Position numbers and translations under genes: made by a program. Of a DNA stretch of 62,918 nucleotides, positions 1 through 62,918 are shown one piece after another. The notes under the pieces are model-generated. The model was not told the origin of the DNA. It did no database searches and saw nothing but the letters and a program-made list of their open reading frames with translations. The stretch lies in NCBI GenBank assembly GCA_022566355.1, contig JADFJB010000008.1, forward strand, positions 1 through 62,918, in the 5' to 3' direction. Numbering within the stretch: position 1 is the stretch's first letter; each line of letters starts with the position of its first letter. This DNA is from a candidate division KSB1 bacterium (GTDB lineage: Bacteria; Zhuqueibacterota; JdFR-76; DREG01).

Positions 1-1
1 T

Positions 2-433
2 GCACCGCCTAAAGTGGTTGTGAAAAATAAAACCTATATAGACCTTTATGTAAGACCCGAAACACCGATAGCCAAACGGCATGAAATAATGAAAGAGTGG
101 TATCGTGAGGAACTCAAAAGAATAATTCCTGAACTTATTGAAAAATGGGAAAAGCGAATGAATTTAAAGGTCAACGACTGGCAAGTAAAACTCATGAAAA
201 CCAAATGGGGTTCATGCAACATTGAAAAGAAAAGAATTTGGCTAAATCTTGAACTGGCAAAGAAACCCATTCATTGCCTGGAATATATCATTGTGCATGA
301 AATGGTGCACTTATTGGAGAGACATCACAACGACAAATTTCTTTACTACATGGCCACCTATTTACCCAATTGGAAACAACTAAAAAAAGAATTGAATAAA
401 TTACCGGTAAGTCATGCAGATTGGAGTTATTGA
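2..433 (+). CDS. YgjP-type (DUF45) metallopeptidase, 3' part
   Basis: This is the C-terminal part of a YgjP/DUF45 zinc metallopeptidase-like protein. The reading frame is open to the window edge, so the real start lies upstream; the GTG at 14 is only an internal option. The zinc signature VHEMVHLLERHH (HExxH followed by a further His) is clear, and the preceding KTKWGSCN segment is typical of the family. Family members are usually about 230 residues, so roughly the first 90 are missing. In many bacteria YgjP genes sit beside restriction or toxin systems; here a toxin-antitoxin pair follows on the other strand. The substrate is unknown. Confidence 0.85.
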   Translation, partial: APPKVVVKNKTYIDLYVRPETPIAKRHEIMKEWYREELKRIIPELIEKWEKRMNLKVNDWQVKLMKTKWGSCNIEKKRIWLNLELAKKPIHCLEYIIVHEMVHLLERHHNDKFLYYMATYLPNWKQLKKELNKLPVSHADWSY

Positions 434-462
434 AAACACACATAACAAATCCGATGTAAGAA

Positions 463-482
463 CAACCCAAAAATTGGGGTTG
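463..482. terminator. Hairpin between convergent genes
   Basis: CAACCCAA and TTGGGGTTG pair with one bulge around a three-base AAA loop. The hairpin lies between the end of the YgjP gene and the end of the antitoxin gene. There is no strong T-run on either side, so a terminator role is only suggested by its position. Confidence 0.3.
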
Positions 483-507
483 AGCTTCGTATTACAAACC
501 AGCGTAA

Positions 508-822
508 TCAATCGCTTGAGATAATACCTGCAATATCTTGTTTTGTGGTGCCCAAAGCCAGCAGTGATTTTATGAGCAAGTCTATCGAGACAGAGGGGTC
601 GCCGGATTCCATTTTTGCGATGCGGGACTGGTTAGATCTCAGAAGTTTAGCCAGTTCAATTTGAGTCAATTTCTTTTTCAGCCTGCGCTTTTTAAGGTTT
701 TCACCGAGTGTCAACTTCAATTCAATGTAGACATCCTCCAGTTCGCTAAGCCCAAGAAATTCTTTGGCTGAACCGATGCGCCAGCCCTTAGCTTCAAGCC
801 GTTTTCTCTTGGTGGTGTTCAT
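508..822 (-). CDS. HigA-type antitoxin, XRE family
   Basis: A 104-residue DNA-binding protein with a C-terminal Cro/CI (XRE) helix-turn-helix at about residues 40-95; the core reads LTQIELAKLLRSNQSRIAKM. It follows a HigB-type toxin gene on the same strand, the toxin-first order normal for HigBA pairs. It is expected to neutralise the toxin and repress the shared promoter. An AAGGA Shine-Dalgarno-like stretch lies 9-10 nt before the ATG. The gap to the toxin is 64 bp as annotated, but only 24 bp if the toxin frameshift is repaired. The family is clear; antitoxin function rests on context. Confidence 0.85.
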   Translation of the reverse strand: MNTTKRKRLEAKGWRIGSAKEFLGLSELEDVYIELKLTLGENLKKRRLKKKLTQIELAKLLRSNQSRIAKMESGDPSVSIDLLIKSLLALGTTKQDIAGIISSD

Positions 823-886
823 ATCAAGTATTCCTTATATTATAATTTAAGCTGAATCGTAAAGTTTAATTCTTTGCTTGCAAATT

Positions 887-1180
887 TCAATGACCTGTTT
901 TGGAGTTTTTATTGGTTTTTTTATCGAATACTAGTAAAATTATGATTGCATCAGAATCTAATCGATAAATAATTCGCCACGTTAAGTTGTTATCGTTGAT
1001 TCGCAACTCGTGACATCTTGTACCGACAATCGGCATGGGTCGTGAATGTGGCATCGATAGTATTTCTTCAAGTTGAAGTTTTCGCAGTAAAAATCCAGCT
1101 TCAAGACGCGCAGATTTCGAAAACGGCGGTGTTTTAATTTCACCGTGTAGCCAAACAACTGGCTTTTCAGGTACATGCAT
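887..1180 (-). CDS. HigB/RelE-type toxin (Gp49-like), frameshifted at 3' end
   Basis: This is a phage Gp49-like/HigB mRNA interferase of the RelE fold, recognised from KPVVWLHGEIKTPPF, HSRPMP, CHELRI and WRIIYR. As read it has 97 residues and ends in KKTNKNSKTGH. Removing one A from the A-run at 906-910 (or the 7-A run at 916-922) restores the family tail KTPKQVIEICKQR and moves the stop to 847-849, giving about 110 residues, the usual size. The gene therefore carries a one-base insertion, a sequencing error, or a slippage site. The start sits 5 bp after a TATAAT box, so the mRNA may be leaderless. Confidence 0.8.
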   Translation of the reverse strand: MHVPEKPVVWLHGEIKTPPFSKSARLEAGFLLRKLQLEEILSMPHSRPMPIVGTRCHELRINDNNLTWRIIYRLDSDAIIILLVFDKKTNKNSKTGH

Positions 1181-1185
1181 AGTCT

Positions 1186-1214
1186 ATTATATGTCAGATA
1201 TGGCCTAAAATCAA
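1186..1214 (-). promoter_or_regulatory. Promoter of the toxin-antitoxin operon
   Basis: On the minus strand TTGATT (1214-1209) and TATAAT (1191-1186) are separated by exactly 17 bp. The -10 box ends 5 bp before the toxin ATG, so transcription would start at or next to that codon. Confidence 0.65.
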
Positions 1215-1240
1215 CAGTAAAGTTATCGGCAAATATGGCT
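1195..1240. promoter_or_regulatory. Direct repeats, candidate antitoxin operators
   Basis: CAGATATGGC at 1195-1204 and CAAATATGGC at 1230-1239 are near-identical repeats 35 bp apart. One lies in the spacer of the toxin-antitoxin promoter and the other just upstream of its -35 box. The placement suits autoregulation by the XRE antitoxin; this is inference. Confidence 0.35.
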
Positions 1241-1584
1241 AAACGCTTACCTGAAAATTATCGCTTAATACCCTCCAACACTTCCACAATCCTTCAGACA
1301 TAAATCTTTTCAGCCAGTAATCCCATAGAGTGAACCATTACTGAAATACAACCCGTTCAGCTTGCTTACAAGTCGCTTACTCAACCAATCCTTTTGAAAC
1401 CAGGTTTGATTTATTCAGTTAAAAACTCTGCTACTTAAAACTGGAATTAATCCAATATATTTTCCAATATTAGGGTTTAATTGCTTATAAAGCACTTCCA
1501 GCTTCATGTTTTTAATTCATTTTCGTGAAAACATAATGAAAATCATTCGTAATTATATGAGAAGTTATTTTTTTCTGAGATTTA

Positions 1585-3558
1585 ATGATCCTAGGTAAAT
1601 TGAAATTCAGTTTAAGATTAAAACTCATCCTTTTAAGCACGATCCTTGTCACAGTTATTATGGCAAGTGTGACTTTTTTCTTCACGATTCGCGAAATAGA
1701 ATCCAGGCGTGTTGATGTTGAGAACCAGGTGGAACGTATTGCGCGTAATATTGCAACCATGCAGCTTGTAGATCGCCTGGATTGGAGTATTTATCAAAAT
1801 TATATTACGAAGCTCATCACCGTGGATGAAGACATCATCTATATCGCAATTTATGACGACCGCCTGGATTTACGCGCGCATTCATTAAATTTGAATTTAG
1901 TGGAGGTTGATAATAACGGAACCATCTCCAGAAGACGTCAAGAGGAAATTGTCCAACGCCTGGATGAGGGAGCTGTGGCAATCGAAAGTCAAGACGATAT
2001 GCGAACCCAGACTGTTAATATACAATCTGGCGATCATGTTTTAGGAAGCGTCCATGTAGGGTTCTCGCTGATCGAAATTAATAATCATTTACGTGATGAC
2101 ATCATTCGAAATGTGTCCATGGCTTTGTTCTTCCTGGTGATTTTTGGCACGCTATCGGTTATTTTTAGCAGGCGTTTATCTAAACCTCTTGAACACTTGA
2201 GCGCTGCCATGGATGGAGTTAAGGCAGGCGATCTGGACCACAAAGTAAAAATAGTCAATCGTGACGAAATCGGTAAGCTGGCTGCGAATTTCAACGATAT
2301 GGTGGATGGCTTACGGGAAAGACGAATCATTGAAAAACTTGGACAAGAACTTGGAGCGACATTTCAATTGGATCGCTTAGCCCTTTTGATTCGTGAAAGG
2401 TTGAAAGGAGTAATAGGGGCTAAGGGTGCAATTTTATTCTTGCGTGATAGGCAAAATAAAAATCTTTTTTACGAAATTAATCCGGAGCAAAATTCGGATG
2501 AGCCCCGCGCTTTAAAACTTGATGATCCGGTTCAAACGATCTTTTTAGAAAATTCCGATGGATTCTTTCTGAAAATGGCGCCAGAGATTGTTCAAAACGC
2601 TTTTTCAAATCCATTTCGGGATAACAATGACCTGGTTATTCCAATGAATATTAAGGGTGAACTATTTGGCTTGCTGGTGTTTGAAGGACAAACTGAAGAG
2701 AACCAAGTCGATAGAAAGCGACAGCATTTTGCCTCTATCCTCGCCAACCAGGCTGCGCTTGCTTTGGAAAACTCACTTCTTTACGATGACTTACGGGACC
2801 AAGAAAGACTGAAGCACGAACTGGAAATAGCTCGTGATGTTCAGAAAAAACTTTTGCCAAGTGAAATGCCGGTACTTCCCGGATTTGAAGTGGACAGCAC
2901 ATGTATACCTGCAAATGAAGTTGGCGGCGATTATTATGACCTCTTCCGTATGGATGAAGACCGCATGGGTATTGTTATTGCTGATGTAAGCGGGAAAGGG
3001 GCCTCTGCTGCTTTTTACATGGCAGAAATTAAAGGAATGATGATGTCTCTCGTCCCCATTCATCGATCCCCGAAAAGCTTGCTAGTAGACCTTAATCATA
3101 AACTATATCAAACTTTCGAGCGTAACATCTTTACCAGCATGATTTATGGAATCTTAGATTTTAAAAAAAACCAATTTAATTTTGCCAGGGCTGGTCATAA
3201 TTCACTGCTTCACATCCGGGCTGATGGATTTTGTGATTTAATTACTCCTCCCGGCATCGGGTTAGGGTTAGATTCGGGCAGGCTATTCGAACAACAACTA
3301 AAGGAGGTTGAATTAATCTTAAATCCCGGCGATTCATTTTTATTGTTTACAGATGGACTGACAGATGCAATGAATTCTAAAATGGAAGCATACGGCGAAG
3401 AGCGCCTCATTGAAACAATATGTAAGAAGCAACATTTGGACGCATCCCATATTTGCAGTTATATTTTGCGGAGTGTGCAAGATCATGTAAATGGCCACGA
3501 CCAGCACGATGATCTGACTATGGTTCTGGTTAAATGTTTGGCAGAATCCAATAATTGA
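1585..3558 (+). CDS. RsbU-type PP2C serine phosphatase with HAMP and GAF
   Basis: A 657-residue membrane-bound signalling phosphatase. In order: TM helix at about 13-33, extracytoplasmic sensor at 34-170, second TM at 175-195, HAMP at 196-248, GAF at 255-395, a short coiled linker, and a SpoIIE/RsbU PP2C phosphatase at 425-655. Metal-binding motifs are visible: NEVGGDYYD, IADVSGKG, LFTDGLTDA and HDDLTMV. Family members dephosphorylate anti-anti-sigma (STAS) proteins in partner-switching pathways, so this one probably couples an envelope signal to such a switch. No partner kinase or STAS gene lies nearby. The Shine-Dalgarno is weak. Confidence 0.9.
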   Translation: MILGKLKFSLRLKLILLSTILVTVIMASVTFFFTIREIESRRVDVENQVERIARNIATMQLVDRLDWSIYQNYITKLITVDEDIIYIAIYDDRLDLRAHSLNLNLVEVDNNGTISRRRQEEIVQRLDEGAVAIESQDDMRTQTVNIQSGDHVLGSVHVGFSLIEINNHLRDDIIRNVSMALFFLVIFGTLSVIFSRRLSKPLEHLSAAMDGVKAGDLDHKVKIVNRDEIGKLAANFNDMVDGLRERRIIEKLGQELGATFQLDRLALLIRERLKGVIGAKGAILFLRDRQNKNLFYEINPEQNSDEPRALKLDDPVQTIFLENSDGFFLKMAPEIVQNAFSNPFRDNNDLVIPMNIKGELFGLLVFEGQTEENQVDRKRQHFASILANQAALALENSLLYDDLRDQERLKHELEIARDVQKKLLPSEMPVLPGFEVDSTCIPANEVGGDYYDLFRMDEDRMGIVIADVSGKGASAAFYMAEIKGMMMSLVPIHRSPKSLLVDLNHKLYQTFERNIFTSMIYGILDFKKNQFNFARAGHNSLLHIRADGFCDLITPPGIGLGLDSGRLFEQQLKEVELILNPGDSFLLFTDGLTDAMNSKMEAYGEERLIETICKKQHLDASHICSYILRSVQDHVNGHDQHDDLTMVLVKCLAESNN

Positions 3559-3677
3559 ATTTTCACATAAAATTCAGGCTAAAGTTCTGAAACATAGCAA
3601 ATGCAAAAACGTAAACATCAAAGATTGTTTAAACCTGACACATTGAAATATTCTCATTTATTTTACCAGGAGATTTA

Positions 3678-6251
3678 ATGTTTAGAAATACTTTATTATC
3701 CAGCATAACTGCTCTCATTCTTTTGATCCTTTTAGGATGCAGCAGTAACGAATCTCGTAAAATTAAACTTGCCGACTCAGCTGACGATGAAGCAACGAAC
3801 GTTCTTACCGCTTCCAGTGTTTTGCAAGTCGAGCCTGAAGATCAGCGAAGTATTGCCATTTTATTCTTCGACAATCAAACCGGTGATGCGAATCTTGATT
3901 GGCTGCGACGAGGAATCTCCGAAATGTTAGTCACCGATCTCACTCAATCACCTTATTTAAATGTATTTAATACCCAGAAAATACAAGAGCTTCTGGTACA
4001 ATCGGGCGAAGAAGTTCCAGAAAATATTGACTTAACCTTAGCAGCGAAAGTTGCACGTAATGCAAAAATAGAAACTTTACTGACAGGAAGAATTTATAAT
4101 GAATCCGGTGAACTTGTTATTGAAGTTGAACTGCGAGATGCTGAAACAAATAAACTCATCCGCAAGGAAGTAACAAGAAGCCCGGGCATGGAACAGATAT
4201 TCAGCATGGTTAACGAACTTTCGCAAAAGGTAAGAACGAACCTGCGCGGAGATTTAATTGCCCAGGCTGATCCGGAATATGACCTGTCCGATATGACGAA
4301 CTCCATTGAAGCCTTCCGCTGCTACACCGAAGCGATAGAAAATCAAGAGAAGTTTCTATATAAAGATGCGGAAAAGTGCCTACTGCTAGCGATTAAAGCC
4401 GACACTTCATTTGCGGCTGCTTACCTACGATTGGCGCAAATTAATTTTTCTCAACGAAAGACAGATGAAGGAATTCAAGCTTTGAAAAAAGCTCGACAAT
4501 TCGCTGATAAACTTTCAAAAACAGATAAGCTCCACTTAGAATTGTATGAATACGAATTTGATGGTGATATAGAAAACCTGATGAAAACCATGGAGAAATT
4601 TGTTGCTCACGCGCCCCAGGATGTCGATACCAGGATGCAGTTAGCAACGATGTACAAATATATTGGCTCTAAAAAAGCTCTGAAAGAATTCAAGAAAATT
4701 CTGGATATAGACCCTGCGCGAAAACTTGCTTACAATGAAATTGCTTATCTTTACGCTGACCGAGGCGACTTAGTTACTGCCTTAAAATTTTTGGATAAGT
4801 ATGAAGAACTAGCGGTAAACGAACCAAACCCCCATGATAGTCGCGGCGAAATTCTCATGCGCGCCGGCCAATTAAGTGAAGGTGTGCCCCATTTAAAAAA
4901 GGCATTAGAAATCAGGCCCGATTTTGTTTCTTCCGCCGAAAATTTAACTCTTATATTTAGTGAATTGGGAAATCTTGACGAAGCTCTCATTTATTCAAAC
5001 GAATCGATAAAACATGCAAGAAGCGATCTTACCAAAGCAAATTCTTACGCAAACCAGGCAAGGATTCTATGGCGCTCAGGCAAGATTAAGAAAGCTGAAA
5101 AAGCGATTGAAAAAGCGTTTGATACATGGCCAAAGAGTATTTATCCAATCATAATCGCCGGTGAGATGTACCAATCTATTGGTGACACTATGACCGCCAG
5201 AAAAATATACCAATCATTTTTTACAAAAAATAAAAGCGCTGTCACGAATAGAGAATGGAATCTTCAAGATATTGCGCAATATTTAACCCTGAGTATGGAA
5301 ATCGACCTGCCCCAAAAAGAAGTTGTTACAGTCCTTGAAGATCTCATTGAAAGTGAGCCCAGTCCCTTCTTACGAGATCAATTTAAACGAGTACTTGCGA
5401 CAGCTTACCTGCGAATGGGAGAGACTCAAAAAGCCACTGAAACGATTGCGGAGATTGATACTAAATTTCTCACATACCTGACTAAATTTAAAAATCGAGG
5501 CTGGAATTCTGGAGGATGGAAGTATATGAGTGAATGGATTGATCTGGCGCCAGTGACTGACTCAACCGATTATTCCGATTGTGGATATCTGTACGATATC
5601 GCAAAAGAAGCCGGCAGGAAAGATATTGAGGTTATGGCAAGATATATCTATGCTCAGTACCTGGGGAAATTTGGCAGAAAGGACGAGTTAGCCAAAGAGT
5701 ATAAAGCGTTGGGAACACCCCTGGAAGAAAATTGGTCTGTTATCGGGCCTTATCCGAACGATTCCGGATTTAACACAGTTTTTCCACCCGAAGAAAAAAT
5801 AGGCCAAAAAGAGAGTTATCCAGATTCTGAAGATGAATTGAAATGGCGACCGGCGGTCGATGGCTCGTATGATGGCTATATCAATTTGAAAAAAATATTT
5901 GGCAAATCATCCTGGTCTGTGGCTTATGCAGCTCTTTCAATTCATTCACCGGATAAAAGGGTCGTACAAATACGTTTAGGCACGGATGAGGCAGGTAAGT
6001 TGTGGTTCAATAATGAATTGGTCTGGCAAGCATACCGCTTGCATGATGAAGCGTTAGACCACGATATCGTCAAGGTGGTTTTGTGGCCAGGTGATAATAA
6101 TTTGCTGCTCAAAGTAACCAACAGTATTCAAGAATGGGGATTTTATTTACGAATAACAGATAAATACGGAGATGGATTCAGCGATATCCAGCTTCATCCT
6201 CCCGGTGAAGAATCAGAGCAAGATATTGCTTTAGAGCATTTCGGTAAGTAA
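3678..6251 (+). CDS. CsgG-like/TPR lipoprotein
   Basis: An 857-residue lipoprotein. The lipobox LLGC places the acylated Cys at residue 21. Residues about 58-195 form a CsgG/FlgO-like domain beginning RSIAILFFDNQTGD, usual in outer-membrane-associated proteins that precede TPRs. TPR helices follow at about 215-600. A C-terminal beta-sandwich-like domain starts near residue 684 (ENWSVIGPYPN) and ends with WGFYLRITD. The SD AGGAG lies 7 nt before the ATG. It sits 120 bp after the phosphatase gene and may share its regulation. It probably acts as a periplasmic scaffold; the exact role is unknown. Confidence 0.75.
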   Translation: MFRNTLLSSITALILLILLGCSSNESRKIKLADSADDEATNVLTASSVLQVEPEDQRSIAILFFDNQTGDANLDWLRRGISEMLVTDLTQSPYLNVFNTQKIQELLVQSGEEVPENIDLTLAAKVARNAKIETLLTGRIYNESGELVIEVELRDAETNKLIRKEVTRSPGMEQIFSMVNELSQKVRTNLRGDLIAQADPEYDLSDMTNSIEAFRCYTEAIENQEKFLYKDAEKCLLLAIKADTSFAAAYLRLAQINFSQRKTDEGIQALKKARQFADKLSKTDKLHLELYEYEFDGDIENLMKTMEKFVAHAPQDVDTRMQLATMYKYIGSKKALKEFKKILDIDPARKLAYNEIAYLYADRGDLVTALKFLDKYEELAVNEPNPHDSRGEILMRAGQLSEGVPHLKKALEIRPDFVSSAENLTLIFSELGNLDEALIYSNESIKHARSDLTKANSYANQARILWRSGKIKKAEKAIEKAFDTWPKSIYPIIIAGEMYQSIGDTMTARKIYQSFFTKNKSAVTNREWNLQDIAQYLTLSMEIDLPQKEVVTVLEDLIESEPSPFLRDQFKRVLATAYLRMGETQKATETIAEIDTKFLTYLTKFKNRGWNSGGWKYMSEWIDLAPVTDSTDYSDCGYLYDIAKEAGRKDIEVMARYIYAQYLGKFGRKDELAKEYKALGTPLEENWSVIGPYPNDSGFNTVFPPEEKIGQKESYPDSEDELKWRPAVDGSYDGYINLKKIFGKSSWSVAYAALSIHSPDKRVVQIRLGTDEAGKLWFNNELVWQAYRLHDEALDHDIVKVVLWPGDNNLLLKVTNSIQEWGFYLRITDKYGDGFSDIQLHPPGEESEQDIALEHFGK

Positions 6252-6462
6252 TCTAAAATCCGGGGTCGTTGCACTTATCGATTGTCCTCTGTATCTCTCC
6301 ATTCTACTTTCTTAACTTGCATTTTCATTCCATTTGGTTTATTAAGCTTGATTGATAACTATTTAGTTCTTTATCTTAATAATCCGCCAACTTTTTCATA
6401 AAGGAAATAAATTAAGGCTCATCATGAAAATGATTTTGTCGCATTTGAAACTTGAATCCAAG

Positions 6463-6535
6463 TCTTGTTCATGATGTTAATCCTGTCTTAATACTTTTAA
6501 GAAAAAGTACACATTATTATTTTATTATGATGATC
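6463..6535 (+). repeat. Dispersed intergenic repeat, copy 1
   Basis: This shares TCTTGTTCAT, GTCTTAATACTTTT, an AAGTAC-CATTA core and TATGATGATC in the same order with 21721-21778, with short indels. Both copies lie upstream of plus-strand genes. It also holds GTTAATCCTGTC, seen again near 57715. Confidence 0.6.
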
Positions 6536-6549
6536 CATAATTAATTATG
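6536..6549. promoter_or_regulatory. AT-rich palindrome upstream of DUF47-pit
   Basis: CATAATTAATTATG is a perfect 14-bp palindrome 32 bp before the DUF47 start. It could be an operator, but similar AT-rich palindromes occur by chance here. Confidence 0.25.
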
Positions 6550-6581
6550 AACTTGATTGATTAAATCCATGAGGATTAGAA

Positions 6582-7226
6582 ATGCTTCTGCCATTTAAAA
6601 AAACCAAAGAATTAGAAATGCAGATTGATGAATATTTGGATTGTGTTGTAAAAGGCGGTTTATTGTTTAAGCAGGGACTAAAATTCTACCTTCAGGAAAA
6701 ATTTGAGGATTTTGAGGACCGGTTAAAATCCCTCGATCAGTGCGAAAGCCAGGCGGATGGTTTGCGTCGTTCAATCGAAAGTCAATTGTACATTCAAACT
6801 TTAATACCAGAATCTCGTGGAGATGTATTAGGACTGCTCGAAAGCTCGGATCGAGTTCTAAATTTGACTGCCGAGACTTTGTTGGAATTTTCAGTTGAGA
6901 CACCGAATATTCTTACAGCCATACGTGGGATGTTATTAGATCTGGCTGAAGCCTCTATCAATTCATTAGATGGAATGGTGCTGGCTATTCGAGCCTATTT
7001 TAGAGATTTAACTGCGGTTCGAGATCATATTAGTAAAGCACAATTTTATGAACATGAATCAGATAAGCTAGCTGAAAAAATTAAAAGAACTGTCTTCAAA
7101 ATGGATATTGAATTGAGTCATAAAAGCCATATTCGCTATTTTGTGCTCAAAATGGAAAACATCGCTGATCGAGCGGAGGACGTTTGTGATCGCATTTCAA
7201 TTGCGGCAATTAAACGATACATGTGA
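6582..7226 (+). CDS. DUF47 (PhoU-like) Pit accessory protein
   Basis: A 214-residue, all-helical DUF47/TIGR00153-family protein related to PhoU. The paired helical bundle with the conserved HESDKLAEKIKR and NIADRAEDVCDRI segments is clear. It lies 18 bp before a Pit phosphate permease gene, the classic DUF47-pit pair, and is thought to control or support phosphate uptake by the permease. A GAGG SD lies 9 nt before the ATG. It is cytoplasmic and of normal length. Confidence 0.9.
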   Translation: MLLPFKKTKELEMQIDEYLDCVVKGGLLFKQGLKFYLQEKFEDFEDRLKSLDQCESQADGLRRSIESQLYIQTLIPESRGDVLGLLESSDRVLNLTAETLLEFSVETPNILTAIRGMLLDLAEASINSLDGMVLAIRAYFRDLTAVRDHISKAQFYEHESDKLAEKIKRTVFKMDIELSHKSHIRYFVLKMENIADRAEDVCDRISIAAIKRYM

Positions 7227-7244
7227 TACCGGAAAGCATTGATA

Positions 7245-8294
7245 ATGATCTGGTTCTTTTTATTAAGTGGATTGTTTTTAGGGTGGTCTTTAGGTGCGAA
7301 TGATGCGGCCAATGTTTTCGGAACAGCCGTTGGCACACGCATGGTCAGGTTTAAGGTTGCAGCATGTGTTGCCAGTATCTTTGTAGTGATTGGAGCGGTG
7401 GTCAGCGGTGGAGGAACTGCTAATACTCTTGGAAAGCTAGGTGCGGTGAATGCCATGGCTGGTTCTTTCACGGTTGCTTTGGCTGCAGCTGCTACAGTCA
7501 CCTGGATGACTAAATTGAAGCTGCCAGTCTCAACTTCTCAGTCGATCGTTGGAGCAATTATCGGATGGAATCTTTTTACGGGCTCGGCGACAGATTTACA
7601 ATCACTAACAAAAATAGTTTCGGCCTGGATTATATGTCCGTTATTAGCAGCACTGTTTGCAGTTGTCTTATATAAAATATTTTATCAATTCTTTCGAAAA
7701 TTTAAGATACATTTATTAGAACAAGACCTCTATAACCGGCTCGGATTACTGCTTATTGGGGCTTTTGGCGCTTACAGCCTCGGCGCTAACAATATTGCTA
7801 ATGTAGTGGGAGTATTCATCTCCGCATCTCCATTCAAAGATATTGAAATATTGGGATGGGTTATTCCAGGAACTCAGCAGCTTTTCTTGATAGGAGGATT
7901 AGCCATCTCTGTAGGTATTATTACTTATTCTCGACGAGTCATGGAAACGGTAGGAAATGAATTGTTTAAACTTACACCTTTAACAGCCCTTATTGTAGTA
8001 CTCTCACAATCATTGGTTTTATTTATTTTTGCCTCACAAAGTATCGAAAATTTTCTCTTGAGTAATGGATTACCGACAATTCCTTTAGTGCCGGTATCCA
8101 GCTCGCAAGCCGTTATTGGCGCAATTCTCGGTGTTGGATTAGCTAAAGGCATATCGAGGATAAAATACGGTGTCCTGGGAAAGATTGCCCTCGGTTGGAT
8201 AACCACTCCAGTTGTAGCTTGCATCCTTACTTTTATTTTGTTGTTTTTCGTAAAAAATGTATTTGAGTTAAAAGTAGTTCATGGTATCCAATAA
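7245..8294 (+). CDS. pit: PiT-family inorganic phosphate transporter
   Basis: A 349-residue integral membrane protein of the PiT (PF01384) family, which imports phosphate (or metal-phosphate) by cation symport. Both inverted-repeat signatures are present: GANDAANVFGTAVG near residue 18 and GANNIANVVG near 180. About ten hydrophobic helices are visible. I chose the ATG at 7245 over the TTG at 7239 because GGAAAG then sits 8 nt upstream; the TTG would leave 2 nt. It forms a two-gene operon with the DUF47 gene. Confidence 0.92.
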   Translation: MIWFFLLSGLFLGWSLGANDAANVFGTAVGTRMVRFKVAACVASIFVVIGAVVSGGGTANTLGKLGAVNAMAGSFTVALAAAATVTWMTKLKLPVSTSQSIVGAIIGWNLFTGSATDLQSLTKIVSAWIICPLLAALFAVVLYKIFYQFFRKFKIHLLEQDLYNRLGLLLIGAFGAYSLGANNIANVVGVFISASPFKDIEILGWVIPGTQQLFLIGGLAISVGIITYSRRVMETVGNELFKLTPLTALIVVLSQSLVLFIFASQSIENFLLSNGLPTIPLVPVSSSQAVIGAILGVGLAKGISRIKYGVLGKIALGWITTPVVACILTFILLFFVKNVFELKVVHGIQ

Positions 8295-8346
8295 CAGTTC
8301 GCAGTTTTTTTTACATTTCAAATACAAAAAGACTTAGAAAGACTTC

Positions 8347-9594
8347 ATGATGATCCTGCATCCAGATTTCGACCGATTGCAAAAGAGAATAGAAACTTAT
8401 GGTGATACGGCAATCGAATATCAAACCAGGTTGACAGCTATTCCAGCGATTGGACCCGAGAACGGCGGCGAAGGAGAAGTGAAAAAAGCCGCTGAAATTA
8501 GAACGATATTACAAGAATTAAAAGCCGATAAAATTGAAGAAATTCAATGTACTGATAATCGAGTTGCAGATGGTTACCGGCCAAACCTGCTCGGCTATTT
8601 TAATGGTAAGAATTCTTCCCGGAAAATTTGGATCATCTCACACATGGATGTAGTTCCTGAAGGTGATCGAAACTTGTGGGATCAGGATCCTTTTACCGTT
8701 CGGGTTGATGGAGATAAGATCATCGGCAGAGGCGTAGAAGATGATCAGCAGGGTATCGTATCTAGTTTATTAGCTGCAAAAGCGTTGCGAGAAGAACAGG
8801 TTTTACCCAATTACGATGTTGTCCTGGTAATGGTAGCCGACGAAGAAACCGGCAGCAAATATGGCCTCAGCTGCGTTTTGAAACGTAAGTTGGAAGAATT
8901 TGGCGAACAGGATTTGATCATCATACCTGACGCCGGGAATGCTGATGGTACCATGATTGAAGTTGCAGAAAAAACAATCCTGTGGCTGAAATTTACGATT
9001 ACCGGCAAGCAATGTCACGCTTCTCAACCAGAACTGGGCATTAATGCACATCGTGCTGGGGCGCATCTCATCGTGAAATTAAATCGGTTATATGAACAAT
9101 TCCCCGAGCACGATGAGCTTTTCGATCCGCCGATCTCTACATTCGAGCCAACGAAGAAAGAGGCAAACGTCGATAATGTCAATACGATACCCGGAACGGA
9201 TATTTTTTATCTGGATTGTCGAATTCTACCAAGCGTCTATTTCAACAAGGTCATTTCTGAAATAAAGCGACAAATCGAAGAAACTGAAACAGAATTTGGC
9301 GTTAAGATTTCAGTAGACTTACCCCATAGCGAACCATCGAATCCAGCAACCCCCCATGATGCACCGGTTGTTAAAGCTTTGCAAATTGCTGTTAAGGCAG
9401 TTCATGGCCGAAAAGCAAAACCGATGGGAATTGGCGGAGGCACTGTTGCGGCATGTGTTCGGGGGAAAGGATTCAATGCGGCAGTTTGGTGCACCAATAA
9501 AGAAACTGCCCATCAACCCAATGAACACTCCCTAATTCCAAACATAATCGGAGACGCCAAAGTGTTTGCCCATGTTTTTTTGCAGGACTTTTAG
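8347..9594 (+). CDS. M20-family metallo-hydrolase (ArgE/DapE-like)
   Basis: A 415-residue M20 peptidase/deacylase with a two-zinc site. Visible ligand motifs are ISHMDVVPEG (His and Asp near residue 100), GRGVEDDQQG (bridging Asp), VADEETGS (catalytic and ligand Glu) and TAHQPNEHS (C-terminal His). The inserted dimerisation domain lies in the middle third. The family cleaves amide bonds of N-acyl amino acids or short peptides; specificity cannot be read from sequence. It lies about 50 bp after pit with no clear SD; ATG 8347 and 8350 are both possible. Confidence 0.85.
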   Translation: MMILHPDFDRLQKRIETYGDTAIEYQTRLTAIPAIGPENGGEGEVKKAAEIRTILQELKADKIEEIQCTDNRVADGYRPNLLGYFNGKNSSRKIWIISHMDVVPEGDRNLWDQDPFTVRVDGDKIIGRGVEDDQQGIVSSLLAAKALREEQVLPNYDVVLVMVADEETGSKYGLSCVLKRKLEEFGEQDLIIIPDAGNADGTMIEVAEKTILWLKFTITGKQCHASQPELGINAHRAGAHLIVKLNRLYEQFPEHDELFDPPISTFEPTKKEANVDNVNTIPGTDIFYLDCRILPSVYFNKVISEIKRQIEETETEFGVKISVDLPHSEPSNPATPHDAPVVKALQIAVKAVHGRKAKPMGIGGGTVAACVRGKGFNAAVWCTNKETAHQPNEHSLIPNIIGDAKVFAHVFLQDF

Positions 9595-9681
9595 GTGGTT
9601 ATGAAAAACCGATTTTTACTTGCAATTAAAGAAAAAAATAGCAAATAAATTTTTAAGAAAAGAACTATGCCTCTCTGTTAG

Positions 9682-9737
9682 TTTGTCTCTTTGTCTCTTT
9701 GTCTCTTTGTCTCTTTGTCCCTTTGTCTCTTTGTCTC
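9682..9737. repeat. Seven-unit 8-bp tandem repeat
   Basis: Seven consecutive copies of TTTGTCTC, the fifth reading TTTGTCCC. It lies between the ends of two convergent genes. An open frame across it would give only a low-complexity Leu/Ser/Phe peptide, so I treat it as non-coding. Confidence 0.95.
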
Positions 9738-9745
9738 TCATATAT

Positions 9746-10762
9746 TTATTCTTGCTGAGGAGGCGGCTGTGGCCGTCGAATTCGTCGTTCGGTGATCCCC
9801 TGGTTGGTTAAAACCAACTTACTAACGATTTCCGCCGCTGTACCTAATTTTCCAATCGAATCCGAATTGACCCAAAGAAATAATCCATCTGCTCGCCCTA
9901 TTCTTAGCTCAATTTTCTCATTCGCTTCAAAAGTTCGGTCTCTTCCCGGTGGGAAAATATATTCAGTTGTATCATATTCATCTCTTACCATCCGGAACCA
10001 GGTTGATTCTGCAGCAACAACACGCAATTTTACTTTTTCAGGGATCCTGATGAGTTCAATCTCCGGTTTTTCAGTTTCTGCTTTTTCGAGATTTTGCCGC
10101 CTGGCTTCAAAAACAGTGATTTTTTCCACCGGTTCATTTGATGAATTGACATTCTCTTTGCTGATATATTGGATATAGACATAAATGATTCCGGCAAGAA
10201 TAAGTAAAACCAAAGTTCCAAGTATTAGCTCTCCCTTATGTTCAGAAAACCACGTTAAAGACTTCTTATCTTTAGACTTTGGCGGTTTAGCAACAAGTTT
10301 AGAGCTCTTTTCTATTCCTGGCTTTTGACCTTCTTTTTCTTGAACTGTTATTTTGCTTTTGGCAGTTTTTTTCTTAGGCTTTTTTATCTCTTTTGAAACG
10401 ATTGTTTCATTTGGAACTTTTGACTCTTCTAATTCTTTTATAGCTTCTTTTATTATTTTTGCATTATTTTGCTTATTAATTACAGATTGATCTTTATTCT
10501 GATTAGCATTATCAACTACTGTTGGTTTTTCAAATTCAGCGTAGTAAAGCGCTATTAATCCCGACTCATCCACTTCTACAATCAGGGCAATCGATTTAAT
10601 AAAACCAATAATGACAGGCTTGGGAAAGAAATCAAATTCACCATTTTCCATCTTCTTCAGAAATTCTAGTTGAATTTTGGTTTTATCATTTAATTCAGAC
10701 AACTTCAAATTTTTATCTAATCTAGCTTTGCGTAATTTCCGGCTTAATGCTTCGAAGCTCAA
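9746..10762 (-). CDS. RodZ-like HTH membrane protein
   Basis: A 338-residue protein with the RodZ architecture: N-terminal HTH_25 helix-turn-helix (about 5-70), a charged Lys-rich linker, one TM helix (about 176-198, LILGTLVLLILAGIIYVYI) and a periplasmic DUF4115-like beta domain (about 235-325). RodZ links MreB to the cell wall in rod-shaped cells. The start is a TTG with AAGGAG six nt upstream. It heads a run of minus-strand genes of mixed function. The family assignment is good; a role in cell shape is inferred. Confidence 0.8.
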   Translation of the reverse strand: MSFEALSRKLRKARLDKNLKLSELNDKTKIQLEFLKKMENGEFDFFPKPVIIGFIKSIALIVEVDESGLIALYYAEFEKPTVVDNANQNKDQSVINKQNNAKIIKEAIKELEESKVPNETIVSKEIKKPKKKTAKSKITVQEKEGQKPGIEKSSKLVAKPPKSKDKKSLTWFSEHKGELILGTLVLLILAGIIYVYIQYISKENVNSSNEPVEKITVFEARRQNLEKAETEKPEIELIRIPEKVKLRVVAAESTWFRMVRDEYDTTEYIFPPGRDRTFEANEKIELRIGRADGLFLWVNSDSIGKLGTAAEIVSKLVLTNQGITERRIRRPQPPPQQE

Positions 10763-10845
10763 CGAGTTCTCCTTATTACAAGTGGTTTTTTTGCTAAAAC
10801 GATTACCTATTATATCGGGTTACTTATATAGTTCATTACTAAACT

Positions 10846-11433
10846 CTAAGCAGAAAGAAATTTCTGTAAATTTAAATAAAAGCAGGTCAATGGGAAACCC
10901 ATTACATTATAATAACACCCTTCAATCCTATCCACAAATAAAGCGCTGCGATCCTGGATTCCATAGGCACCTGCCTTATCTAAAGGATTATCATTCTCTA
11001 CATAAATTTCAATTTCATTATTCGTTAATTCTCTGAAAGAAACAACCGTGCTTTCACAATCCGATATTATCTTGTTGTTATCCGAGTCTACTATGGCAAT
11101 TCCAGAATAAACCACATGCTCTCTGCCACTCAGATTTTGCAGCATTTGGCGTGCAGCAATTTTGTCAATTGGTTTGCCAAGAATTTCCTGATCCAAAACA
11201 ACAACTGTGTCAGCTCCTATTACAATTCGATTTTCTGTTTTAGCCGCGACATTTTTTGCTTTTTTAATTGCCAGATCCGTTGTAAATTTCTTAGGAGAAG
11301 TTGTCTTTGAATTTTCTTCTATATCGCTGGGAATAACTTCAACAGTAAAACCAACCTGGTGCAACAATTGCAATCGTCTTGGGGATTGAGAAGCCAACAC
11401 CAATGGTTTTGGTAATTTTAAAAATGAATTCAT
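10846..11433 (-). CDS. maf: Maf-family nucleotide pyrophosphatase
   Basis: A 195-residue Maf/YhdE-type nucleoside triphosphate pyrophosphatase, which hydrolyses non-canonical or dTTP/UTP-type nucleotides to monophosphates. Motifs: LASQSPRRLQLL at the N-terminus, IGADTVVVL with the catalytic Asp, and the C-terminal EGCYYNVMGFPL. Its length is normal. No clear Shine-Dalgarno precedes the ATG. The 250 bp upstream hold degenerate repeats of GATGCT (11487, 11500, 11523) and no gene. Confidence 0.92.
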   Translation of the reverse strand: MNSFLKLPKPLVLASQSPRRLQLLHQVGFTVEVIPSDIEENSKTTSPKKFTTDLAIKKAKNVAAKTENRIVIGADTVVVLDQEILGKPIDKIAARQMLQNLSGREHVVYSGIAIVDSDNNKIISDCESTVVSFRELTNNEIEIYVENDNPLDKAGAYGIQDRSALFVDRIEGCYYNVMGFPLTCFYLNLQKFLSA

Positions 11434-11685
11434 AGAATGTTTAGTTAACCAGTTAAATTTTATATGTTATGTTGTTTTGGTGAACAGATGCTCGATTTTT
11501 GATGCTAGTTTACTAGATTCTAGATGCTGGATACTTGACAAAAAAAGTTCAAATAACAAAATATAAATTACGAATTATAATTTAATTTTCAAACGTGGAA
11601 TACTGCTTTTTGTTAATTGATTTCCGGAATTTAGAAACCAGGATCAAGCATCGCATCAATACTTATTGTTTAAAGCAAAGCTTCC

Positions 11686-12129
11686 TCAATTTTTACTATC
11701 CAAAATAATCGTAACCGGGCCATCATTGGTGAGGCTCACTTTCATATGAGCGCCAAATTCACCTACCAGCACTTTCAAACCGGATTCTTTCAACAGTTTT
11801 ACAAATTGATTAAACATTGGCAATGCTTGATGAGGTGGTGCAGCCTGGATAAAACTTGGCCGGCGTCCTTTGCGAGTATCTGCATGCAAAGTAAATTGAG
11901 AAACAACCAAAATTTCGGCTCTTAAATCATTAACGGAAACATTCATCTTTCCTGCATCATCCTCAAATATTCGCAGGTTTACACACTTTTCTGCCATGTA
12001 TTTCATATCGGTTTCGCTATCATCATGGGTTATACCAACGAAAAGCAATAACCCTTTCCTGATTTCAGCAATGATTTTGCCATCGATTGAAACATTCGCA
12101 GACTGAACTCGCTGTAAAACAACTCGCAT
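11686..12129 (-). CDS. dtd: D-aminoacyl-tRNA deacylase
   Basis: A 147-residue Dtd protein that removes D-amino acids (and glycine from mischarged tRNA-Ala) by hydrolysing the ester bond. The family motifs SQFTLHADTRKGRRPSF and NDGPVT are intact. Its ATG directly abuts the stop codon of the upstream prenyltransferase gene, so the two are probably translated together. It is the last gene of the run; the function is housekeeping. Confidence 0.95.
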   Translation of the reverse strand: MRVVLQRVQSANVSIDGKIIAEIRKGLLLFVGITHDDSETDMKYMAEKCVNLRIFEDDAGKMNVSVNDLRAEILVVSQFTLHADTRKGRRPSFIQAAPPHQALPMFNQFVKLLKESGLKVLVGEFGAHMKVSLTNDGPVTIILDSKN

Positions 12130-12927
12130 TTAGTTGATCATGACTCCACACAAAATGGCAGCCAATCCGACAACCATGTCAGCTTTTAGCATATCACTTA
12201 AACGATGTAAATTTTGTGTCGAAGAATCTCTCCACAATGAAAAAATAACAAAAAGTAAAAATAAGTCAACCCCAAAAACTACTACTATTAAATAAACCTT
12301 ACCAAAAATTCCAAGAATAAAAGGTATAAAAGTGACTGGAATTAGCAACAGAAAAATGGCAGAAATTAGCCATCTAGAAGGATTTATTCCATAGGTTATC
12401 GGAAATGTTTTTATTTGATTCTTCCTATCTCCAGGGACGTCTTCAATGTCTTTCAAAATCTCGCGACCAAGATGAAAGAAAAACGCAAAAACAGCAGGAA
12501 TAAATGCCATCCCTATTTGTTCTACAGCAACACCACCATAAATAAAAGCCAAAGCCGATACCAAACCAACCACCAGGTTACCCGAAAGAATGGTTCGTTT
12601 TAACCGGTAACTATAATAGAAAAGCAACAGTGAGGTTGCGCTTGCAATCAAAACCGCAAGTGGATTAATCAATAAACTTAACCCAATCCCCAGCCCAAAA
12701 AGTAAGAATGACCAAATCCGAGCATTCTGAGGTGAAACCAATCCTGCAGGCAAAGGCCGGTCTGGTTTGTTAATACGATCTATATCGCCATCAAAAAAAT
12801 CATTGATTGTATTGGCTGCCCCGGTGATGAAACCACCCGAAAAACATGCTAAAAATAATTTTGAATAGAGGGGGATACTGCCTGCAACCAATGCGCCTAT
12901 CGCGATACTGCACATCCCGATAAGCAC
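12130..12927 (-). CDS. UbiA-family prenyltransferase
   Basis: A polytopic UbiA-superfamily prenyltransferase, similar to geranylgeranylglycerol-phosphate/digeranylgeranyl transferases. Aspartate motifs are NDFFDGDID and, later, DIEDVPGDRKNQ; about eight TM helices follow. The only usual start codon is GTG at 12927, yet the frame stays open upstream to 13023 and encodes the conserved first-helix segment LLRPTN just before it. No ATG, GTG or TTG lies there (a CTG does, at 13005-13003). A non-standard start or a lost start codon is likely, so the true protein is probably longer. The substrate is not identifiable. Confidence 0.78.
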   Translation of the reverse strand: MLIGMCSIAIGALVAGSIPLYSKLFLACFSGGFITGAANTINDFFDGDIDRINKPDRPLPAGLVSPQNARIWSFLLFGLGIGLSLLINPLAVLIASATSLLLFYYSYRLKRTILSGNLVVGLVSALAFIYGGVAVEQIGMAFIPAVFAFFFHLGREILKDIEDVPGDRKNQIKTFPITYGINPSRWLISAIFLLLIPVTFIPFILGIFGKVYLIVVVFGVDLFLLFVIFSLWRDSSTQNLHRLSDMLKADMVVGLAAILCGVMIN

Positions 12928-12958
12928 ATTGGTCGGCCGAAGTAGGATTAAATATGGT

Positions 12959-14122
12959 TTAAATGTAAAGGGTATGTTCTTTTGTGATTTTTCTATTGTA
13001 TTCAGGTTTGAACTCGAATTGGTTTAAATCCCGTAGATTAAATTTAAAATCATGTAAACGATCTTGTAAATGATCCAGTTTTTCTTCTAGCTTATGATGG
13101 ATTCCCTCTTGAATCAAATGATCCAAATCATAATGAAAGTTAAAATTATCATTAATTTCAAAATTGATTCGATCATGGATTCTATCATTCATTCTTTGTA
13201 TAATTTTATTTCTGATGATAATACGTGGCTCTCCATCACGAAGCCTGATTATTATATTATTATCCGGGGAGTGCATCCTACTCCTAAAATTAAAAATATG
13301 GGGGGCTACATTAAATCCCCCAAAACTATGATTCGATTCACCTAACTCAACAGTAATTTTTTGTTCCTTACCGGATCTAACCACGGTTATTTCGACTTCC
13401 TCACCGGAATCGTAATCACCCAAAATTTCCAAAATATCATCCGTAACCTCAACTGATTCACCATCGATTTTTGAAAGAATATCGCCGGGTTTCATTCCTG
13501 CTTCTTCCGCCGGGCTATCTTCTTCCACATCCGTGATTAATACGCCGTCCTCAACATCCACATTAAAATATTTCGCTAAATCCTCATTCATGTCTTGCAT
13601 ATGAATACCAAGATATGGGCGATTTAACCCACCGAAAAATACACTAAATGGTGGTTTGCTATACTTGTCTCCAGATTCATCATCATCAAAATTGTAGGAA
13701 TAGAAAAATTGGTGTTCATCTTCCTTATCTTTGTAGCTTGCCAGTTCAACCTTAATAGTTTTATTCTTGCCATCATGAATCACTTTAAGTGATAATTTAT
13801 CTCCCGGTTTTTTCTTACGGATTAATCTTGTAAAATGCCGGGGACCTTTCAAGTCCGAACCATCCACAGATAGGATTAAATCTCCTCTTTCAAGATCGAC
13901 AAAATCTGCCGGTGAATCATCAACTACATAACTGATTTGGATTCCCTCATTCCGCCCTAAGTCATACTCTTTCTTATTTTTCTTTGAAACATCTATTACC
14001 GAGACCCCTAACCAGGGCCGGTCTTTGTCCTTGGAATCGATTCGCTTAAATGCAAATCCAAGACTACCAATCGCAAAAACTACAATCACGATCCACATTG
14101 GATGGATATATCGTCCTTTCAT
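12959..14122 (-). CDS. Membrane-anchored protein with two PDZ domains
   Basis: A 387-residue protein with an N-terminal signal anchor (WIVIVVFAIGSLGFAF) and two PDZ domains: about 35-115 (starting RPWLGVSVID) and 170-270 (RPYLGIHMQD). A charged, helical C-terminus rich in His, Asp and Asn follows. There is no trypsin-like protease domain, so it is not a complete DegP/HtrA. I chose ATG 14122 over 14146 because GGAGG lies a few bases before it. The 3' end overlaps the upstream open frame of the UbiA gene. It may bind peptides or partners in the periplasm. Confidence 0.75.
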   Translation of the reverse strand: MKGRYIHPMWIVIVVFAIGSLGFAFKRIDSKDKDRPWLGVSVIDVSKKNKKEYDLGRNEGIQISYVVDDSPADFVDLERGDLILSVDGSDLKGPRHFTRLIRKKKPGDKLSLKVIHDGKNKTIKVELASYKDKEDEHQFFYSYNFDDDESGDKYSKPPFSVFFGGLNRPYLGIHMQDMNEDLAKYFNVDVEDGVLITDVEEDSPAEEAGMKPGDILSKIDGESVEVTDDILEILGDYDSGEEVEITVVRSGKEQKITVELGESNHSFGGFNVAPHIFNFRSRMHSPDNNIIIRLRDGEPRIIIRNKIIQRMNDRIHDRINFEINDNFNFHYDLDHLIQEGIHHKLEEKLDHLQDRLHDFKFNLRDLNQFEFKPEYNRKITKEHTLYI

Positions 14123-14203
14123 CTTACCTCCGTAATTATTTTTCATATTTAAGCATATTAATAAGACGATACATCCTCACAAGTTGTTTTAAACTAATTG
14201 AAG

Positions 14204-14758
14204 TTAATTAAAATATTTGAGAATGCCTGACTTTTTTTGCTGTTCTAAAATATGGAATATTACGGTTCCAAAAGCTACCCCGACATTTAAGGAATGCTTA
14301 ATGCCAAACATCGGAATTTCAATTGCGTAATCTGCTAGTTTTACTACATCCTCACTGATACCTTCAACTTCGTTGCCAATAACAAGGCACAAAGGGGAAG
14401 GATAATTTAGGGCGGTATATTCGACACAAGAATCCGTATGCTCCAAAATGATGATGGGAATATTATTTTGCTTTAGTTTATGGACAACCTTAACTGCTTC
14501 TTTATGGTATTCCCAGGGTACGGTTTTATCCGCTCCTAATGCTGTCTTGCTAATCTCGTTTCTTGGCGGTTGGCCGCTAAAACCACAAAGGTATAGCTTT
14601 GATATTCTTACGGCATCTGAAGTTCGAAAAATGGAACCCACATTGTGCAGGCTACGGATGTTTTCCGCAATCACATAAATAGGGAATCTTCCTTCCCTAT
14701 CTATCTTTTCTTTATCAAAGCGTTGATCAAATATTTCTTCATATGTTAATTTTCGCAT
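14204..14758 (-). CDS. TrmH/SpoU-family RNA 2'-O-methyltransferase
   Basis: A 184-residue SPOUT methyltransferase that uses S-adenosylmethionine to methylate a ribose in tRNA or rRNA. The three SpoU motifs are seen: ENIRSLHNVGSIFRTSDA, LVIGNEVEGIS and IPMFGIKHSLNVGVAFG. The target nucleotide is not predictable. The length suits a TrmH-like protein without an extra N-terminal domain. Confidence 0.9.
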   Translation of the reverse strand: MRKLTYEEIFDQRFDKEKIDREGRFPIYVIAENIRSLHNVGSIFRTSDAVRISKLYLCGFSGQPPRNEISKTALGADKTVPWEYHKEAVKVVHKLKQNNIPIIILEHTDSCVEYTALNYPSPLCLVIGNEVEGISEDVVKLADYAIEIPMFGIKHSLNVGVAFGTVIFHILEQQKKSGILKYFN

Positions 14759-14773
14759 TTCAAAATTCCGGAT

Positions 14774-15113
14774 TTAAATCAATTCACTAGGTTTCAAATG
14801 ATCTCTTCCCATCGCCAATGGATATCGCGACGCACCCAAAATTCCGGCATTCGCTACCGAAAAGAATGAAAGAAAAGCTGCAGCGGTCATTACCATCCCG
14901 CCCAAATTGCCCCCGAAAATTCGAGCGGCATCAGAAACGGGCGTTAAGCTGCCAGCCAGTTGTTCGGCAGGCAGAACTCCGACCATGACAACAGTACCAA
15001 TACCGTAGATAATTATAGAACTTCCCAACGCCAGGAACATACCTAACGGCAAATTCCTTTCCAGGATTTTTGACTTCTTCCGGCACACTAGTGTTCATTT
15101 TAATCTGTTTCAA
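14774..15113 (-). pseudogene. Remnant of an APC-type amino acid permease
   Basis: An internal fragment of an APC-superfamily permease. Frame one (from 15113) reads EEVKNP and then shifts; frame two (to 14774) continues ERNLPLGMFLALG through two TM helices and ends at DHLKPSELI. Deleting one G joins the frames as VKNPERNLPLG. The N-terminal half and the C-terminal helices are absent, so the gene is truncated at both ends as well as frameshifted. It is almost certainly dead. Confidence 0.85.
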
Positions 15114-15246
15114 AAGGCCAACTCAGAAAATTCGATGGATTTAAATTAACTTATCAATCCATAACCAAATTTGTAACTTGTATTTACCATTCAATCTTGT
15201 TAAGTTTCAAGTGAAAATTACACAATTTTATTGATAGGCTAAAATT

Positions 15247-16452
15247 ATGATAACAGATCCGATGGCTATTTTTGCAGTTTGTGCAGGAATTTGTGCACTG
15301 GTATTTTGGTCAACCGAACAATCCTGGGCCAAAAAATTTTACAAAATCATTCCGTCCATTGCTCTAATCTATTATATCCCAACTTTTGCCACAACATTTG
15401 GAATATTGCCATCCTCGTCTCCGGTGTATGTCTGGATGAAAGATTACTTATTGCCATTCAGTTTGTTTATTTTGATGATCACTACCGATTTGCCTACCAT
15501 TTTAAAAATTGGTCCAAAAGCCCTGGCCATGATGGCAATTGGGACACTAGGCGTAGTAGTCGGGGGACCGGTTGCCCTTTTGATATTCAAACAATGGGTA
15601 CCTCCGGATACCTGGAAAGGATTGGCGGCATTGTCGGGAAGCTGGATTGGCGGAGGAGCTAATTTCGCTGCAATTAAAGAATCGGTAGGAGCCCCGGATA
15701 GCATAATCGGTCCTATTATCATTGTTGATACTGCCGTTGGCTACACCTGGATGGGAGTGTTATTGTTTTTAGCCAACCACCAAAAAGGTATAGATCGTTG
15801 GAACAAGGCAGATACCCGAGTATTAGAAGATTTAAACCGCCGGCTAAAAGATTTCCAGAAAAACCAAATGAAACCGATCTCTCTGCCGGATGCTTCCGCA
15901 ATTATTGCCATTGGCATTCTTGGTGCGGTGGTGTGCCAGTTCCTGGCTGGAATCGTTTATGGTATAACAGACCCGTTCTTAAAAGAATATTTGCCAACTG
16001 TTGCAACGATTTTCTCCAAATTTACCTGGACAGTAATCCTGATCTCCACAATTGGCATCCTATTATCATTCACTCCTCTAAAAAAAATTGAAGGTTCCGG
16101 CGCTTCCAAATTAGGGTATGCAGCTTTGTATTTGTTCCTCACTTCCATCGGCGCAAAAGCGGACCTGGCCGGTATAGCCGCCGCGCCTATTTTATTGGCG
16201 GTTGGAGCTGTTTGGATTATTATTCACGTTTCATTTTTGATTATCGGTGCAAGACTACTCAGGGCGCCTTTGTTTTTGCTGGCAGTGGGAAGCCAGGCAA
16301 ATATCGGTGGGGCTGCCAGCGCACCGATTGTTGCGGGCGCTTATTACCAGGCCATGGCGCCAGTTGGATTACTCATGGGAATTTTTGGCTATGTTTTAGG
16401 TAATTACGCCGGTTTACTGTGTGCTTATTTTCTGCAATTGGTAGGTGGGTGA
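15247..16452 (+). CDS. DUF819-family integral membrane protein
   Basis: A 401-residue polytopic membrane protein of the DUF819 (YjcL) family, about ten TM helices. Characteristic stretches include GSWIGGGANFAAIKE and, in the second half, SQANIGGAASAPIVA, which resemble a pair of inverted transporter repeats. Its function is not established; the repeated Gly/Asn-rich motifs suggest a secondary transporter. It is a single gene diverging from the permease remnant, without a clear SD. Confidence 0.8.
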   Translation: MITDPMAIFAVCAGICALVFWSTEQSWAKKFYKIIPSIALIYYIPTFATTFGILPSSSPVYVWMKDYLLPFSLFILMITTDLPTILKIGPKALAMMAIGTLGVVVGGPVALLIFKQWVPPDTWKGLAALSGSWIGGGANFAAIKESVGAPDSIIGPIIIVDTAVGYTWMGVLLFLANHQKGIDRWNKADTRVLEDLNRRLKDFQKNQMKPISLPDASAIIAIGILGAVVCQFLAGIVYGITDPFLKEYLPTVATIFSKFTWTVILISTIGILLSFTPLKKIEGSGASKLGYAALYLFLTSIGAKADLAGIAAAPILLAVGAVWIIIHVSFLIIGARLLRAPLFLLAVGSQANIGGAASAPIVAGAYYQAMAPVGLLMGIFGYVLGNYAGLLCAYFLQLVGG

Positions 16453-16900
16453 TTTCCGATAAATCTGTTTCTTTGATACAATTTAGCAGCTTTCAGTACC
16501 TCAATCGACAATTTACTATCGAATTGTTGAAGTATAAATCCTAAAACCCAACATCGAACCTCTAACTTCTTATATTCAATAGTACTCAGGCTCATTCTTC
16601 TTGGTTTATTTCTGATTATACGAATAGACCTGGCAGGTTTCAAACTCAATGTTATAACGAAGGTTGGCTTTCTTAGTAAAAAAACCTGTCAGGACTTTTG
16701 ATTCAATCCCAAATTTCGTTTATGTACCTCAGCAACATATCATAGTTCTATCTTCGAAAAGCCAAAGCGCTAGATAACTTTAGCTCACTTTAGGCAATTA
16801 ATGCGCTTTGAGCACTTTTATGCAACCTTACAAAAAATTCACCGTAATAATTACACCATAAGTAATTTTAAACCCTTAACTAAATGAAGGAGGTATTGCT
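16453..16900. other. Intergenic region with an imperfect inverted repeat
   Basis: About 450 bp without a supportable gene. CCTGGCAGGTTT (16629-16640) and AAACCTGTCAGG (16682-16693) are complementary at 11 of 12 positions around a 41-bp loop. This looks like a dispersed non-coding repeat. A minus-strand 74-codon frame crosses the start of the region but has no family features. Confidence 0.5.
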
Positions 16901-17305
16901 ATGAAACGCGTCGTAACATGCCTTGTTATTTTCGCTTTAAGCCTCGTTGTTATCGGGGCAAATCCCGTTTATTCCCAGGAAAATGTCGACTGGGTAAGTT
17001 TCAGTAAAAATCTTGCCGCGAATTTAGCTTCGGAAAATACCGGAGTAAAGCAGTCGGCGATGCAGCTCATCATCAAATATAGTGACAAACTGGAACTTGA
17101 TGATGACTCAATTTTCGAACTTGTCAGAGTCTACCGTTGGGAAAAAGATGTTAAATACCGTCAAATGGCTTTAGTTACTCTACATAGTTTGAAGGACAAG
17201 TGGGCCATAGAGTTTATTAAACAAAGCTATAATTTTGAATATGATCCGGTTCTTAAACACACCATAGCGGCGATGGTTTTGGAATATCAATCATCGGGTT
17301 CATAA
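16901..17305 (+). CDS. Small exported HEAT-like protein
   Basis: A 134-residue protein with a clear signal peptide (positive start, hydrophobic FALSLVVIGA, cleavage near YSQ-EN at about residue 26). The mature part is helical, with paired helices resembling one or two HEAT repeats. The SD GAAGGAGG lies 7 nt before the ATG and a strong terminator follows, so it is a well-expressed single-gene unit. The function is unknown. A 19-bp copy of its start region lies at 17421-17439. Confidence 0.7.
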   Translation: MKRVVTCLVIFALSLVVIGANPVYSQENVDWVSFSKNLAANLASENTGVKQSAMQLIIKYSDKLELDDDSIFELVRVYRWEKDVKYRQMALVTLHSLKDKWAIEFIKQSYNFEYDPVLKHTIAAMVLEYQSSGS

Positions 17306-17332
17306 ATTCTTTTTCGAATGTGAAAAACTTGT

Positions 17333-17367
17333 AACCCTCGTCTTCATTCAGGATTCGAGGGTTTTTT
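17333..17367 (+). terminator. Rho-independent terminator
   Basis: AACCCTCG (17333-17340) pairs with CGAGGGTT (17356-17363) and is followed by a T-run to 17367. It ends the small exported protein gene. Confidence 0.9.
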
Positions 17368-17375
17368 ATTGAGAT

Positions 17376-17411
17376 AAAAAAAAGCCGCTAAGTTTTTACA
17401 CCCAGCGGCTT
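17376..17411 (-). terminator. Rho-independent terminator of the DUF1028 gene
   Basis: On the minus strand AAGCCGCT (17411-17404) pairs with AGCGGCTT (17389-17382), followed by a run of T to 17376. It closes the DUF1028 gene from the right and stands back-to-back with the plus-strand terminator. Confidence 0.88.
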
Positions 17412-17420
17412 AAGCAATTA

Positions 17421-17439
17421 GTATTGCTATGAAACGCGT
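17421..17439 (+). repeat. 19-bp copy of an upstream gene start
   Basis: GTATTGCTATGAAACGCGT is identical to 16893-16911, the start region of the small exported protein. Here it opens an 18-codon frame with no SD that ends at TGA, so it looks like a relic of a local duplication. Confidence 0.8.
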
Positions 17440-17500
17440 GGCACAATATACAATCTTGATTCTTTATTGTCAAGATAAAAAATGAAAAAATCACAAGCCT

Positions 17501-18487
17501 TTATTTAACTGTCGACAGAATCCTATCGATTAAGGTTTTATCATCCGGGAGTAAACCGGAATGAGGCAGTCTTGGCGTTAATGTGTACCAGTTTCTATCT
17601 TTAGTAAACACTTCTTTAAAAATGGGTAATGCTTTCTCAATTTGCCCGGCACCCACCATCGTTATCGCCTGCCAATACATAACTTCCAGATTATTCGGCA
17701 ATAATACACCGGCTTTAGCATATTCTTCCAGCGCTTTGGCTGCATCGTCATTGGAAAAGTACTCGTCTCCCTTATTCATGTGCTCAAATGCACGATGGAC
17801 ATTAATCAGGCGCTTTAATTCCTTTATGGGTTCCGGATGATCCTCAATTCGTAAATCTATGATCTTCTCCCGCCAGGGAGCGCCTCCTGATTTACCAGGA
17901 ACAACCAGAATAGCTGCAGATTGGCGACCCCGGATATCCCCCCCTTCATCCTGTGCGGCTTCCAATGATGCCATTAATTTGTCAACCAAATCTCCTTCGG
18001 TTGACTCATAAGCCTTTGACATAGCACTCCATACAGTATTTTTTTCCATCAAATTTGCTTGAACGGAGTATTGGTTACCTTTCAGGTCGCCCGCTTCGAT
18101 GATACATTTGGCGCCTGTATGAACAGCCACATTGCCATGAACGTCAACCATTGCTACCTGTCTCACATCCGCATTCGGATCGATGCTCAATAAAGCCGAT
18201 AAAGCTTCAGGCGCAGTTTTCCCGGCACGCATTAGCTCCAATCCCAACGGACCATAGGAAACTTCAATGAATGATTGTGTAGCAACCGCCCCTACTCCGG
18301 CTTCTGCCCAGGAAACAAGCGAACCAACCGAAAACCAATGGGACTGAACTGCAACACCAAGATCCCCGGTTATAGAGTCGCGAGCGACAATAGAATAAGT
18401 ACTAACCGGCCGCCGGGGAACATCCTGGGCCAACGTACACGATACCAAAACTAGAATACTAAATTTGATGAATAAAGCCTTGCGCAT
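17501..18487 (-). CDS. Exported DUF1028 protein with C-terminal TPR
   Basis: A 328-residue secreted protein. After a signal peptide (to about residue 20), a DUF1028 domain runs to about 230, starting TYSIVARDSITGDLGVAVQS; this is an Ntn-hydrolase-like fold whose substrate is unknown. A short TPR-like region (about 245-320) follows. The SD GAGGAGG lies 5-6 nt before the ATG, a TATAAT box lies upstream, and an intrinsic terminator lies downstream, so it is a monocistronic unit. Confidence 0.85.
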   Translation of the reverse strand: MRKALFIKFSILVLVSCTLAQDVPRRPVSTYSIVARDSITGDLGVAVQSHWFSVGSLVSWAEAGVGAVATQSFIEVSYGPLGLELMRAGKTAPEALSALLSIDPNADVRQVAMVDVHGNVAVHTGAKCIIEAGDLKGNQYSVQANLMEKNTVWSAMSKAYESTEGDLVDKLMASLEAAQDEGGDIRGRQSAAILVVPGKSGGAPWREKIIDLRIEDHPEPIKELKRLINVHRAFEHMNKGDEYFSNDDAAKALEEYAKAGVLLPNNLEVMYWQAITMVGAGQIEKALPIFKEVFTKDRNWYTLTPRLPHSGLLPDDKTLIDRILSTVK

Positions 18488-18806
18488 AAAACCTCCTCAC
18501 AGAATTGATGGATTATACTAATTGATTATTTTAACCTACAAATTAAAAATGTGATTTATTAAGCGCAAGGACTATTTAACTAAAAGTCCAAATGAAGTAG
18601 TTTTCGCAGGTTAACATTGTTATACTTTGATAAATTGGATTTTGCCAACCTGCAGAGGCGAAGGTGCTTTTTATTTAACGTGAATCCGACATAATTCCAT
18701 CTCTGGTAAAATATGTATTATTATCAGTCTTCGAATTCGCTCAGGCTGCTTAATTTGCTTTATGGTGACCGGGAGTCGAGCCATGAACCATTATGTCGAA
18801 CTTACA
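18488..18806. other. Intergenic region
   Basis: About 320 bp containing the DUF1028 promoter. I see no gene. A short CTTCGAATTCGCTCAGG stretch near 18738 resembles the common dispersed repeat type seen again near 59703. Confidence 0.5.
18512..18541 (-). promoter_or_regulatory. Candidate promoter of the DUF1028 gene
   Basis: Minus-strand TTGTAG (18541-18536) and TATAAT (18517-18512) are separated by 18 bp, about 25 bp before the start codon. Confidence 0.45.
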
Positions 18807-20168
18807 TTATTTATCTAATTTAAATATTACAGGAATTCTCACCCTGACTTTAACAGGTCTACCCTCTTTAGCAGCTGGTTGCCATTTCACTTTTTTTATT
18901 GCTTCCGCAGCCGCTTCATCACAGCCATTATCTCCAAGTGAATTCAAAATTTTTGTATCAACCACAGCACCGCTTTCATCAATTAATGCTTGAACTACAA
19001 CTGTTCCTTCTATTCCTGCTCTTCTGGCAATTTCAGGATAATGCAGATTTTGTTGAATAGCTTGGAAACCACCAATGGGTGCCGGAGCTTGGTCGAATTT
19101 CTGAAATTCCTCAGAATTTATTTCCTTTTTTAATACAGCCTCATTTTCCACTAATGGTTGCTGAATCTCTGAGCATCTCACATTCAACATTGAAATACCA
19201 AAGGCTAAACAAACAAAAAGGCCAATGAGCATCTTTTCAGTTAAATTCAGTTTCATCATAATTTTCTCCTTTTGATTGATTAAATATTGAAATCTTTGAA
19301 TAAGGATTTTGTTTGTTTGATGGAAGTAATTAACAGCATGAGAAAACATGCCAGATCTAGATGATTGATCGATAAAAGATATCAAAAGCTTACTGTAAGT
19401 CAGAGCAGTATTTTGGGAATTGGCTAGTACAAAATCATCACAAGTTCTCTCGCGAAATTTATTGATTTGACGATTGGTTATCCAAATAACAGGATGAAAG
19501 AAAAAAACAATCTGAGCTAGATGTTGAATTAACCCAACTAAAGAATCTTTTCGCTGTATGTGTGCGAGTTCATGTAGTAAAATGGCTTCCAACTGATCGT
19601 TCTGCCAAAACATCGCACTGCCTGGCAGATAGATTTTGGGCCGAAAAATTCCGGCTGTAAATGGAATGGGTATAGTTCGATTTAACATTAATTGGATTTT
19701 ATTTTTTTCGAATTGTTTTTTCAGGTTTGCAGGGATGTATTTTCGATAGAATCTTGTGGAGTCTCCAAGTTTAATATAAAATTTTACATTTTTGAAAACC
19801 AGGTAAATGAGAAGGCCAATTGCCACTAAAACCCAGAAAATAAACAAACAACTTTGAAGCGATAACTGAGTATCTTCAACACTGGCATCCAACGCTGTAA
19901 GTGTCAAAACAGGGTAAACTATTTCAGGAATCCACTGAGTTTGATTATTAAATGGAAAATTAATTGAAGGAGGCAGCATTATTTTTAGTAAAACCAATGA
20001 CCATAAGCAAAGCAAAAAAATGGCAGATCGATTATGAAAGAAAAAAGACAAAATCGCAATTAGCATTGCAAAAACTGTCAATTGGAAAGAGGCATTTAAC
20101 AGAAACTCCAACCAAACCCCTGAAATCTCATTGATCCACATGATTGCTTCTGTATAATTCTTAAACAT
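18807..20168 (-). CDS. BlaR1/MecR1-like M56 peptidase fused to a TonB C-terminal domain
   Basis: A 453-residue membrane protein. The first part has TM helices and an M56 (BlaR1) zinc protease domain with HELAH at about 199-203. A further TM near 305-325 is followed by a periplasmic TonB C-terminal domain at about 365-450 (YPEIARRAGIEGTVVVQAL). The penicillin-sensing domain of true BlaR1 is absent. BlaR1-type proteases cleave BlaI repressors, and the BlaI gene lies just upstream. The TonB domain closely resembles that of the adjacent TonB gene, which suggests duplication. It is likely a stress-sensing or nutrient-linked regulator rather than a beta-lactam sensor. Confidence 0.85.
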   Translation of the reverse strand: MFKNYTEAIMWINEISGVWLEFLLNASFQLTVFAMLIAILSFFFHNRSAIFLLCLWSLVLLKIMLPPSINFPFNNQTQWIPEIVYPVLTLTALDASVEDTQLSLQSCLFIFWVLVAIGLLIYLVFKNVKFYIKLGDSTRFYRKYIPANLKKQFEKNKIQLMLNRTIPIPFTAGIFRPKIYLPGSAMFWQNDQLEAILLHELAHIQRKDSLVGLIQHLAQIVFFFHPVIWITNRQINKFRERTCDDFVLANSQNTALTYSKLLISFIDQSSRSGMFSHAVNYFHQTNKILIQRFQYLINQKEKIMMKLNLTEKMLIGLFVCLAFGISMLNVRCSEIQQPLVENEAVLKKEINSEEFQKFDQAPAPIGGFQAIQQNLHYPEIARRAGIEGTVVVQALIDESGAVVDTKILNSLGDNGCDEAAAEAIKKVKWQPAAKEGRPVKVRVRIPVIFKLDK

Positions 20169-20225
20169 AGAGTAGTCCCTAAAGAGTATTAGTCACTTCT
20201 TTATATTTATTTTGAAATAGCCAAT

Positions 20226-20345
20226 TTATAAAATAGAATCTTTTTTGATTGGATCTTGGGCGAAGAGGTTATTGGAATTTGTCCAAAATTGAACCAGTGT
20301 TATCATTAAAATGAAGCTAAATAAACTATTAAGAAATACAAACAC
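20226..20345 (-). CDS. 39-codon predicted exported peptide in the BlaI operon
   Basis: This small ORF lies between the BlaI and M56-TonB genes. GTG at 20345 is preceded by TAGGAGG (overlapping the BlaI stop) with a 5-nt spacing, the best SD in the area. The peptide starts with a hydrophobic stretch (SLFSFILMITLVQF) and has a possible signal-peptidase site at LFA-QD, leaving only about ten residues. It could be a membrane peptide, a leader or a signal. I recognise no family. Translation is inferred from the SD and position. Confidence 0.5.
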   Translation of the reverse strand: MFVFLNSLFSFILMITLVQFWTNSNNLFAQDPIKKDSIL

Positions 20346-20354
20346 AGTTACCTC

Positions 20355-20735
20355 CTATTGCTGAGACTCTCGCTTTTTTATCAATTCTTTAATTTGATCA
20401 ATATCCTCTTTTGATAGATTTCTGGAATCCACTAAGTATTGAGCCAGCAAGCCGAATGATCCGTTAAAAGCGCGACTCACAAAACTTTCTGTAGCCTGTT
20501 TTATAGCTTTGGTCTCCGAAAGACTGGGTTTATAAAAATTAACCAATCCAATTTTTTCTTTTTTGAGAACCTTCTTTTGGACCAGACGATCCATGTACGT
20601 TTGGATTGTTGTGTAGGCCTTCTCTTTGTTCGGATAACCTTCCTGCCAGACTTCTTTTACCGTAGCTGTTTTTCTCTTCCATATGATTTTCAATATTTGC
20701 CACTCAGTTTCTGAAAAAAGTTTAGTCTTTTTCAT
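20355..20735 (-). CDS. BlaI/MecI/CopY-family repressor
   Basis: A 126-residue winged-helix repressor. The N-terminal segment ETEWQILKIIWKRKTATVKE and the tyrosine/threonine-rich TTIQTYMDRLVQKK are typical of BlaI, and the helical C-terminus provides dimerisation and the protease-sensitive site. It is first in an operon with the small exported ORF and the M56-TonB protease gene. A perfect ACTAC-type palindrome lies over its promoter, so it should repress its own operon until the protease cleaves it. SD GTAGGAGC precedes the ATG. Confidence 0.92.
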   Translation of the reverse strand: MKKTKLFSETEWQILKIIWKRKTATVKEVWQEGYPNKEKAYTTIQTYMDRLVQKKVLKKEKIGLVNFYKPSLSETKAIKQATESFVSRAFNGSFGLLAQYLVDSRNLSKEDIDQIKELIKKRESQQ

Positions 20736-20761
20736 TTAGCTCCTACGTTTATCGTTAATTA

Positions 20762-20804
20762 ACTACTACTGTAGTAGTATATAATAAAAAATATCCAATG
20801 TCAA
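20762..20804 (-). promoter_or_regulatory. BlaI operon promoter with overlapping operator
   Basis: Minus-strand TTGACA (20804-20799), a 17-bp spacer and TATACT (20781-20776) form a near-consensus promoter. ACTACTAC-T-GTAGTAGT (20762-20778) is a perfect 17-bp palindrome of the BlaI/MecI TACNNTGTA class that overlaps the -10 box, so binding would block transcription. Confidence 0.85.
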
Positions 20805-20844
20805 TAAAAATATTTAAATTTAAAATAAAAATTGGGATTAAGAA

Positions 20845-21498
20845 TCAGAAACGTTTCACTAATCGAAATTTGAAAGGGATCGTCACCCAATCTTGAACGG
20901 GTTTTAAACTTCGAATTGCCGGTTTCCATTTTACCTTTTTCATGGCAGTCAAGGCTGCTTCGTCACAACCCCCAAATCCCAATGATTCCAGAAATTTCCA
21001 TTTGACAACTTTACCCTCTTCACTAATCAATGCTTTAATTACAACTTGTCCTTCAATTCCTGCACGACGAGCATAATCGGGATATTTCAAATATCTTTTA
21101 ATTGCGGCTAACCCGCCGATCGGTTCCGGATCAGAATCATATTTTTTGAGTGCCGGTTTAGTAATTGTTGGGGGGGTGGGTGGTTCCGGATATTCTTCAT
21201 CAAATAATAACTCGGTTTCCTCAATGGTTAAATCATCGGGAATTTCAGGATCATCGGATGGTATTGGTACCTTTGGTCTAACGGGCGGCGCCTGACGTAT
21301 ATCTATTTTTGTGATGGGTATTTCTTCTACGATTATTGATTCTATCTTATTCTCACTTGGATTATTTTCTTTATCAAATTTTTTAAACGCCTGGAAAGAC
21401 ACAATTATGATGATTAGAGTTAATACCAAAGATTTTTTTATTAATTGAAAATAATTCATTTTAAAACTTGAATTTTTATTAAAACTTGGACTCATCAT
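20845..21498 (-). CDS. TonB-family energy transducer
   Basis: A 217-residue TonB-like protein. One TM helix (about 22-40, LVLTLIIIIVSF), a Pro/Glu-rich periplasmic spacer (about 70-115) and a TonB C-terminal domain (about 125-215, YPDYARRAGIEGQVVIKAL). It should transmit proton-motive force to outer-membrane receptors, though no ExbBD genes are adjacent. Its C-terminal domain is closely related to that of the nearby M56-TonB fusion. It lies upstream of the BlaI promoter and may be transcribed separately. Confidence 0.88.
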   Translation of the reverse strand: MMSPSFNKNSSFKMNYFQLIKKSLVLTLIIIIVSFQAFKKFDKENNPSENKIESIIVEEIPITKIDIRQAPPVRPKVPIPSDDPEIPDDLTIEETELLFDEEYPEPPTPPTITKPALKKYDSDPEPIGGLAAIKRYLKYPDYARRAGIEGQVVIKALISEEGKVVKWKFLESLGFGGCDEAALTAMKKVKWKPAIRSLKPVQDWVTIPFKFRLVKRF

Positions 21499-21570
21499 AT
21501 AAATGAAAACTTTTGAATATTCTTAGTAAATGACATGACTAATAAAACTAATGAAATCCAGAGATTCTTC

Positions 21571-21586
21571 TCCGCCTACTGGCGGA
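21571..21586. repeat. Hairpin in a dispersed repeat
   Basis: TCCGCC and GGCGGA pair around a TACT loop, flanked by GATTCTTC and AGGATGACA. There is no T-run, so it is unlikely to be a terminator. Confidence 0.6.
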
Positions 21587-21720
21587 TCAGGATGACATTT
21601 CGCCAGTTATGTGTATTCTGTAACAGCCTGTAAAAGCCAAGTGTTAATGACAAAAAAACAATAGGTTATAACCTTTCAACGGTTCCAAAGCAATAACCTT
21701 TTTCATTTATCATTTTAAAA

Positions 21721-21778
21721 TCTTGTTCATCTCGTCTTAATACTTTTGAAGAATAAGTACCCATTACTTATGATGATC
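21721..21778 (+). repeat. Dispersed intergenic repeat, copy 2
   Basis: This matches 6463-6535 in four ordered blocks (TCTTGTTCAT, GTCTTAATACTTTT, AAGTAC, TATGATGATC). It lies about 190 bp before the exonuclease gene. Confidence 0.6.
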
Positions 21779-21967
21779 TAAAATTATTCAAATTTTCTCT
21801 CGATTTAAAATTCGATTTGTTATAAACTTGTTTAATTCATGAATTGCTTGCAATGGATTGTGAATAATCCAGGTTAACTTACTTTGATTCTAAGGTAATA
21901 TTTTAGAAGTTTCAATATTTATTAATTTATTTTTCAATTTTCTAGCTAATTTAAAATTCTCATCTAA

Positions 21968-22720
21968 ATGAAATTAATTTCCTGGAATGTTAATGGAATC
22001 CGGGCTGTGATTAAATACGGTTTCTTGGAGTTTTTATCAAATCACGATCCGGATATCATTTGCCTTCAGGAAACTAGGGCTGATTCAGATCAAATTGAAT
22101 TAAACCTGCTCCAATACCATCAATATTGGAATCCTGCTGAAAAAAAGGGCTATTCCGGTACGGTAATATTTACAAAGATTAAACCAATCCAAGTCAATAA
22201 CGGAATCGGAATAAAAAAACATGATCAAGAAGGAAGGGTTATCACATTAGAATTCCAGGATTATTTTTTAATCACTGTTTACACACCAAATGCGCAACGA
22301 AAACTACTGCGACTAGGTTATCGTACAAAGGAATGGGATGTTGATTTTTAAGCCTATCTAAAAAAACTAGAAAGGGAAAAACCCGTTATCTTTTGCGGTG
22401 ATCTTAATGTCGCTCATAAAGAAATTGATTTAGAAAATCCGAAGACCAATAAAAACAATGCGGGATTTACAAAAGAAGAAAGGACCGGTTTCGAGAATTT
22501 GATCAATGCAGAATTTATTGACACATTCCGAGAATTTGAAAAAAAGGGCGGGCATTATACCTGGTGGAGTAATTTTAGTAACGCACGCCAGAGGAATATA
22601 GGCTGGCGCATTGATTATTTCTGTATATCATCATTGCTACGCAACCGCCTAATAAAATCATACATTCTTCCTCAAGTGATGGGATCGGACCATTGTCCGA
22701 TTGTAATGGTTTTAGAATAA
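21968..22720 (+). pseudogene. xth: Exonuclease III gene with one in-frame stop
   Basis: Read through, the frame encodes 250 residues of an ExoIII/AP endonuclease that repairs abasic sites, a normal length. Catalytic motifs are intact: [34 protein letters not shown] and GSDHCP. Codon 128 (22349-22351) is TAA, splitting the protein between the [10 protein letters not shown] and AYLKKLE segments. No other lesion is visible, so this is either a very recent mutation or a sequencing error. Each half alone lacks part of the active site. Confidence 0.88.
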
Positions 22721-22749
22721 AGAAATAAATTAATTATTCAGGTTAATGA

Positions 22750-23403
22750 ATGGCCGCCCAGGAACATCACATTCGCATCTCAAAAACTGCTAGGTATTAT
22801 GTTTTAGGTAACCAGGATTCATCGGTACAGGAGGTTTGGTTTGTCTGTCATGGTTATGGTCAGCTAGCTTCATTTTTCATTAAGCATTTTGAAGTTTTGG
22901 AAAATAGTCAGCGATTAATCGTGGCGCCGGAGGCTCTTTCTCGTTTCTATTTGGAAACTCCGGATCGAAGAGTTGCAGCAACCTGGATGACAAAAGAAGA
23001 TAGAATAAACGAAATCAAAGATTATGTAAATTATCTAGACACCCTTGCCAAAGAAATATTATCCAAAACACAAAATATTTCTGTAAAAGTTACAATATTT
23101 GGTTTTTCCCAGGCAACAGCTACTGTATGCCGTTGGGTTGCCCAGGGAGATATACAACCTGACCACCTTATTTTATGGGCCGGTCGAATCCCCCCGGAAC
23201 TTAAACTGAGAAATAATAAACATATTTTCAAGAATGCCAAATTGACATTTGTGATTGGAGATAAAGATGAGTACGCAACTCCGGATATTATTAATGAAGA
23301 AAAATTGCAGCTAGAAGAAAGTGGAATCCTCTTTCAGTTTGTTTCTTTTACTGGTGGCCATCAAATAAATACGGAAGTCCTAAAAAGTATTTCAGGAATT
23401 TGA
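22750..23403 (+). CDS. Alpha/beta hydrolase, phospholipase/carboxylesterase-like
   Basis: A 217-residue alpha/beta hydrolase. The oxyanion-hole motif CHGYGQ, the nucleophile elbow FGFSQAT (Ser in GxSxx, with Ala replacing the last Gly), GDKDEY (acid) and GGHQIN (catalytic His) make up the expected triad. It belongs with small esterases such as YpfH; the substrate is unknown. It follows the exonuclease gene by 29 bp and may be co-transcribed. Confidence 0.8.
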   Translation: MAAQEHHIRISKTARYYVLGNQDSSVQEVWFVCHGYGQLASFFIKHFEVLENSQRLIVAPEALSRFYLETPDRRVAATWMTKEDRINEIKDYVNYLDTLAKEILSKTQNISVKVTIFGFSQATATVCRWVAQGDIQPDHLILWAGRIPPELKLRNNKHIFKNAKLTFVIGDKDEYATPDIINEEKLQLEESGILFQFVSFTGGHQINTEVLKSISGI

Positions 23404-23419
23404 AGCTGAGACAATCAAT

Positions 23420-24121
23420 TCACACTTTCATGAATAGATTTTTTATCCATCGAAAAATCCCCACACTGCTCCCTTGATCCGACATAAATTCGCTGCGATC
23501 TTCACCACGACAAAAACGAAAAAATTCCATTTTTAGAGCGTCAGGATATTCAGGTTGGTGAGATTTCATTGTGTCAAGAATTTCGAAAAAGAACCATCGC
23601 TCTTCAATTGGCAAACGCTGGGCAATATCATCGAAAGCATTATACAACATTTCTGTCTCTTGGATTTCCTCTTTAACTGAATGAGGTCCATCCAGGAACT
23701 TAATTGATTCAAATCGATGAAGATAATATCGATCTATATCGCTATCAGGAGTTATTGTACCAAGTGGTTTACTTCCTTTAGTTAAAACTTTTTTTTGATA
23801 CCGAACAAATTCAATCGCACAAAACTTTGATTTGGATTCTTTAAGAACATCGGCCCTAAGGACACGACCGGAATAAATAACCGGTTTTTTGTTTGGTTTC
23901 TGAATGATTATTTTGGGAATGAAAAATTCCTTTTCTACTGAGGTTTCATCCACATTTATGTAACATAACAAGCCCCCCGGACTTAAATTCACAACTGTCA
24001 AATCGACTTTTCTTCCATTAAATTCAAGGTGAGCTTTAGGCTCTTTTTCTTCCCTCGGTTGAAGTCGATAATATCTTCTATGTTCTTGCGAGGGTGTAGA
24101 TGAAGACTGAATATTGTCCAC
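23420..24121 (-). CDS. PilZ-domain protein
   Basis: A 233-residue protein with an N-terminal PilZ-like domain. The RRYYR box is followed about 30 residues later by VNLSPGG, matching the RxxxR and [D/N]xSxxG c-di-GMP-binding motifs. The C-terminal half is helical and unassigned. It is probably a cyclic-di-GMP effector in adhesion, motility or envelope control. It lies upstream of and divergent from the vWA/ABC operon, which makes a link possible, but that is inference. Confidence 0.75.
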   Translation of the reverse strand: MDNIQSSSTPSQEHRRYYRLQPREEKEPKAHLEFNGRKVDLTVVNLSPGGLLCYINVDETSVEKEFFIPKIIIQKPNKKPVIYSGRVLRADVLKESKSKFCAIEFVRYQKKVLTKGSKPLGTITPDSDIDRYYLHRFESIKFLDGPHSVKEEIQETEMLYNAFDDIAQRLPIEERWFFFEILDTMKSHQPEYPDALKMEFFRFCRGEDRSEFMSDQGSSVGIFRWIKNLFMKV

Positions 24122-24783
24122 TTATAGATCCTAATACTTATTTTTTAAAAAAAATTACAACTTATTTTTCACTATTTTAACAAATTTTTTACTTCAACGC
24201 AAGAAGAATAATTATAAATCATTAAATTTATATTTGCGTATGCACTATTTTTTATTAATATGTATAGTGTTTTTTTGTATTACAAGTGGAAAATGATCTA
24301 TGTATGATGTTTTAATTTTGTTGATATTGCAATTTAGCTCGAAATAAAAGTCTTATTGATTTTACTATGGTACTAGCAAAGACGCTTTATTTTTATAGTT
24401 CATCGTTGCCATACATTAAACGTCTTATTTTTTAAATATTTTAAAAACAATAAGTTATAAAAACTTACTTTCACTACATTTAAGAAAATTCTTGGTACAA
24501 TAATTGGTGTATGCAAATAATCAAAGAAATTAAATTACTCATGAGGTAGAGACAATATAATTTAATTGTAATATTTACAAGGATCTTCTGACTTCTTCGG
24601 CAAGCTTTCTATCAGTTTCCAAATAAATTATTACCATTTCAGAAAAATCAATAATGCAAATATCAAAAGCTAATAATTAATTATGTCATTAAAAATAGGA
24701 AAATAACCACGAAAGCCAATTCTGTTAAAATATTCTTTATATTCATATTTTCTCTTTTTTTTACTAAAGATAGTAAAACCTAC
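24122..24783. other. AT-rich region between divergent genes
   Basis: About 660 bp of very AT-rich sequence. The right end (from about 24709) probably encodes the missing signal peptide of the next gene. A 33-codon minus-strand frame near 24598-24680 reads like coding sequence (it contains YLETDRKLAEEVRRSL) but has no start. Nothing else is recognisable. Confidence 0.45.
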
Positions 24784-25947
24784 ATGCAGCTTTCTGGGCA
24801 ATCTTTAGAAAAATCATTGTATGTAATCGAATATAAAGGAAGAGACGGGATTGCAATAAAATCTTATTCAAATGAAAAACTTGAATTAAACAGAGTATTC
24901 AAAAATGGTGACAAAGCAAGATGGTACTTAACCCTAGATGAATTAAAATCCATAACCTATTCGATAAAGGATTACGAAAAGCAAAAATGGTTCGAATTAC
25001 TTAAAACTAAAACTGGAAATACCTGGATAACTCTTTCACTCAAACCTACTTTCCGCTTTGATAAAATTAACTTTTCCAGCTCAATTGTACCAATGAGCTT
25101 TACAATTTCGTCAAATGATACAAAATTTCTAGAATATGATGGTCAGGATTTACCATCGTACCCACCTAGTGGTAAATGGACAAACACACAAAAAATAACT
25201 TCCGATCAGCAAGTATTAATCCTTACCAAGAAAGATAAAAACAATTTTTTTGATTTGAAGATTGAACTCCCATGGGGATTTGAATCGGATTCGGGAGAGA
25301 AATCCTGGATTATGAATATATCGACTGAACCGAACAAAGTAAATCAAATTTCCCTTGCTGTTAGTCGTCTCCCAATTATCCCTCTCATATATATTAATTA
25401 TTCGGAGCAATTGCAATCGCACTCAATTCGCAAAATACACCAGGCATTAAAACAATTTGATGGGAAATTATTTATAAGCCTTGGGCATGATGGACAAATT
25501 AGCTATTACGATGAGATTTTTTCATCAAAACCGGAGAACTGGAACAGGTTGAACCACTATCTAAACAGAAATCCGACCATTGGCTACGCCTCAATCCCGA
25601 GAACCGAAATCAATCATTTTGTTAAGCGTATAAACAATATCGAATTTAATTTCTGGGAAAATCATATTGCGTTGCCTATATTGATATTTCCTGTTCAGAA
25701 TTTTCTAAAACAAAGTAGCGGTGAAATATCTCATTGGATAAAATCGATTGATATTTTAGCAAAAAACAAACTAATAAAACAAGAATTTGTAATCATACTC
25801 ATCCTAGATGATTTGAATTCTCTAGAATCGCAAAGATACATGCAAATCCAGGATTATTCGATCCATAAATTAAGTTGGAGATCTGATGAACTAAACCAGA
25901 GATTTGTTCAACTGTTAAAAAATCTAGAAAAGGGGAAAATATTATGA
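24784..25947 (+). CDS. Unrecognised protein, first gene of the vWA/ABC operon
   Basis: A 387-residue protein I cannot assign. It is rich in Lys, Asn and aromatic residues and has beta-rich segments in the first half and a mixed second half. The ATG at 24784 is not convincing: the frame is open upstream and encodes a signal-peptide-like stretch (SVKIFFIFIFSLFF). An ACG at 24709 has AGGA eight nt upstream, exactly where an ATG would be expected, so the start may be mutated, miscalled or non-standard. The 3' end overlaps the next gene by 4 bp, so the two are coupled. It is likely periplasmic. Confidence 0.6.
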   Translation: MQLSGQSLEKSLYVIEYKGRDGIAIKSYSNEKLELNRVFKNGDKARWYLTLDELKSITYSIKDYEKQKWFELLKTKTGNTWITLSLKPTFRFDKINFSSSIVPMSFTISSNDTKFLEYDGQDLPSYPPSGKWTNTQKITSDQQVLILTKKDKNNFFDLKIELPWGFESDSGEKSWIMNISTEPNKVNQISLAVSRLPIIPLIYINYSEQLQSHSIRKIHQALKQFDGKLFISLGHDGQISYYDEIFSSKPENWNRLNHYLNRNPTIGYASIPRTEINHFVKRINNIEFNFWENHIALPILIFPVQNFLKQSSGEISHWIKSIDILAKNKLIKQEFVIILILDDLNSLESQRYMQIQDYSIHKLSWRSDELNQRFVQLLKNLEKGKIL

Positions 25948-28478
25948 TTCTAAAAAACAATAAATGCACGATATATGCAATTTTCATAATCGTATTTTTT
26001 TCAATTGCTTTAATAACCCAAATTCAAGGTCAAACCATTGAAGTGGAAGGCGCTAGTTTACAAACACCCTTGGAAATTCCATACCAATTTTCAAAGGGAG
26101 AAAACATTTGTAGAAATGAGATTCCTGCATCAAGAAGAGTTACTGGATCTGTTTGGGAAATCTTTCCACTGAAAAATGACGTCGCCCTTTATTCTGCTCC
26201 AAATGGGGCTCAACAAATTAACACGGCATCAACTGGGGATCATTTTGTTGTATTTGCCGAGAGGAAAGGTTATTTGCTGCTTGCAGCTGGACCTACCTGG
26301 GGCGAGCAAATTATTGACATGAATTTCAAAGGCTGGGGTAAAAAGAGTGATTTTATTCTTCACCGTATGGCAATAAGAAAAAAGGGCATATGGCGAAAAG
26401 CAATGGTGGTTAATTTCATCCCATCAGAACAGCAAACACAACTTGTAGATCAGGATTTCCAAATAGCGTCTATTTATAATAACCCGGAATGTCAAGGCGA
26501 GCCTATAGAGAAAATCAGGGTATTTCGATTTTTATTCGTTTTTGAAACCAACCCACGTTGCTCAGATCAGCCAAAATCAGTTTTAGTTGGAAATAAACCT
26601 GTACTAAGTAGTAAAGAGGATTTATTGGGTTGGATTCCAATACACCGAATTACGCTCTGGGATACGAGGGAAGCACTCGAAATTAATTTCGATCAAAATG
26701 CACAAGCGAGTAGAGAATCCTTAGCTTTACCGGCTTCCGTGTTTGAAAACTTACAAACCGCTTATTTATATGCCGCTTCAAAAGGACAACATAATAATGA
26801 AGTAATTAGAAAAAATAGGATAAGTACAGAAAATTTCTCCATAAAATACTGGCCACCTGGAATAATCCGATACCCGATTTTAAGACGAATTGACATGAGA
26901 AATTTAAAGAATGACGAAAAGGATGATATTTATGAAATCGGGTTTATTGGTAATACGATTAAACTTGGTAACAACGATGAAGCATTTAAGGGAGAGATAT
27001 CCCGTGAAAGAGCGGCTCAACAACAGCAAGCTCTTGAACTAACTATTAAAGACTTCTCTAAACTGGATATTTTATTTGTCGTTGATGCCACCAGCAGTAT
27101 GGGGCCATACCTTAAAGCAACGGCTAATGCAATTGAGAACGCTTTGCAATCCATTTCAGAACAATATTCTGACGACTGGGATATTCGTTTTTCGGGAGCA
27201 ATATTTCGAGATTACGAAGACGAAAAAAACAACAATTTATTCAATCATCAAGACTTAACTGCTAATCGAGAAGCTGTAACCAAGTTCTTTCGAAATGCAA
27301 AAGATAAAAGTGCAGATATGGATTATCCTGAGGCGGTATTTTACGGTTTAAGAAATGCCATCATTGCAACGCATTTTCGGCCTCGATCCATGCGTTATGT
27401 GGTTCTCATCAGCGATGCAGGCAATCATGAGCCGGATAAACGTGGTTTAAGTTCCGATCGCGTAGCAAAATCTCTGTACGATTATCAATGCCATTTTCTA
27501 TGTATTCGTGTTGCGCCCAATTCCAATTCCGGGAGAGAAGCCGGACCTTTGCTAAAAGCCCAAGTACGCGAATGGATGATTAATAATTCACAACGTGCCC
27601 AGAACGAAATTCAGCAACAAAATGTAAATACCCGGGATCAATTTTCCGGTTACTTATCTTCTCCCCAATTAAGGGATATGGGTGATTTGATGTTCATGGT
27701 CGGTTCACATGTACTTGGAGCATACGTTGTAGCAGATAATTCGGATGAAACTCAGTCCTTTATTGAAAATTACCTGGCGAAGGCTGTTGATATCCACGAT
27801 TTATTTCGTGATGTAACAAGGCTATTAGCAACAGGCGCAAGCATAAGTGAAGCCTTTAATGTTTTACAAAGCAGTGAAACTTCTACAGAAAATGATCCCA
27901 ATTCTCCAAATACTGCAACTCAAGCTCTTATCAAAGAGAATGGAATCGGTGCAATGCAATACGACCAGGTTTGGTTACACCATATTCTCAGCCGAATACC
28001 AAATGCTGATGATTTATTGCAAAGACGTGTAACAATCTACAAACGGGCATTTGTGAACATGTACAATGAAGACTTAAAGGATCCTTTATTCAAGCCCGTT
28101 GTCTTAATGACTGCTTCGAGTTTAATATCGTTGATTAATTTAATTGAAGATTTGGTTGCCAGCGCAGATACCGAAAGGCTATCCGAATCCTGGCGAAAAA
28201 TTCTTGACGCACTTAGTGGTGAAGAAGGAATTCTTAAATCTGTCTCTGAGTATGCACAACAACAGCTTAGCTTACCTGTAAATTCAGAACTCTTAAAACT
28301 TACCCTTCAAGAAATTGATGAGCTGAGTATTGTTAAAACAAGGCAGATGGTTGCCGATATAAATAAAAAGAAGAACATGTTAGAGCAGATTCTCTACGAT
28401 GATTCTTCTAATAAAAAAAGATGGTTTTTAATGAGTGAATTAAAATACTACTGGATTCGAGTAGAAGAATTACCTTAA
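25944..28478 (+). CDS. Exported von Willebrand A protein
   Basis: An 844-residue secreted or periplasmic protein. A signal peptide spans about 1-30 (cleavage near IQGQ). Residues about 65-145 resemble an SH3-like domain. The vWA domain starts at about 374 with DILFVVDATSSMGPY, a MIDAS motif of the DxTxS type, and continues through VVLISDAGNHEP to about 560. The last 280 residues are helical. The vWA resembles those of T6SS PpkA-type proteins. It lies between the unassigned protein and a MacB-like ABC gene, with a 4-bp overlap and a 14-bp gap. Metal-dependent binding to a partner is likely. Confidence 0.8.
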   Translation: MILKNNKCTIYAIFIIVFFSIALITQIQGQTIEVEGASLQTPLEIPYQFSKGENICRNEIPASRRVTGSVWEIFPLKNDVALYSAPNGAQQINTASTGDHFVVFAERKGYLLLAAGPTWGEQIIDMNFKGWGKKSDFILHRMAIRKKGIWRKAMVVNFIPSEQQTQLVDQDFQIASIYNNPECQGEPIEKIRVFRFLFVFETNPRCSDQPKSVLVGNKPVLSSKEDLLGWIPIHRITLWDTREALEINFDQNAQASRESLALPASVFENLQTAYLYAASKGQHNNEVIRKNRISTENFSIKYWPPGIIRYPILRRIDMRNLKNDEKDDIYEIGFIGNTIKLGNNDEAFKGEISRERAAQQQQALELTIKDFSKLDILFVVDATSSMGPYLKATANAIENALQSISEQYSDDWDIRFSGAIFRDYEDEKNNNLFNHQDLTANREAVTKFFRNAKDKSADMDYPEAVFYGLRNAIIATHFRPRSMRYVVLISDAGNHEPDKRGLSSDRVAKSLYDYQCHFLCIRVAPNSNSGREAGPLLKAQVREWMINNSQRAQNEIQQQNVNTRDQFSGYLSSPQLRDMGDLMFMVGSHVLGAYVVADNSDETQSFIENYLAKAVDIHDLFRDVTRLLATGASISEAFNVLQSSETSTENDPNSPNTATQALIKENGIGAMQYDQVWLHHILSRIPNADDLLQRRVTIYKRAFVNMYNEDLKDPLFKPVVLMTASSLISLINLIEDLVASADTERLSESWRKILDALSGEEGILKSVSEYAQQQLSLPVNSELLKLTLQEIDELSIVKTRQMVADINKKKNMLEQILYDDSSNKKRWFLMSELKYYWIRVEELP

Positions 28479-28492
28479 TTTATAGCTATTCT

Positions 28493-31174
28493 ATGGAATT
28501 TGGTATTACAATTGCAAAACTTCAAAAGTCTTACTGGAACAGATCAAACAATATTTGGAATTCTATAACTGCTTTAGATCTTGAAGACGTCTTTATTCCA
28601 TTTGGTAAGACAACAGTTATCCTGGGCAGGTCGGGAAGCGGGAAATCTACCCTATTAAGTATTTTAGGACTTCTAGAACCACCCGATGACTTAAACCAAA
28701 ACGGCCATACAGACCTAAAATCCCCCATTACTTTCAATTTTCCATTTAACTTAGATTCATACGACAAATCAAAATTTGCGATTGAAGAATTTTGGCAAAA
28801 TCAAGAACTTAAAGATCTAATTCTTAGAAAGCATTTTGGATTTGTTTTTCAGGATTCATTTTTATTCCCTGGATTATCGGTTAAACAAAACATTCATTTG
28901 CCCACTTTATTAAATGGACTTTCACAGGAAAAATTTGATGATCTTTGGCAGAAAAGCCTGGATTCCGGCCTATTTGAAGAATTTAAGAATGGCGGTGGTC
29001 CTAAACCTATTCCGATAAATGGAAATTCTAATAAACTTTCATTTATTGAGAGAATTAAAAGCTCAATTAAACATCACCGGGGAGAAGCCACACCTGATAA
29101 ATATTCCGGCGGACAACTGCAGAGATTCTCACTTATTCGGTCAATTCTACATGATCCTTCAATCATTTTTGCCGATGAACCAACGGGTAACCTTGACCCT
29201 AATTCTGCCGATAAAGTTTTTCTCTTTTTAAAAGGATGGCAAAATAATCTTAAAGAAAAAACATTAGTCTTGGTGACTCATGACGTTGAACTTGCCAGGC
29301 GTTATGCAGATCGTATCCTGATTATTGATAATCATCATGGTATTAAAAATACTGATGTGTTTGATGCAAAGTTGAGTAACAAAGCAAATCATACGGTAAA
29401 AAAATGGGATGTCTCGTTAGATCAAATGACAAACTTGATGAGCGAAAACGGCACGGTAGATTCTAAGGGAGAGAAAAAACTTCACAAAGTTTTTTCGAGC
29501 AATCAAAATGAATATGATGGCTTTAAAAAAAGTGACCTGGCAAAAATAATTAAATTCGCATGGTCTTTTAGCCGATGGGATTTTTGGCCGAAAACTCCGA
29601 ATCTAAAATGGACAAGTATAGTCGGGTTGTTTATAACTTCATTATTAGCGTTAACATCATTTCTCATCTTAGGATTTTATCTGGGTTCAAGTAAATACTT
29701 GGAACTTATTCAATCAAATCCTTTTATCCACAGTCTAAATATATCACGACCTTTAACCGACCCTGCTATCGATAAATCTACATTATCCCAAATTGCAAAC
29801 ATCACCGCTACAACAGAAGATCCGGAGTCTTTTTCCCTCGGGAACTCTGGCAACCAACAGAACATCATTTTATCCTATGCAAGTGGTTTTAACAGAAGAT
29901 CCTTATGGGGTACTTTAATTGATCCTGACTTGAAAGAACTTGATCCGGTTCGATTAACCGGGCGCACAATAGATCCGAGTGATCCAGTTATGCAAATTAT
30001 AGAAGATAATTTACTTTTCGGAAGATCGTTTCAGTCTAATAATGATCTTGGTTTGATTGTCTCCAAAGATGCAATGAATAAATTAGGACTCTCGAAGATA
30101 TCTAAAAACGATTCTCCTCGAATTCTCTATTCAAAATATGGTTCCGGGATCGATGCCAGGGTAAGAAAGTTTCCAATTCTTGGGATTTCTGAAAGGCTTC
30201 CCGAACCCGGGGGTGATTTTATTATGTCTAATTATTTCTATGCACAATTGGTCAATCATTATTTTACCCCCACAAGCCTTTCTTCTTTTGAAGTCGGATT
30301 TTTACCCTCAATGCAAGCGGCAGATGATCTATTGTTAAATTTAGAACCAGCAATGAATGAACTGGGTTTACGCGGAGATAGCTTTATACGCGACAATCAA
30401 TTTGTTCTTAAATTCTCTTACATCAATGGAAGGGCAAGGCACGAAGATCTCATTAAAAATCATTTTCATGAATTATTTAAATTAAATCCCGATTTTGAGG
30501 GGAACAATTCGTTTACCCTGTTACCCTTCTTTAGACCAGAAAGATCGATTAGTGAACAAGATACAACAATATTTACTTATGGATCTTTATTCATCAAGGA
30601 ATTTAAGTATGCCCGCGGGTTACGAACTTTTCTGCAAATGAATTTTAAGGCAGATATGAATCTTGGTATGATTGAATCTTTGGGGACTATTCACACAATG
30701 AGGAAAATCATCTCCGGGATTGTCATTGGCATGCTTTTATGTCTTGGTTTTACCGGACTATTCGTTGTCTATTCGGTATTCAGCCAGTTTGTCTCAAGAA
30801 GCGCTAAACAATTTGGTGTCTTAAAAACCATGGGAGTTGATTGGAAAAATTTCGCGTTGATTCACTTTTTCGAAGTACTCATTCTTTTCAGTTGTTCAAT
30901 CTTTATTGGAATATTGGGATCCTTATTCCTTGGTCGTTTATTAGACTCGCAACTGGCTAGTTTCTTTACCGCTTTCCAAGTCAATTATCAGTTTTTTGAA
31001 ATATCATTATTGCATATTTTTATTCTAACGATAATGATGTTTATCACTTATGCAATTGCAGCCGGTTTGGCGGTTAAAAATATATATTTGAAGAGTGCTA
31101 TGGAGTTAATCAAGGATCAAAGGAACTTGAGCCCGCAACAAAAAGTAAACTTATTTAACTGGAAACAAAATTAG
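28493..31174 (+). CDS. MacB-like ABC ATPase-permease fusion
   Basis: An 893-residue protein with an N-terminal ABC ATPase and a C-terminal FtsX/MacB permease. Walker A GRSGSGKST (45-53), Q-loop FVFQDS, signature YSGGQLQR (about 203), Walker B IIFADEPTGNLD and H-loop LVTHD are all intact. The ATPase carries long inserts between Walker A and Q-loop and before the signature. One TM at about 376-400, a large periplasmic domain and three more TMs at about 736-870 match MacB topology. Such transporters use ATP for mechanical work in the periplasm. It is the last gene of the operon and ends 19 bp from the convergent operon. Confidence 0.88.
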   Translation: MEFGITIAKLQKSYWNRSNNIWNSITALDLEDVFIPFGKTTVILGRSGSGKSTLLSILGLLEPPDDLNQNGHTDLKSPITFNFPFNLDSYDKSKFAIEEFWQNQELKDLILRKHFGFVFQDSFLFPGLSVKQNIHLPTLLNGLSQEKFDDLWQKSLDSGLFEEFKNGGGPKPIPINGNSNKLSFIERIKSSIKHHRGEATPDKYSGGQLQRFSLIRSILHDPSIIFADEPTGNLDPNSADKVFLFLKGWQNNLKEKTLVLVTHDVELARRYADRILIIDNHHGIKNTDVFDAKLSNKANHTVKKWDVSLDQMTNLMSENGTVDSKGEKKLHKVFSSNQNEYDGFKKSDLAKIIKFAWSFSRWDFWPKTPNLKWTSIVGLFITSLLALTSFLILGFYLGSSKYLELIQSNPFIHSLNISRPLTDPAIDKSTLSQIANITATTEDPESFSLGNSGNQQNIILSYASGFNRRSLWGTLIDPDLKELDPVRLTGRTIDPSDPVMQIIEDNLLFGRSFQSNNDLGLIVSKDAMNKLGLSKISKNDSPRILYSKYGSGIDARVRKFPILGISERLPEPGGDFIMSNYFYAQLVNHYFTPTSLSSFEVGFLPSMQAADDLLLNLEPAMNELGLRGDSFIRDNQFVLKFSYINGRARHEDLIKNHFHELFKLNPDFEGNNSFTLLPFFRPERSISEQDTTIFTYGSLFIKEFKYARGLRTFLQMNFKADMNLGMIESLGTIHTMRKIISGIVIGMLLCLGFTGLFVVYSVFSQFVSRSAKQFGVLKTMGVDWKNFALIHFFEVLILFSCSIFIGILGSLFLGRLLDSQLASFFTAFQVNYQFFEISLLHIFILTIMMFITYAIAAGLAVKNIYLKSAMELIKDQRNLSPQQKVNLFNWKQN

Positions 31175-31193
31175 TTAGATTGCTACTAAGAAA

Positions 31194-34100
31194 TTAATCC
31201 TGCGGAATCGCAGAAAAACTTTTAACTTGAAATGATTCTCTAAGTCCTATAAACAATCTTGCGGCAGAACCGTAGTTTTCGACACCTAATGCATAAATAC
31301 TTCCTGAAAAAATATCAGAATTATTTGGCCGCAAAATCGTTTCCAGATATTGCCCATCCAGATCGCAACGATAGATTCCATTTCTATCAGCTATAAATAA
31401 ATATGGATTTCTAGAAACGATTTCCGTTTCTCCAATCTCATTCGTAAAACTAACGCCAGTAGCGTCTTCTTCAATATTAATTCTTGTTGGGTACATCAAC
31501 CGTATTTTATCCCCCTCCTCGCGATTCTCATTGTCGCCAAATTTCCCAAAATGATATCTATATTTACCTGTGCTGTCAAAGGAAACAACACGGTTAGCAC
31601 CAAAATCTGTTAAATAAAAATTTCCTTGATTATCTAAACAAATACCTTCCGGTTCCTGTAAAGAGGTCATGTCATAATTACTGAAATCAAATCTAAATAC
31701 CTCATCAGACACAAACCGGCCACCGGATTCGTCATACATTTTTATTCCATTTTTAAGACTGGACTCCACCACATAAAATCTGTTATGAATAGCCGAAAAG
31801 GCAACATCTCTAAAATTTATCTTTCTCGAAAAATCTAACATCAACTCCGAGTTTACCGGAATTTTTTTAATTTCATTACGTATGACTATATTTTTATCCA
31901 ACCTGTGTTCGAATTCAGCATAGTTCGTCGGTTTCCCTGGTTGAGCCATAAGCTGAAATTTGACTTTTTTCGTCATTGGTATGGATATGATTTGCTTTCC
32001 AGGTTTTACAACATCAAACACTTTTTTATACATGTAAGAACCTTGCTGGCGAACAATTAGTTCAACAGTTTCTCCTAACTCCAGAACATCCGATTTAAAT
32101 TTATTTTCTCCGATGCGAAGCAGTTCTACATCATTCAATGTTGCGCGAATTGGGGAATCCGTTCCTTCTCCGGATAGTACAAAAAGTTCCAAGAAAGATG
32201 TTTCTTTTCTTAAAATCTCATTCAGTACGGATGGTAAAGATGTAAGGCTGCCCTTTTTGAAAATAGAAGTATTGGGTGCTTGGGCAAAAGCATAAAGAGA
32301 TTTCTTTGGTAAGGAAAATTTCTTCAATAGATCCAAGCTCTGTTGCAACCGTTGAAAACGAAGGAATTTTGGATCTGCGAGTTGTTCATACGAATTTTCT
32401 TGCCCACTTAAAAGATTGTCAGGGAATTCCACATTTCGATAGTTTAACCCTGAAAGTTCCGAACTACCGTCTGCTCGATTTACACAAAGTCTAATGGCGG
32501 CTTCGGCATTTTCAAACCAAAATCTTCCATCCTGGTTGGTCCTGGTTTTATCTTTGATCACATCAAAGCATAACTTGGCTGCATCTCCGAATCCCTTCGC
32601 TCGAAGTATTTCGGCAAAATAAAATAGAGAACGTAAACTTCTTTTTTCGTTAATTACTCCTTTCAAAACATTTTTTGCCGCATCATATTTTTCCGCAAAA
32701 AATAAACTCCTGCCACGGATATAATTTGCTTCATCTACATATGTGCCCCTCACTTTTGTTAAAATATCAGCTGATTTGGAAAAAAGATTCTTTTTATCAT
32801 CTTCATCCCCTTGAATTTCTGCTTCTAGAGAATTTGCAATACCTTCAAAAAAATTGGTTTCATTGGTCATCTCAGCCTGGGTAATGGCAAAAATTCGTTG
32901 AAGTTGTTTTAAGTAATTCAAACGATTTATGCCAGTAACCGAAGCAGCTTTGGGAAGTAAGAATTGGATCATCTCTACCGCTTTTTCCACACCCCTGCTA
33001 CGCAGGATTTCACTTCTAATATCTTCCCCAAGTTCAAGTTGGGTCAAATTTAAAAGAAGATCTTTTTGTTGCGATATCTCAGAATTTTTCGGGTCGAAGT
33101 TCTCGAGTGATAATTTTAATTCTCTTAAGCTTGCCTTGTTACCGCGGTTTGCATCGAGATATAGTATACTGCGCCAATATTGTGCTTGATCTAAAAGAGC
33201 AGAAATCCTTGGTTCAGTTCTTTCGATTGATCTTAGGATAAACGATTGAAAATTGTTAATTCCCGTATTTCTATTAGCTATAAACTGAACGGCTCCTAGC
33301 CAAAAATAAGATTCGGAATAATCGGAAAGACTACTGGAAGGTAATGCCTGGAAATAAAAACTTTGCCGGTCATTTTGAGAAAGACTGAAAAAATTATCAT
33401 TGTCACCAGGTTGCGTAGTGGTATGATCCAAGTTACCTTGTCTGAATTTCAATTCAAGCCCAAATTCATTAGAAGATACTTGATTGTAATTGTCAATGGC
33501 ATCCAATCTGTTTTGCGGATTAAAAGTCATTAAAAACTGATTTAAATTCACCATTCCCTGAGTATAAAATAGAAACTCTAGAAAAGCATTTCGCTGGCTA
33601 CTTTTAAACTTGCTAAGGATCGAAGGATAATTGATTGCAGATGCAAGATTCAAAGCGGTTTCCCTGCTTGAATTTCCTTTACCGTCGTCCACAATTTGCG
33701 AAAACATGGGTTCCGGAACTGATTGATAAACCTTCAATAATTCATATTTTACATCAGTTATTCTAATTTCCGTTACAAGTTTCATTAAGTCATCAGAATC
33801 TAGCTGCAACACTTTTTTATAATAGGTGTTTGCCTCTCGTAGGTTGTCTATAGTTTTATTAATTTTATCCGTAGATATCTCAGGCCAAAAAGCATCAAAC
33901 CTTCTTAAAATTGCTTCCCGAAAACGGGACTCACCAGCCAGAAAATTTGCCTGCAAAATTAAGGAGTCCGGAGCATTCGAATCAATTCTTATGAAGCTAT
34001 TGAATGCCACATTCAACAGATCAGCGGGTCTTTCACCCGTTTCTGCACGACGAAAGAAACACCATCCGGATTTTAATTGAGAACCAAAATAAACTTTTGG

Positions 34101-34424
34101 GTAATTTTTCTTTACATCAGAAACACCTAACACTTCCTGAAAGTATTGATTAGCTTTACGAAAATAATCCCGTACTAATCTAACCTGGGTTTCCCGCATC
34201 GCAAGATTGTAATAAGATTCTCCTAAATAATACTTAGCCAATTCAGGCTCTTTGGCCTTGGTTAACAGCCAATTTTTAATTACTACTATTGATGAATCAT
34301 AGTCACCCCTGTTAAACAACATCAATCCCCTGGATTTAATAAATTCTTGAGATTGAATACTACTCGTAATGAGTAAAGTAAAAAGGATAAAAGATAAACA
34401 AATAACTTTGTTTTTAGTATTCAT
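31194..34424 (-). CDS. Exported TPR/NHL-repeat protein
   Basis: A 1076-residue secreted protein with a signal peptide (LSFILFTLLITSSIQSQ). The first 700 residues are helical TPR-like repeats. A PEGA-like beta domain follows (ATLNDVELLRIGEN). The last 250 residues carry NHL/beta-propeller repeats: PEGICLDNQGNFYLTDFG, GANRVVSFD, PYLFIADRNGIYRCD. It is the last gene of the ExbBD/T9SS-cargo operon, 43 bp after the TonB-like gene. It is probably a periplasmic or outer-membrane-associated scaffold that contacts the motor; the exact role is unknown. Confidence 0.72.
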   Translation of the reverse strand: MNTKNKVICLSFILFTLLITSSIQSQEFIKSRGLMLFNRGDYDSSIVVIKNWLLTKAKEPELAKYYLGESYYNLAMRETQVRLVRDYFRKANQYFQEVLGVSDVKKNYPKVYFGSQLKSGWCFFRRAETGERPADLLNVAFNSFIRIDSNAPDSLILQANFLAGESRFREAILRRFDAFWPEISTDKINKTIDNLREANTYYKKVLQLDSDDLMKLVTEIRITDVKYELLKVYQSVPEPMFSQIVDDGKGNSSRETALNLASAINYPSILSKFKSSQRNAFLEFLFYTQGMVNLNQFLMTFNPQNRLDAIDNYNQVSSNEFGLELKFRQGNLDHTTTQPGDNDNFFSLSQNDRQSFYFQALPSSSLSDYSESYFWLGAVQFIANRNTGINNFQSFILRSIERTEPRISALLDQAQYWRSILYLDANRGNKASLRELKLSLENFDPKNSEISQQKDLLLNLTQLELGEDIRSEILRSRGVEKAVEMIQFLLPKAASVTGINRLNYLKQLQRIFAITQAEMTNETNFFEGIANSLEAEIQGDEDDKKNLFSKSADILTKVRGTYVDEANYIRGRSLFFAEKYDAAKNVLKGVINEKRSLRSLFYFAEILRAKGFGDAAKLCFDVIKDKTRTNQDGRFWFENAEAAIRLCVNRADGSSELSGLNYRNVEFPDNLLSGQENSYEQLADPKFLRFQRLQQSLDLLKKFSLPKKSLYAFAQAPNTSIFKKGSLTSLPSVLNEILRKETSFLELFVLSGEGTDSPIRATLNDVELLRIGENKFKSDVLELGETVELIVRQQGSYMYKKVFDVVKPGKQIISIPMTKKVKFQLMAQPGKPTNYAEFEHRLDKNIVIRNEIKKIPVNSELMLDFSRKINFRDVAFSAIHNRFYVVESSLKNGIKMYDESGGRFVSDEVFRFDFSNYDMTSLQEPEGICLDNQGNFYLTDFGANRVVSFDSTGKYRYHFGKFGDNENREEGDKIRLMYPTRINIEEDATGVSFTNEIGETEIVSRNPYLFIADRNGIYRCDLDGQYLETILRPNNSDIFSGSIYALGVENYGSAARLFIGLRESFQVKSFSAIPQD

Positions 34425-34467
34425 AATAAATTCACTTATTTGAATTTAAATAACTTGGAAAAAACTA

Positions 34468-35061
34468 CTACCAGCTTTTTATTCTAACTTCACTGCTTTT
34501 TAAACTGCCTTTTACCAGGTAAAGCTTTCCGTTTTTAAGTGGAATGTCTGGGTCCACTCCTTCTCGTCTTTGTAATTGCGAAACATCTACAGTCATCTTT
34601 TTTCCCACAGCGCCCACATTAAAACGTATGATTAGGATTCCGGTCTTAAAGGGTGTATATTTCCAACTTTTTAAAACATTGCTTACCATCTCTCCTGCTT
34701 TTGCGTGTCCGGGACAGTAGACATCGTCAATCGGATCGAACTCCAAAGAACCATCCGCCTCAACTCTTGCAGTCACCCGAACATCTGCCGTGAAATCCAC
34801 ATTAATTAGTTCATCCCAATCCAAACTTTTAATACCAGGTGTTCTCATATTCACCGCAAAAACCAAAGGCTTAATGAGAGGACCTGTTAAAACCAAACTT
34901 TTCGTTCCCGGGCGCTCCGGCAAAATAATTTCGACTACTTCAGTACCAAGATCGGCGTCTTCAACTGGAATTTTACTCAGCGCAATTGCACGATAAACAT
35001 AAAGCCCCAAACTAACAATTAAAACAAAAGTTGCTGAATATGTAAGTATTTTCTTTAGCAT
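34468..35061 (-). CDS. TonB-like periplasmic protein
   Basis: A 197-residue protein with one N-terminal TM helix (about 7-28) and a periplasmic domain that ends in a TonB-like fold: ADVRVTARVEADGSLEF and SWKYTPFKTGILIIRFNV. The Pro-rich spacer of typical TonB is short. It follows two ExbD genes by 14 bp in the same operon, as a TonB-type arm driven by the ExbBD motor. What it acts on is unknown; candidates are the operon's PorV-like barrel or the TPR/NHL protein. Confidence 0.7.
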   Translation of the reverse strand: MLKKILTYSATFVLIVSLGLYVYRAIALSKIPVEDADLGTEVVEIILPERPGTKSLVLTGPLIKPLVFAVNMRTPGIKSLDWDELINVDFTADVRVTARVEADGSLEFDPIDDVYCPGHAKAGEMVSNVLKSWKYTPFKTGILIIRFNVGAVGKKMTVDVSQLQRREGVDPDIPLKNGKLYLVKGSLKSSEVRIKSW

Positions 35062-35075
35062 AATTATTTCTTATG

Positions 35076-35696
35076 TCATAAATCGATGACTACATTTTTT
35101 CGTAGCTGACCTTCTTCCCGGACAGTGAACATTTCAATTCTACTGCTGTTGCGTATATCATCGATAGTCCCCCCAACACAGCCGTATTGAATATTTTGAT
35201 ATGTTGAATTTGCAAGTACTTGTATAACATCGATCACCTTGCTATAAGGCAGATTTCCAGGACAACGAATGATTACAAAATATTCTTCTTCCGGATGGGT
35301 ATTAGCATGGTCTACTAATTTAGCCAATTTATCAAACAAATTATTTTGTGGATCATCCATTTTAAATTTGCATCGCCGCATTAGAAGGTTCTTTTTGGCA
35401 GCTAGTTTTGCGGAAGTGCTCAACCCGCCACGATCTATTGCAGTGATGTCGTTAACCAAACTTTCGGTCATCAGTGGGTCGATGTAAAAGTAAGATTCAT
35501 CATCTATCAGCTGGATTAGAACCTGGGCAGATCCGGCTTCATTTTTTGGTGTTGGAATAAATAATTTTCTTTCTTCGTTCGGCAACGAAGCAAAAAATAC
35601 TGAAACCAAAAAGAATATCAGAAGGATGAAAACTACATCCATCAAAGAAATTAAATTTAGTTTTCTTTTGTCATCACCTGAAGTACGCGATTTCAC
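35076..35696 (-). CDS. ExbD/TolR-family protein, second copy
   Basis: A 206-residue ExbD-type protein with an N-terminal TM helix that carries the essential Asp (SLMDVVFILLIFFLVSVFF) and a periplasmic domain of about 160 residues, longer than E. coli ExbD. It lies 3 bp after the other ExbD gene and should form the rotor or stator core with the ExbB channel. The periplasmic domains of the two ExbDs differ, so each may contact a different partner. Confidence 0.88.
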   Translation of the reverse strand: MKSRTSGDDKRKLNLISLMDVVFILLIFFLVSVFFASLPNEERKLFIPTPKNEAGSAQVLIQLIDDESYFYIDPLMTESLVNDITAIDRGGLSTSAKLAAKKNLLMRRCKFKMDDPQNNLFDKLAKLVDHANTHPEEEYFVIIRCPGNLPYSKVIDVIQVLANSTYQNIQYGCVGGTIDDIRNSSRIEMFTVREEGQLRKNVVIDL

Positions 35697-35699
35697 AAT

Positions 35700-36299
35700 T
35701 TATTCCCTTTTAAATTTGGTTCTAAAAACTAAGCTCGGTATCAAATCATCATAAGAACTGCATTTTTCCATTACAGCATTGATTACTCTAAATTGAACTT
35801 CCTGGTCAGCTCGAATATCAATTCGGTTTGAAGGTCGTGGAACTCTAAATTTACTTGCTACATATCGATCAATCTGATCATTTAATAACTGGATAGCAGG
35901 AAGTCTTGAAAATTCCCTATCACTCAATTTTGAAACATCGAGAGGTAAATCTGCCTGCCGTTGATATTGAATCGCATAACTTTTAGCATCCCTATAAGTT
36001 AATCTACCTCTTTGAGATGCATAGTTTTCAAATGGTAGCAAAACAGAAACCCTAAAACCTATCATTTTCTCTTCTTCCTTTAACGGTAATATTTCGATCA
36101 GAATCGTTTCCAAGAGTTCATCGGATTCAACTTGGCCAGCGCCCTCGGCGACAGGAAGATTCAACTCCAATTCAGCTTCACCAACTTTTGGTGCAACAGG
36201 AGAAAAGGAAACGATAAAAAAGATCAAGAGAAGAAAAACAATATCAATAAAAGTAGGAAGCTCAATCTCCTTTTGAGTGCTTGATTTTCGAAAAGTCAT
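35700..36299 (-). CDS. ExbD/TolR-family protein, first copy
   Basis: A 199-residue ExbD-type protein. The TM helix TFIDIVFLLLIFFIVSF contains the proton-path Asp. The periplasmic part is acidic near the membrane and basic in the middle. It follows the ExbB-like gene by 19 bp and precedes a second ExbD gene by 3 bp. The one ExbB plus two ExbD arrangement is that of AglRQS in Myxococcus gliding, which is an analogy, not an identification. Confidence 0.88.
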   Translation of the reverse strand: MTFRKSSTQKEIELPTFIDIVFLLLIFFIVSFSPVAPKVGEAELELNLPVAEGAGQVESDELLETILIEILPLKEEEKMIGFRVSVLLPFENYASQRGRLTYRDAKSYAIQYQRQADLPLDVSKLSDREFSRLPAIQLLNDQIDRYVASKFRVPRPSNRIDIRADQEVQFRVINAVMEKCSSYDDLIPSLVFRTKFKRE

Positions 36300-36318
36300 A
36301 TTATAAACTTATTAAGTT

Positions 36319-37686
36319 TTACAATTTTTCGGAGACATCCACATAAATCTCCTCCCATTTTCCGTAAATCCAATCCATTTTATTTTTGTAAACATAGTAT
36401 AAAATGACTAAAAAGATGCCGGCACTTAATCCAAAAATAGTGGTCCAGAGTGCCTCATTAATGCCACCAGCTAATTGAGCTATCTTATCGCTGGAATCAG
36501 TTCCTCCCTTTTGGGTCTGCATTGCAAGATTTTGGAATGAAACCGAAATACCGGTTACTGTGCCGAACAATCCAATCAACGGTGCGGTTGCTCCCAGGTT
36601 CCAGAGCCATTCCAGTTTTGCTTGACCTTTCAATTTTTCGATTTCCATAACCGCACGGTTTTCTATGGCTCGATCTACTTCCTGGGAAGACTCCATAAAT
36701 TTGTAGCCATTGATTTCATGATTCGCCAATCCCGCACGAATGATACGGGCCGTTGGATATTTCTTACAATATGGATTTATATCTTCCAGTAATTCCTTGA
36801 TTTTTCCCCGGCCAGTATCCCGCCACCAGGTTGCAGAAGTGATCTTTAACCGATCAAAATCCAAATGCTCACCTTTAATTAAAGAAGCTTTATCTAACAA
36901 ATCACCCGTTGAATCTATAATTTTTTTCCAACGATCAATAATTCCATCTTCACCAAAAAAAATAGCTTCCTTGCGATTTTCAAAAATGGCCTCATATTGG
37001 ATTGATGGTTTAAATTTACTTTTTTGGAAAGGGAATATTTTTGCTAATTTGGAATATCGCATACAATCCACCCATATATAAATTCCAATTAAGAAAAACC
37101 ACCAGATTACCCAAAATGCCAGTCTTCCAAGAAAAGTTGCTTTGTCATACACCGCCGCGTTTCCCAGTAGTATAAGTGGAAATTTGCCATTTAGTGGAAA
37201 ATAAGAAAACCAGGTTTGTTCAACCTGTTCTTCCCCACCACCAGCAATCTCACTTTTTTTTCCAGCCTGCATCCATACAACTGCGGATTGGAATAATTGA
37301 TTGTTGCTCCCAATTGCTTGAACTCGAAAATAGTATCTATCTCCAATATCCAAATCCGGAATTGTGACAGTATTTACTTGACCCGGCCGTAAAGTACTCG
37401 CACTGGCAAAAGTGCTGTCATTAGGGGCATATAATACTTCATAGTTATTTAATCTGCTAATCGGGGCTTCTACAAGCCCGCTGCCTGTATTTTCCATTAT
37501 TCTCCAATTGAGAGTAAAATCGGCGCCTTTTGGAATCCCGAGAAAATTCTTTTTCACAACATTATCAACAGTCACCTGAATTTCAAAATTCTGCTGACTA
37601 GTAGCCAATTTGACTTGAAGCACATAAAGAAAAATAATCAAGAATACACATTTACGAAACATAGCAAACCCTTTCTTGAAAGTCAT
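36319..37686 (-). CDS. ExbB/TolQ/MotA-type proton channel with extra FN3-like domain
   Basis: A 455-residue protein. An N-terminal signal peptide or anchor is followed by an extracytoplasmic FN3-like domain (about 35-140, with YYFRVQAIG), a TM helix near 182-205, a cytoplasmic region, then the MotA_ExbB core: TM with ATAPLIGLFGTVTGI (about 350-370) and TM with ALWTTIFGLSAGIFLVI (about 405-425). Standard ExbB lacks the N-terminal FN3 part. ATG 37686 (GAGGAT close upstream) and ATG nine codons later (AAAGGG at 6 nt) are both plausible. It is the proton-driven part of the operon's motor. Confidence 0.85.
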   Translation of the reverse strand: MTFKKGFAMFRKCVFLIIFLYVLQVKLATSQQNFEIQVTVDNVVKKNFLGIPKGADFTLNWRIMENTGSGLVEAPISRLNNYEVLYAPNDSTFASASTLRPGQVNTVTIPDLDIGDRYYFRVQAIGSNNQLFQSAVVWMQAGKKSEIAGGGEEQVEQTWFSYFPLNGKFPLILLGNAAVYDKATFLGRLAFWVIWWFFLIGIYIWVDCMRYSKLAKIFPFQKSKFKPSIQYEAIFENRKEAIFFGEDGIIDRWKKIIDSTGDLLDKASLIKGEHLDFDRLKITSATWWRDTGRGKIKELLEDINPYCKKYPTARIIRAGLANHEINGYKFMESSQEVDRAIENRAVMEIEKLKGQAKLEWLWNLGATAPLIGLFGTVTGISVSFQNLAMQTQKGGTDSSDKIAQLAGGINEALWTTIFGLSAGIFLVILYYVYKNKMDWIYGKWEEIYVDVSEKL

Positions 37687-37701
37687 ATCCTCGTCTCCTA
37701 T

Positions 37702-39675
37702 CTAGAATTCTGCAATTAAAGATGCAACAGAAACACTGCCTTTTTTAATTGCGTTAAGATATTGTTGAAAAATTCCATCTAAAACATTTCTTCCATTGTT
37801 ATAAGTCATATCGATTAACGATTGAAAGCGATTATCATCCTGTAGAAATTTATTCATATCAGATAATGGATAATAACGCTGAATTTGAGCTAATTCAACT
37901 AATTGTCGTGCATCCAATACACCCTCTTGACTGAAGAACTTAAATCCGGCATAGGCATACAGAAATTGCGCATCATCCAATACAAGGTTGTCTTTAAAAG
38001 GATGGACATAAATCTGGTCCGGTATATGATAATCCGCTTTATTCGTAATATTAGCAAATATATTCCTTGCTTCTTCATATTTTTGTTGATTTAAATAAAT
38101 CAAACCCAATAAAAATTCACAGAGAACAGCACCTTTAGATTCTTGCGCCGAATAAATGGCATTGTCAAAATCATCAATAAAAAAACTCGCCCATGCTGTT
38201 AAACTGAGAACATCAGGGTCAGATTGGAATCTTTCCGGTTGATCTTGCCAGGATGTTTCACTAGTTGTAAGATTAACGACTTGACTGTATTTTTTATCAT
38301 GAATTAAGCTTTGCAAATAGTAATTTGCAGACTTGTAATTAAATTCTACATCTGTTGCAATTTGCGGCCGGTCTTGGCTAAAACCTTTTCGATAGAATGG
38401 AAGGGCTGATTTGAGTCCTGCCAGTTTGTCTCTTGACACAAATACCTCAATATCGCCTAACCTTAAGGCTGAAGAAGCCGGATAACCGGTTAATCCCGGG
38501 TTTTTAGCTTCAATAGACCGTCGAAAATCTTCTTTGGCATCCTGGTATTTATTATCTAAGAACTTCTGCAAACCTCGACTATACCATCTTTGGCTTGTAT
38601 ATGGCGTATAGCTAAAATCTACTGAAAATCTTTCTGCAAGTCCACCTAACGATGTTTGGTCATTAGTAAGATAGGCCCAGTCTAATTTTGGAAGGACTTG
38701 ATTTGATTTTAAGAAAGTGCTGTTGGGCAAATCCAAATTTATACCAAATGAAAAGTTTTCGCGGGAATTTATTCCAAATCTAAGCTTAATAGGTACGGTA
38801 TTATACAGTTGTGCTAAATCATATTCAGCCCCTAAATACCAATCATGATCTTTTTTACCTGGAGTAATCACAACAATATCAGTCGATATAAGCAACGCTT
38901 TAAATATACTTTTATCAGTATTTGGTCTAAAAGCAAATCCAAATCTTACAGAAGGATTAATAATATCCTCACCTCTACCAGTGAAAGCAAAATCCGGTTT
39001 ATTCATATTTTGCAATACCGCCCCAAACTCAATCCAGGAAAACTCCGGTTGAAATTTCAAACCCAGATCAATTGCAGGAACATTTGATTGCAGATCAAAT
39101 AATTTATGTGTAAGCAATTTGTAATTTGCGCCAATACCAAACCTGTGGCCCTTATAGGCAAAAGATCGAGTTAGTGAAAAATAAATGGCTGATTGTTGGT
39201 CTGAGAAAATTTTTCCGGTTCTTTGATTGTTTTGATCCCTGCCTTCAAAATCATCACTGGTTAAGGATAAATAGCCAAAACCAAGGTTCCATTTTTTTAG
39301 TTCACCTGCAATACCGGATTCACTTTCAGAAGAAACAATCAATTCGAGAGGAATCGCCAATGCTGCAAAGTTGTAAGAAGTGGATTCATAAAGCTTGGAA
39401 AACATAAACGAAAAACTAAATCCATCTCGAATAATGTCAAATAATCCCCCAGGATTCCAATACACGGAATTCGCATTGTCCGACACAGCTGTAAATGCCT
39501 GCCCCATCGCCAAAGCACGCGCATTTACTCCGTAACGAAGAAATTCACCGGGTTGACCTGCATCCCCATCTTGGGCGAAATTGTCGTTTACAAAAAAAAC
39601 AAAAGATGTGCTAAAGATTAGCAATATAATGAATAAAAATCGAAAAATAAAATTGTTAGACTGCCGAGATTTCAT
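37702..39675 (-). CDS. PorV-like outer-membrane barrel with TPR tail
   Basis: A 657-residue protein. After a signal peptide, residues about 35-380 form a PorV/UPF0164-type beta-barrel, recognised from ARALAMGQAFTAVSDNANSV followed by YWNPGGL. TPR-like helices fill about 385-640. PorV in T9SS binds the C-terminal sorting domain of cargo and moves it to the attachment complex. Its start overlaps the end of a T9SS cargo gene by 4 bp, so cargo and barrel are coupled. The TPR tail is unusual and may bind the motor or scaffold in the periplasm. Confidence 0.8.
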   Translation of the reverse strand: MKSRQSNNFIFRFLFIILLIFSTSFVFFVNDNFAQDGDAGQPGEFLRYGVNARALAMGQAFTAVSDNANSVYWNPGGLFDIIRDGFSFSFMFSKLYESTSYNFAALAIPLELIVSSESESGIAGELKKWNLGFGYLSLTSDDFEGRDQNNQRTGKIFSDQQSAIYFSLTRSFAYKGHRFGIGANYKLLTHKLFDLQSNVPAIDLGLKFQPEFSWIEFGAVLQNMNKPDFAFTGRGEDIINPSVRFGFAFRPNTDKSIFKALLISTDIVVITPGKKDHDWYLGAEYDLAQLYNTVPIKLRFGINSRENFSFGINLDLPNSTFLKSNQVLPKLDWAYLTNDQTSLGGLAERFSVDFSYTPYTSQRWYSRGLQKFLDNKYQDAKEDFRRSIEAKNPGLTGYPASSALRLGDIEVFVSRDKLAGLKSALPFYRKGFSQDRPQIATDVEFNYKSANYYLQSLIHDKKYSQVVNLTTSETSWQDQPERFQSDPDVLSLTAWASFFIDDFDNAIYSAQESKGAVLCEFLLGLIYLNQQKYEEARNIFANITNKADYHIPDQIYVHPFKDNLVLDDAQFLYAYAGFKFFSQEGVLDARQLVELAQIQRYYPLSDMNKFLQDDNRFQSLIDMTYNNGRNVLDGIFQQYLNAIKKGSVSVASLIAEF

Positions 39676-40727
39676 TTCATAACCGCAATTTTACGCATAC
39701 GAACTTCTTTTCCAACTTTTACTACACAAATATATCCGCCATTGGCAACCATCTCACCTTTACCATTTCGACCGTCCCATACAATTTGGTTGTAAGCTAT
39801 TCCTGTAGGAGCATTTAATTCTCTAACCAAATTACCAAACAGATCATAAATTTTCAATTCGATCTCAGTAGCTCCGTCAGATTTAATCACCAAAGTAGTC
39901 ACTTCAGAATTTGGGTTGAATGGATTTGGATAATTAGAAATAAGACCTAATGGGTCCAGATCGACAATAATTTCATCTGAAGAAATCAAACTTACATTTT
40001 CCGCTTGATCCAATACCCGGACAAATATTCTTTTGATACCATTTCCCCCGGTTAAATCGAACTGAACACTGGCATTATAATCACCAGTATTCAATGACGA
40101 GACATCATATCTTTCAAAAGTAGAAAATGTTGAATCCTGGGTTATTTGGATTTCCTTTACAAGGCCCAAATCTGTAGCCTGAATGTTAACAGTCACATCC
40201 TCTCTATTTGTAAACGAGGTTGCTCCTTCCGGAACGTTCGCTTTGATTTCAATGCTAATTAATTGCGGTATAAGCTTATCAATTATAATTGACGTAGAAT
40301 CTAGCTTGAACTGGCCTGCTGAATTTCTCGCAGCTACATATAATTTACCTTCGAAGAAGGATTCTGCTGATATAAATTCATATTGAGTAATAAATATTTC
40401 TCCTGTTTGAACAGGAGTCCAATTTGTTAAACCTGCAACAGATTCTGAAAAAGCAACTTCTTGAAAGATACCACTGGTTTCATTTATTTGTAAAGTAATT
40501 GTGTTAGATGAGGAAAATAAAGAATCGGTTGGGTCATCCACATCAAATAATACACTATGGATTCTTAAAGGCGCTGAAAAAAGTATCACATCATTCAAAA
40601 CAGCGCTGAAATTTCGAGCGCTGTCTTCTACGACAATCCAACAATTAATTCTATTGCCCGTAATAAACTGCTCCTGGGTTTCATAAGGAAAACTAAATTG
40701 TCCGTTCGAATGATCAATTCGGTCCAT
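39672..40727 (-). CDS. C-terminal part of a frameshifted giant T9SS cargo protein
   Basis: These 351 codons continue the upstream giant gene in another frame. Translated upstream of the ATG, the frame reads TLPGGDQPSTSGRAQNDAF and joins the giant protein near the 4-A run at 40814-40817 (minus strand), where one extra A would restore a single gene. The fragment has Ig-like beta domains and ends in a T9SS type A sorting domain (YPNPFNPNSEV, then WDGRNGKGEMVANGGY). Translated as is, the sorting domain would be made without its passenger. It is most likely part of one gene of about 1,840 codons. Confidence 0.8.
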   Translation of the reverse strand: MDRIDHSNGQFSFPYETQEQFITGNRINCWIVVEDSARNFSAVLNDVILFSAPLRIHSVLFDVDDPTDSLFSSSNTITLQINETSGIFQEVAFSESVAGLTNWTPVQTGEIFITQYEFISAESFFEGKLYVAARNSAGQFKLDSTSIIIDKLIPQLISIEIKANVPEGATSFTNREDVTVNIQATDLGLVKEIQITQDSTFSTFERYDVSSLNTGDYNASVQFDLTGGNGIKRIFVRVLDQAENVSLISSDEIIVDLDPLGLISNYPNPFNPNSEVTTLVIKSDGATEIELKIYDLFGNLVRELNAPTGIAYNQIVWDGRNGKGEMVANGGYICVVKVGKEVRMRKIAVMK

Positions 40728-43700
40728 AAAAAAATTGAATGATTGACTATTATTTGTGAAGGCATCGTTTTGAGCACGCCCAGATGTAGATGGCTGGTCA
40801 CCACCCGGAAGAGTTTTCCGGGAAGTATGTCGTTTGTTGAAAATGTCACCTCAATTGTCAAGTCATCGGTAAGTGTGGAATCCCCTGTCCCAATAGTCGA
40901 AACATCAGATAAAATAAACCTGGAAATTCCAGGAGGAGATGTATCCAAAATGATCGAATCGCTATATTCAACGCTCCAATTTCCGGATGAATCACGAACA
41001 GAAGCAAAAACTGCTTTAACTTCATTTAATGCGGTATTGAACGTATAATTTGTAATGGTTTGAAAAGTCGAATAAAAAATTGCCTCACTACCCTGCTCTC
41101 TTAATAATGCAGCTGAAATTGGTTCTGATTGGTTATCAAATCGAATTTGAACTGTTGTGTCATTTACAAATTCATAAATCGTATCGCTTACAGTGATGGC
41201 TTGAAAGAGGATCACTTGATCTAAAGTAGGTTTCTCTTTATCTACGAATATGGATGCATTGATTACATTACTTGTATCTGAAATATTTGGACCAATCAGT
41301 TTTACGTATAAATTCGTTTCCCCATTTGCATTATTAAAAGCGAAAACAAAGGAAACAGTGGAATCGTTTATCGTTGTCCAATCATCAAATTCCATCTTGT
41401 CTACAGAAAAATCGAGATCACTTCCAGTTACTATCCTCTTTAAAACCCCATCAAAAGTCAAAACAGCCCTAATCGTGTCATTGTCGCTCCAGCCTGGATG
41501 TGCGGCATTTTGCATATCGGTTTGAGGAGTTATATCCTCTAAAACCAAATTGGTCGGTTGAACGATTTCAATAACTGTGATCTGAGCGTTAAGAACATTA
41601 CCCCAATTACCCGCTTTATCACGTACTTGAGCAAAGACAGTATGTTCACCTAAATTTGGCAAGAGATCAATTTGAAAACTATCCGTAATTTCAGTTACTT
41701 CTGGCAGCATAAATACCTGCACATTTTCTGCTGGGAATTGAATATCCTCACTAAATCGAATTCGATCCAGGAAAACGACCTTTGATATAGTTGTATCATC
41801 TGCTGCATTAAAATTAATGTTAACTTGAAATTCAGATGAAAATGGGCTGTCAAAAGAAAGTGAATTTAGAAATGGCAATTGTCGATCCAGGAAAACATCC
41901 ATATTTTGAGGCAAACTCCAATTTCCAGCTTTATCCCGAATCCTGCCATTTAATTCAATCTGGCCATCAGTTGTGGTTTTTAAAAAATAAGTCGTGTCAT
42001 TTGAAAACGTATTGTATAAGACGCTATCCAAACCGGATTCCCATATTTGAGCTTTGGCAATTCCACTTTCTGGAGTATTCAAGAGAACATTAATATCTCG
42101 GGAATTTGTATAAAGAAATGTACTATCTCCATCTGAAAGCACTCGATAAAATGAAATATCATCCAAGATCGGTCTAACTTTATCTATTTCAATGGAAGCA
42201 GTAATAACCTTACTTGTGTCAATTTCATTAGGACCAATTAGTTTTACATATAAATCAGTTAAGCCGGATTCATCCCCAAAATCATATAGAATTGAAACAG
42301 TTGAATCATCAATCACAGTCCAAGCATCGTAATCCTGTTTACCATCTAAAAATTCAGAATCTTTCGCTGCTACAATTCTTTCCAAAACACCTTTATGGGT
42401 TAGAATTGCACGTACCGTATCACTATTACTCCAACCTTGTTGGGCAGCATCTTGGATATTCGTTTGGGTGGTGACATCCACAAGGACTAAGTTGTCGGGT
42501 TGAACTATATCTACCACTATTATGGAAGTGTTGAGGATATTACCCCAATTACCGGCACGATCTCTAACTTGTGCAAAAACCGTATGTTCTCCAAGAACTT
42601 GAGATAGATCAATCTGAAAACTGTCTGCATTCTTCACCAAATTTGGAAGATCAAATACCTGCACATTGTTAGCAGGAAATTGATTGTCTTCGCTAAAACG
42701 AATTCGATCCAGAAGACCAACTCCGGAAAATGCGGTGTCATCTTCTGCATCATAATTGATGTTTACTTGAAATTCAGATGAAAATGGGCTGTCAAAAGAA
42801 AGTACATTTAGTTTGGGTAAACGACGATCGAAAAAAGCATCGGTATTTTGAATAACACTCCAATTACCTGCTTGATCACGAATACTTGCATTTAATTCTA
42901 TTTGTCCATCGTCTAAAATTTGTAAAGAATATGTAGTATCCGTTGCAAAGCCTTCGTAAAGAACAGAATCCAGACCGGTTTCCCAAAATACCATTTTCAC
43001 AATTTCAGTTTCCGGGGTGTTTAATCGCACTCGAATGTTGCGAGAATTGGAATAAGAATATGTTGTATCACCCGGACTCAAAACACGGTAAACCGAAATT
43101 TGGTTCAAGACCGGCTCAACCGTATCGATTATAATCGAATCTATTACAACATTGCTGGTATCCGTATCTTGTGGACCAATACCACGAATAAATAAAGTCT
43201 TTAGGCCATCATCTCCTGAAAAATTATATTCAAACTGAATTGTTGTATCGGTCCCTGCAACCGAAATTACATTCCAAGGCGCGACAAGTTGGGAAAAAGA
43301 GGAGAAGGATGCATCGTTAGCCAAGTGTAATTTCCTTAGAGTACTTGTGTAGGTCAATTCTACACTTACAACCATACTATCTGAAAAGCCAGTTAAAGCT
43401 CCTAAATAATCATCATCCGGATCTGTTAAATCTGATATATCCATTTGTAGCAGGTTTACGACATTCACAAGCTTAACAGAATCCGTAATAGCATTGCTTA
43501 AATTTCCAGCTTTGTCCCTAACTTGTGCTCTGAATTGATGGACGCCTAATTGGTTAGGTATTTCCAAATTAAGCGGTGATATGAACTGGTTATCTTCAGG
43601 CAGGGCTGTCCGGATGATCAAAGTATCATTTCGCCAAATATAGAGGGTGTCTAAAGTGAAATCATCGCTTGCCTCAATATTCGCATCAATATTCGTCACC

Positions 43701-45199
43701 GCTGTGAGGAAAAGCGGAATATCAAATTGTATTAGTAAAGGAGGATTCGGGTCGAATAGTATTGAATCGGATTTTGGGAAACTTGAATTTGCAGCGCTAT
43801 CTGTAACGCTTACAAATACTTCCTTCGATCCAATCGGATTTGATAATTCATAAAGGCCCGAAAGCGCCCCGGTCTCGAAGGAAAAACTTGAATCATTCAC
43901 AATAAAACCCGAATCTTCGGCTAATCTTATGGTTTCAAGACCAGATTGATAACCATCCTTAGAAACATCTCCAGCGCCAAATATTTGGTATGATACCGTA
44001 GTCTTTTTTGTCCATCCCGGTTTTGCAACTGTTTTCGGATCACCGGGATCAGACATTTCGCTGATTGCAATACTATCTACTTCGGGTAAGGATGTATCTA
44101 TTTTTACAAAGGGTAAATTTGTTTGCTTCGGTAATCCATCGTTTTCCACATTTTGAGCCGTATCCGAGACTATAGTATAAAATTCATAAAATCCGTCTTG
44201 ACCAGCTACAAAATTAAATGCCCCATCTAATTCCAAAGGAAGGGTAGGAAGTTGAACTGTTTGAAAGAGCGAATCTTTGTAAGTATACGATCCATTTGGA
44301 GTTACTTTATAGTTCACAAGTAAACGTATTTTATTTGCCCCACTACCCTGGTAGTCATCGTGTCCCACAAAAATGTCATCCACATGATACTGAATTTGGA
44401 CAGATACACTTTTGAAAAATTGATTAAGCGAAGATGTTATCTGGGAGGACGGTTTAAAAGTATCCACAAACAATTGTTTAAGCGCAGGTGTTGCTGCACT
44501 AACTGTTATCATATTACCCTCTTCCCCTGCGAAGGGTTGATCCGGTCGATGGTCCCGAGCCCAAGCCGTATCCTGGGCAATAATTAGAAACTCATATTCC
44601 CCGTCACCGAGAGAATCAGGAACTAGAAAAGTAAAACTATCGGAAAATGGATTTCCAGGGGAAGCTACGACTGGTGGCGAATATTCCGTAGAATCTATTA
44701 GACGCCAATCTTCATTACTATTGTGTAATGGTCTATAATAAAATACTGTTTTTTTAATACTTTGAGAAACAGAATCAACCACTGAAAATGGAATTGCAAA
44801 ACTTGAACTATTAGCAAAATTGCCATCAAAAAGTATGGTTACGATTGGAGTTGTATTGTCCTGGGTTGAAAAGACGATATTTGAGAGACCCTCAAATAAT
44901 ACCTGGTATTGATAGGTCTTACCGTCAGCTAGCCCACCAATGGTTGCCGAGAATTGTCCAGGGTCGCCGGTAGATGCTAATGTATCATAATCCGAAGCAG
45001 CAAACTCTTTAAAAAGAAATGTTTTAGCTCCGGAATCCGGTGTGGTAAACACAATATTAGATGTCCCCATTGTTACAAGTGGTTCGGGGATCATCTGTAG
45101 CGCTTGAGTCTTTAAGATTGTTGGCGTTTGGGAAAACGCCGGAAATATTTGGCTAACCGATATCAGGATTGCATTTAGAATTACTATGCGCCATTTCAT
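40628..45199 (-). CDS. Giant secreted Ig-repeat protein (N-terminal part, frameshifted)
   Basis: A 1,523-codon frame that starts with a signal peptide (to about residue 24) and runs through many Ig/bacterial beta-sandwich repeats. A unit of about 314 residues is repeated in tandem (see 41210-43099), with motifs such as YRVLSPGD, LNTPE, FDSPFSSEFQVNIN and GEHTVFAQVRD. The last 65 residues or so are out-of-frame sequence after a one-base loss near 40814. The intended product is a surface fibre or adhesin secreted by T9SS. The gene follows another giant cargo gene by 12 bp. Confidence 0.8.
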   Translation of the reverse strand: MKWRIVILNAILISVSQIFPAFSQTPTILKTQALQMIPEPLVTMGTSNIVFTTPDSGAKTFLFKEFAASDYDTLASTGDPGQFSATIGGLADGKTYQYQVLFEGLSNIVFSTQDNTTPIVTILFDGNFANSSSFAIPFSVVDSVSQSIKKTVFYYRPLHNSNEDWRLIDSTEYSPPVVASPGNPFSDSFTFLVPDSLGDGEYEFLIIAQDTAWARDHRPDQPFAGEEGNMITVSAATPALKQLFVDTFKPSSQITSSLNQFFKSVSVQIQYHVDDIFVGHDDYQGSGANKIRLLVNYKVTPNGSYTYKDSLFQTVQLPTLPLELDGAFNFVAGQDGFYEFYTIVSDTAQNVENDGLPKQTNLPFVKIDTSLPEVDSIAISEMSDPGDPKTVAKPGWTKKTTVSYQIFGAGDVSKDGYQSGLETIRLAEDSGFIVNDSSFSFETGALSGLYELSNPIGSKEVFVSVTDSAANSSFPKSDSILFDPNPPLLIQFDIPLFLTAVTNIDANIEASDDFTLDTLYIWRNDTLIIRTALPEDNQFISPLNLEIPNQLGVHQFRAQVRDKAGNLSNAITDSVKLVNVVNLLQMDISDLTDPDDDYLGALTGFSDSMVVSVELTYTSTLRKLHLANDASFSSFSQLVAPWNVISVAGTDTTIQFEYNFSGDDGLKTLFIRGIGPQDTDTSNVVIDSIIIDTVEPVLNQISVYRVLSPGDTTYSYSNSRNIRVRLNTPETEIVKMVFWETGLDSVLYEGFATDTTYSLQILDDGQIELNASIRDQAGNWSVIQNTDAFFDRRLPKLNVLSFDSPFSSEFQVNINYDAEDDTAFSGVGLLDRIRFSEDNQFPANNVQVFDLPNLVKNADSFQIDLSQVLGEHTVFAQVRDRAGNWGNILNTSIIVVDIVQPDNLVLVDVTTQTNIQDAAQQGWSNSDTVRAILTHKGVLERIVAAKDSEFLDGKQDYDAWTVIDDSTVSILYDFGDESGLTDLYVKLIGPNEIDTSKVITASIEIDKVRPILDDISFYRVLSDGDSTFLYTNSRDINVLLNTPESGIAKAQIWESGLDSVLYNTFSNDTTYFLKTTTDGQIELNGRIRDKAGNWSLPQNMDVFLDRQLPFLNSLSFDSPFSSEFQVNINFNAADDTTISKVVFLDRIRFSEDIQFPAENVQVFMLPEVTEITDSFQIDLLPNLGEHTVFAQVRDKAGNWGNVLNAQITVIEIVQPTNLVLEDITPQTDMQNAAHPGWSDNDTIRAVLTFDGVLKRIVTGSDLDFSVDKMEFDDWTTINDSTVSFVFAFNNANGETNLYVKLIGPNISDTSNVINASIFVDKEKPTLDQVILFQAITVSDTIYEFVNDTTVQIRFDNQSEPISAALLREQGSEAIFYSTFQTITNYTFNTALNEVKAVFASVRDSSGNWSVEYSDSIILDTSPPGISRFILSDVSTIGTGDSTLTDDLTIEVTFSTNDILPGKLFRVVTSHLHLGVLKTMPSQIIVNHSIFLWTELIIRTDNLVFLMKPRSSLLRAIELIVGLS
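41210..43099. repeat. Two tandem coding repeats of about 942-945 bp
   Basis: Corresponding Ile codons of the YR-L-motif lie at 43097-43099, 42155-42157 and 41210-41212 (spacing 942 and 945 bp). Two full units lie between them and a diverged third unit begins at the last. A 39-bp stretch near 41824 and 42766 is identical at the DNA level, so the duplication is fairly recent or kept similar. Confidence 0.88.
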
Positions 45200-45211
45200 T
45201 CATTAGCCTAA

Positions 45212-48200
45212 CTATTTAAGAAATAGACACTTTTTAACCTTTTGAAATTCAGAAGTAGTAATTTTATACAAATAAACTCCCGATGCAACTAAATTATTTG
45301 AATCGTTTCTGCCATCCCAAATAATCCTGTAATTACCTGCATCTTGGTGGTGGTCGATTAACGTTTTTATTTTCTTACCTGCAAGGTTATAAATTGATAT
45401 TTCCACTTGCGTTGATCTTGGCAAATCATATTCAATCGTTGTTTCCGGATTGAATGGATTCGGATAATTTTGTCGTAATGCAAACGTGGACGGAATTCCT
45501 ACAATTTCTTCAACATCTGTTGTTGTGTTATTACCGCCGCCAACCTGATTAGATGGCAATAATTCAAAAAAGTTTGACCAACCGGATTCGAAAATATCTC
45601 CTTTAATTGCAAACATTCGGAAAAACACAGTTGTATCCGGGTTGAAAATACGTTCTATTTTTTTAGTAATTATATCAGGATCGTTTGGATTTGCTGTTAT
45701 TATTTCTCTATTACCTGGATTATCACGTAAATCAAAAAGGAAAAAAGATTTTTGATTAGCGAAAACCAAAAAATATTTATCCGCAGCTTGAACTTTGGAC
45801 CAGGTGACACTCACATTATTTGTAATACTGTCCCGCTCAACCGATATCAGCTCCGGCGGGCTAAAAAATGTGAATGGTTTAATTTCACCTGAATCGTTGA
45901 TATTATCTGCAAAATCCCTTGGAACAATTCTAAAAAATAACGGCTGAGTAAAAAACTCATCTAAAATTTCAAATTCTTTTAGTAAGGCCGTCGAATCTCC
46001 TCCAGGAATATTTGTTATTTTCGCAACTATAGACTCGTTAACATCGTTCGATTGGGATTGGTTACCATTAGTCATTCCGGATTGGTTACCATTAATCATT
46101 TTAAAAATTTGGATTTCATTATCTCGCAACCCAGCAAGGTCATCAGTGGATTTCGACCATGAAAAATTAATATCTACTAAAGTTATTGCGGTTGATGTAT
46201 CATTTGATGAAGTTATCGTAAAATCTAAGCTTGTGGGCGACGGCAGTGTGTTGTCCAGTATCAATTCATCCACACCATCTAATTCCGCTGAAGATGGATA
46301 ATCTGGGCTATTACCAAACCGATCAAATCCCATTATTTTAGCAAATACAGATTTTCCTTCAAAAACATTAAATCTATTCGGGTTAGTAAGATCATTCGTA
46401 GAAGTGTTATAAAATTGATCGATATTTGTCAACAAATTTCTTCTTAGTTCAATGATTTCAGTGAATTGCTTAAAATCCGGACGATTTGTAAAATCCGGAT
46501 TGTTGGATAAAAATACTTGTACTGATTCAGCTCCTCGCGTGTCTCCAAACTCCGCTATCCGCTCTGTACCATTTTCTTCGAAAAGCCATAACCATTCAAC
46601 ACGAAGAGAATCTTTTGTATTTATATTAAAATATTTTTTCCCTGTTGCTGGATTGGCAACATGCAAACCATTGAATTTTGGAATAAATACTCTGTCTGTG
46701 AAATTTTTAACGTTACTTTTAGCGTTAGCAGTATCTGCTCCGGCATTTCCAGCAGGCACAAATCGTGGTGGATCATTTACTTTCTTTTCAAACGGAATTA
46801 CCTGGTAAACATAATCGGCATTGGGCGTTAAACCTGTTCGATCCATATACATTAAATTTTCATAAGCGGGGTCTCCCGGAAAAAAATCCTGTTCAAAGGT
46901 CTCTGACGAGTTATTAATTTGTACTCGAATTACCCTAAAAAATCCTACTAGCTCTCGTGAATTATTATCCCAAAAATTATTATCAAAATAGAACTCCCAA
47001 GAAACGAAAATCCCGGTAGTATCTGTTGGTTGGGCTTGGGTAAGCAATATATCATTAGTTGGAATTATGCTTTTACCCGTATCAGTACATCTTTGATTTG
47101 ACAAAGCTGATGAGTCTAGATTTGAGGATTGTAGTTCCACAGCTCGAACGATTGAACAATATTCAGGTCCAGGATCTACTTGAAATATAACCATTTTTTT
47201 GCCTATAACAAATTCCTCTCTGAAAAGTGTGCCATCTCGAAAAAGCTTTATATCAAAGCGCGTTAAATCTAGTGGAACAAAGCTGGAATCCGAGAATTCC
47301 GGGAATGACCAGATGATTTTGATGTCATCCGAATTAAATGACATACTTGTAATTTGTGGAGCAATATTGCAATAATCCTCATCTGTTGCCGCACTTGCTT
47401 CGGTTTTGTTTCCTAGTAAATCTGAGGGTTCAACTTTGTATTCGTAGTGTTGAAAAGCGATTAGGAAACTTCCATCTGCGTTAATGTATGGATCGGTAAA
47501 CGATGTGTCTGATGTAACACCCAATGATATAAACGTTGCAATTTTTGAAGTTTTGGAAAGACTATTTCCGTTTGGATTAACTTCCTGTCGAAAAATCTCA
47601 TACTCTACCGGCAGCAAATCATCTGCATTTGTCCAATTTAAAAACATGTTTCCGTTTGGAGATGGATCATTATTAACACTTAAGGATATAGATCCGGGTG
47701 CAGTACTATCTTTTATAATTTCGAGAGTGTTTGAATTTGGACTTATAATTCCATTGGCAAATTGAACATTTGCAAATATTTGATTAGGTCCTTCTGCTAA
47801 TTGAACTACCGCCTCTAAAGCTTTCGGGTCTACTACGATTGTTTGCCCATTAACTGTTAACGTCATTCCTTCAACGTCTTTGGTATCAAAGTCAGTCCAA
47901 TTAACAATAACAGCGTTTTTGGTTGTGTATAGATCATTGTTGAATAACGTAAATCCATTAGCAAATGCGATTTCAGGCGCAAGTGGTGCACGGGCACAAA
48001 CTTCCCTTAAAGAATCATTGAAATCATTCTTATTCCCCACATTGTCTTCTGCACTAATTCTATAGCAAACTGTAGTGCTAGTATTTATATTAGCAAAGGT
48101 ATCGGGGTAAGATTGTACTAAACCATCCGTTGAATTTACTATTGCAATTGGTTTAAATTCTCCATCCTCTCCAATTTTTCGATGGATCGTGTAAGCTTTG

Positions 48201-49858
48201 ACACCACTCACTGAATCCCCTGCTGCTTCCCAATCCAATCGAATAAAACCTCCTCCTGGTACACTTGAATCTAGCTTTACGAAAATATTTAAATTGGAAA
48301 TATCACCAGGAGGAAATACATCCTGAAACGCCCCAATAAACCTTTCCTCTGAGCTAGACCTTGAAAATTCAGATCGATTTCCGGCCTTGTCTCTGAATTG
48401 GGCTCGATACTTAAAAAAGTGGCCATGAATAAACGAATCATCATTTGTGCCGCTATTCGTAAAATCAAAATTAAAGAATAGGAGTCCACCATTAAATTGA
48501 TCTACCGGAATCCACGGTGATATCCAGGTATCAAAAAATTGAACTCCGGGTTGCCATTCCGCATCAAAAAATCTGGATTTATCCCTTACAGCTTGAAAAC
48601 GCACAAAATCTACACTGGCCAAATCTTCGAACCCAGGTTTACCTTTAGGATTGACTAAATAGACCGTATTTGATGTTCCCTTTTTGGACCAGGGTTTTTC
48701 ATTTGAACTTTGAGCCGGAAATGGTGCATGGGGTTCCGGTGGAACAAAATCAAAACCAAATCCTTGCTCCCAGAAAAATGTTGGAGGAGGTGAAGTAGTT
48801 GCATCTGGCACAAATGGTCCAAGCTCATTTCCATCACCAACATTAAAGCCCGCGTCAAAAGCAGCAACTTTATAAAAGAAGGTTTCCCCTTCAATCAATC
48901 CCCAGTCACGCTCATCCTGGAAATGAAAGTCGTCTTCCGGGGCATCTTGCGAGACAAAAACCGAATCAATAGCAACAAAGCTTCCCATACCCATTCGTCG
49001 AAAAATAACAAATCCTCTCACAAAGCTGGTTGCATCTTCGACTATCTGCCAAAACAAGTCGACTGTAGCGTTAGGTCCTTCCATTCCGGAAGAACTGCCT
49101 AAAAAGTCAGGAGGTATTGCATCTTGAATACTAATAACTGTAGTAGAATTTACAGAAGTACTATCTTCTTTGAAGCCTTTAATGAAATATCCATATTCAA
49201 CTTCATGTTGAAGATTTTCAAAGGTGGTTTGTACTACACCTGCATTTGATGATTTTCTAAGACTAGTAAACTGTTTTCTAACGTTTCCTGAATTGGTAGG
49301 ATCAATCAAAGATACATATTGGTCAAATAGATTTTTATTCTCAATCCACGAGATTGTATTTGATGTCCCCCCTGAAAATTTTGGTTCATTAACAATGCAA
49401 GGTGCAACTCTTAAATCTACTATGAAAGTATCTGAATATACTTTTCCATTTGCCTGAATACATCCTGCAATTAACTTAAATATATATTGAGCTCCATCAT
49501 CAATCTGAGGTTTAAAGAGAATTGAACCAGAAATTTGGTTAGCAGGTCCGGCAATTCTCTGATCTTGCCAGCGTGTAAAAAATTCCGGTTTATCCGGTAT
49601 TATTAAAAACAATGAGTCACAATCTTCACTAAAATCAACCTCAATCTTAATCAATTCTTCTTCTTCTACGTTCATTGTTAAAGGTACTATATATCTAAGA
49701 AGAACCTTAAAGCTATTTCCAAATCCACCAGTGGTAGTAAAATCAATGTTAACCTGCGCAATGACTGAATTACTTACAAAGATGGTCATTAATACCAAAA
49801 GATATTTTAAATGTGATGAGGTTTTAAAAATAGATTCCCAAAATTTGGTGATCATCAC
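45212..49858 (-). CDS. Giant FN3-repeat T9SS cargo protein
   Basis: A 1,548-residue secreted protein with a signal peptide (cleavage near VIAQ-VN), several FN3-type domains, and a C-terminal T9SS type A sorting domain (ALRQNYPNPFNPETTIEYDL, later WDGRNDSNNLVASGVYLYK). It is the first gene of the long minus-strand operon. GGAGGG lies 6 nt before the ATG. Such proteins are exported by T9SS and tethered to the surface or released. The many FN3 domains suggest an extended adhesin or matrix protein. Its ligand is unknown. Confidence 0.88.
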   Translation of the reverse strand: MMITKFWESIFKTSSHLKYLLVLMTIFVSNSVIAQVNIDFTTTGGFGNSFKVLLRYIVPLTMNVEEEELIKIEVDFSEDCDSLFLIIPDKPEFFTRWQDQRIAGPANQISGSILFKPQIDDGAQYIFKLIAGCIQANGKVYSDTFIVDLRVAPCIVNEPKFSGGTSNTISWIENKNLFDQYVSLIDPTNSGNVRKQFTSLRKSSNAGVVQTTFENLQHEVEYGYFIKGFKEDSTSVNSTTVISIQDAIPPDFLGSSSGMEGPNATVDLFWQIVEDATSFVRGFVIFRRMGMGSFVAIDSVFVSQDAPEDDFHFQDERDWGLIEGETFFYKVAAFDAGFNVGDGNELGPFVPDATTSPPPTFFWEQGFGFDFVPPEPHAPFPAQSSNEKPWSKKGTSNTVYLVNPKGKPGFEDLASVDFVRFQAVRDKSRFFDAEWQPGVQFFDTWISPWIPVDQFNGGLLFFNFDFTNSGTNDDSFIHGHFFKYRAQFRDKAGNRSEFSRSSSEERFIGAFQDVFPPGDISNLNIFVKLDSSVPGGGFIRLDWEAAGDSVSGVKAYTIHRKIGEDGEFKPIAIVNSTDGLVQSYPDTFANINTSTTVCYRISAEDNVGNKNDFNDSLREVCARAPLAPEIAFANGFTLFNNDLYTTKNAVIVNWTDFDTKDVEGMTLTVNGQTIVVDPKALEAVVQLAEGPNQIFANVQFANGIISPNSNTLEIIKDSTAPGSISLSVNNDPSPNGNMFLNWTNADDLLPVEYEIFRQEVNPNGNSLSKTSKIATFISLGVTSDTSFTDPYINADGSFLIAFQHYEYKVEPSDLLGNKTEASAATDEDYCNIAPQITSMSFNSDDIKIIWSFPEFSDSSFVPLDLTRFDIKLFRDGTLFREEFVIGKKMVIFQVDPGPEYCSIVRAVELQSSNLDSSALSNQRCTDTGKSIIPTNDILLTQAQPTDTTGIFVSWEFYFDNNFWDNNSRELVGFFRVIRVQINNSSETFEQDFFPGDPAYENLMYMDRTGLTPNADYVYQVIPFEKKVNDPPRFVPAGNAGADTANAKSNVKNFTDRVFIPKFNGLHVANPATGKKYFNINTKDSLRVEWLWLFEENGTERIAEFGDTRGAESVQVFLSNNPDFTNRPDFKQFTEIIELRRNLLTNIDQFYNTSTNDLTNPNRFNVFEGKSVFAKIMGFDRFGNSPDYPSSAELDGVDELILDNTLPSPTSLDFTITSSNDTSTAITLVDINFSWSKSTDDLAGLRDNEIQIFKMINGNQSGMTNGNQSQSNDVNESIVAKITNIPGGDSTALLKEFEILDEFFTQPLFFRIVPRDFADNINDSGEIKPFTFFSPPELISVERDSITNNVSVTWSKVQAADKYFLVFANQKSFFLFDLRDNPGNREIITANPNDPDIITKKIERIFNPDTTVFFRMFAIKGDIFESGWSNFFELLPSNQVGGGNNTTTDVEEIVGIPSTFALRQNYPNPFNPETTIEYDLPRSTQVEISIYNLAGKKIKTLIDHHQDAGNYRIIWDGRNDSNNLVASGVYLYKITTSEFQKVKKCLFLK

Positions 49859-49890
49859 AACCCTCCATAGTTAGTTATAAAAATCAATAA

Positions 49891-49910
49891 TTAGACATTT
49901 TGCAGTCTAA
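49891..49910. promoter_or_regulatory. Inverted repeat before the giant-protein operon
   Basis: TTAGAC and GTCTAA are separated by 8 bp, 33 bp upstream of the start of the FN3 giant gene. A possible operator. Confidence 0.35.
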
Positions 49911-49963
49911 TCGAGTATTTAGCCAAATTAACACCAGCTAGGTATACTTTACCCAACTTATTT

Positions 49964-49980
49964 TGTCTCATCATGAGACA
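49964..49980. promoter_or_regulatory. Perfect 17-bp palindrome, candidate operator
   Basis: TGTCTCATCATGAGACA is an 8-1-8 perfect palindrome in the region between divergent operons. It has more G and C than its surroundings, which makes chance less likely than for AT palindromes. It could control either operon. Confidence 0.5.
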
Positions 49981-50149
49981 GTATGTTCATCCGTGAAACT
50001 AAATGAGCCAATAGGCAGGCTTTAATTGGCCTTTTATTTACTGATGAACAATATGTGCAATTTTCGTTCCACATTTTGATATTTTTAATCTCAATAAAAT
50101 AATTATAGCAGTAAATAATTTATGCTAATTCTTCAAGTACAAATTTCTC

Positions 50150-50178
50150 TTGACATTTTTAAACACTTGCAATAAGTT
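50150..50178 (+). promoter_or_regulatory. Possible SUF operon promoter
   Basis: TTGACA (50150-50155), 17-bp spacer, TAAGTT (50173-50178), 87 bp before the Rieske gene. The -10 box is poor. Confidence 0.35.
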
Positions 50179-50265
50179 ATATGCGACTATTTTAATCGGG
50201 TTTGTAGTATCTTATTAGAAAACAATGAATTATTATTAAATGGATACTAGTAAATTGGGTAATAA

Positions 50266-50577
50266 ATGCCGAAAGTTATTAAGGTTTGTGAAATTCAAGA
50301 ATTAACACCAGGGCAGGTTCAATCATTTCAAGTCGAGGATAAGGAAATTTCAATTTGCCGGGTAAATGGCAATTATTATGCTTTTGATGATGTTTGTACG
50401 CACCAATATGGTTCATTGTCAGATGGTTGGCTAGAAGAATATACAATCGAATGTCCGCTTCATGGAGCGCAATTTGACATTCGTAGTGGTGAAGTTCTTT
50501 GTCTACCTGCAGTTGAGAATATTAATACTTATAAAGTAGTTATAGATGAAAGTAATGTTTTTATTGAATTAATATGA
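50266..50577 (+). CDS. Rieske-type ferredoxin
   Basis: A 103-residue [2Fe-2S] Rieske ferredoxin. Cluster ligands Cys44 and His46 (VCTHQY) and Cys63 and His66 (ECPLHG) are intact. It is first in the SUF operon and 43 bp before sufB. Rieske ferredoxins of this size usually carry electrons to oxygenases, but in several bacteria one is encoded with suf genes, where it may supply electrons for cluster assembly. That role is inferred from position. Confidence 0.9.
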   Translation: MPKVIKVCEIQELTPGQVQSFQVEDKEISICRVNGNYYAFDDVCTHQYGSLSDGWLEEYTIECPLHGAQFDIRSGEVLCLPAVENINTYKVVIDESNVFIELI

Positions 50578-50620
50578 TGTTTATTTTTATGATTCTTCAA
50601 ATTCTTCAAATGAGGTATAG

Positions 50621-52066
50621 ATGAGCACTGAACAAGAGACCATTGAACAAATAACAAAAAGCGAATATAAATACGGATTTACTACTGATATTGAGACCGA
50701 ATTAGCGCCAAAAGGATTAAATGAAGATATTGTCCGTTTTATTTCCAAGAAGAAAGATGAACCGGAATTTTTACTGGAATGGCGCTTAAAGGCTTATAGA
50801 TACTGGCTTGAACAAAAAGAACCCAAATGGCCAAACGTGAAATACCCACCAATTGATTTTCAGGATGCTTATTATTATGCTGCACCCAAACCCCAAAAAC
50901 AGCTCGATAGCTTAGATGAAGTCGATCCTAAATTACTAGAGACGTTTGACAAACTTGGCATCTCCTTAGGTGAGCAGAAGAGGTTAACCGGGGTTGCCGT
51001 AGACGCAATTATGGATAGCGTATCGGTAGCTACAACTTTTCACAAAGAACTGGAAGAACTTGGTATTATTTTCTGCTCTTTTTCCGAGGCTGTACAAAAT
51101 CATCCCGAATTGGTCAGAAAATATTTAGGTTCAGTTGTTCCTTATACTGACAATTTCTATGCAACCCTGAACTCTGCGGTTTTCAGCGATGGCTCCTTCT
51201 GTTATATTCCGAAAGGTGTTCGCTGTCCAATGGAATTGTCAACTTATTTTAGAATAAATACCGCAAATACTGGACAATTCGAAAGAACTTTGATCATTGC
51301 CGAAGAAGGTTCATATGTTAGTTACTTGGAAGGTTGCACCGCTCCCATGCGAGATGAAAATCAATTGCATGCTGCAGTTGTAGAGTTGTTTGCGCACAAG
51401 GACGCTCAAATAAAATACTCAACCGTGCAGAATTGGTATCCTGGGGATAAAAACGGAAAAGGTGGAATTTATAATTTTGTCACAAAACGAGGAATTTGTC
51501 TGGGAGAAAACGCGAAAATATCCTGGACTCAAGTTGAAACCGGCTCGGCGATAACCTGGAAATACCCCAGTGTTATTCTGAAAGGTGACAATTCCACCGG
51601 TGAGTTTTACTCAGTTGCAGTGACCAATAATTATCAACAAGCAGATACCGGCACAAAAATGACACATATTGGGAAAAACACAAAAAGCACAATTGTATCT
51701 AAAGGAATAGCTGCCGGAAAAAGCAACAATTCCTATCGAGGGTTGGTGAAGGTTACCAAAAATGCGAGCAACGCTCGTAATTTCTCCCAGTGTGATTCCT
51801 TGCTTATTGGTGATCGCTGTGGCGCACATACATTTCCGTATCTTGAAATTAACAATTCAACAGCTAAAGTAGAACATGAAGCGACCACATCAAAAATAGG
51901 TGATGATCAAATTTTCTATTGCAATCAGCGTGGGATCAACACAGAAGATGCTATTGCTTTAATTGTCAATGGGTATTGCAAAGAAGTATTCCAGGAATTG
52001 CCTATGGAGTTTGCTGTGGAAGCACAAAAGCTTTTAGCAATAAGTCTTGAAGGAAGTGTTGGATAA
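50621..52066 (+). CDS. sufB: SufB, Fe-S scaffold subunit
   Basis: A 481-residue SufB of the SufBCD complex, which assembles and hands on Fe-S clusters. The beta-helix core with [24 protein letters not shown] and the C-terminal [10 protein letters not shown] and [11 protein letters not shown] segments is complete. It is cytoplasmic, with normal length. It is the first scaffold gene of an ordered suf operon with sufC 54 bp downstream. SD GAGG lies before the ATG. Confidence 0.96.
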
Positions 52067-52120
52067 CTAAAAGCTCTATCGAAATAACAGAATTTTGCGA
52101 AGAAAAAAGGAAGAAAATAA

Positions 52121-52882
52121 ATGTTAGTCATTAGGAACCTGGAAGTCTCAGTTGAAAACACAAAGATTCTTCGTGGGATTAATTTGGAAGTAAATGCCGG
52201 TGAAATACATGCAATCATGGGGCCAAATGGATCGGGGAAAAGTACATTAGCTAATGTGCTCGCCGGCCGTGAAGAATATAAAGTAGATGCTGGCGAAATC
52301 ATATTTAAAGGGAAAAACCTGTTGGATATGAAACCCGATGAACGGGCAAAAGAGGGTTTATTTATGGCATTTCAATATCCGGTGGAAATTCCAGGTGTGA
52401 ATACAACTAGTTTTCTAAAAACTGCTTTAAATGAAATTAGGGAACATCAAGGGTTGGAAAAATTGGATGCAATGGAATTTCTTGACTTGATTAAAGAAAA
52501 AATGAAGCTTATTCATATGGATCAAAAGTTTTTAAAACGTTCTGTTAATGAAGGCTTTTCGGGTGGAGAGAAAAAGAGAAATGAGATTTTTCAAATGGCC
52601 GTGTTAAACCCCAAATTATCAATTTTGGACGAAACTGATTCGGGCCTGGATATTGATGCACTAAAAATAGTTGCGAATGGCATCAATACATTAAAAAGAG
52701 AAGACAATGCATCAATAGTGGTTACTCATTACCAACGGCTGTTGAACTATGTAATTCCGGATAGAGTGCATGTGCTCTTTGACGGTAGGATTGTTAAATC
52801 CGGTGATAAAGATTTAGCCTTAAAGCTGGAAGAGCGTGGTTACGACTGGGTAAGAGAAATAGCAGAAGAAACTGTAGTTTAA
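52121..52882 (+). CDS. sufC: SufC, ATPase of the SufBCD complex
   Basis: A 253-residue ABC-type ATPase that drives shape changes in SufB-SufD. Walker A GPNGSGKST (34-42), Q-loop with FMAFQYPVEIPG, signature FSGGEKKR and Walker B LSILDETDSGLD are intact. It lies between sufB and sufD with short gaps. There is no membrane domain, as expected. Confidence 0.96.
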   Translation: MLVIRNLEVSVENTKILRGINLEVNAGEIHAIMGPNGSGKSTLANVLAGREEYKVDAGEIIFKGKNLLDMKPDERAKEGLFMAFQYPVEIPGVNTTSFLKTALNEIREHQGLEKLDAMEFLDLIKEKMKLIHMDQKFLKRSVNEGFSGGEKKRNEIFQMAVLNPKLSILDETDSGLDIDALKIVANGINTLKREDNASIVVTHYQRLLNYVIPDRVHVLFDGRIVKSGDKDLALKLEERGYDWVREIAEETVV

Positions 52883-52928
52883 TTAGCACATTAATTCTAA
52901 TTTTTTTCGAAAACAGAAACAAATTAAT

Positions 52929-54257
52929 ATGGAAAATTTGAAGCATAACAATATGGATAGTAAAGAGTGGCATCTCTTAAATTTTGAGATTCTTGAAAAA
53001 ACATTGAATAGTAAACAGAACATGCCTTTTCACACAATCCGAAAAGATGCCTTGCATAAATTTTCGGAACTCGGCTTCCCAACCGTTCGCGACGAGACCT
53101 GGAAATATACCAGCATAAAACAAATATTGAAGCACAACTTTAGATGGTCTTCTCAATCAGCTGTTATTTCTGAAATTAACATCAAAAAATTTAAATTCAA
53201 AAATATTGATCAGAACGTGTTGGTATTCGTTAATGGAAATTTCAACAAAGAATTATCACAAATAGATTCTGTAAATAACGGAATCGTTATCACAAATCTC
53301 GCAGATGCATTCCATAACTACGGCGATCTTGTTAACAAGTACCTCTCCAAAACTGCAAAATATGATTCCGAAGCATTTACAGCATTAAATACAGCCTATG
53401 TGCATGATGGTGCTTTTATTCATATCCCGGATGGGGAAATTATCAAAAATCCCATTCACCTTCTGTACATATCTGATTCCGGCAGTGATATCTTTCATTT
53501 TCATCCGAGAAATTTAATTATTGCCGGAAAGAATAGTCAATGCCACATTATTGAAAGCTATAATCATACCTCAGACAATAAATATTTATGTAATTTAGTA
53601 ACTGAACTTCTGGTCCAAGAAAACGCCAATGTTGAGCATATAAAAATACAGGATGAAAGCGAAACCGCATATCATATCTCTTCTTCTTACATTACTCAAG
53701 GGAAAAACAGTGTTTATACATCTATCAACATCGATCTTGGCGGGGCATTGGTACGAAACAATATCAATATTTTATTGAATGGTGAATATTGTGAATGCAA
53801 TTTATTTGGTTTCAATCTGGCTCATAATAAGCAGCACATTGACAACCATACGTTAATCGATCATGCAGTCGCCAATTGCAATAGCAATGAATCTTTTAAG
53901 GCGATTATAGACGATAAAGCCAAAGGCGTTTTCAATGGCAAAGTTTTGGTTCGACAGGATGCACAGAAAACCAATGCTTTCCAATCAAATAAAACACTTT
54001 TATTAACTGATCATGCTACTATGAATTCAAAACCTGAACTGGAAATATTTGCAGATGACGTAAAATGTAGTCACGGTGCGACCATTGGACAGTTAGACGA
54101 AGAAGCTTTGTTTTATTTACGAACGCGCGGAATCAGCAAAGAAATGGCAAATTCTATGCTGCAATTTGCATTTGCAGAAGACATCCTTGAAAACATAAAA
54201 ATTGATTCTGTTCGGAAGAAATTAAATAACCTTATCCATGATAAATTCATCTCATAA
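52929..54257 (+). CDS. sufD: SufD, Fe-S assembly subunit
   Basis: A 442-residue SufD, paralogue of SufB in the SufBCD complex. The right-handed beta-helix is followed by the family C-terminal helices; conserved motifs include KTNAFQSNKTLLL, CSHGATIGQLDEEALFYL and RTRGIS. It needs SufB and SufC for activity and helps iron entry. Its 3' end overlaps the start of sufS. Confidence 0.94.
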   Translation: MENLKHNNMDSKEWHLLNFEILEKTLNSKQNMPFHTIRKDALHKFSELGFPTVRDETWKYTSIKQILKHNFRWSSQSAVISEINIKKFKFKNIDQNVLVFVNGNFNKELSQIDSVNNGIVITNLADAFHNYGDLVNKYLSKTAKYDSEAFTALNTAYVHDGAFIHIPDGEIIKNPIHLLYISDSGSDIFHFHPRNLIIAGKNSQCHIIESYNHTSDNKYLCNLVTELLVQENANVEHIKIQDESETAYHISSSYITQGKNSVYTSINIDLGGALVRNNINILLNGEYCECNLFGFNLAHNKQHIDNHTLIDHAVANCNSNESFKAIIDDKAKGVFNGKVLVRQDAQKTNAFQSNKTLLLTDHATMNSKPELEIFADDVKCSHGATIGQLDEEALFYLRTRGISKEMANSMLQFAFAEDILENIKIDSVRKKLNNLIHDKFIS

Positions 54258-55533
54258 AATGGAACAAACCTTCGAAAAACTCACATTAGATCCGCCTGAG
54301 TCTAACGTCACCCAGGGTATCGATGTTGAACGAATTCGCGAGGACTTCCCCATTCTTAAACAAACAGTTTATGGTAAAACTTTAAAGTATTTAGATAATG
54401 CCGCAACGACACAAAAGCCCAAAGCTGTTATTGATACCATTACAAAATATTACACAACCCAAAATGCCAATATTCATCGCGGGGTGTACCACTTAAGTGA
54501 AGTCTCAACACAGGCATATGAAGGTGTTAGAGTAGACGTCAAAAACCACATCAATGCCAATTCGACAAAGGAAATTATATTTGTTCGCGGCACAACAGAG
54601 GGCATTAATTTGGTAGCAGCGACTTATGGAAGGCAAAATATCAAACCAGGTGATGAGATCATCATTTCCGAAATGGAGCACCATTCCAATATCGTTCCCT
54701 GGCAGCTTCTTTGTGAAGAAAAAGACGCGAAATTGCGGATCATTCCCATGAATGATGACGGAGAATTACTCGTTGATGAGTATGCAAAACAAATTAATGA
54801 AAAAACAAAACTGGTGGCTCTTGTTTATATTTCCAATTCACTCGGAACCATTAACCCGGTTACTGATTTTATACGACTTGCCCACGAAAACAACATCCCG
54901 GTATTGCTGGATGGTGCGCAAGCATTGCCACACATAAAAGTCGACATGCAAGAGCTGGATTGCGATTTTTTCCTGTTTTCCGGACATAAGGTCTTTGGCC
55001 CGACTGGTATTGGCGTACTCTATGCCAAAGAATCTTTCCTTGAACAAATGAATCCTTATCAAGGCGGAGGCGATATGATCCGTTCCGTAAAATTTGAAAA
55101 AACCACTTATAATGATCTGCCGCACAAATTTGAAGCAGGAACGCCCAATATTGCCGGAGTAATTGGTCTTGGAACAGCATTAAAGTATGTTGCTAAAATC
55201 GGATATGAAAATATCGAGAAATATGAAAAAGAGTTGCTCTGTTATGCGACAAACGCAATATCAAGCCTTACCTCGGTAAAAATTATCGGTACAGCAAAAA
55301 AAAAGGCCAGTGTAATTTCATTTACAATAGACAACGTTCATCCTCACGATGCTGGAACAATTTTGGATCGGGAAGGGATAGCCATCCGGACAGGACATCA
55401 TTGTACTCAACCTGTAATGGATCGATTTAAAGTGCCTGCAACATCCAGGGCTTCTATGGCATTCTATAACACCAAAGAAGAAATTGACGCACTGGTTGCA
55501 GGAATTGAAAAAGTAATAAAGCTATTTGCATAA
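54238..55533 (+). CDS. sufS: SufS, cysteine desulfurase
   Basis: A 431-residue PLP-dependent group II cysteine desulfurase that takes sulfur from cysteine as a persulfide. PLP Lys251 lies in FSGHKVFGPTG and catalytic Cys389 in RTGHHCTQP; the DGAQALPHIKVD segment is also typical. The longer N-terminus could be shortened to ATG 54259, just after the sufD stop. Neither start has an SD, which suggests coupling to sufD. The stop overlaps the sufU ATG (TAATG). Confidence 0.95.
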   Translation: MINSSHKMEQTFEKLTLDPPESNVTQGIDVERIREDFPILKQTVYGKTLKYLDNAATTQKPKAVIDTITKYYTTQNANIHRGVYHLSEVSTQAYEGVRVDVKNHINANSTKEIIFVRGTTEGINLVAATYGRQNIKPGDEIIISEMEHHSNIVPWQLLCEEKDAKLRIIPMNDDGELLVDEYAKQINEKTKLVALVYISNSLGTINPVTDFIRLAHENNIPVLLDGAQALPHIKVDMQELDCDFFLFSGHKVFGPTGIGVLYAKESFLEQMNPYQGGGDMIRSVKFEKTTYNDLPHKFEAGTPNIAGVIGLGTALKYVAKIGYENIEKYEKELLCYATNAISSLTSVKIIGTAKKKASVISFTIDNVHPHDAGTILDREGIAIRTGHHCTQPVMDRFKVPATSRASMAFYNTKEEIDALVAGIEKVIKLFA

Positions 55534-55982
55534 TGGATGATTTAAGAGAGTTATATCAGGAAGTGATCCTGGATCACAACAAAAATCCAAAGAATTATCA
55601 TGAGCTGGATTCGCCATCTCACACTGCAGAAGGTTATAATCCGCTTTGCGGCGACCGGATCAATCTCTATTTGATCGTTGAGAATGATATAATAACAGAC
55701 ATCAGTTTCCAAGGATCAGGTTGTGCGATTTCCAAGTCTTCCGCATCGTTAATGACAACAGAATTAAAAGGTAAAACCATAACCGAAGCCAGAGATTTGT
55801 TTCATTCCTTTCAAAAGATGATAACAAATAAATCTGATTTTGAAGAAGATTTTAATACCATAGGGAAATTAGCAGTTTTTGCCGGGATAAGAGAATATCC
55901 GGTTAGAATTAAATGTGCTGGCTTAGCCTGGCATACAGTCTTTTCAGCTTTGGAAAACGGGGATGTCGTTTCTACAGAATAG
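55533..55982 (+). CDS. sufU: SufU, zinc-dependent sulfurtransferase/scaffold
   Basis: A 149-residue SufU. Cys39 and Asp41 (PLCGD), Cys64 (GSGCAISKSSAS) and Cys128 (IKCAGLAW) form the known zinc/persulfide site. SufU accepts sulfur from SufS in systems without SufE. Translation is coupled to sufS by the TAATG overlap. Confidence 0.95.
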   Translation: MDDLRELYQEVILDHNKNPKNYHELDSPSHTAEGYNPLCGDRINLYLIVENDIITDISFQGSGCAISKSSASLMTTELKGKTITEARDLFHSFQKMITNKSDFEEDFNTIGKLAVFAGIREYPVRIKCAGLAWHTVFSALENGDVVSTE

Positions 55983-56016
55983 TTAATGAATATTAAACAA
56001 AATCATTGAGTAAACT

Positions 56017-56340
56017 ATGGAAGAAAAAAACCAGAATAAGCAATTAGAAGAAGCAGTTATCAAAACTCTTAAAACGGTCTACGATCCTGAAATCCCAATC
56101 GATATTTATGAACTGGGGTTAATTTACAATGTCGAAATCAAAGAAGACAAAAAAGTGCAAATAACAATGACCCTTACTTCCCCCGCTTGCCCGGTTGCAG
56201 GTACTTTACCCGGAGAAGTTGAAGCAAAAGTAAAAGAAGTAGATGGTGTTGCTGATGCTGTGGTAGATATCGTTTGGGAGCCGCCCTGGGGTAAGCACAT
56301 GATGAGTGAAGCCGCTCAACTTGAGCTTGGGTTATTTTAA
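56017..56340 (+). CDS. SufT-like DUF59/MIP18-family protein
   Basis: A 107-residue DUF59 protein with the family motifs DPEIPIDIYELGLIYN and TLTSPACPVAGTLPGEVE (Cys in a conserved position). SufT-like proteins help in maturation of Fe-S proteins in some bacteria. It lies 34 bp after sufU in the same operon. Confidence 0.9.
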   Translation: MEEKNQNKQLEEAVIKTLKTVYDPEIPIDIYELGLIYNVEIKEDKKVQITMTLTSPACPVAGTLPGEVEAKVKEVDGVADAVVDIVWEPPWGKHMMSEAAQLELGLF

Positions 56341-56393
56341 GTAGAAATTAATAATAAAATAAATTAAATAGATCATTAAACAAAGGAGTAAAA

Positions 56394-56933
56394 ATGACTC
56401 AATTTCCTATTCTTCAACCAACTTATGATCAAGATGCAGTCCAGCCAATGCGGGACGAATTGATCGCCGTTGGTTTTAAGGAATTATTAACCACCGAAGA
56501 TGTGGACGCTAATATTGGTTCCGAATCAGATGAGACGCGTTTATTGATAGTCAATTCTGTATGCGGGTGTGCGGCCGGTGGTGCGCGACCCGGCGTTAAT
56601 TTAGCTTTGCAGCATAACATTATTCCTGATAAATGTTATACAGCTTTTGCAGGTCAAGAAAAGATGGCTGTTGAGCATATCCGACAAAATTATTTGAGCG
56701 ATTTTCCTCCATCCTCTCCGGCGATTACTTTATTCCAAGGATCAAAAGCAGTATTTATGATGGAAAGACAAGATATTGTTGGAAAATCACCTGAAGAAAT
56801 TGCAGATATTATTAAGAATGTTTTTGATAAATATTGCTCAAAAGAAGGCCCTTCTATAAATCCGGAAGATTTTGCGAAGGTCGCTCATGCAGTTGCATGT
56901 GGATCTAAGATCCCGTTATATGATCAATCATAA
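56394..56933 (+). CDS. BrxA/BrxB-type bacilliredoxin
   Basis: A 179-residue thioredoxin-fold bacilliredoxin (YphP/YqiW family) with the CGC motif at 57-59 (NSVCGCAAGGARPG). In Bacillus such proteins reduce bacillithiol mixed disulfides. The gene lies between the SUF genes and superoxide dismutase, a thiol-stress setting. SD AAGGAG precedes the ATG by 6-7 nt. Whether this host makes bacillithiol is not shown here. Confidence 0.9.
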   Translation: MTQFPILQPTYDQDAVQPMRDELIAVGFKELLTTEDVDANIGSESDETRLLIVNSVCGCAAGGARPGVNLALQHNIIPDKCYTAFAGQEKMAVEHIRQNYLSDFPPSSPAITLFQGSKAVFMMERQDIVGKSPEEIADIIKNVFDKYCSKEGPSINPEDFAKVAHAVACGSKIPLYDQS

Positions 56934-56964
56934 TAAATAAACAATACTTGAGGAGGTAGGAAAA

Positions 56965-57591
56965 ATGTCATATGAATGGACAGCAAAACCAAGACCTTAT
57001 TCAGATGATGAAGCAAAAGAGCTATTAAAGGATGTCGTATCACCAGAAACGACAGATTGGCACTACAATAAACATCATAAAGGATATGTAGCCGCTTTAA
57101 ATACGATTGAAAAAGGATTAGAAACAGCTGACCGGGCAGCAGCAAACGGAAACTATAGTACTGTCGGTGAGCTGAAAAGACGGTTCACCTGGAATCATTC
57201 TGGAGCGTTATTACACGGCGTCTATTGGGAAGTACTGGGCGGTAATGGTGACGCAAATGATGGTCCGGATATAAAAGCTGCAATCGAATCCGAGTTTGGA
57301 TCAGTCGATAACTGGAAAACTGATTTTAAAGCAACTTCTTTTTCAGCCAAGTTGAGTGGTTGGGGATTACTGGTCTATGATGCTTTATACTCCAAAAGAC
57401 TATTGAATGTACTTGTTGATGAACACCAATACGGTGCTATTTGGGGCGGTGTACCCCTTATTTCCTGCGATGTCTTCGAGCATGCCTATTATCATAAAGA
57501 TGGTCCGGGTCGGGCAGTTTATATCGATCACTTTCTTGAAAATCTACATTGGGGAAGAATTAACGATCGATACAAAAAATATGGTCGTTAG
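56965..57591 (+). CDS. Fe/Mn superoxide dismutase
   Basis: A 208-residue Fe/Mn-type superoxide dismutase. Likely metal ligands are His33 (HYNKHH), His84 (LLHGVYW), Asp169 and His173 (CDVFEHAYYH). The metal cannot be decided from sequence. There is no signal peptide, so it is cytoplasmic. SD GAGGAGG lies a few bases before the ATG. As the last gene of the SUF stretch it would protect Fe-S clusters from superoxide. Confidence 0.92.
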   Translation: MSYEWTAKPRPYSDDEAKELLKDVVSPETTDWHYNKHHKGYVAALNTIEKGLETADRAAANGNYSTVGELKRRFTWNHSGALLHGVYWEVLGGNGDANDGPDIKAAIESEFGSVDNWKTDFKATSFSAKLSGWGLLVYDALYSKRLLNVLVDEHQYGAIWGGVPLISCDVFEHAYYHKDGPGRAVYIDHFLENLHWGRINDRYKKYGR

Positions 57592-57632
57592 CCGGTAACA
57601 GATTAGAGTTAACAAAAATCTCTCGATTCATG

Positions 57633-57672
57633 CAACGAAGTTCAATGAGATAACATTCATTGAACTTTGTTG
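57633..57672 (+). terminator. Strong hairpin after the SUF-SOD operon
   Basis: A 16-bp stem with one mismatch (57633-57648 with 57657-57672; core AAGTTCAATGA) and an 8-base loop. The following T-run is short, but size and place suit a terminator or mRNA-stabilising end. Confidence 0.65.
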
Positions 57673-57836
57673 TTTAAACTAGATCTTATCATTGATAAAT
57701 CTTAATAATCCTGTTAATCCTGTCAAAGTTTTTTACGATCTATTATCTTTTATCATCGTTTTATAAAACTGCATAAAATTTGAGGTTTGGGCGTAAACTA
57801 TTATTTTAGTCACTAAGAGCCCTCCCAAGAAGAAAA

Positions 57837-57864
57837 AGCCATCAATTTTGATGGCTCGTTTTTT
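57837..57864 (+). terminator. Rho-independent terminator
   Basis: AGCCATCAA (57837-57845) pairs with TTGATGGCT (57848-57856), followed by CG and six T. It lies 245 bp after the superoxide dismutase gene, so it may be a second stop for that operon. Confidence 0.8.
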
Positions 57865-58293
57865 AAAACTTAAAGTTGAAATAATGAACCAGCCTATTGA
57901 AGATTTCAAAAGACCGAACGAATTAAAGTCTGCTATACCTGTGAGTGACTGGATTCAGATGGAAATGAATCGATCACTTTACCTGGATCTAGAGTGATTT
58001 GATTCTAAAAATCTAGAGATTGTTCAGCACTGTTTGATCGAATTGAAAAATATTTTTGAAGAAATTTTGTATCTCTTCTTTCAGTAAATCACATTATTCA
58101 TATTATGGAATAAGAGATTGAAAATATAGAAAAAATAATCTACTTAAAGAAGCCGCCCTCCAGATTTCGTTAATATAAGAAAGAATAAATTTTTAAAGGG
58201 ATTTTATCTTGTTTTTAGATATTCTAATCAACTATTTAATCGAGTAATCTACAAAGTTATAAAAGTTAAAATACTGGAGAATAGAAAAGATCT

Positions 58294-59637
58294 ATGGAAC
58301 AAAAACTGGCTGAAACTGGAATCATTTCAAACCCTAAAGTTCATTTAAATTTAAACGTTCGCAGTTTGCAAGGTTCGTCGACACTGGTGATTAACGAACG
58401 CAGTAATGAATTGATTAACAATGGCAAAGAAGTATTTAAGTTAGGTTTGGGGCAATCCCCTTTCCCGGTCCCAAATTGCGTTGTTGAGGGTTTAAAGGCA
58501 AATGCATATCACAAAGAGTATCTACCCGTAAAGGGGTTGCATAAACTTCGTGAAGCTTTTTCTAATTATTATTTTCGCAGGTTTGGTGTAAAAAGATCTG
58601 CGGATAATGTGATGATTGGTCCTGGCTCAAAAGAACTAATGTTCTTAATTCAATTGGTCTATTATGGCGATCTACTCATTCCAACTCCTTCCTGGGTTTC
58701 TTATGCACCCCAGGCTCAAATCATTGGCCGGCAAGTTCGCTGGTTACCTACCCAATTTGAGAATAACTGGAGGCTTGTACCAGAAGAATTAGACATTCTA
58801 TGCAAGGATGATCCCTACAGACCACGCCTTTTAATTCTCAATTATCCCAACAATCCATGTGGACATACCTATAGTATTGATGAGTTAAAGGAACTGGCTG
58901 AAATTGCCCGAAAATATCAAATCGTTCTTTTGTCTGATGAAATTTATGGCGAAATTGGTCACTATGGAAGACATACTTCCATCGCACAGTTTTATCCAGA
59001 AGGCACGATCATCGTTACTGGCTTGAGTAAATGGTGTGGAGCAGGCGGTTGGCGATTAGGAGCTTTCATATTTCCTGATTCTCTAAATTGGCTTCTTGAT
59101 GCAATCTCCGTAGCCGCAAGCGAGACCTTTACCTCCACTTGCGCACCGATCCAATACGCCGCTATTGAAGCTTTGAAGGAAAGTGAAGAGATCGAAACGT
59201 ATTTACATCATACTCGTCGTTTGTTCCGTACATTGGGCAGGCATTGTTCTTTGCAAATGATTAAGGCAGGCATTGAACTTGTTGAGCCGCAAGGCGCTTT
59301 CTATCTTTTCCCGCGATTTACTCCATTTAGTCCGGAATTGAAGTTGCGAGGGATAACTACAAGCCAACAACTTTGTGAAACACTTCTTGAAGAAATCGGA
59401 GTTGCAACCATACCTGGTTCGGACTTTGGCAGGCCAAAAGAAAATATGACTTTGCGAATAGCTTATGTCGATTTTGATGGTGAAAAAGTCTTACAAGCTG
59501 CTAGCGGTATACCTTTGGAATCTGAATTGGATGAAAAATTTATTCGCACTCATTGCAACAAAGTGACTACCGCGGTCGATCGAATTTGCGAATGGATTAC
59601 TGCCGGAAATGGAAAAAAAACACCTAAGACAGCTTAA
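58294..59637 (+). CDS. PLP-dependent class I/II aminotransferase
   Basis: A 447-residue fold-type I aminotransferase, closest in style to aspartate/aromatic aminotransferases. Motifs: NYPNNPCGHTYS, LLSDEIYGEIG (PLP-contacting Asp and Tyr), TGLSKWCGAGGWRLG (PLP Lys) and LRIAYVDFDG (substrate Arg). The N-terminal 20 residues and the extended C-terminus are longer than usual. A weak SD (GGAG about 12 nt upstream) precedes the ATG. Substrate is not predictable. It stands alone. Confidence 0.88.
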   Translation: MEQKLAETGIISNPKVHLNLNVRSLQGSSTLVINERSNELINNGKEVFKLGLGQSPFPVPNCVVEGLKANAYHKEYLPVKGLHKLREAFSNYYFRRFGVKRSADNVMIGPGSKELMFLIQLVYYGDLLIPTPSWVSYAPQAQIIGRQVRWLPTQFENNWRLVPEELDILCKDDPYRPRLLILNYPNNPCGHTYSIDELKELAEIARKYQIVLLSDEIYGEIGHYGRHTSIAQFYPEGTIIVTGLSKWCGAGGWRLGAFIFPDSLNWLLDAISVAASETFTSTCAPIQYAAIEALKESEEIETYLHHTRRLFRTLGRHCSLQMIKAGIELVEPQGAFYLFPRFTPFSPELKLRGITTSQQLCETLLEEIGVATIPGSDFGRPKENMTLRIAYVDFDGEKVLQAASGIPLESELDEKFIRTHCNKVTTAVDRICEWITAGNGKKTPKTA

Positions 59638-60078
59638 ACAAATCTAAACAAGAACATAATCTATTAGGATTGTACTCGCAAAGGCGGTGACGTTTTGTTC
59701 CCTTCGGATGCGCTCAGGGCATGTTTTCTGGCTCACTGCTTTGCTACAGGTTTCCGTAAAAGGCCGGACAAGTTCTTCCCACAAGGCCTCGGTGCTCCAA
59801 ACTCAAAAAAACAGACCGTGGGATGGCTAGCCAAAAAGTTAAAAAAATAAATTTCGTTTGCGGTTTTTAATATATATTTATAAATTGCACTCATAGCTGA
59901 CCAAATCAATAATTACATCACTCAAATCAAACATAAGGAGGTAAACTATTAACATTATATATTCAATAGGGAGAAAGTAGGAGAGGATATGTATGTTGCC
60001 GACGTTGTGAGGCGTAGGCGGTGTACATTGTTTTTTTAAAGTAGAATCACTTGGGATTAACAAAAGAGGAAGAATAAA
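59638..60078. other. Leader region with a GC-rich block
   Basis: About 440 bp. Roughly 59670-59835 is much richer in G and C than the surroundings and includes CCCTTCGGATGCGCTCAGGG, a variant of a common dispersed repeat. The last 90 bp include a possible short leader ORF and the SD of the TonB receptor. I can name no RNA family. Confidence 0.5.
59989..60039 (+). CDS. Possible 16-residue leader peptide
   Basis: ATG 59989 is preceded by GTAGGAGAGG and starts a frame of 16 residues that contains four arginines in a row (AGG CGT AGG CGG) and ends at TAA 60037-60039, 39 bp before the TonB receptor start. It could be a regulatory leader peptide. The only evidence is the good SD and the position. 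Confidence 0.25.
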   Translation: MYVADVVRRRRCTLFF

Positions 60079-62703
60079 ATGATGAATTTAAAGTTTTGCG
60101 CAACACTCGTTTTCATGCTCAGTGTGCCACTAATCGTACTTGGCCAGAATGGCACTATCAAAGGAAAAGTAAGGTCTACCCTCGGCGAGGCGCTTCCGGG
60201 TGCCAACGTTCAGGTTCAGGGCCTTACACAAGGGGATGCAACGGATAGTAATGGCGAGTTTACTATTAGTTCTGTTCCGGCAGGGACTTACACGGTTGAA
60301 GTAAAGTTTATTGGCTACAAAACCGCAACCCGCGAAGTAACGGTATCTGCAGGACAGACAGTGACAGTTAACTTCCGGCTACAAGCAGATGTATTGTTTA
60401 TGGACGCAATTGTCGTCACGGGTACGCGCCAATCGGGCCGAACGAAAATTCAGTCTCCCGTTCCAATCGATTCGTTTGAAGGCAGAGAAATTTAACGCCA
60501 GGGCAATGGTGATTTGACCGAATCATTAAAGAATTTGGTGCCGTCCTTCACAGCAACACCGCTAACAGGTGACGGCGCTGCGTTCGTAAGGCCTACATCG
60601 CTTCGCGGTCTTCCGCCGGATGAAGTCCTGGTTCTTGTTAATTCTAAACGCCGCCATCGATCAGCGCTGATCGCGCATTTTGGTGCAGCTATGAATGTCG
60701 GCGCTCACGCTGCTGATATAGGCCAAATACCGAGCATTGCGCTTAAGAATATTGAAGTATTGCGTGATGGCGCTTCTGCTCAGTACGGTTCGGATGCAAT
60801 TGCAGGGGTGATGAACTTTATTTTGAAGGATGCATCCGAAGGCCTTGAAATCCAGGTACAGAGCGGTAAGTGGTACGGAAAGAATTACGGAAGTGAAACC
60901 GATTATAAGGTTGCTGCTAACTTTGGGTTACCGTTATCCGAAAAAGGTTTTCTTAACATCAGTGGAGAATATACCCGCAATGAAGAACTTTCCCGCGGCG
61001 TTCAGCATGCTGCTGCCGAAGGTGTTCCGAATGTTCAAAACCCTGCTATGAATTGGGGACGCCCGAAAAGCAGCGGTTTTCGTTCTGTTTGGAATGCAGG
61101 ACTGGAGCTGAGCGAGACCGCCGAGCTCTATTCATTTGGTAATTTTGCAGACACCTATGGTAATTACAGCTTTTTCTATCGTGCCCCGGGCCGGGCCGGC
61201 GTCCTGGAACCAATCCCGCTTGACCCAACGGATCCTTCAAAAGGCAACTTTTGCTTTTGCGATCAAGATGAATACAAGGCAGGCTTTACGCCTCGTTTTG
61301 AAGGGTTCCAAACGGACTTGAGCATTATCTTTGGATTGAAGGGCAAGCTCAACAACGGCGTGGTTTATGACCTGAGCACAACCTACGGCTCGAACCGAAT
61401 CAACTATATACTCAACAATTCGCTAAACTCGTCCTGGGGACCTGGGTCACAAACCGTTTTTCGTCCCGGTGACTTGAAGCAAGCAGATCTCAACTTCAAC
61501 CTGGATCTCGCGAAGGCTATTAGTGACAACTTCAATTTGGCCGCGGGTCTTGAACGGCGTAAAGAAACCTACACGATGTTCGTTGGCGAGGAGCAAGCGT
61601 GGAAGGCCGGCCCCTGGGCCGATGTAGCCTTGTTGATTGACCCTGTAACAGGCACAAACTATGCCGCTCCCGGCCTTGCAGCGAATGGTTTTCCCGGTAC
61701 GAGCGAGGATGCTGCTGGCGAATTTGTCAGTGAAAACTTTGCCGTTTATATTGATGGAGAATGGGATGTCAACGAGGATTTCTTACTGCAGGGTGCGCTC
61801 CGGTATGAGGATTTCAAGGAGTTTGGCACTACCACCAACGGCAAGGTAGCAGCCCGTCTCAATGTTTCCGATAAATTGACGTTGCGTGGTGCATTCTCCA
61901 CGGGTTTCCGGGCACCCACACCGGGTCAGGCGAATGTTACGACTGTTGTCACATCATTCGATGGCGTAACCGGTATGCAGGTTCAGGAGGGCACTATACG
62001 TCCGACTTCTCCGCTTGCTGTGAGTTTGGGTGGGAAGGCGCTCGTACCAGAGGACGCAGTCAACATCAGCATCGGTTTAGCTTCCAGAGTTTCTAGTTCT
62101 CTGAGTCTTTCCCTTGATTTTTACAACGTCGAGGTAGATAACCGAATCATAAAGTCCAGGAGCCTTGCTGTAAGTGGGGATCCTAACTTTGCTGAGGCCG
62201 CCTTCTACACGAATACACTGAATACAAGAACGCAGGGATTGGATTTAGTCGCGGTCTTGAGACGCGGTGCCAATACAGACATCAGCTTTGCGTACAACTA
62301 CAATGAAACCGAGGTGCTTAGCCAGAAGCAGGTTAACGGCATCAACCCGGTTTCTGACGGTACTGTTTTCAACATTGAAAATAACCTGCCCAAGCACCGC
62401 GCAAGTGTAACGTTGAATCAGCAGCTCGGCACGGTCACTGCAATGGTCCGTGCAAACTTCTATGGCAAAACTATAGACGAGCGCGGCACCCAGGAAAAAG
62501 TTGGATCTGAAACGCTCCTCGACGTGGAGCTTAGCTACCCTGCAAGTCCCAATATGAGAGTGATACTCGGTGCGAACAACGTTCTCAACAATTACCCCGA
62601 CGAGATTGATACTCGCCTGTCGCAAGGCATGCCTTACCCACGCCGGACACCTATCGGCTATCATGGCGGTATGGTGTACTTGCGCGTCGTGTATAATAAG
62701 TAG
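60079..62703 (+). pseudogene. TonB-dependent receptor gene with one in-frame stop
   Basis: Read through, this is a complete TonB-dependent receptor of about 874 residues: signal peptide, carboxypeptidase-regulatory-like beta domain (GTIKGKVRSTLGEALPGA...), plug domain (VEVLRDGASAQYGSDAIAG near the middle) and a 22-strand-type barrel ending in a short C-terminus. Codon 139 (60493-60495) is TAA, between GREI and RQGNGDLTESL, just before the plug. The rest is intact. GC is about half here against about a third in typical window genes, so it was probably acquired from elsewhere. The substrate is unknown. Confidence 0.88.
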
Positions 62704-62737
62704 TCGCTAAGTTCTCGCTATTATCTGAAATTTAAAG

Positions 62738-62778
62738 AAAGCCCCTATTCCGAACTTTTTCGGGTAGGGGCTTTTTTT
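62738..62778 (+). terminator. Rho-independent terminator of the TonB receptor
   Basis: AAAGCCCCTA (62738-62747) pairs with TAGGGGCTTT (62765-62774) and a T-run to 62778 follows. The strongest terminator in the window. Confidence 0.93.
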
Positions 62779-62879
62779 CGAGCTGATCTTCAACAATACC
62801 ATTGACACTTAGTATATAAAAACATAATTACTGTAACGTATTAAAATTGTACTTATCAATATTATTAAACCTCCCCTAC

Positions 62880-62901
62880 CCCCTCCTTAAGCAAGGAGGG
62901 G
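62880..62901. repeat. GC-rich inverted repeat at the window end
   Basis: CCCCTCCTT and AAGGAGGGG pair around an AAGC loop. Flanking CTCCCC and CCTCCCC resemble a dispersed repeat. Confidence 0.6.
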
Positions 62902-62918
62902 AAATTCCTCCCCTTGAT

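Follow-up and report, generated by a model that had tools for sequence, protein, structure and literature searches.

A short signal-peptide-like frame, possibly a lineage-specific orphan, in an unusually long BlaI-M56 spacer of a candidate division KSB1 bacterium

We analysed a 62,918-nt stretch of DNA from a candidate division KSB1 bacterium (contig JADFJB010000008.1; the whole stretch is termed the window). On the minus strand of the window, a gene for a BlaI/MecI-type repressor (20355..20735; PF03965, E 3.6e-28, 98.7 bits vs a cut-off of 22.6) is followed by a gene for an M56 (BlaR1-type) peptidase (18807..20168; PF05569, E 1.3e-35), the core of which spans residues 22-296 and contains HELAH. 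The initial annotation had read this place as a BlaI operon with an M56 protease, and the two profile matches bear this out. The pair shares with BlaI-BlaR1 and MecI-MecR1 pairs a PF03965 repressor adjoining an HExxH M56 membrane peptidase, and has a candidate operator dyad at the promoter. In contrast to those pairs, the M56 protein ends in a TonB_C domain (residues 374-451) in the position that the beta-lactam sensor takes in BlaR1, and a 39-codon frame parts the two genes; no C-terminal penicillin-binding sensor domain was matched in Pfam. The blaR1_generic model matched residues 94-327 of M56 only, with 75.7 bits vs a cut-off of 400. On present evidence, this is an ordinary BlaI/M56-TonB operon that carries an orphan frame.

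A separate TonB_C protein is encoded directly upstream of BlaI (20845..21498, minus strand). The TonB_C regions of this protein and of M56 share 54% identity, which suggests a duplication or shared partners. The nearest named records for the M56 TonB domain belong to candidate division KSB1 MAGs (67-68% identity). A search of wider genome contigs with the M56 query gave three loci, all by TonB-domain match, and the viral contigs gave no match. Further along the window, an exonuclease III-like frame (21968..22720, plus strand) contains one in-frame TAA (22349-22351) with Exo_endo_phos matched on both sides; it is either a pseudogene or the result of a sequence error.

Upstream of BlaI lies a perfect dyad, ACTACTAC-N-GTAGTAGT (8+1+8, 17 nt; 20762..20778), which is the presumed BlaI operator. 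In the genome, the 13-nt core TACTACNGTAGTA is unique to this place, against 3 occurrences of the reversed control pattern. The dyad overlaps the -10 element of the best of 13 promoter-like sites in the stretch, TTGACA-17-TATACT (20776..20804, minus strand; 11/12), the overall number of such sites being about that found in shuffles (13 vs 10.7 on average). ACTAC/GTAGT- or CTAC/GTAG-type dyads were present upstream of BlaI at 6 of 29 other loci (L031, L032, L033, L034, L036, and L037); by the pattern used, none was found at the closest locus, L004. Two other operator candidates were rejected: TACTACNNTGTAGTA had 7 window matches with up to three mismatches vs 8.85 expected, none of them at the BlaI promoter, and ACTACANNTGTAGT had one place in the genome, inside a frame read as a glycosyltransferase, and was taken as a chance match. 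As in other BlaI/M56 systems, BlaI probably represses its own promoter via the dyad, and M56, signalled via its TonB_C end, probably cleaves BlaI. Signalling in BlaR1 systems leads to removal of BlaI by the protease (PMC7593790); by analogy with the family, the same removal may take place in the window operon.

The spacer between the BlaI stop and the M56 start (20169..20354, minus strand; 186 nt, 28% GC) holds a 39-codon frame with a GTG start (20345..20226, minus strand). The predicted product, MFVFLNSLFSFILMITLVQFWTNSNNLFAQDPIKKDSIL (39 aa), consists of a hydrophobic core (residues 2-18), an NNLFAQ stretch, and the tail DPIKKDSIL. An AGGAGG Shine-Dalgarno (SD)-like motif (20351..20356, minus strand) overlaps the BlaI stop, with 5 nt to the GTG; the minus strand across the junction reads CAG CAA TAG GAGG TAACT GTG, and the AG of the BlaI TAG is part of the motif. 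The initial annotation had placed a GTG-started frame at 20226-20345 between repressor and protease, with TAGGAGG at 5 nt overlapping the BlaI stop. Coordinates and frame were confirmed on the minus strand, the AGGAGG was found as described, and BlaI lies upstream and M56 downstream on the same strand.

All three frames, namely BlaI (20735..20355), the short frame, and M56 (20168..18807), are in the same phase; the upstream in-frame stop of the short frame is the TAG of BlaI. With no further stop between them after this TAG, readthrough of the BlaI stop codon could yield a small share of membrane-anchored BlaI. However, a shared phase is one chance in three, none of 30 BlaI ends (last 12 residues of each) was hydrophobic, BlaI ends about where the BlaI proteins of relatives end, and no hint of TAG recoding was noticed. 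Readthrough is scarcely credible on these grounds.

The product had been described as a signal sequence with a short tail, and this description stands in part. The core has a 17-residue hydropathy of 2.35 and is followed by LFA-Q; by a simple rule, the peptide thus has the core and the signal-peptidase site of a Sec signal peptide. The basic n-region is absent, as no K/R precedes the core. Among N-termini in the window, [A/S/G]-Q follows the core in 9 of 21 that are hydrophobic, and K/R precedes it in all 9 that are comparable. The short frame therefore resembles signal peptides found on exported proteins of this genome in its hydrophobic core followed by A-Q, but differs from them in lacking K/R before the core and in having ~10 residues after the A-Q motif. 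The lack of K/R would fit either a truncated remnant or a young frame. At two other window positions, 16888 and 18497, AGGAGG precedes frames with signal-peptide-like starts (a 134-aa frame and the DUF1028 protein).

The search for BlaI in 82 genomes of the phylum returned a list of 93 places, with 51 of the genomes matched at E 1e-10 or better. Seventy of these places were examined (the remaining 23 had E 1.1e-17 to 3.6e-11), and 63 had a downstream HExxH frame, the criterion being HExxH rather than an M56 profile match at every place. The other seven had either no downstream frame >100 codons in the DNA examined (L038, L077, and L088) or a frame without HExxH (L069, L079, L097, and L100). 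By the first possible start codon, the HExxH frame starts within 35 nt of the BlaI stop at 58 of the 63 junctions and overlaps the stop at 36. The five larger gaps are those of the window (186 nt), L035 (91 nt), L041 (107 nt), L039 (197 nt), and L084 (341 nt, a masked-base artefact). In near relatives G001, G062, G066, and G006 the gaps are -4, 1, 4, and -4 nt; ordered by BlaI identity (63, 60, and 56%), near relatives show -4, 1, and 4 nt, the genes of the closest (63%) overlapping by 4 nt. The second BlaI-M56 pair of the same genome (L080) has an 8-nt overlap. Three coupled operons of the phylum (L004, L031, and L036) have the same gene order and BlaI proteins 63%, 60%, and 49% identical to that of the window, and the M56 core is 42% identical to that of L004 (123/295 aligned residues); these operons differ in having neither spacer nor short frame (gaps of -4, 1, and 1 nt).

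No SD-led hydrophobic short frame was found at the other 62 BlaI-HExxH junctions; the window alone has one. Conservation of the frame in related operons had been suggested as a check on its function, and its absence from relatives as evidence against it. Absence is what we observed, in a sample where the genus is represented by the window's own genome. Because the sample includes a single genome from the genus and three from the family (one of the three without a BlaI match), the short frame could be conserved within the wider genus. In two species of genus g17 (L038 and L039), ~200 nt separate BlaI from M56 and include an open frame whose end falls at the M56 ATG. This frame was rejected as a counterpart: it is not kept in L041 of the same genus, and a scan found no SD before it in L039. 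The titles and abstract openings of the literature retrieved report no such frame.

A peptide search of the 82 genomes gave a match at E 10 or better in 26, own genome included. None was convincing; the best outside the own genome had E 0.04 and three internal stops. Nothing in Pfam matched the peptide, and one NCBIfam match was far under its cut-off (E 0.16). Several observations are consistent with the frame being a remnant of a larger exported-protein gene, i.e., a signal-peptide fragment cut at both ends and left after insertion and deletion. NNLFAQD resembles the signal-peptide ends of long window proteins (NDNFAQDGDA, TLAQDVP), an n-region without K/R is expected if the 5′ end was lost, and the usual BlaI-M56 junction has no such spacer. 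Of 14 phylum matches read out, three appear on visual inspection to fall near the N-terminus of long frames (L019, NNSNLLFAQY; L026, TNSDVFAQDDIKT; and L028), but these matches are weak (E 0.08, 0.37, and 0.68). In addition, the own genome yielded no related gene or DNA copy: the next peptide match had E 0.42, the DNA search with the spacer recovered, apart from the query, only short stretches (15 matches, 16-41 nt, best E 0.009), and AQD-x-IKKD, searched as a degenerate pattern, matched the window place only. A remnant also requires loss at both ends plus a fitting SD. We regard such an origin as possible but doubtful.

The initial annotation had further suggested that the exported peptide may be sensed or cleaved by the M56 protease. 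The same-strand position in a spacer within the operon, the well-placed AGGAGG, and the export-signal-like sequence would suit this role, and the TonB_C domain of M56 is a candidate sensor. However, the frame is missing at the other 62 junctions, including L015, where the M56 frame enters a TonB_C-like stretch by eye; moreover, no convincing homologue was found in the 82 genomes, and K/R is lacking ahead of the core. As a conserved sensing partner of M56 the peptide was thus not upheld, and a functional role of this kind is quite unlikely. What points to a link with M56 sensing is the position of the frame and its export-like sequence, with no support beyond these, and we saw no sign that the peptide takes part. 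A more elaborate version, in which a newly born lineage-specific exported decapeptide (QDPIKKDSIL) is co-produced with BlaI and read by M56-TonB_C as a peptide-gated BlaI switch, is very improbable.

An SD core of at least 5 nt around the BlaI 3′ end (last 25 nt plus 3) was present at 9 of 30 loci, window included. In L031, L036, and L057, AGGAGG at the BlaI end precedes the M56 start with suitable spacing, and M56 initiation is therefore another possible source of an SD at this place. Because AGGAGG precedes the M56 start in these three loci, the window SD may be an old M56 signal that now faces the spacer. The short frame might then be a chance frame, with an SD left over from a displaced M56 start and no meaningful product. 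Against this, the SD core is missing at 21 of the 30 loci. AGGAGG alone proves little and is suggestive only, since it occurs in 22 copies on both strands of the window, 6 of which are followed, after 4-11 nt, by a start codon that opens a frame of at least 20 codons. By a simple scan, 27 of 47 window genes of at least 100 aa have no SD core.

For estimates of chance expectation, 60,000 spacers of 186 nt were simulated under each of two models (spacer and intergenic), with the window's GTG start kept fixed. A frame open for at least 39 codons occurred in 3107 (spacer model) and 3289 (intergenic model) of the 60,000, i.e., in ~5%, which is consistent with a chance frame. Frames that were also as hydrophobic as the peptide numbered 88 and 51, respectively. 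Length, hydropathy, and [A/S/G]-Q after the core together left 7 and 4 (~1 in 10,000), which argues against chance, although the simulated fractions overstate significance because these criteria were picked after the peptide was known. The RNA fold of the region is ordinary (z -0.80; 42 of 200 shuffles equally or more stable), as would be expected of a chance frame. The codon-usage log-odds of the short frame is -0.10 per codon, and just 2 of 47 gene starts have a lower value; the values span -0.24 to 0.16 in hydrophobic N-termini of real genes and -0.39 to 0.22 in 64 intergenic open stretches. Codon usage thus fails to tell the short frame from intergenic open stretches. A meaningless chance frame appears unlikely.

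We favour, with a probability of about 0.45, the view that the short frame is an orphan specific to this lineage, in a BlaI-M56 spacer of unusual length. The genes on either side of this spacer adjoin or overlap one another in almost every relative examined, and the frame starts behind an SD-like sequence at the BlaI 3′ end, a place that some relatives seem to use for M56 initiation. Ribosomes ending BlaI could initiate at the GTG. Any product would be a short peptide, inserted in the membrane or exported, and perhaps trimmed to QDPIKKDSIL. Against this orphan reading stand the thin sampling of the genus, within which the frame could be conserved, and a signal-peptide likeness that exceeds that of the simulations and that a purely accidental frame would not explain. 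Most probably, the short frame is a recent addition and not a functional component of the sensor. On the evidence of one genome, the best reading is a lineage-specific orphan or remnant, with translation possible. The findings also call for caution in the annotation of such junctions, as a strong SD at the BlaI end can belong to M56, as appears to be the case in some relatives. Should it be translated, the frame would illustrate how a short export signal can arise between two genes that normally abut, and would be a candidate accessory of the BlaI/M56 system.

Follow-up and report, generated by a model that had tools for sequence, protein, structure and literature searches.

A conserved operon of a candidate division KSB1 bacterium as a probable proton-driven envelope machine acting on T9SS-delivered surface proteins

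Introduction

The locus described here raises the question whether genes for giant surface proteins, an outer-membrane barrel and an ExbB/ExbD-type motor encode a single machine of the cell envelope, and which of the neighboring genes belong to it. The window, a stretch of 62,918 nucleotides from a candidate division KSB1 bacterium, is the entire contig C8 of assembly G000 (4.62 Mb; completeness 98.5%). The original prediction joined two convergent operons of this window into one proton- and ATP-driven system of ten genes, a count that its own list of eleven exceeds, and held that the system exports, assembles or moves the giant surface proteins. We examined the proteins of both operons with profile searches and structural models, and compared the gene neighborhood across relatives.

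Results

Two convergent gene runs at the locus

The ORF map and the translations bore out the presence of two convergent operons, separated by only 19 bp (31174/31194). The plus run comprises the ORFs 24784-25947, 25944-28478 and 28493-31174. The minus run spans positions 31194-49858 with the predicted intergenic gaps of 43 bp or less, and reads, from upstream to downstream, GIANT, CTDP, PorV-TPR, FN3-ExbB, ExbD1, ExbD2, TonB and TPR-Ig-NHL. Its features are the following:

45212..49858, minus strand: GIANT, a secreted FN3/Ig-chain protein of 1548 aa with a T9SS type A CTD at residues 1465-1543
40628..45199, minus strand: CTDP part 1, Big/Ig repeats and a signal peptide (PF19077, 7e-13)
39672..40727, minus strand: CTDP part 2, the last Ig repeats and a PorU/PorZ-like T9SS CTD, out of frame with part 1
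37702..39675, minus strand: PorV-TPR, a PorV/PorQ-type outer-membrane barrel (residues ~44-354) followed by a TPR solenoid (~360-600)
36319..37686, minus strand: FN3-ExbB, with a signal peptide, a periplasmic FN3 domain, a TM segment, a cytoplasmic part and a MotA/ExbB domain (311-445)
35700..36299, minus strand: ExbD1 (PF02472, 1.7e-9), with TM aspartate D19
35076..35696, minus strand: ExbD2 (PF02472, 6e-12), with TM aspartate D20
34468..35061, minus strand: a short TonB-like transducer of 197 aa, with one TM helix and a TonB-type C-terminal domain (~90-150)
31194..34424, minus strand: TPR-Ig-NHL, 1076 aa, with a signal peptide, a helical solenoid (~30-705), a beta domain (~740-840) and an NHL propeller (~870-1076)

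RNA elements were not found by an Rfam scan of the window. A role of the operon in anti-phage defence was also considered and rejected, the PADLOC matches being generic ABC, AAA and MotA only.

The surface proteins and their barrel

GIANT carries a signal segment near residue ~20, and its CTD is matched by TIGR04183 (6e-9) as well as by PF18962 and PF13860. Most of its complete homologues measure ~1440-1600 aa, and the T9SS type A CTD was matched in 13 of 14 homologues. The second surface protein, CTDP, is one gene halved by a frameshift in the window, where the ORFs 40628-45199 and 39672-40727 share an overlap but not a reading frame, and the frame breaks near 40800. The homologues in G001 and G002 run in an uninterrupted frame across the junction; aligned with them, CTDP follows one frame as far as LFRV and a different one from AQND on, and by our own reading of the sequence the two parts would be separated by about 20 surplus bases, a number not divisible by three. 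This frameshift may be either a mutation or an assembly error of this metagenome-assembled genome. The second ORF begins without a signal peptide and is therefore not a separate surface protein. Thus, of the claim of two giant T9SS-type proteins, the T9SS CTDs were confirmed by HMM, while the second protein is broken in the window.

The CTD of CTDP part 2 is matched by NF033707 (3.9e-9), TIGR04183 (1.3e-6) and NF052228 (4.8e-6), and the T9SS_PorZ model was found in 14/17 CTDP homologues vs 3/17 for the general type A CTD model, in a family whose length varies from about 357 to 1850 aa. The CTDs of PorU and PorZ stay on after secretion and are not removed (PMC11285876), and both proteins sit on PorV/Q barrels in the attachment complex (PMC8754138). 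By analogy with PorZ and PorU, the PorZ-like CTD suggests that CTDP may therefore stay on its PorV/Q-type barrel.

HMM searches supported the candidate for such a barrel, described originally as PorV-like with TPR repeats, as a probable member of the PorV/PorQ family: NF033709 matches residues 44-354 of PorV-TPR (3.3e-18), and TPR matches follow C-terminal to the barrel. The copy in the window scores 66 bits vs an NCBIfam cut-off of 90 for PorV_fam; all 20 homologues (20/20) match PorV_fam and PorVQ2, the best PorV_fam value being 1.6e-27. Some operons carry, between PorV-TPR and ExbB, a small gene of ~370 aa encoding an FN3-plus-barrel protein, for which a Pfam search found no family.

The inner-membrane motor

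The predicted ExbB-type channel was confirmed by HMM as a MotA_ExbB domain (PF01618, 5.6e-23) lying behind an FN3 domain (PF00041, 3e-5), and both ExbDs were recovered by PF02472. The TM2/TM3 threonines T376 and T416 of FN3-ExbB are conserved in 27/27 homologues and E411 in 24/27; the TM aspartates are invariant in ExbD1 (D19, 23/23) and in ExbD2 (D20, 25/25). We take T376, T416 and E411 to be equivalent to E. coli ExbB T148, T181 and E176, and the two aspartates to ExbD D25. These residues suggest that FN3-ExbB, ExbD1 and ExbD2 form an inner-membrane motor through which protons would flow.

The TonB-like transducer and the TPR-Ig-NHL protein

The TonB-like arm had no match when its single sequence was scanned against Pfam; it was the family profile and the structural model that best matched TonB C-terminal domains. 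With the profile, built on 20 homologues, seven PDB sequences were found at E<1, all of them TonB (best 0.014), and the AlphaFold (AF2) model (pLDDT 88) had the E. coli TonB CTD as its top Foldseek match (E 0.01, TM-score to target about 0.5). One homologue matches PF03544. A TonB-type domain is supported by these profile and fold searches, the statistics of the fold being modest. The TM helix is without the His known in TonB/TolA, and the long proline-rich linker is absent; the protein seems too short for a periplasm-spanning linker and would therefore act through a periplasmic partner.

NHL profile matches confirmed the TPR/NHL protein encoded at the end of the operon, which has a signal peptide without an obvious lipobox. 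In a Foldseek search, its AF2 model (pLDDT 88.5) matched generic TPR and NHL folds, with no system-specific match.

The minus operon is conserved as a unit

A search at a threshold of 1e-20 detected FN3-ExbB in 24 of the 59 relatives, and the flanking regions were then compared; in addition, a single-sequence scan of genome contigs with FN3-ExbB, which reaches close relatives, returned one locus only. The order GIANT-CTDP-PorV/TPR-[FN3 barrel]-ExbB-ExbD-ExbD-TonB-TPR/NHL is fixed in about 20 loci, with neither order nor strand changing wherever the contigs are long enough; in a few copies, ORFs are missing or shadowed owing to simple ORF picking (G029, G031, G040), or a contig stops. As a marker, the TPR-NHL profile occurs in 26 of 82 phylum genomes, corresponding to 24/59 genera and 12 families. 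Two genomes (G002 and G004) carry two copies of the operon each. Divergent versions with a double ExbB and the same layout are present in G023 and G050, and G013 carries one besides its other copy; G011 has the first part of such a version followed by a contig end.

Pairwise protein identities correlate across operons, with r values of 0.50-0.91 that were reached by at most 1/500 label permutations. This correlation shows co-inheritance and not contact, and shared descent also yields it. One may also suppose that an ordinary ExbBD-TonB set came to lie by chance next to ordinary T9SS cargo, since T9SS cargo is common, as are PorV paralogues and ExbBD sets, and the window genome alone has seven MotA/ExbB genes; this is barely credible in view of one eight-gene order in many families and of the co-varying distances, by which the comparison already contradicts it. 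Taken together, the comparison supports ExbB, double ExbD, TonB, PorV-TPR, TPR-NHL and the giant CTD proteins as a conserved, co-inherited unit.

The convergent plus operon is a separate neighbor

The plus operon contains three genes:

24784..25947, plus strand: a protein without family (no Pfam family; no NCBIfam match above cut-off)
25944..28478, plus strand: a secreted TssR-like vWA protein (PF20782 TssR_VWA, 5e-7, above cut-off)
28493..31174, plus strand: a MacB-like ABC + FtsX protein (PF00005, 5e-18; PF02687, 4e-8)

The vWA and MacB-like assignments of the original prediction were upheld by these HMM matches. The first gene had been called an unrecognised exported protein: it is indeed unrecognised, and its export is unproven, as a hydrophobic signal segment was looked for from its ATG and is absent, and an in-frame hydrophobic stretch upstream has no ATG, GTG or TTG start. 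In the vWA protein, PF20781 (TssR_C) matches weakly, in the right order after PF20782, and a PDB sequence search with this protein gave no match. TssR is part of the membrane complex of T6SSiii (PMC10781749). The plus operon was rejected as a T6SSiii, VipB/TssC being absent in G000 and G001 with a positive E. coli control.

A single proton- and ATP-driven machine made by both operons would agree with their adjacency across the 19-bp gap and with the fact that both gene sets reach the envelope; moreover, G001 carries both sets, on contigs ending inside the genes. The distribution of the genes makes it very improbable. The vWA protein occurs in 2 of the 82 genomes, G000 and G001, which belong to one family, vs 26 for the TPR-NHL marker, and the MacB-like protein is limited to these same two within the set of the window genome and its 59 relatives. 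No plus-operon gene lies beside any other copy of the minus operon in the readable flanks. In G002, of the same family, a homologue of the window gene 23420-24121 also follows the operon on its downstream side, with other genes in the space between them. The two operons are therefore apart in most relatives, which is the outcome that the original prediction had named as speaking against a single system, and co-occurrence across relatives, as proposed originally, extends to the minus run and not to the vWA and MacB-like genes. On this distribution we excluded the plus operon from the machine, and the ATP-driven half of the claim drops out with it. We regard the vWA/MacB operon as an unrelated neighbor and a rare add-on.

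T9SS context

The SprA/Sov translocon (PF14349) is encoded in G000 (E 1e-41) and in 56 of 59 relatives. GldL (TIGR03513) and GldM (PF12081, GldM_1st) gave no match above cut-off in the 59 genomes, in a search run without a positive control genome; their absence is suggestive, and divergent motors could escape such an uncontrolled search. The operon could on these grounds be the general T9SS motor of the phylum, with ExbB/ExbD/TonB in place of GldL/GldM, and the PorV/Q-type and PorZ-CTD proteins that it encodes would fit this role. We consider it unlikely: over half of the SprA-bearing genomes are without the minus operon, which argues against a general motor, and the point drawn from GldL/GldM is weakened by the missing control.

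Discussion

We propose that the minus operon alone probably encodes one PMF-driven trans-envelope machine that acts on T9SS-delivered surface proteins, the physical contact between its parts being deduced from gene order. The conserved, co-inherited unit and the intact residues of the proton motor make a proton-driven envelope machine a fair inference, which preserves this part of the original prediction while excluding the plus operon from membership. In the proposed mechanism, proton flow through ExbB/ExbD would cause a conformational or rotary change, and the short TonB, judging from domain types and topology, would pass the force to the TPR-Ig-propeller protein and/or to the TPR part behind the PorV/Q-type barrel. 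The barrel would hold CTDP by the PorZ-like CTD, a kind that normally stays on, and along with CTDP it would hold the ~1500-aa GIANT, presumably delivered by the SprA-type T9SS of the genome. The force would then reach the long surface proteins through the barrel. The output would be mechanical: the machine would move, display or assemble these proteins, with adhesion or surface movement as its likeliest purpose.

Given such a machine, surface movement or active adhesion is a reasonable possibility, although short of an even chance, and assembly/display is conceivable with somewhat less confidence, as is uptake or another function. TonB-dependent uptake in particular, in which the motor would energise import via either barrel, the small FN3 one or the PorV-like one, while the giants would bind the substrate, draws on the ExbB-ExbD-TonB set as the classic power source of import and on the ability of FN3/Ig chains to bind polymers. 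A Fibrobacter TonB/ExbB/ExbD set has been proposed to import cellodextrins, and FSU_2400-2403 are up-regulated on cellulose (PMC6851124). However, the conserved operon contains no SusC gene and no plug-containing TonB-dependent receptor, PorV-type proteins deal with the cargo of the T9SS, a TonB this short depends on a partner in the periplasm, and the two ExbDs differ from each other; uptake as an explanation of the whole operon is doubtful.

With regard to known systems, the machine proposed for the minus operon would work like AglRQS-Glt of Myxococcus and resembles the T9SS. In architecture, AglRQS-Glt and the operon have in common an ExbB-type channel, a pair of dissimilar ExbDs, a TonB-like arm and TPR proteins, together with components in the outer membrane and at the surface and a PMF-driven mode of action, proposed in the case of the operon; the PorV/Q-type barrel, the T9SS CTD proteins, the NHL propeller protein, the FN3 domain on ExbB and the short TonB arm set the operon apart. 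Close homologues of AglR/Q/S and GltC/D/E/G genes have been described in one member of the Fibrobacteres (PMC3169522). The T9SS (PorLM/GldLM motor, PorE/PorW, PorU-PorV-PorQ-PorZ) likewise combines a proton motor, a periplasmic TPR/propeller protein, PorV/Q barrels and CTD proteins, whereas the motor of the operon is of the MotA/ExbB + ExbD + TonB type and not GldL/GldM, and fewer than half of the genomes with SprA carry the operon. PorE combines TPR, propeller, CRD fold and OmpA (PMC7192894); the TPR-NHL protein is without an OmpA domain and has another domain order.

Fibrobacter succinogenes FSU_2396-2403, up-regulated on cellulose, has TPR proteins, ExbB, two ExbDs and TonB at neighboring locus tags (PMC6851124), but with OmpA and fibro-slime partners and no PorV-TPR reported. 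The TPR-TolQ-TolR-TolR-vWA clusters of PVC bacteria, a proposed novel force-transduction machine, similarly have a TPR gene, one TolQ and two unlike TolRs, but use a vWA transducer where the operon has a TonB-type one, and contain no T9SS parts (PMC12204202). In the open-licence papers searched, we found no description of an operon with ExbB, PorV and FN3, only analogues.

It is possible, and we advance it tentatively, that the operon represents a distinct proton-driven class, in which an FN3-ExbB/double-ExbD/short-TonB motor acts on T9SS-delivered giants via a PorV/Q-TPR barrel. In a phylum that yielded no GldL/GldM match, it could drive gliding or active adhesion, or be dedicated to the T9SS as its motor. 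If true, this would be a third route, beside AglRQS-Glt and GldLM, by which an inner-membrane proton motor acts on extracellular proteins, recognised from gene order in bacteria represented here by genome assemblies only, and it would bear on the working of the T9SS where a phylum has kept SprA without a recognisable GldL/GldM motor.

Variants of the conserved operon among relatives

A divergent version of the machine was recognized by two long ExbB genes in tandem, in a layout that is otherwise the same as that of the conserved operon, and was found in the following relatives' genomes (G) and contigs (C), G013 carrying both versions:

G023:C8:29358-39635, divergent double-ExbB version
G013:C33:364255-379984, divergent double-ExbB version
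G050:C37, divergent double-ExbB version
G011:C67, first part of the divergent double-ExbB version, up to the contig end

At least eight loci have a gene for a protein of ~370 aa between PorV-TPR and ExbB, including:

L043:294-1397, ~370-aa protein
L044:7917-9050, ~370-aa protein

Pfam assigns this protein to no family; its N-terminal start is Ig/FN3-like and the rest is likely an outer-membrane barrel with an aromatic last residue. In G049 the operon's TonB gene is broken into two ORFs of 66 and 142 aa (C5:1984568-1985193).

The second giant surface gene, CTDP, is split by a frameshift in the window (40700-40900, minus strand), and its homologues in G001 and G002 are continuous.

Genomic context and the separate plus operon

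SprA, the T9SS translocon, was found in 56 of 59 whole genomes of the phylum (G000-G058); GldL and GldM gave no match above the cut-off in any of the 59.

Upstream of the machine, positions 50266-57591 carry a SUF Fe-S operon. In G002, suf-type genes (G002:C14:92897-94635) adjoin the second machine copy, and therefore the two G002 copies may derive from local duplication. The window also holds a conventional TonB gene, separate from and unlinked to the conserved operon (20845-21498; PF03544, 65 bits), and, at the contig end, a TonB-dependent receptor with plug and barrel (60514-62703).

In the plus operon, an in-frame hydrophobic stretch without ATG, GTG or TTG (24654-24784) precedes the ATG of 24784-25947; it may encode a signal peptide whose start codon is rare, or stem from a frame error. 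The vWA protein (25944-28478) is TssR-like and paired with the MacB-like ABC protein; no VipB/TssC was found in the genome carrying it, and it is read as a TssR relative outside the T6SS.
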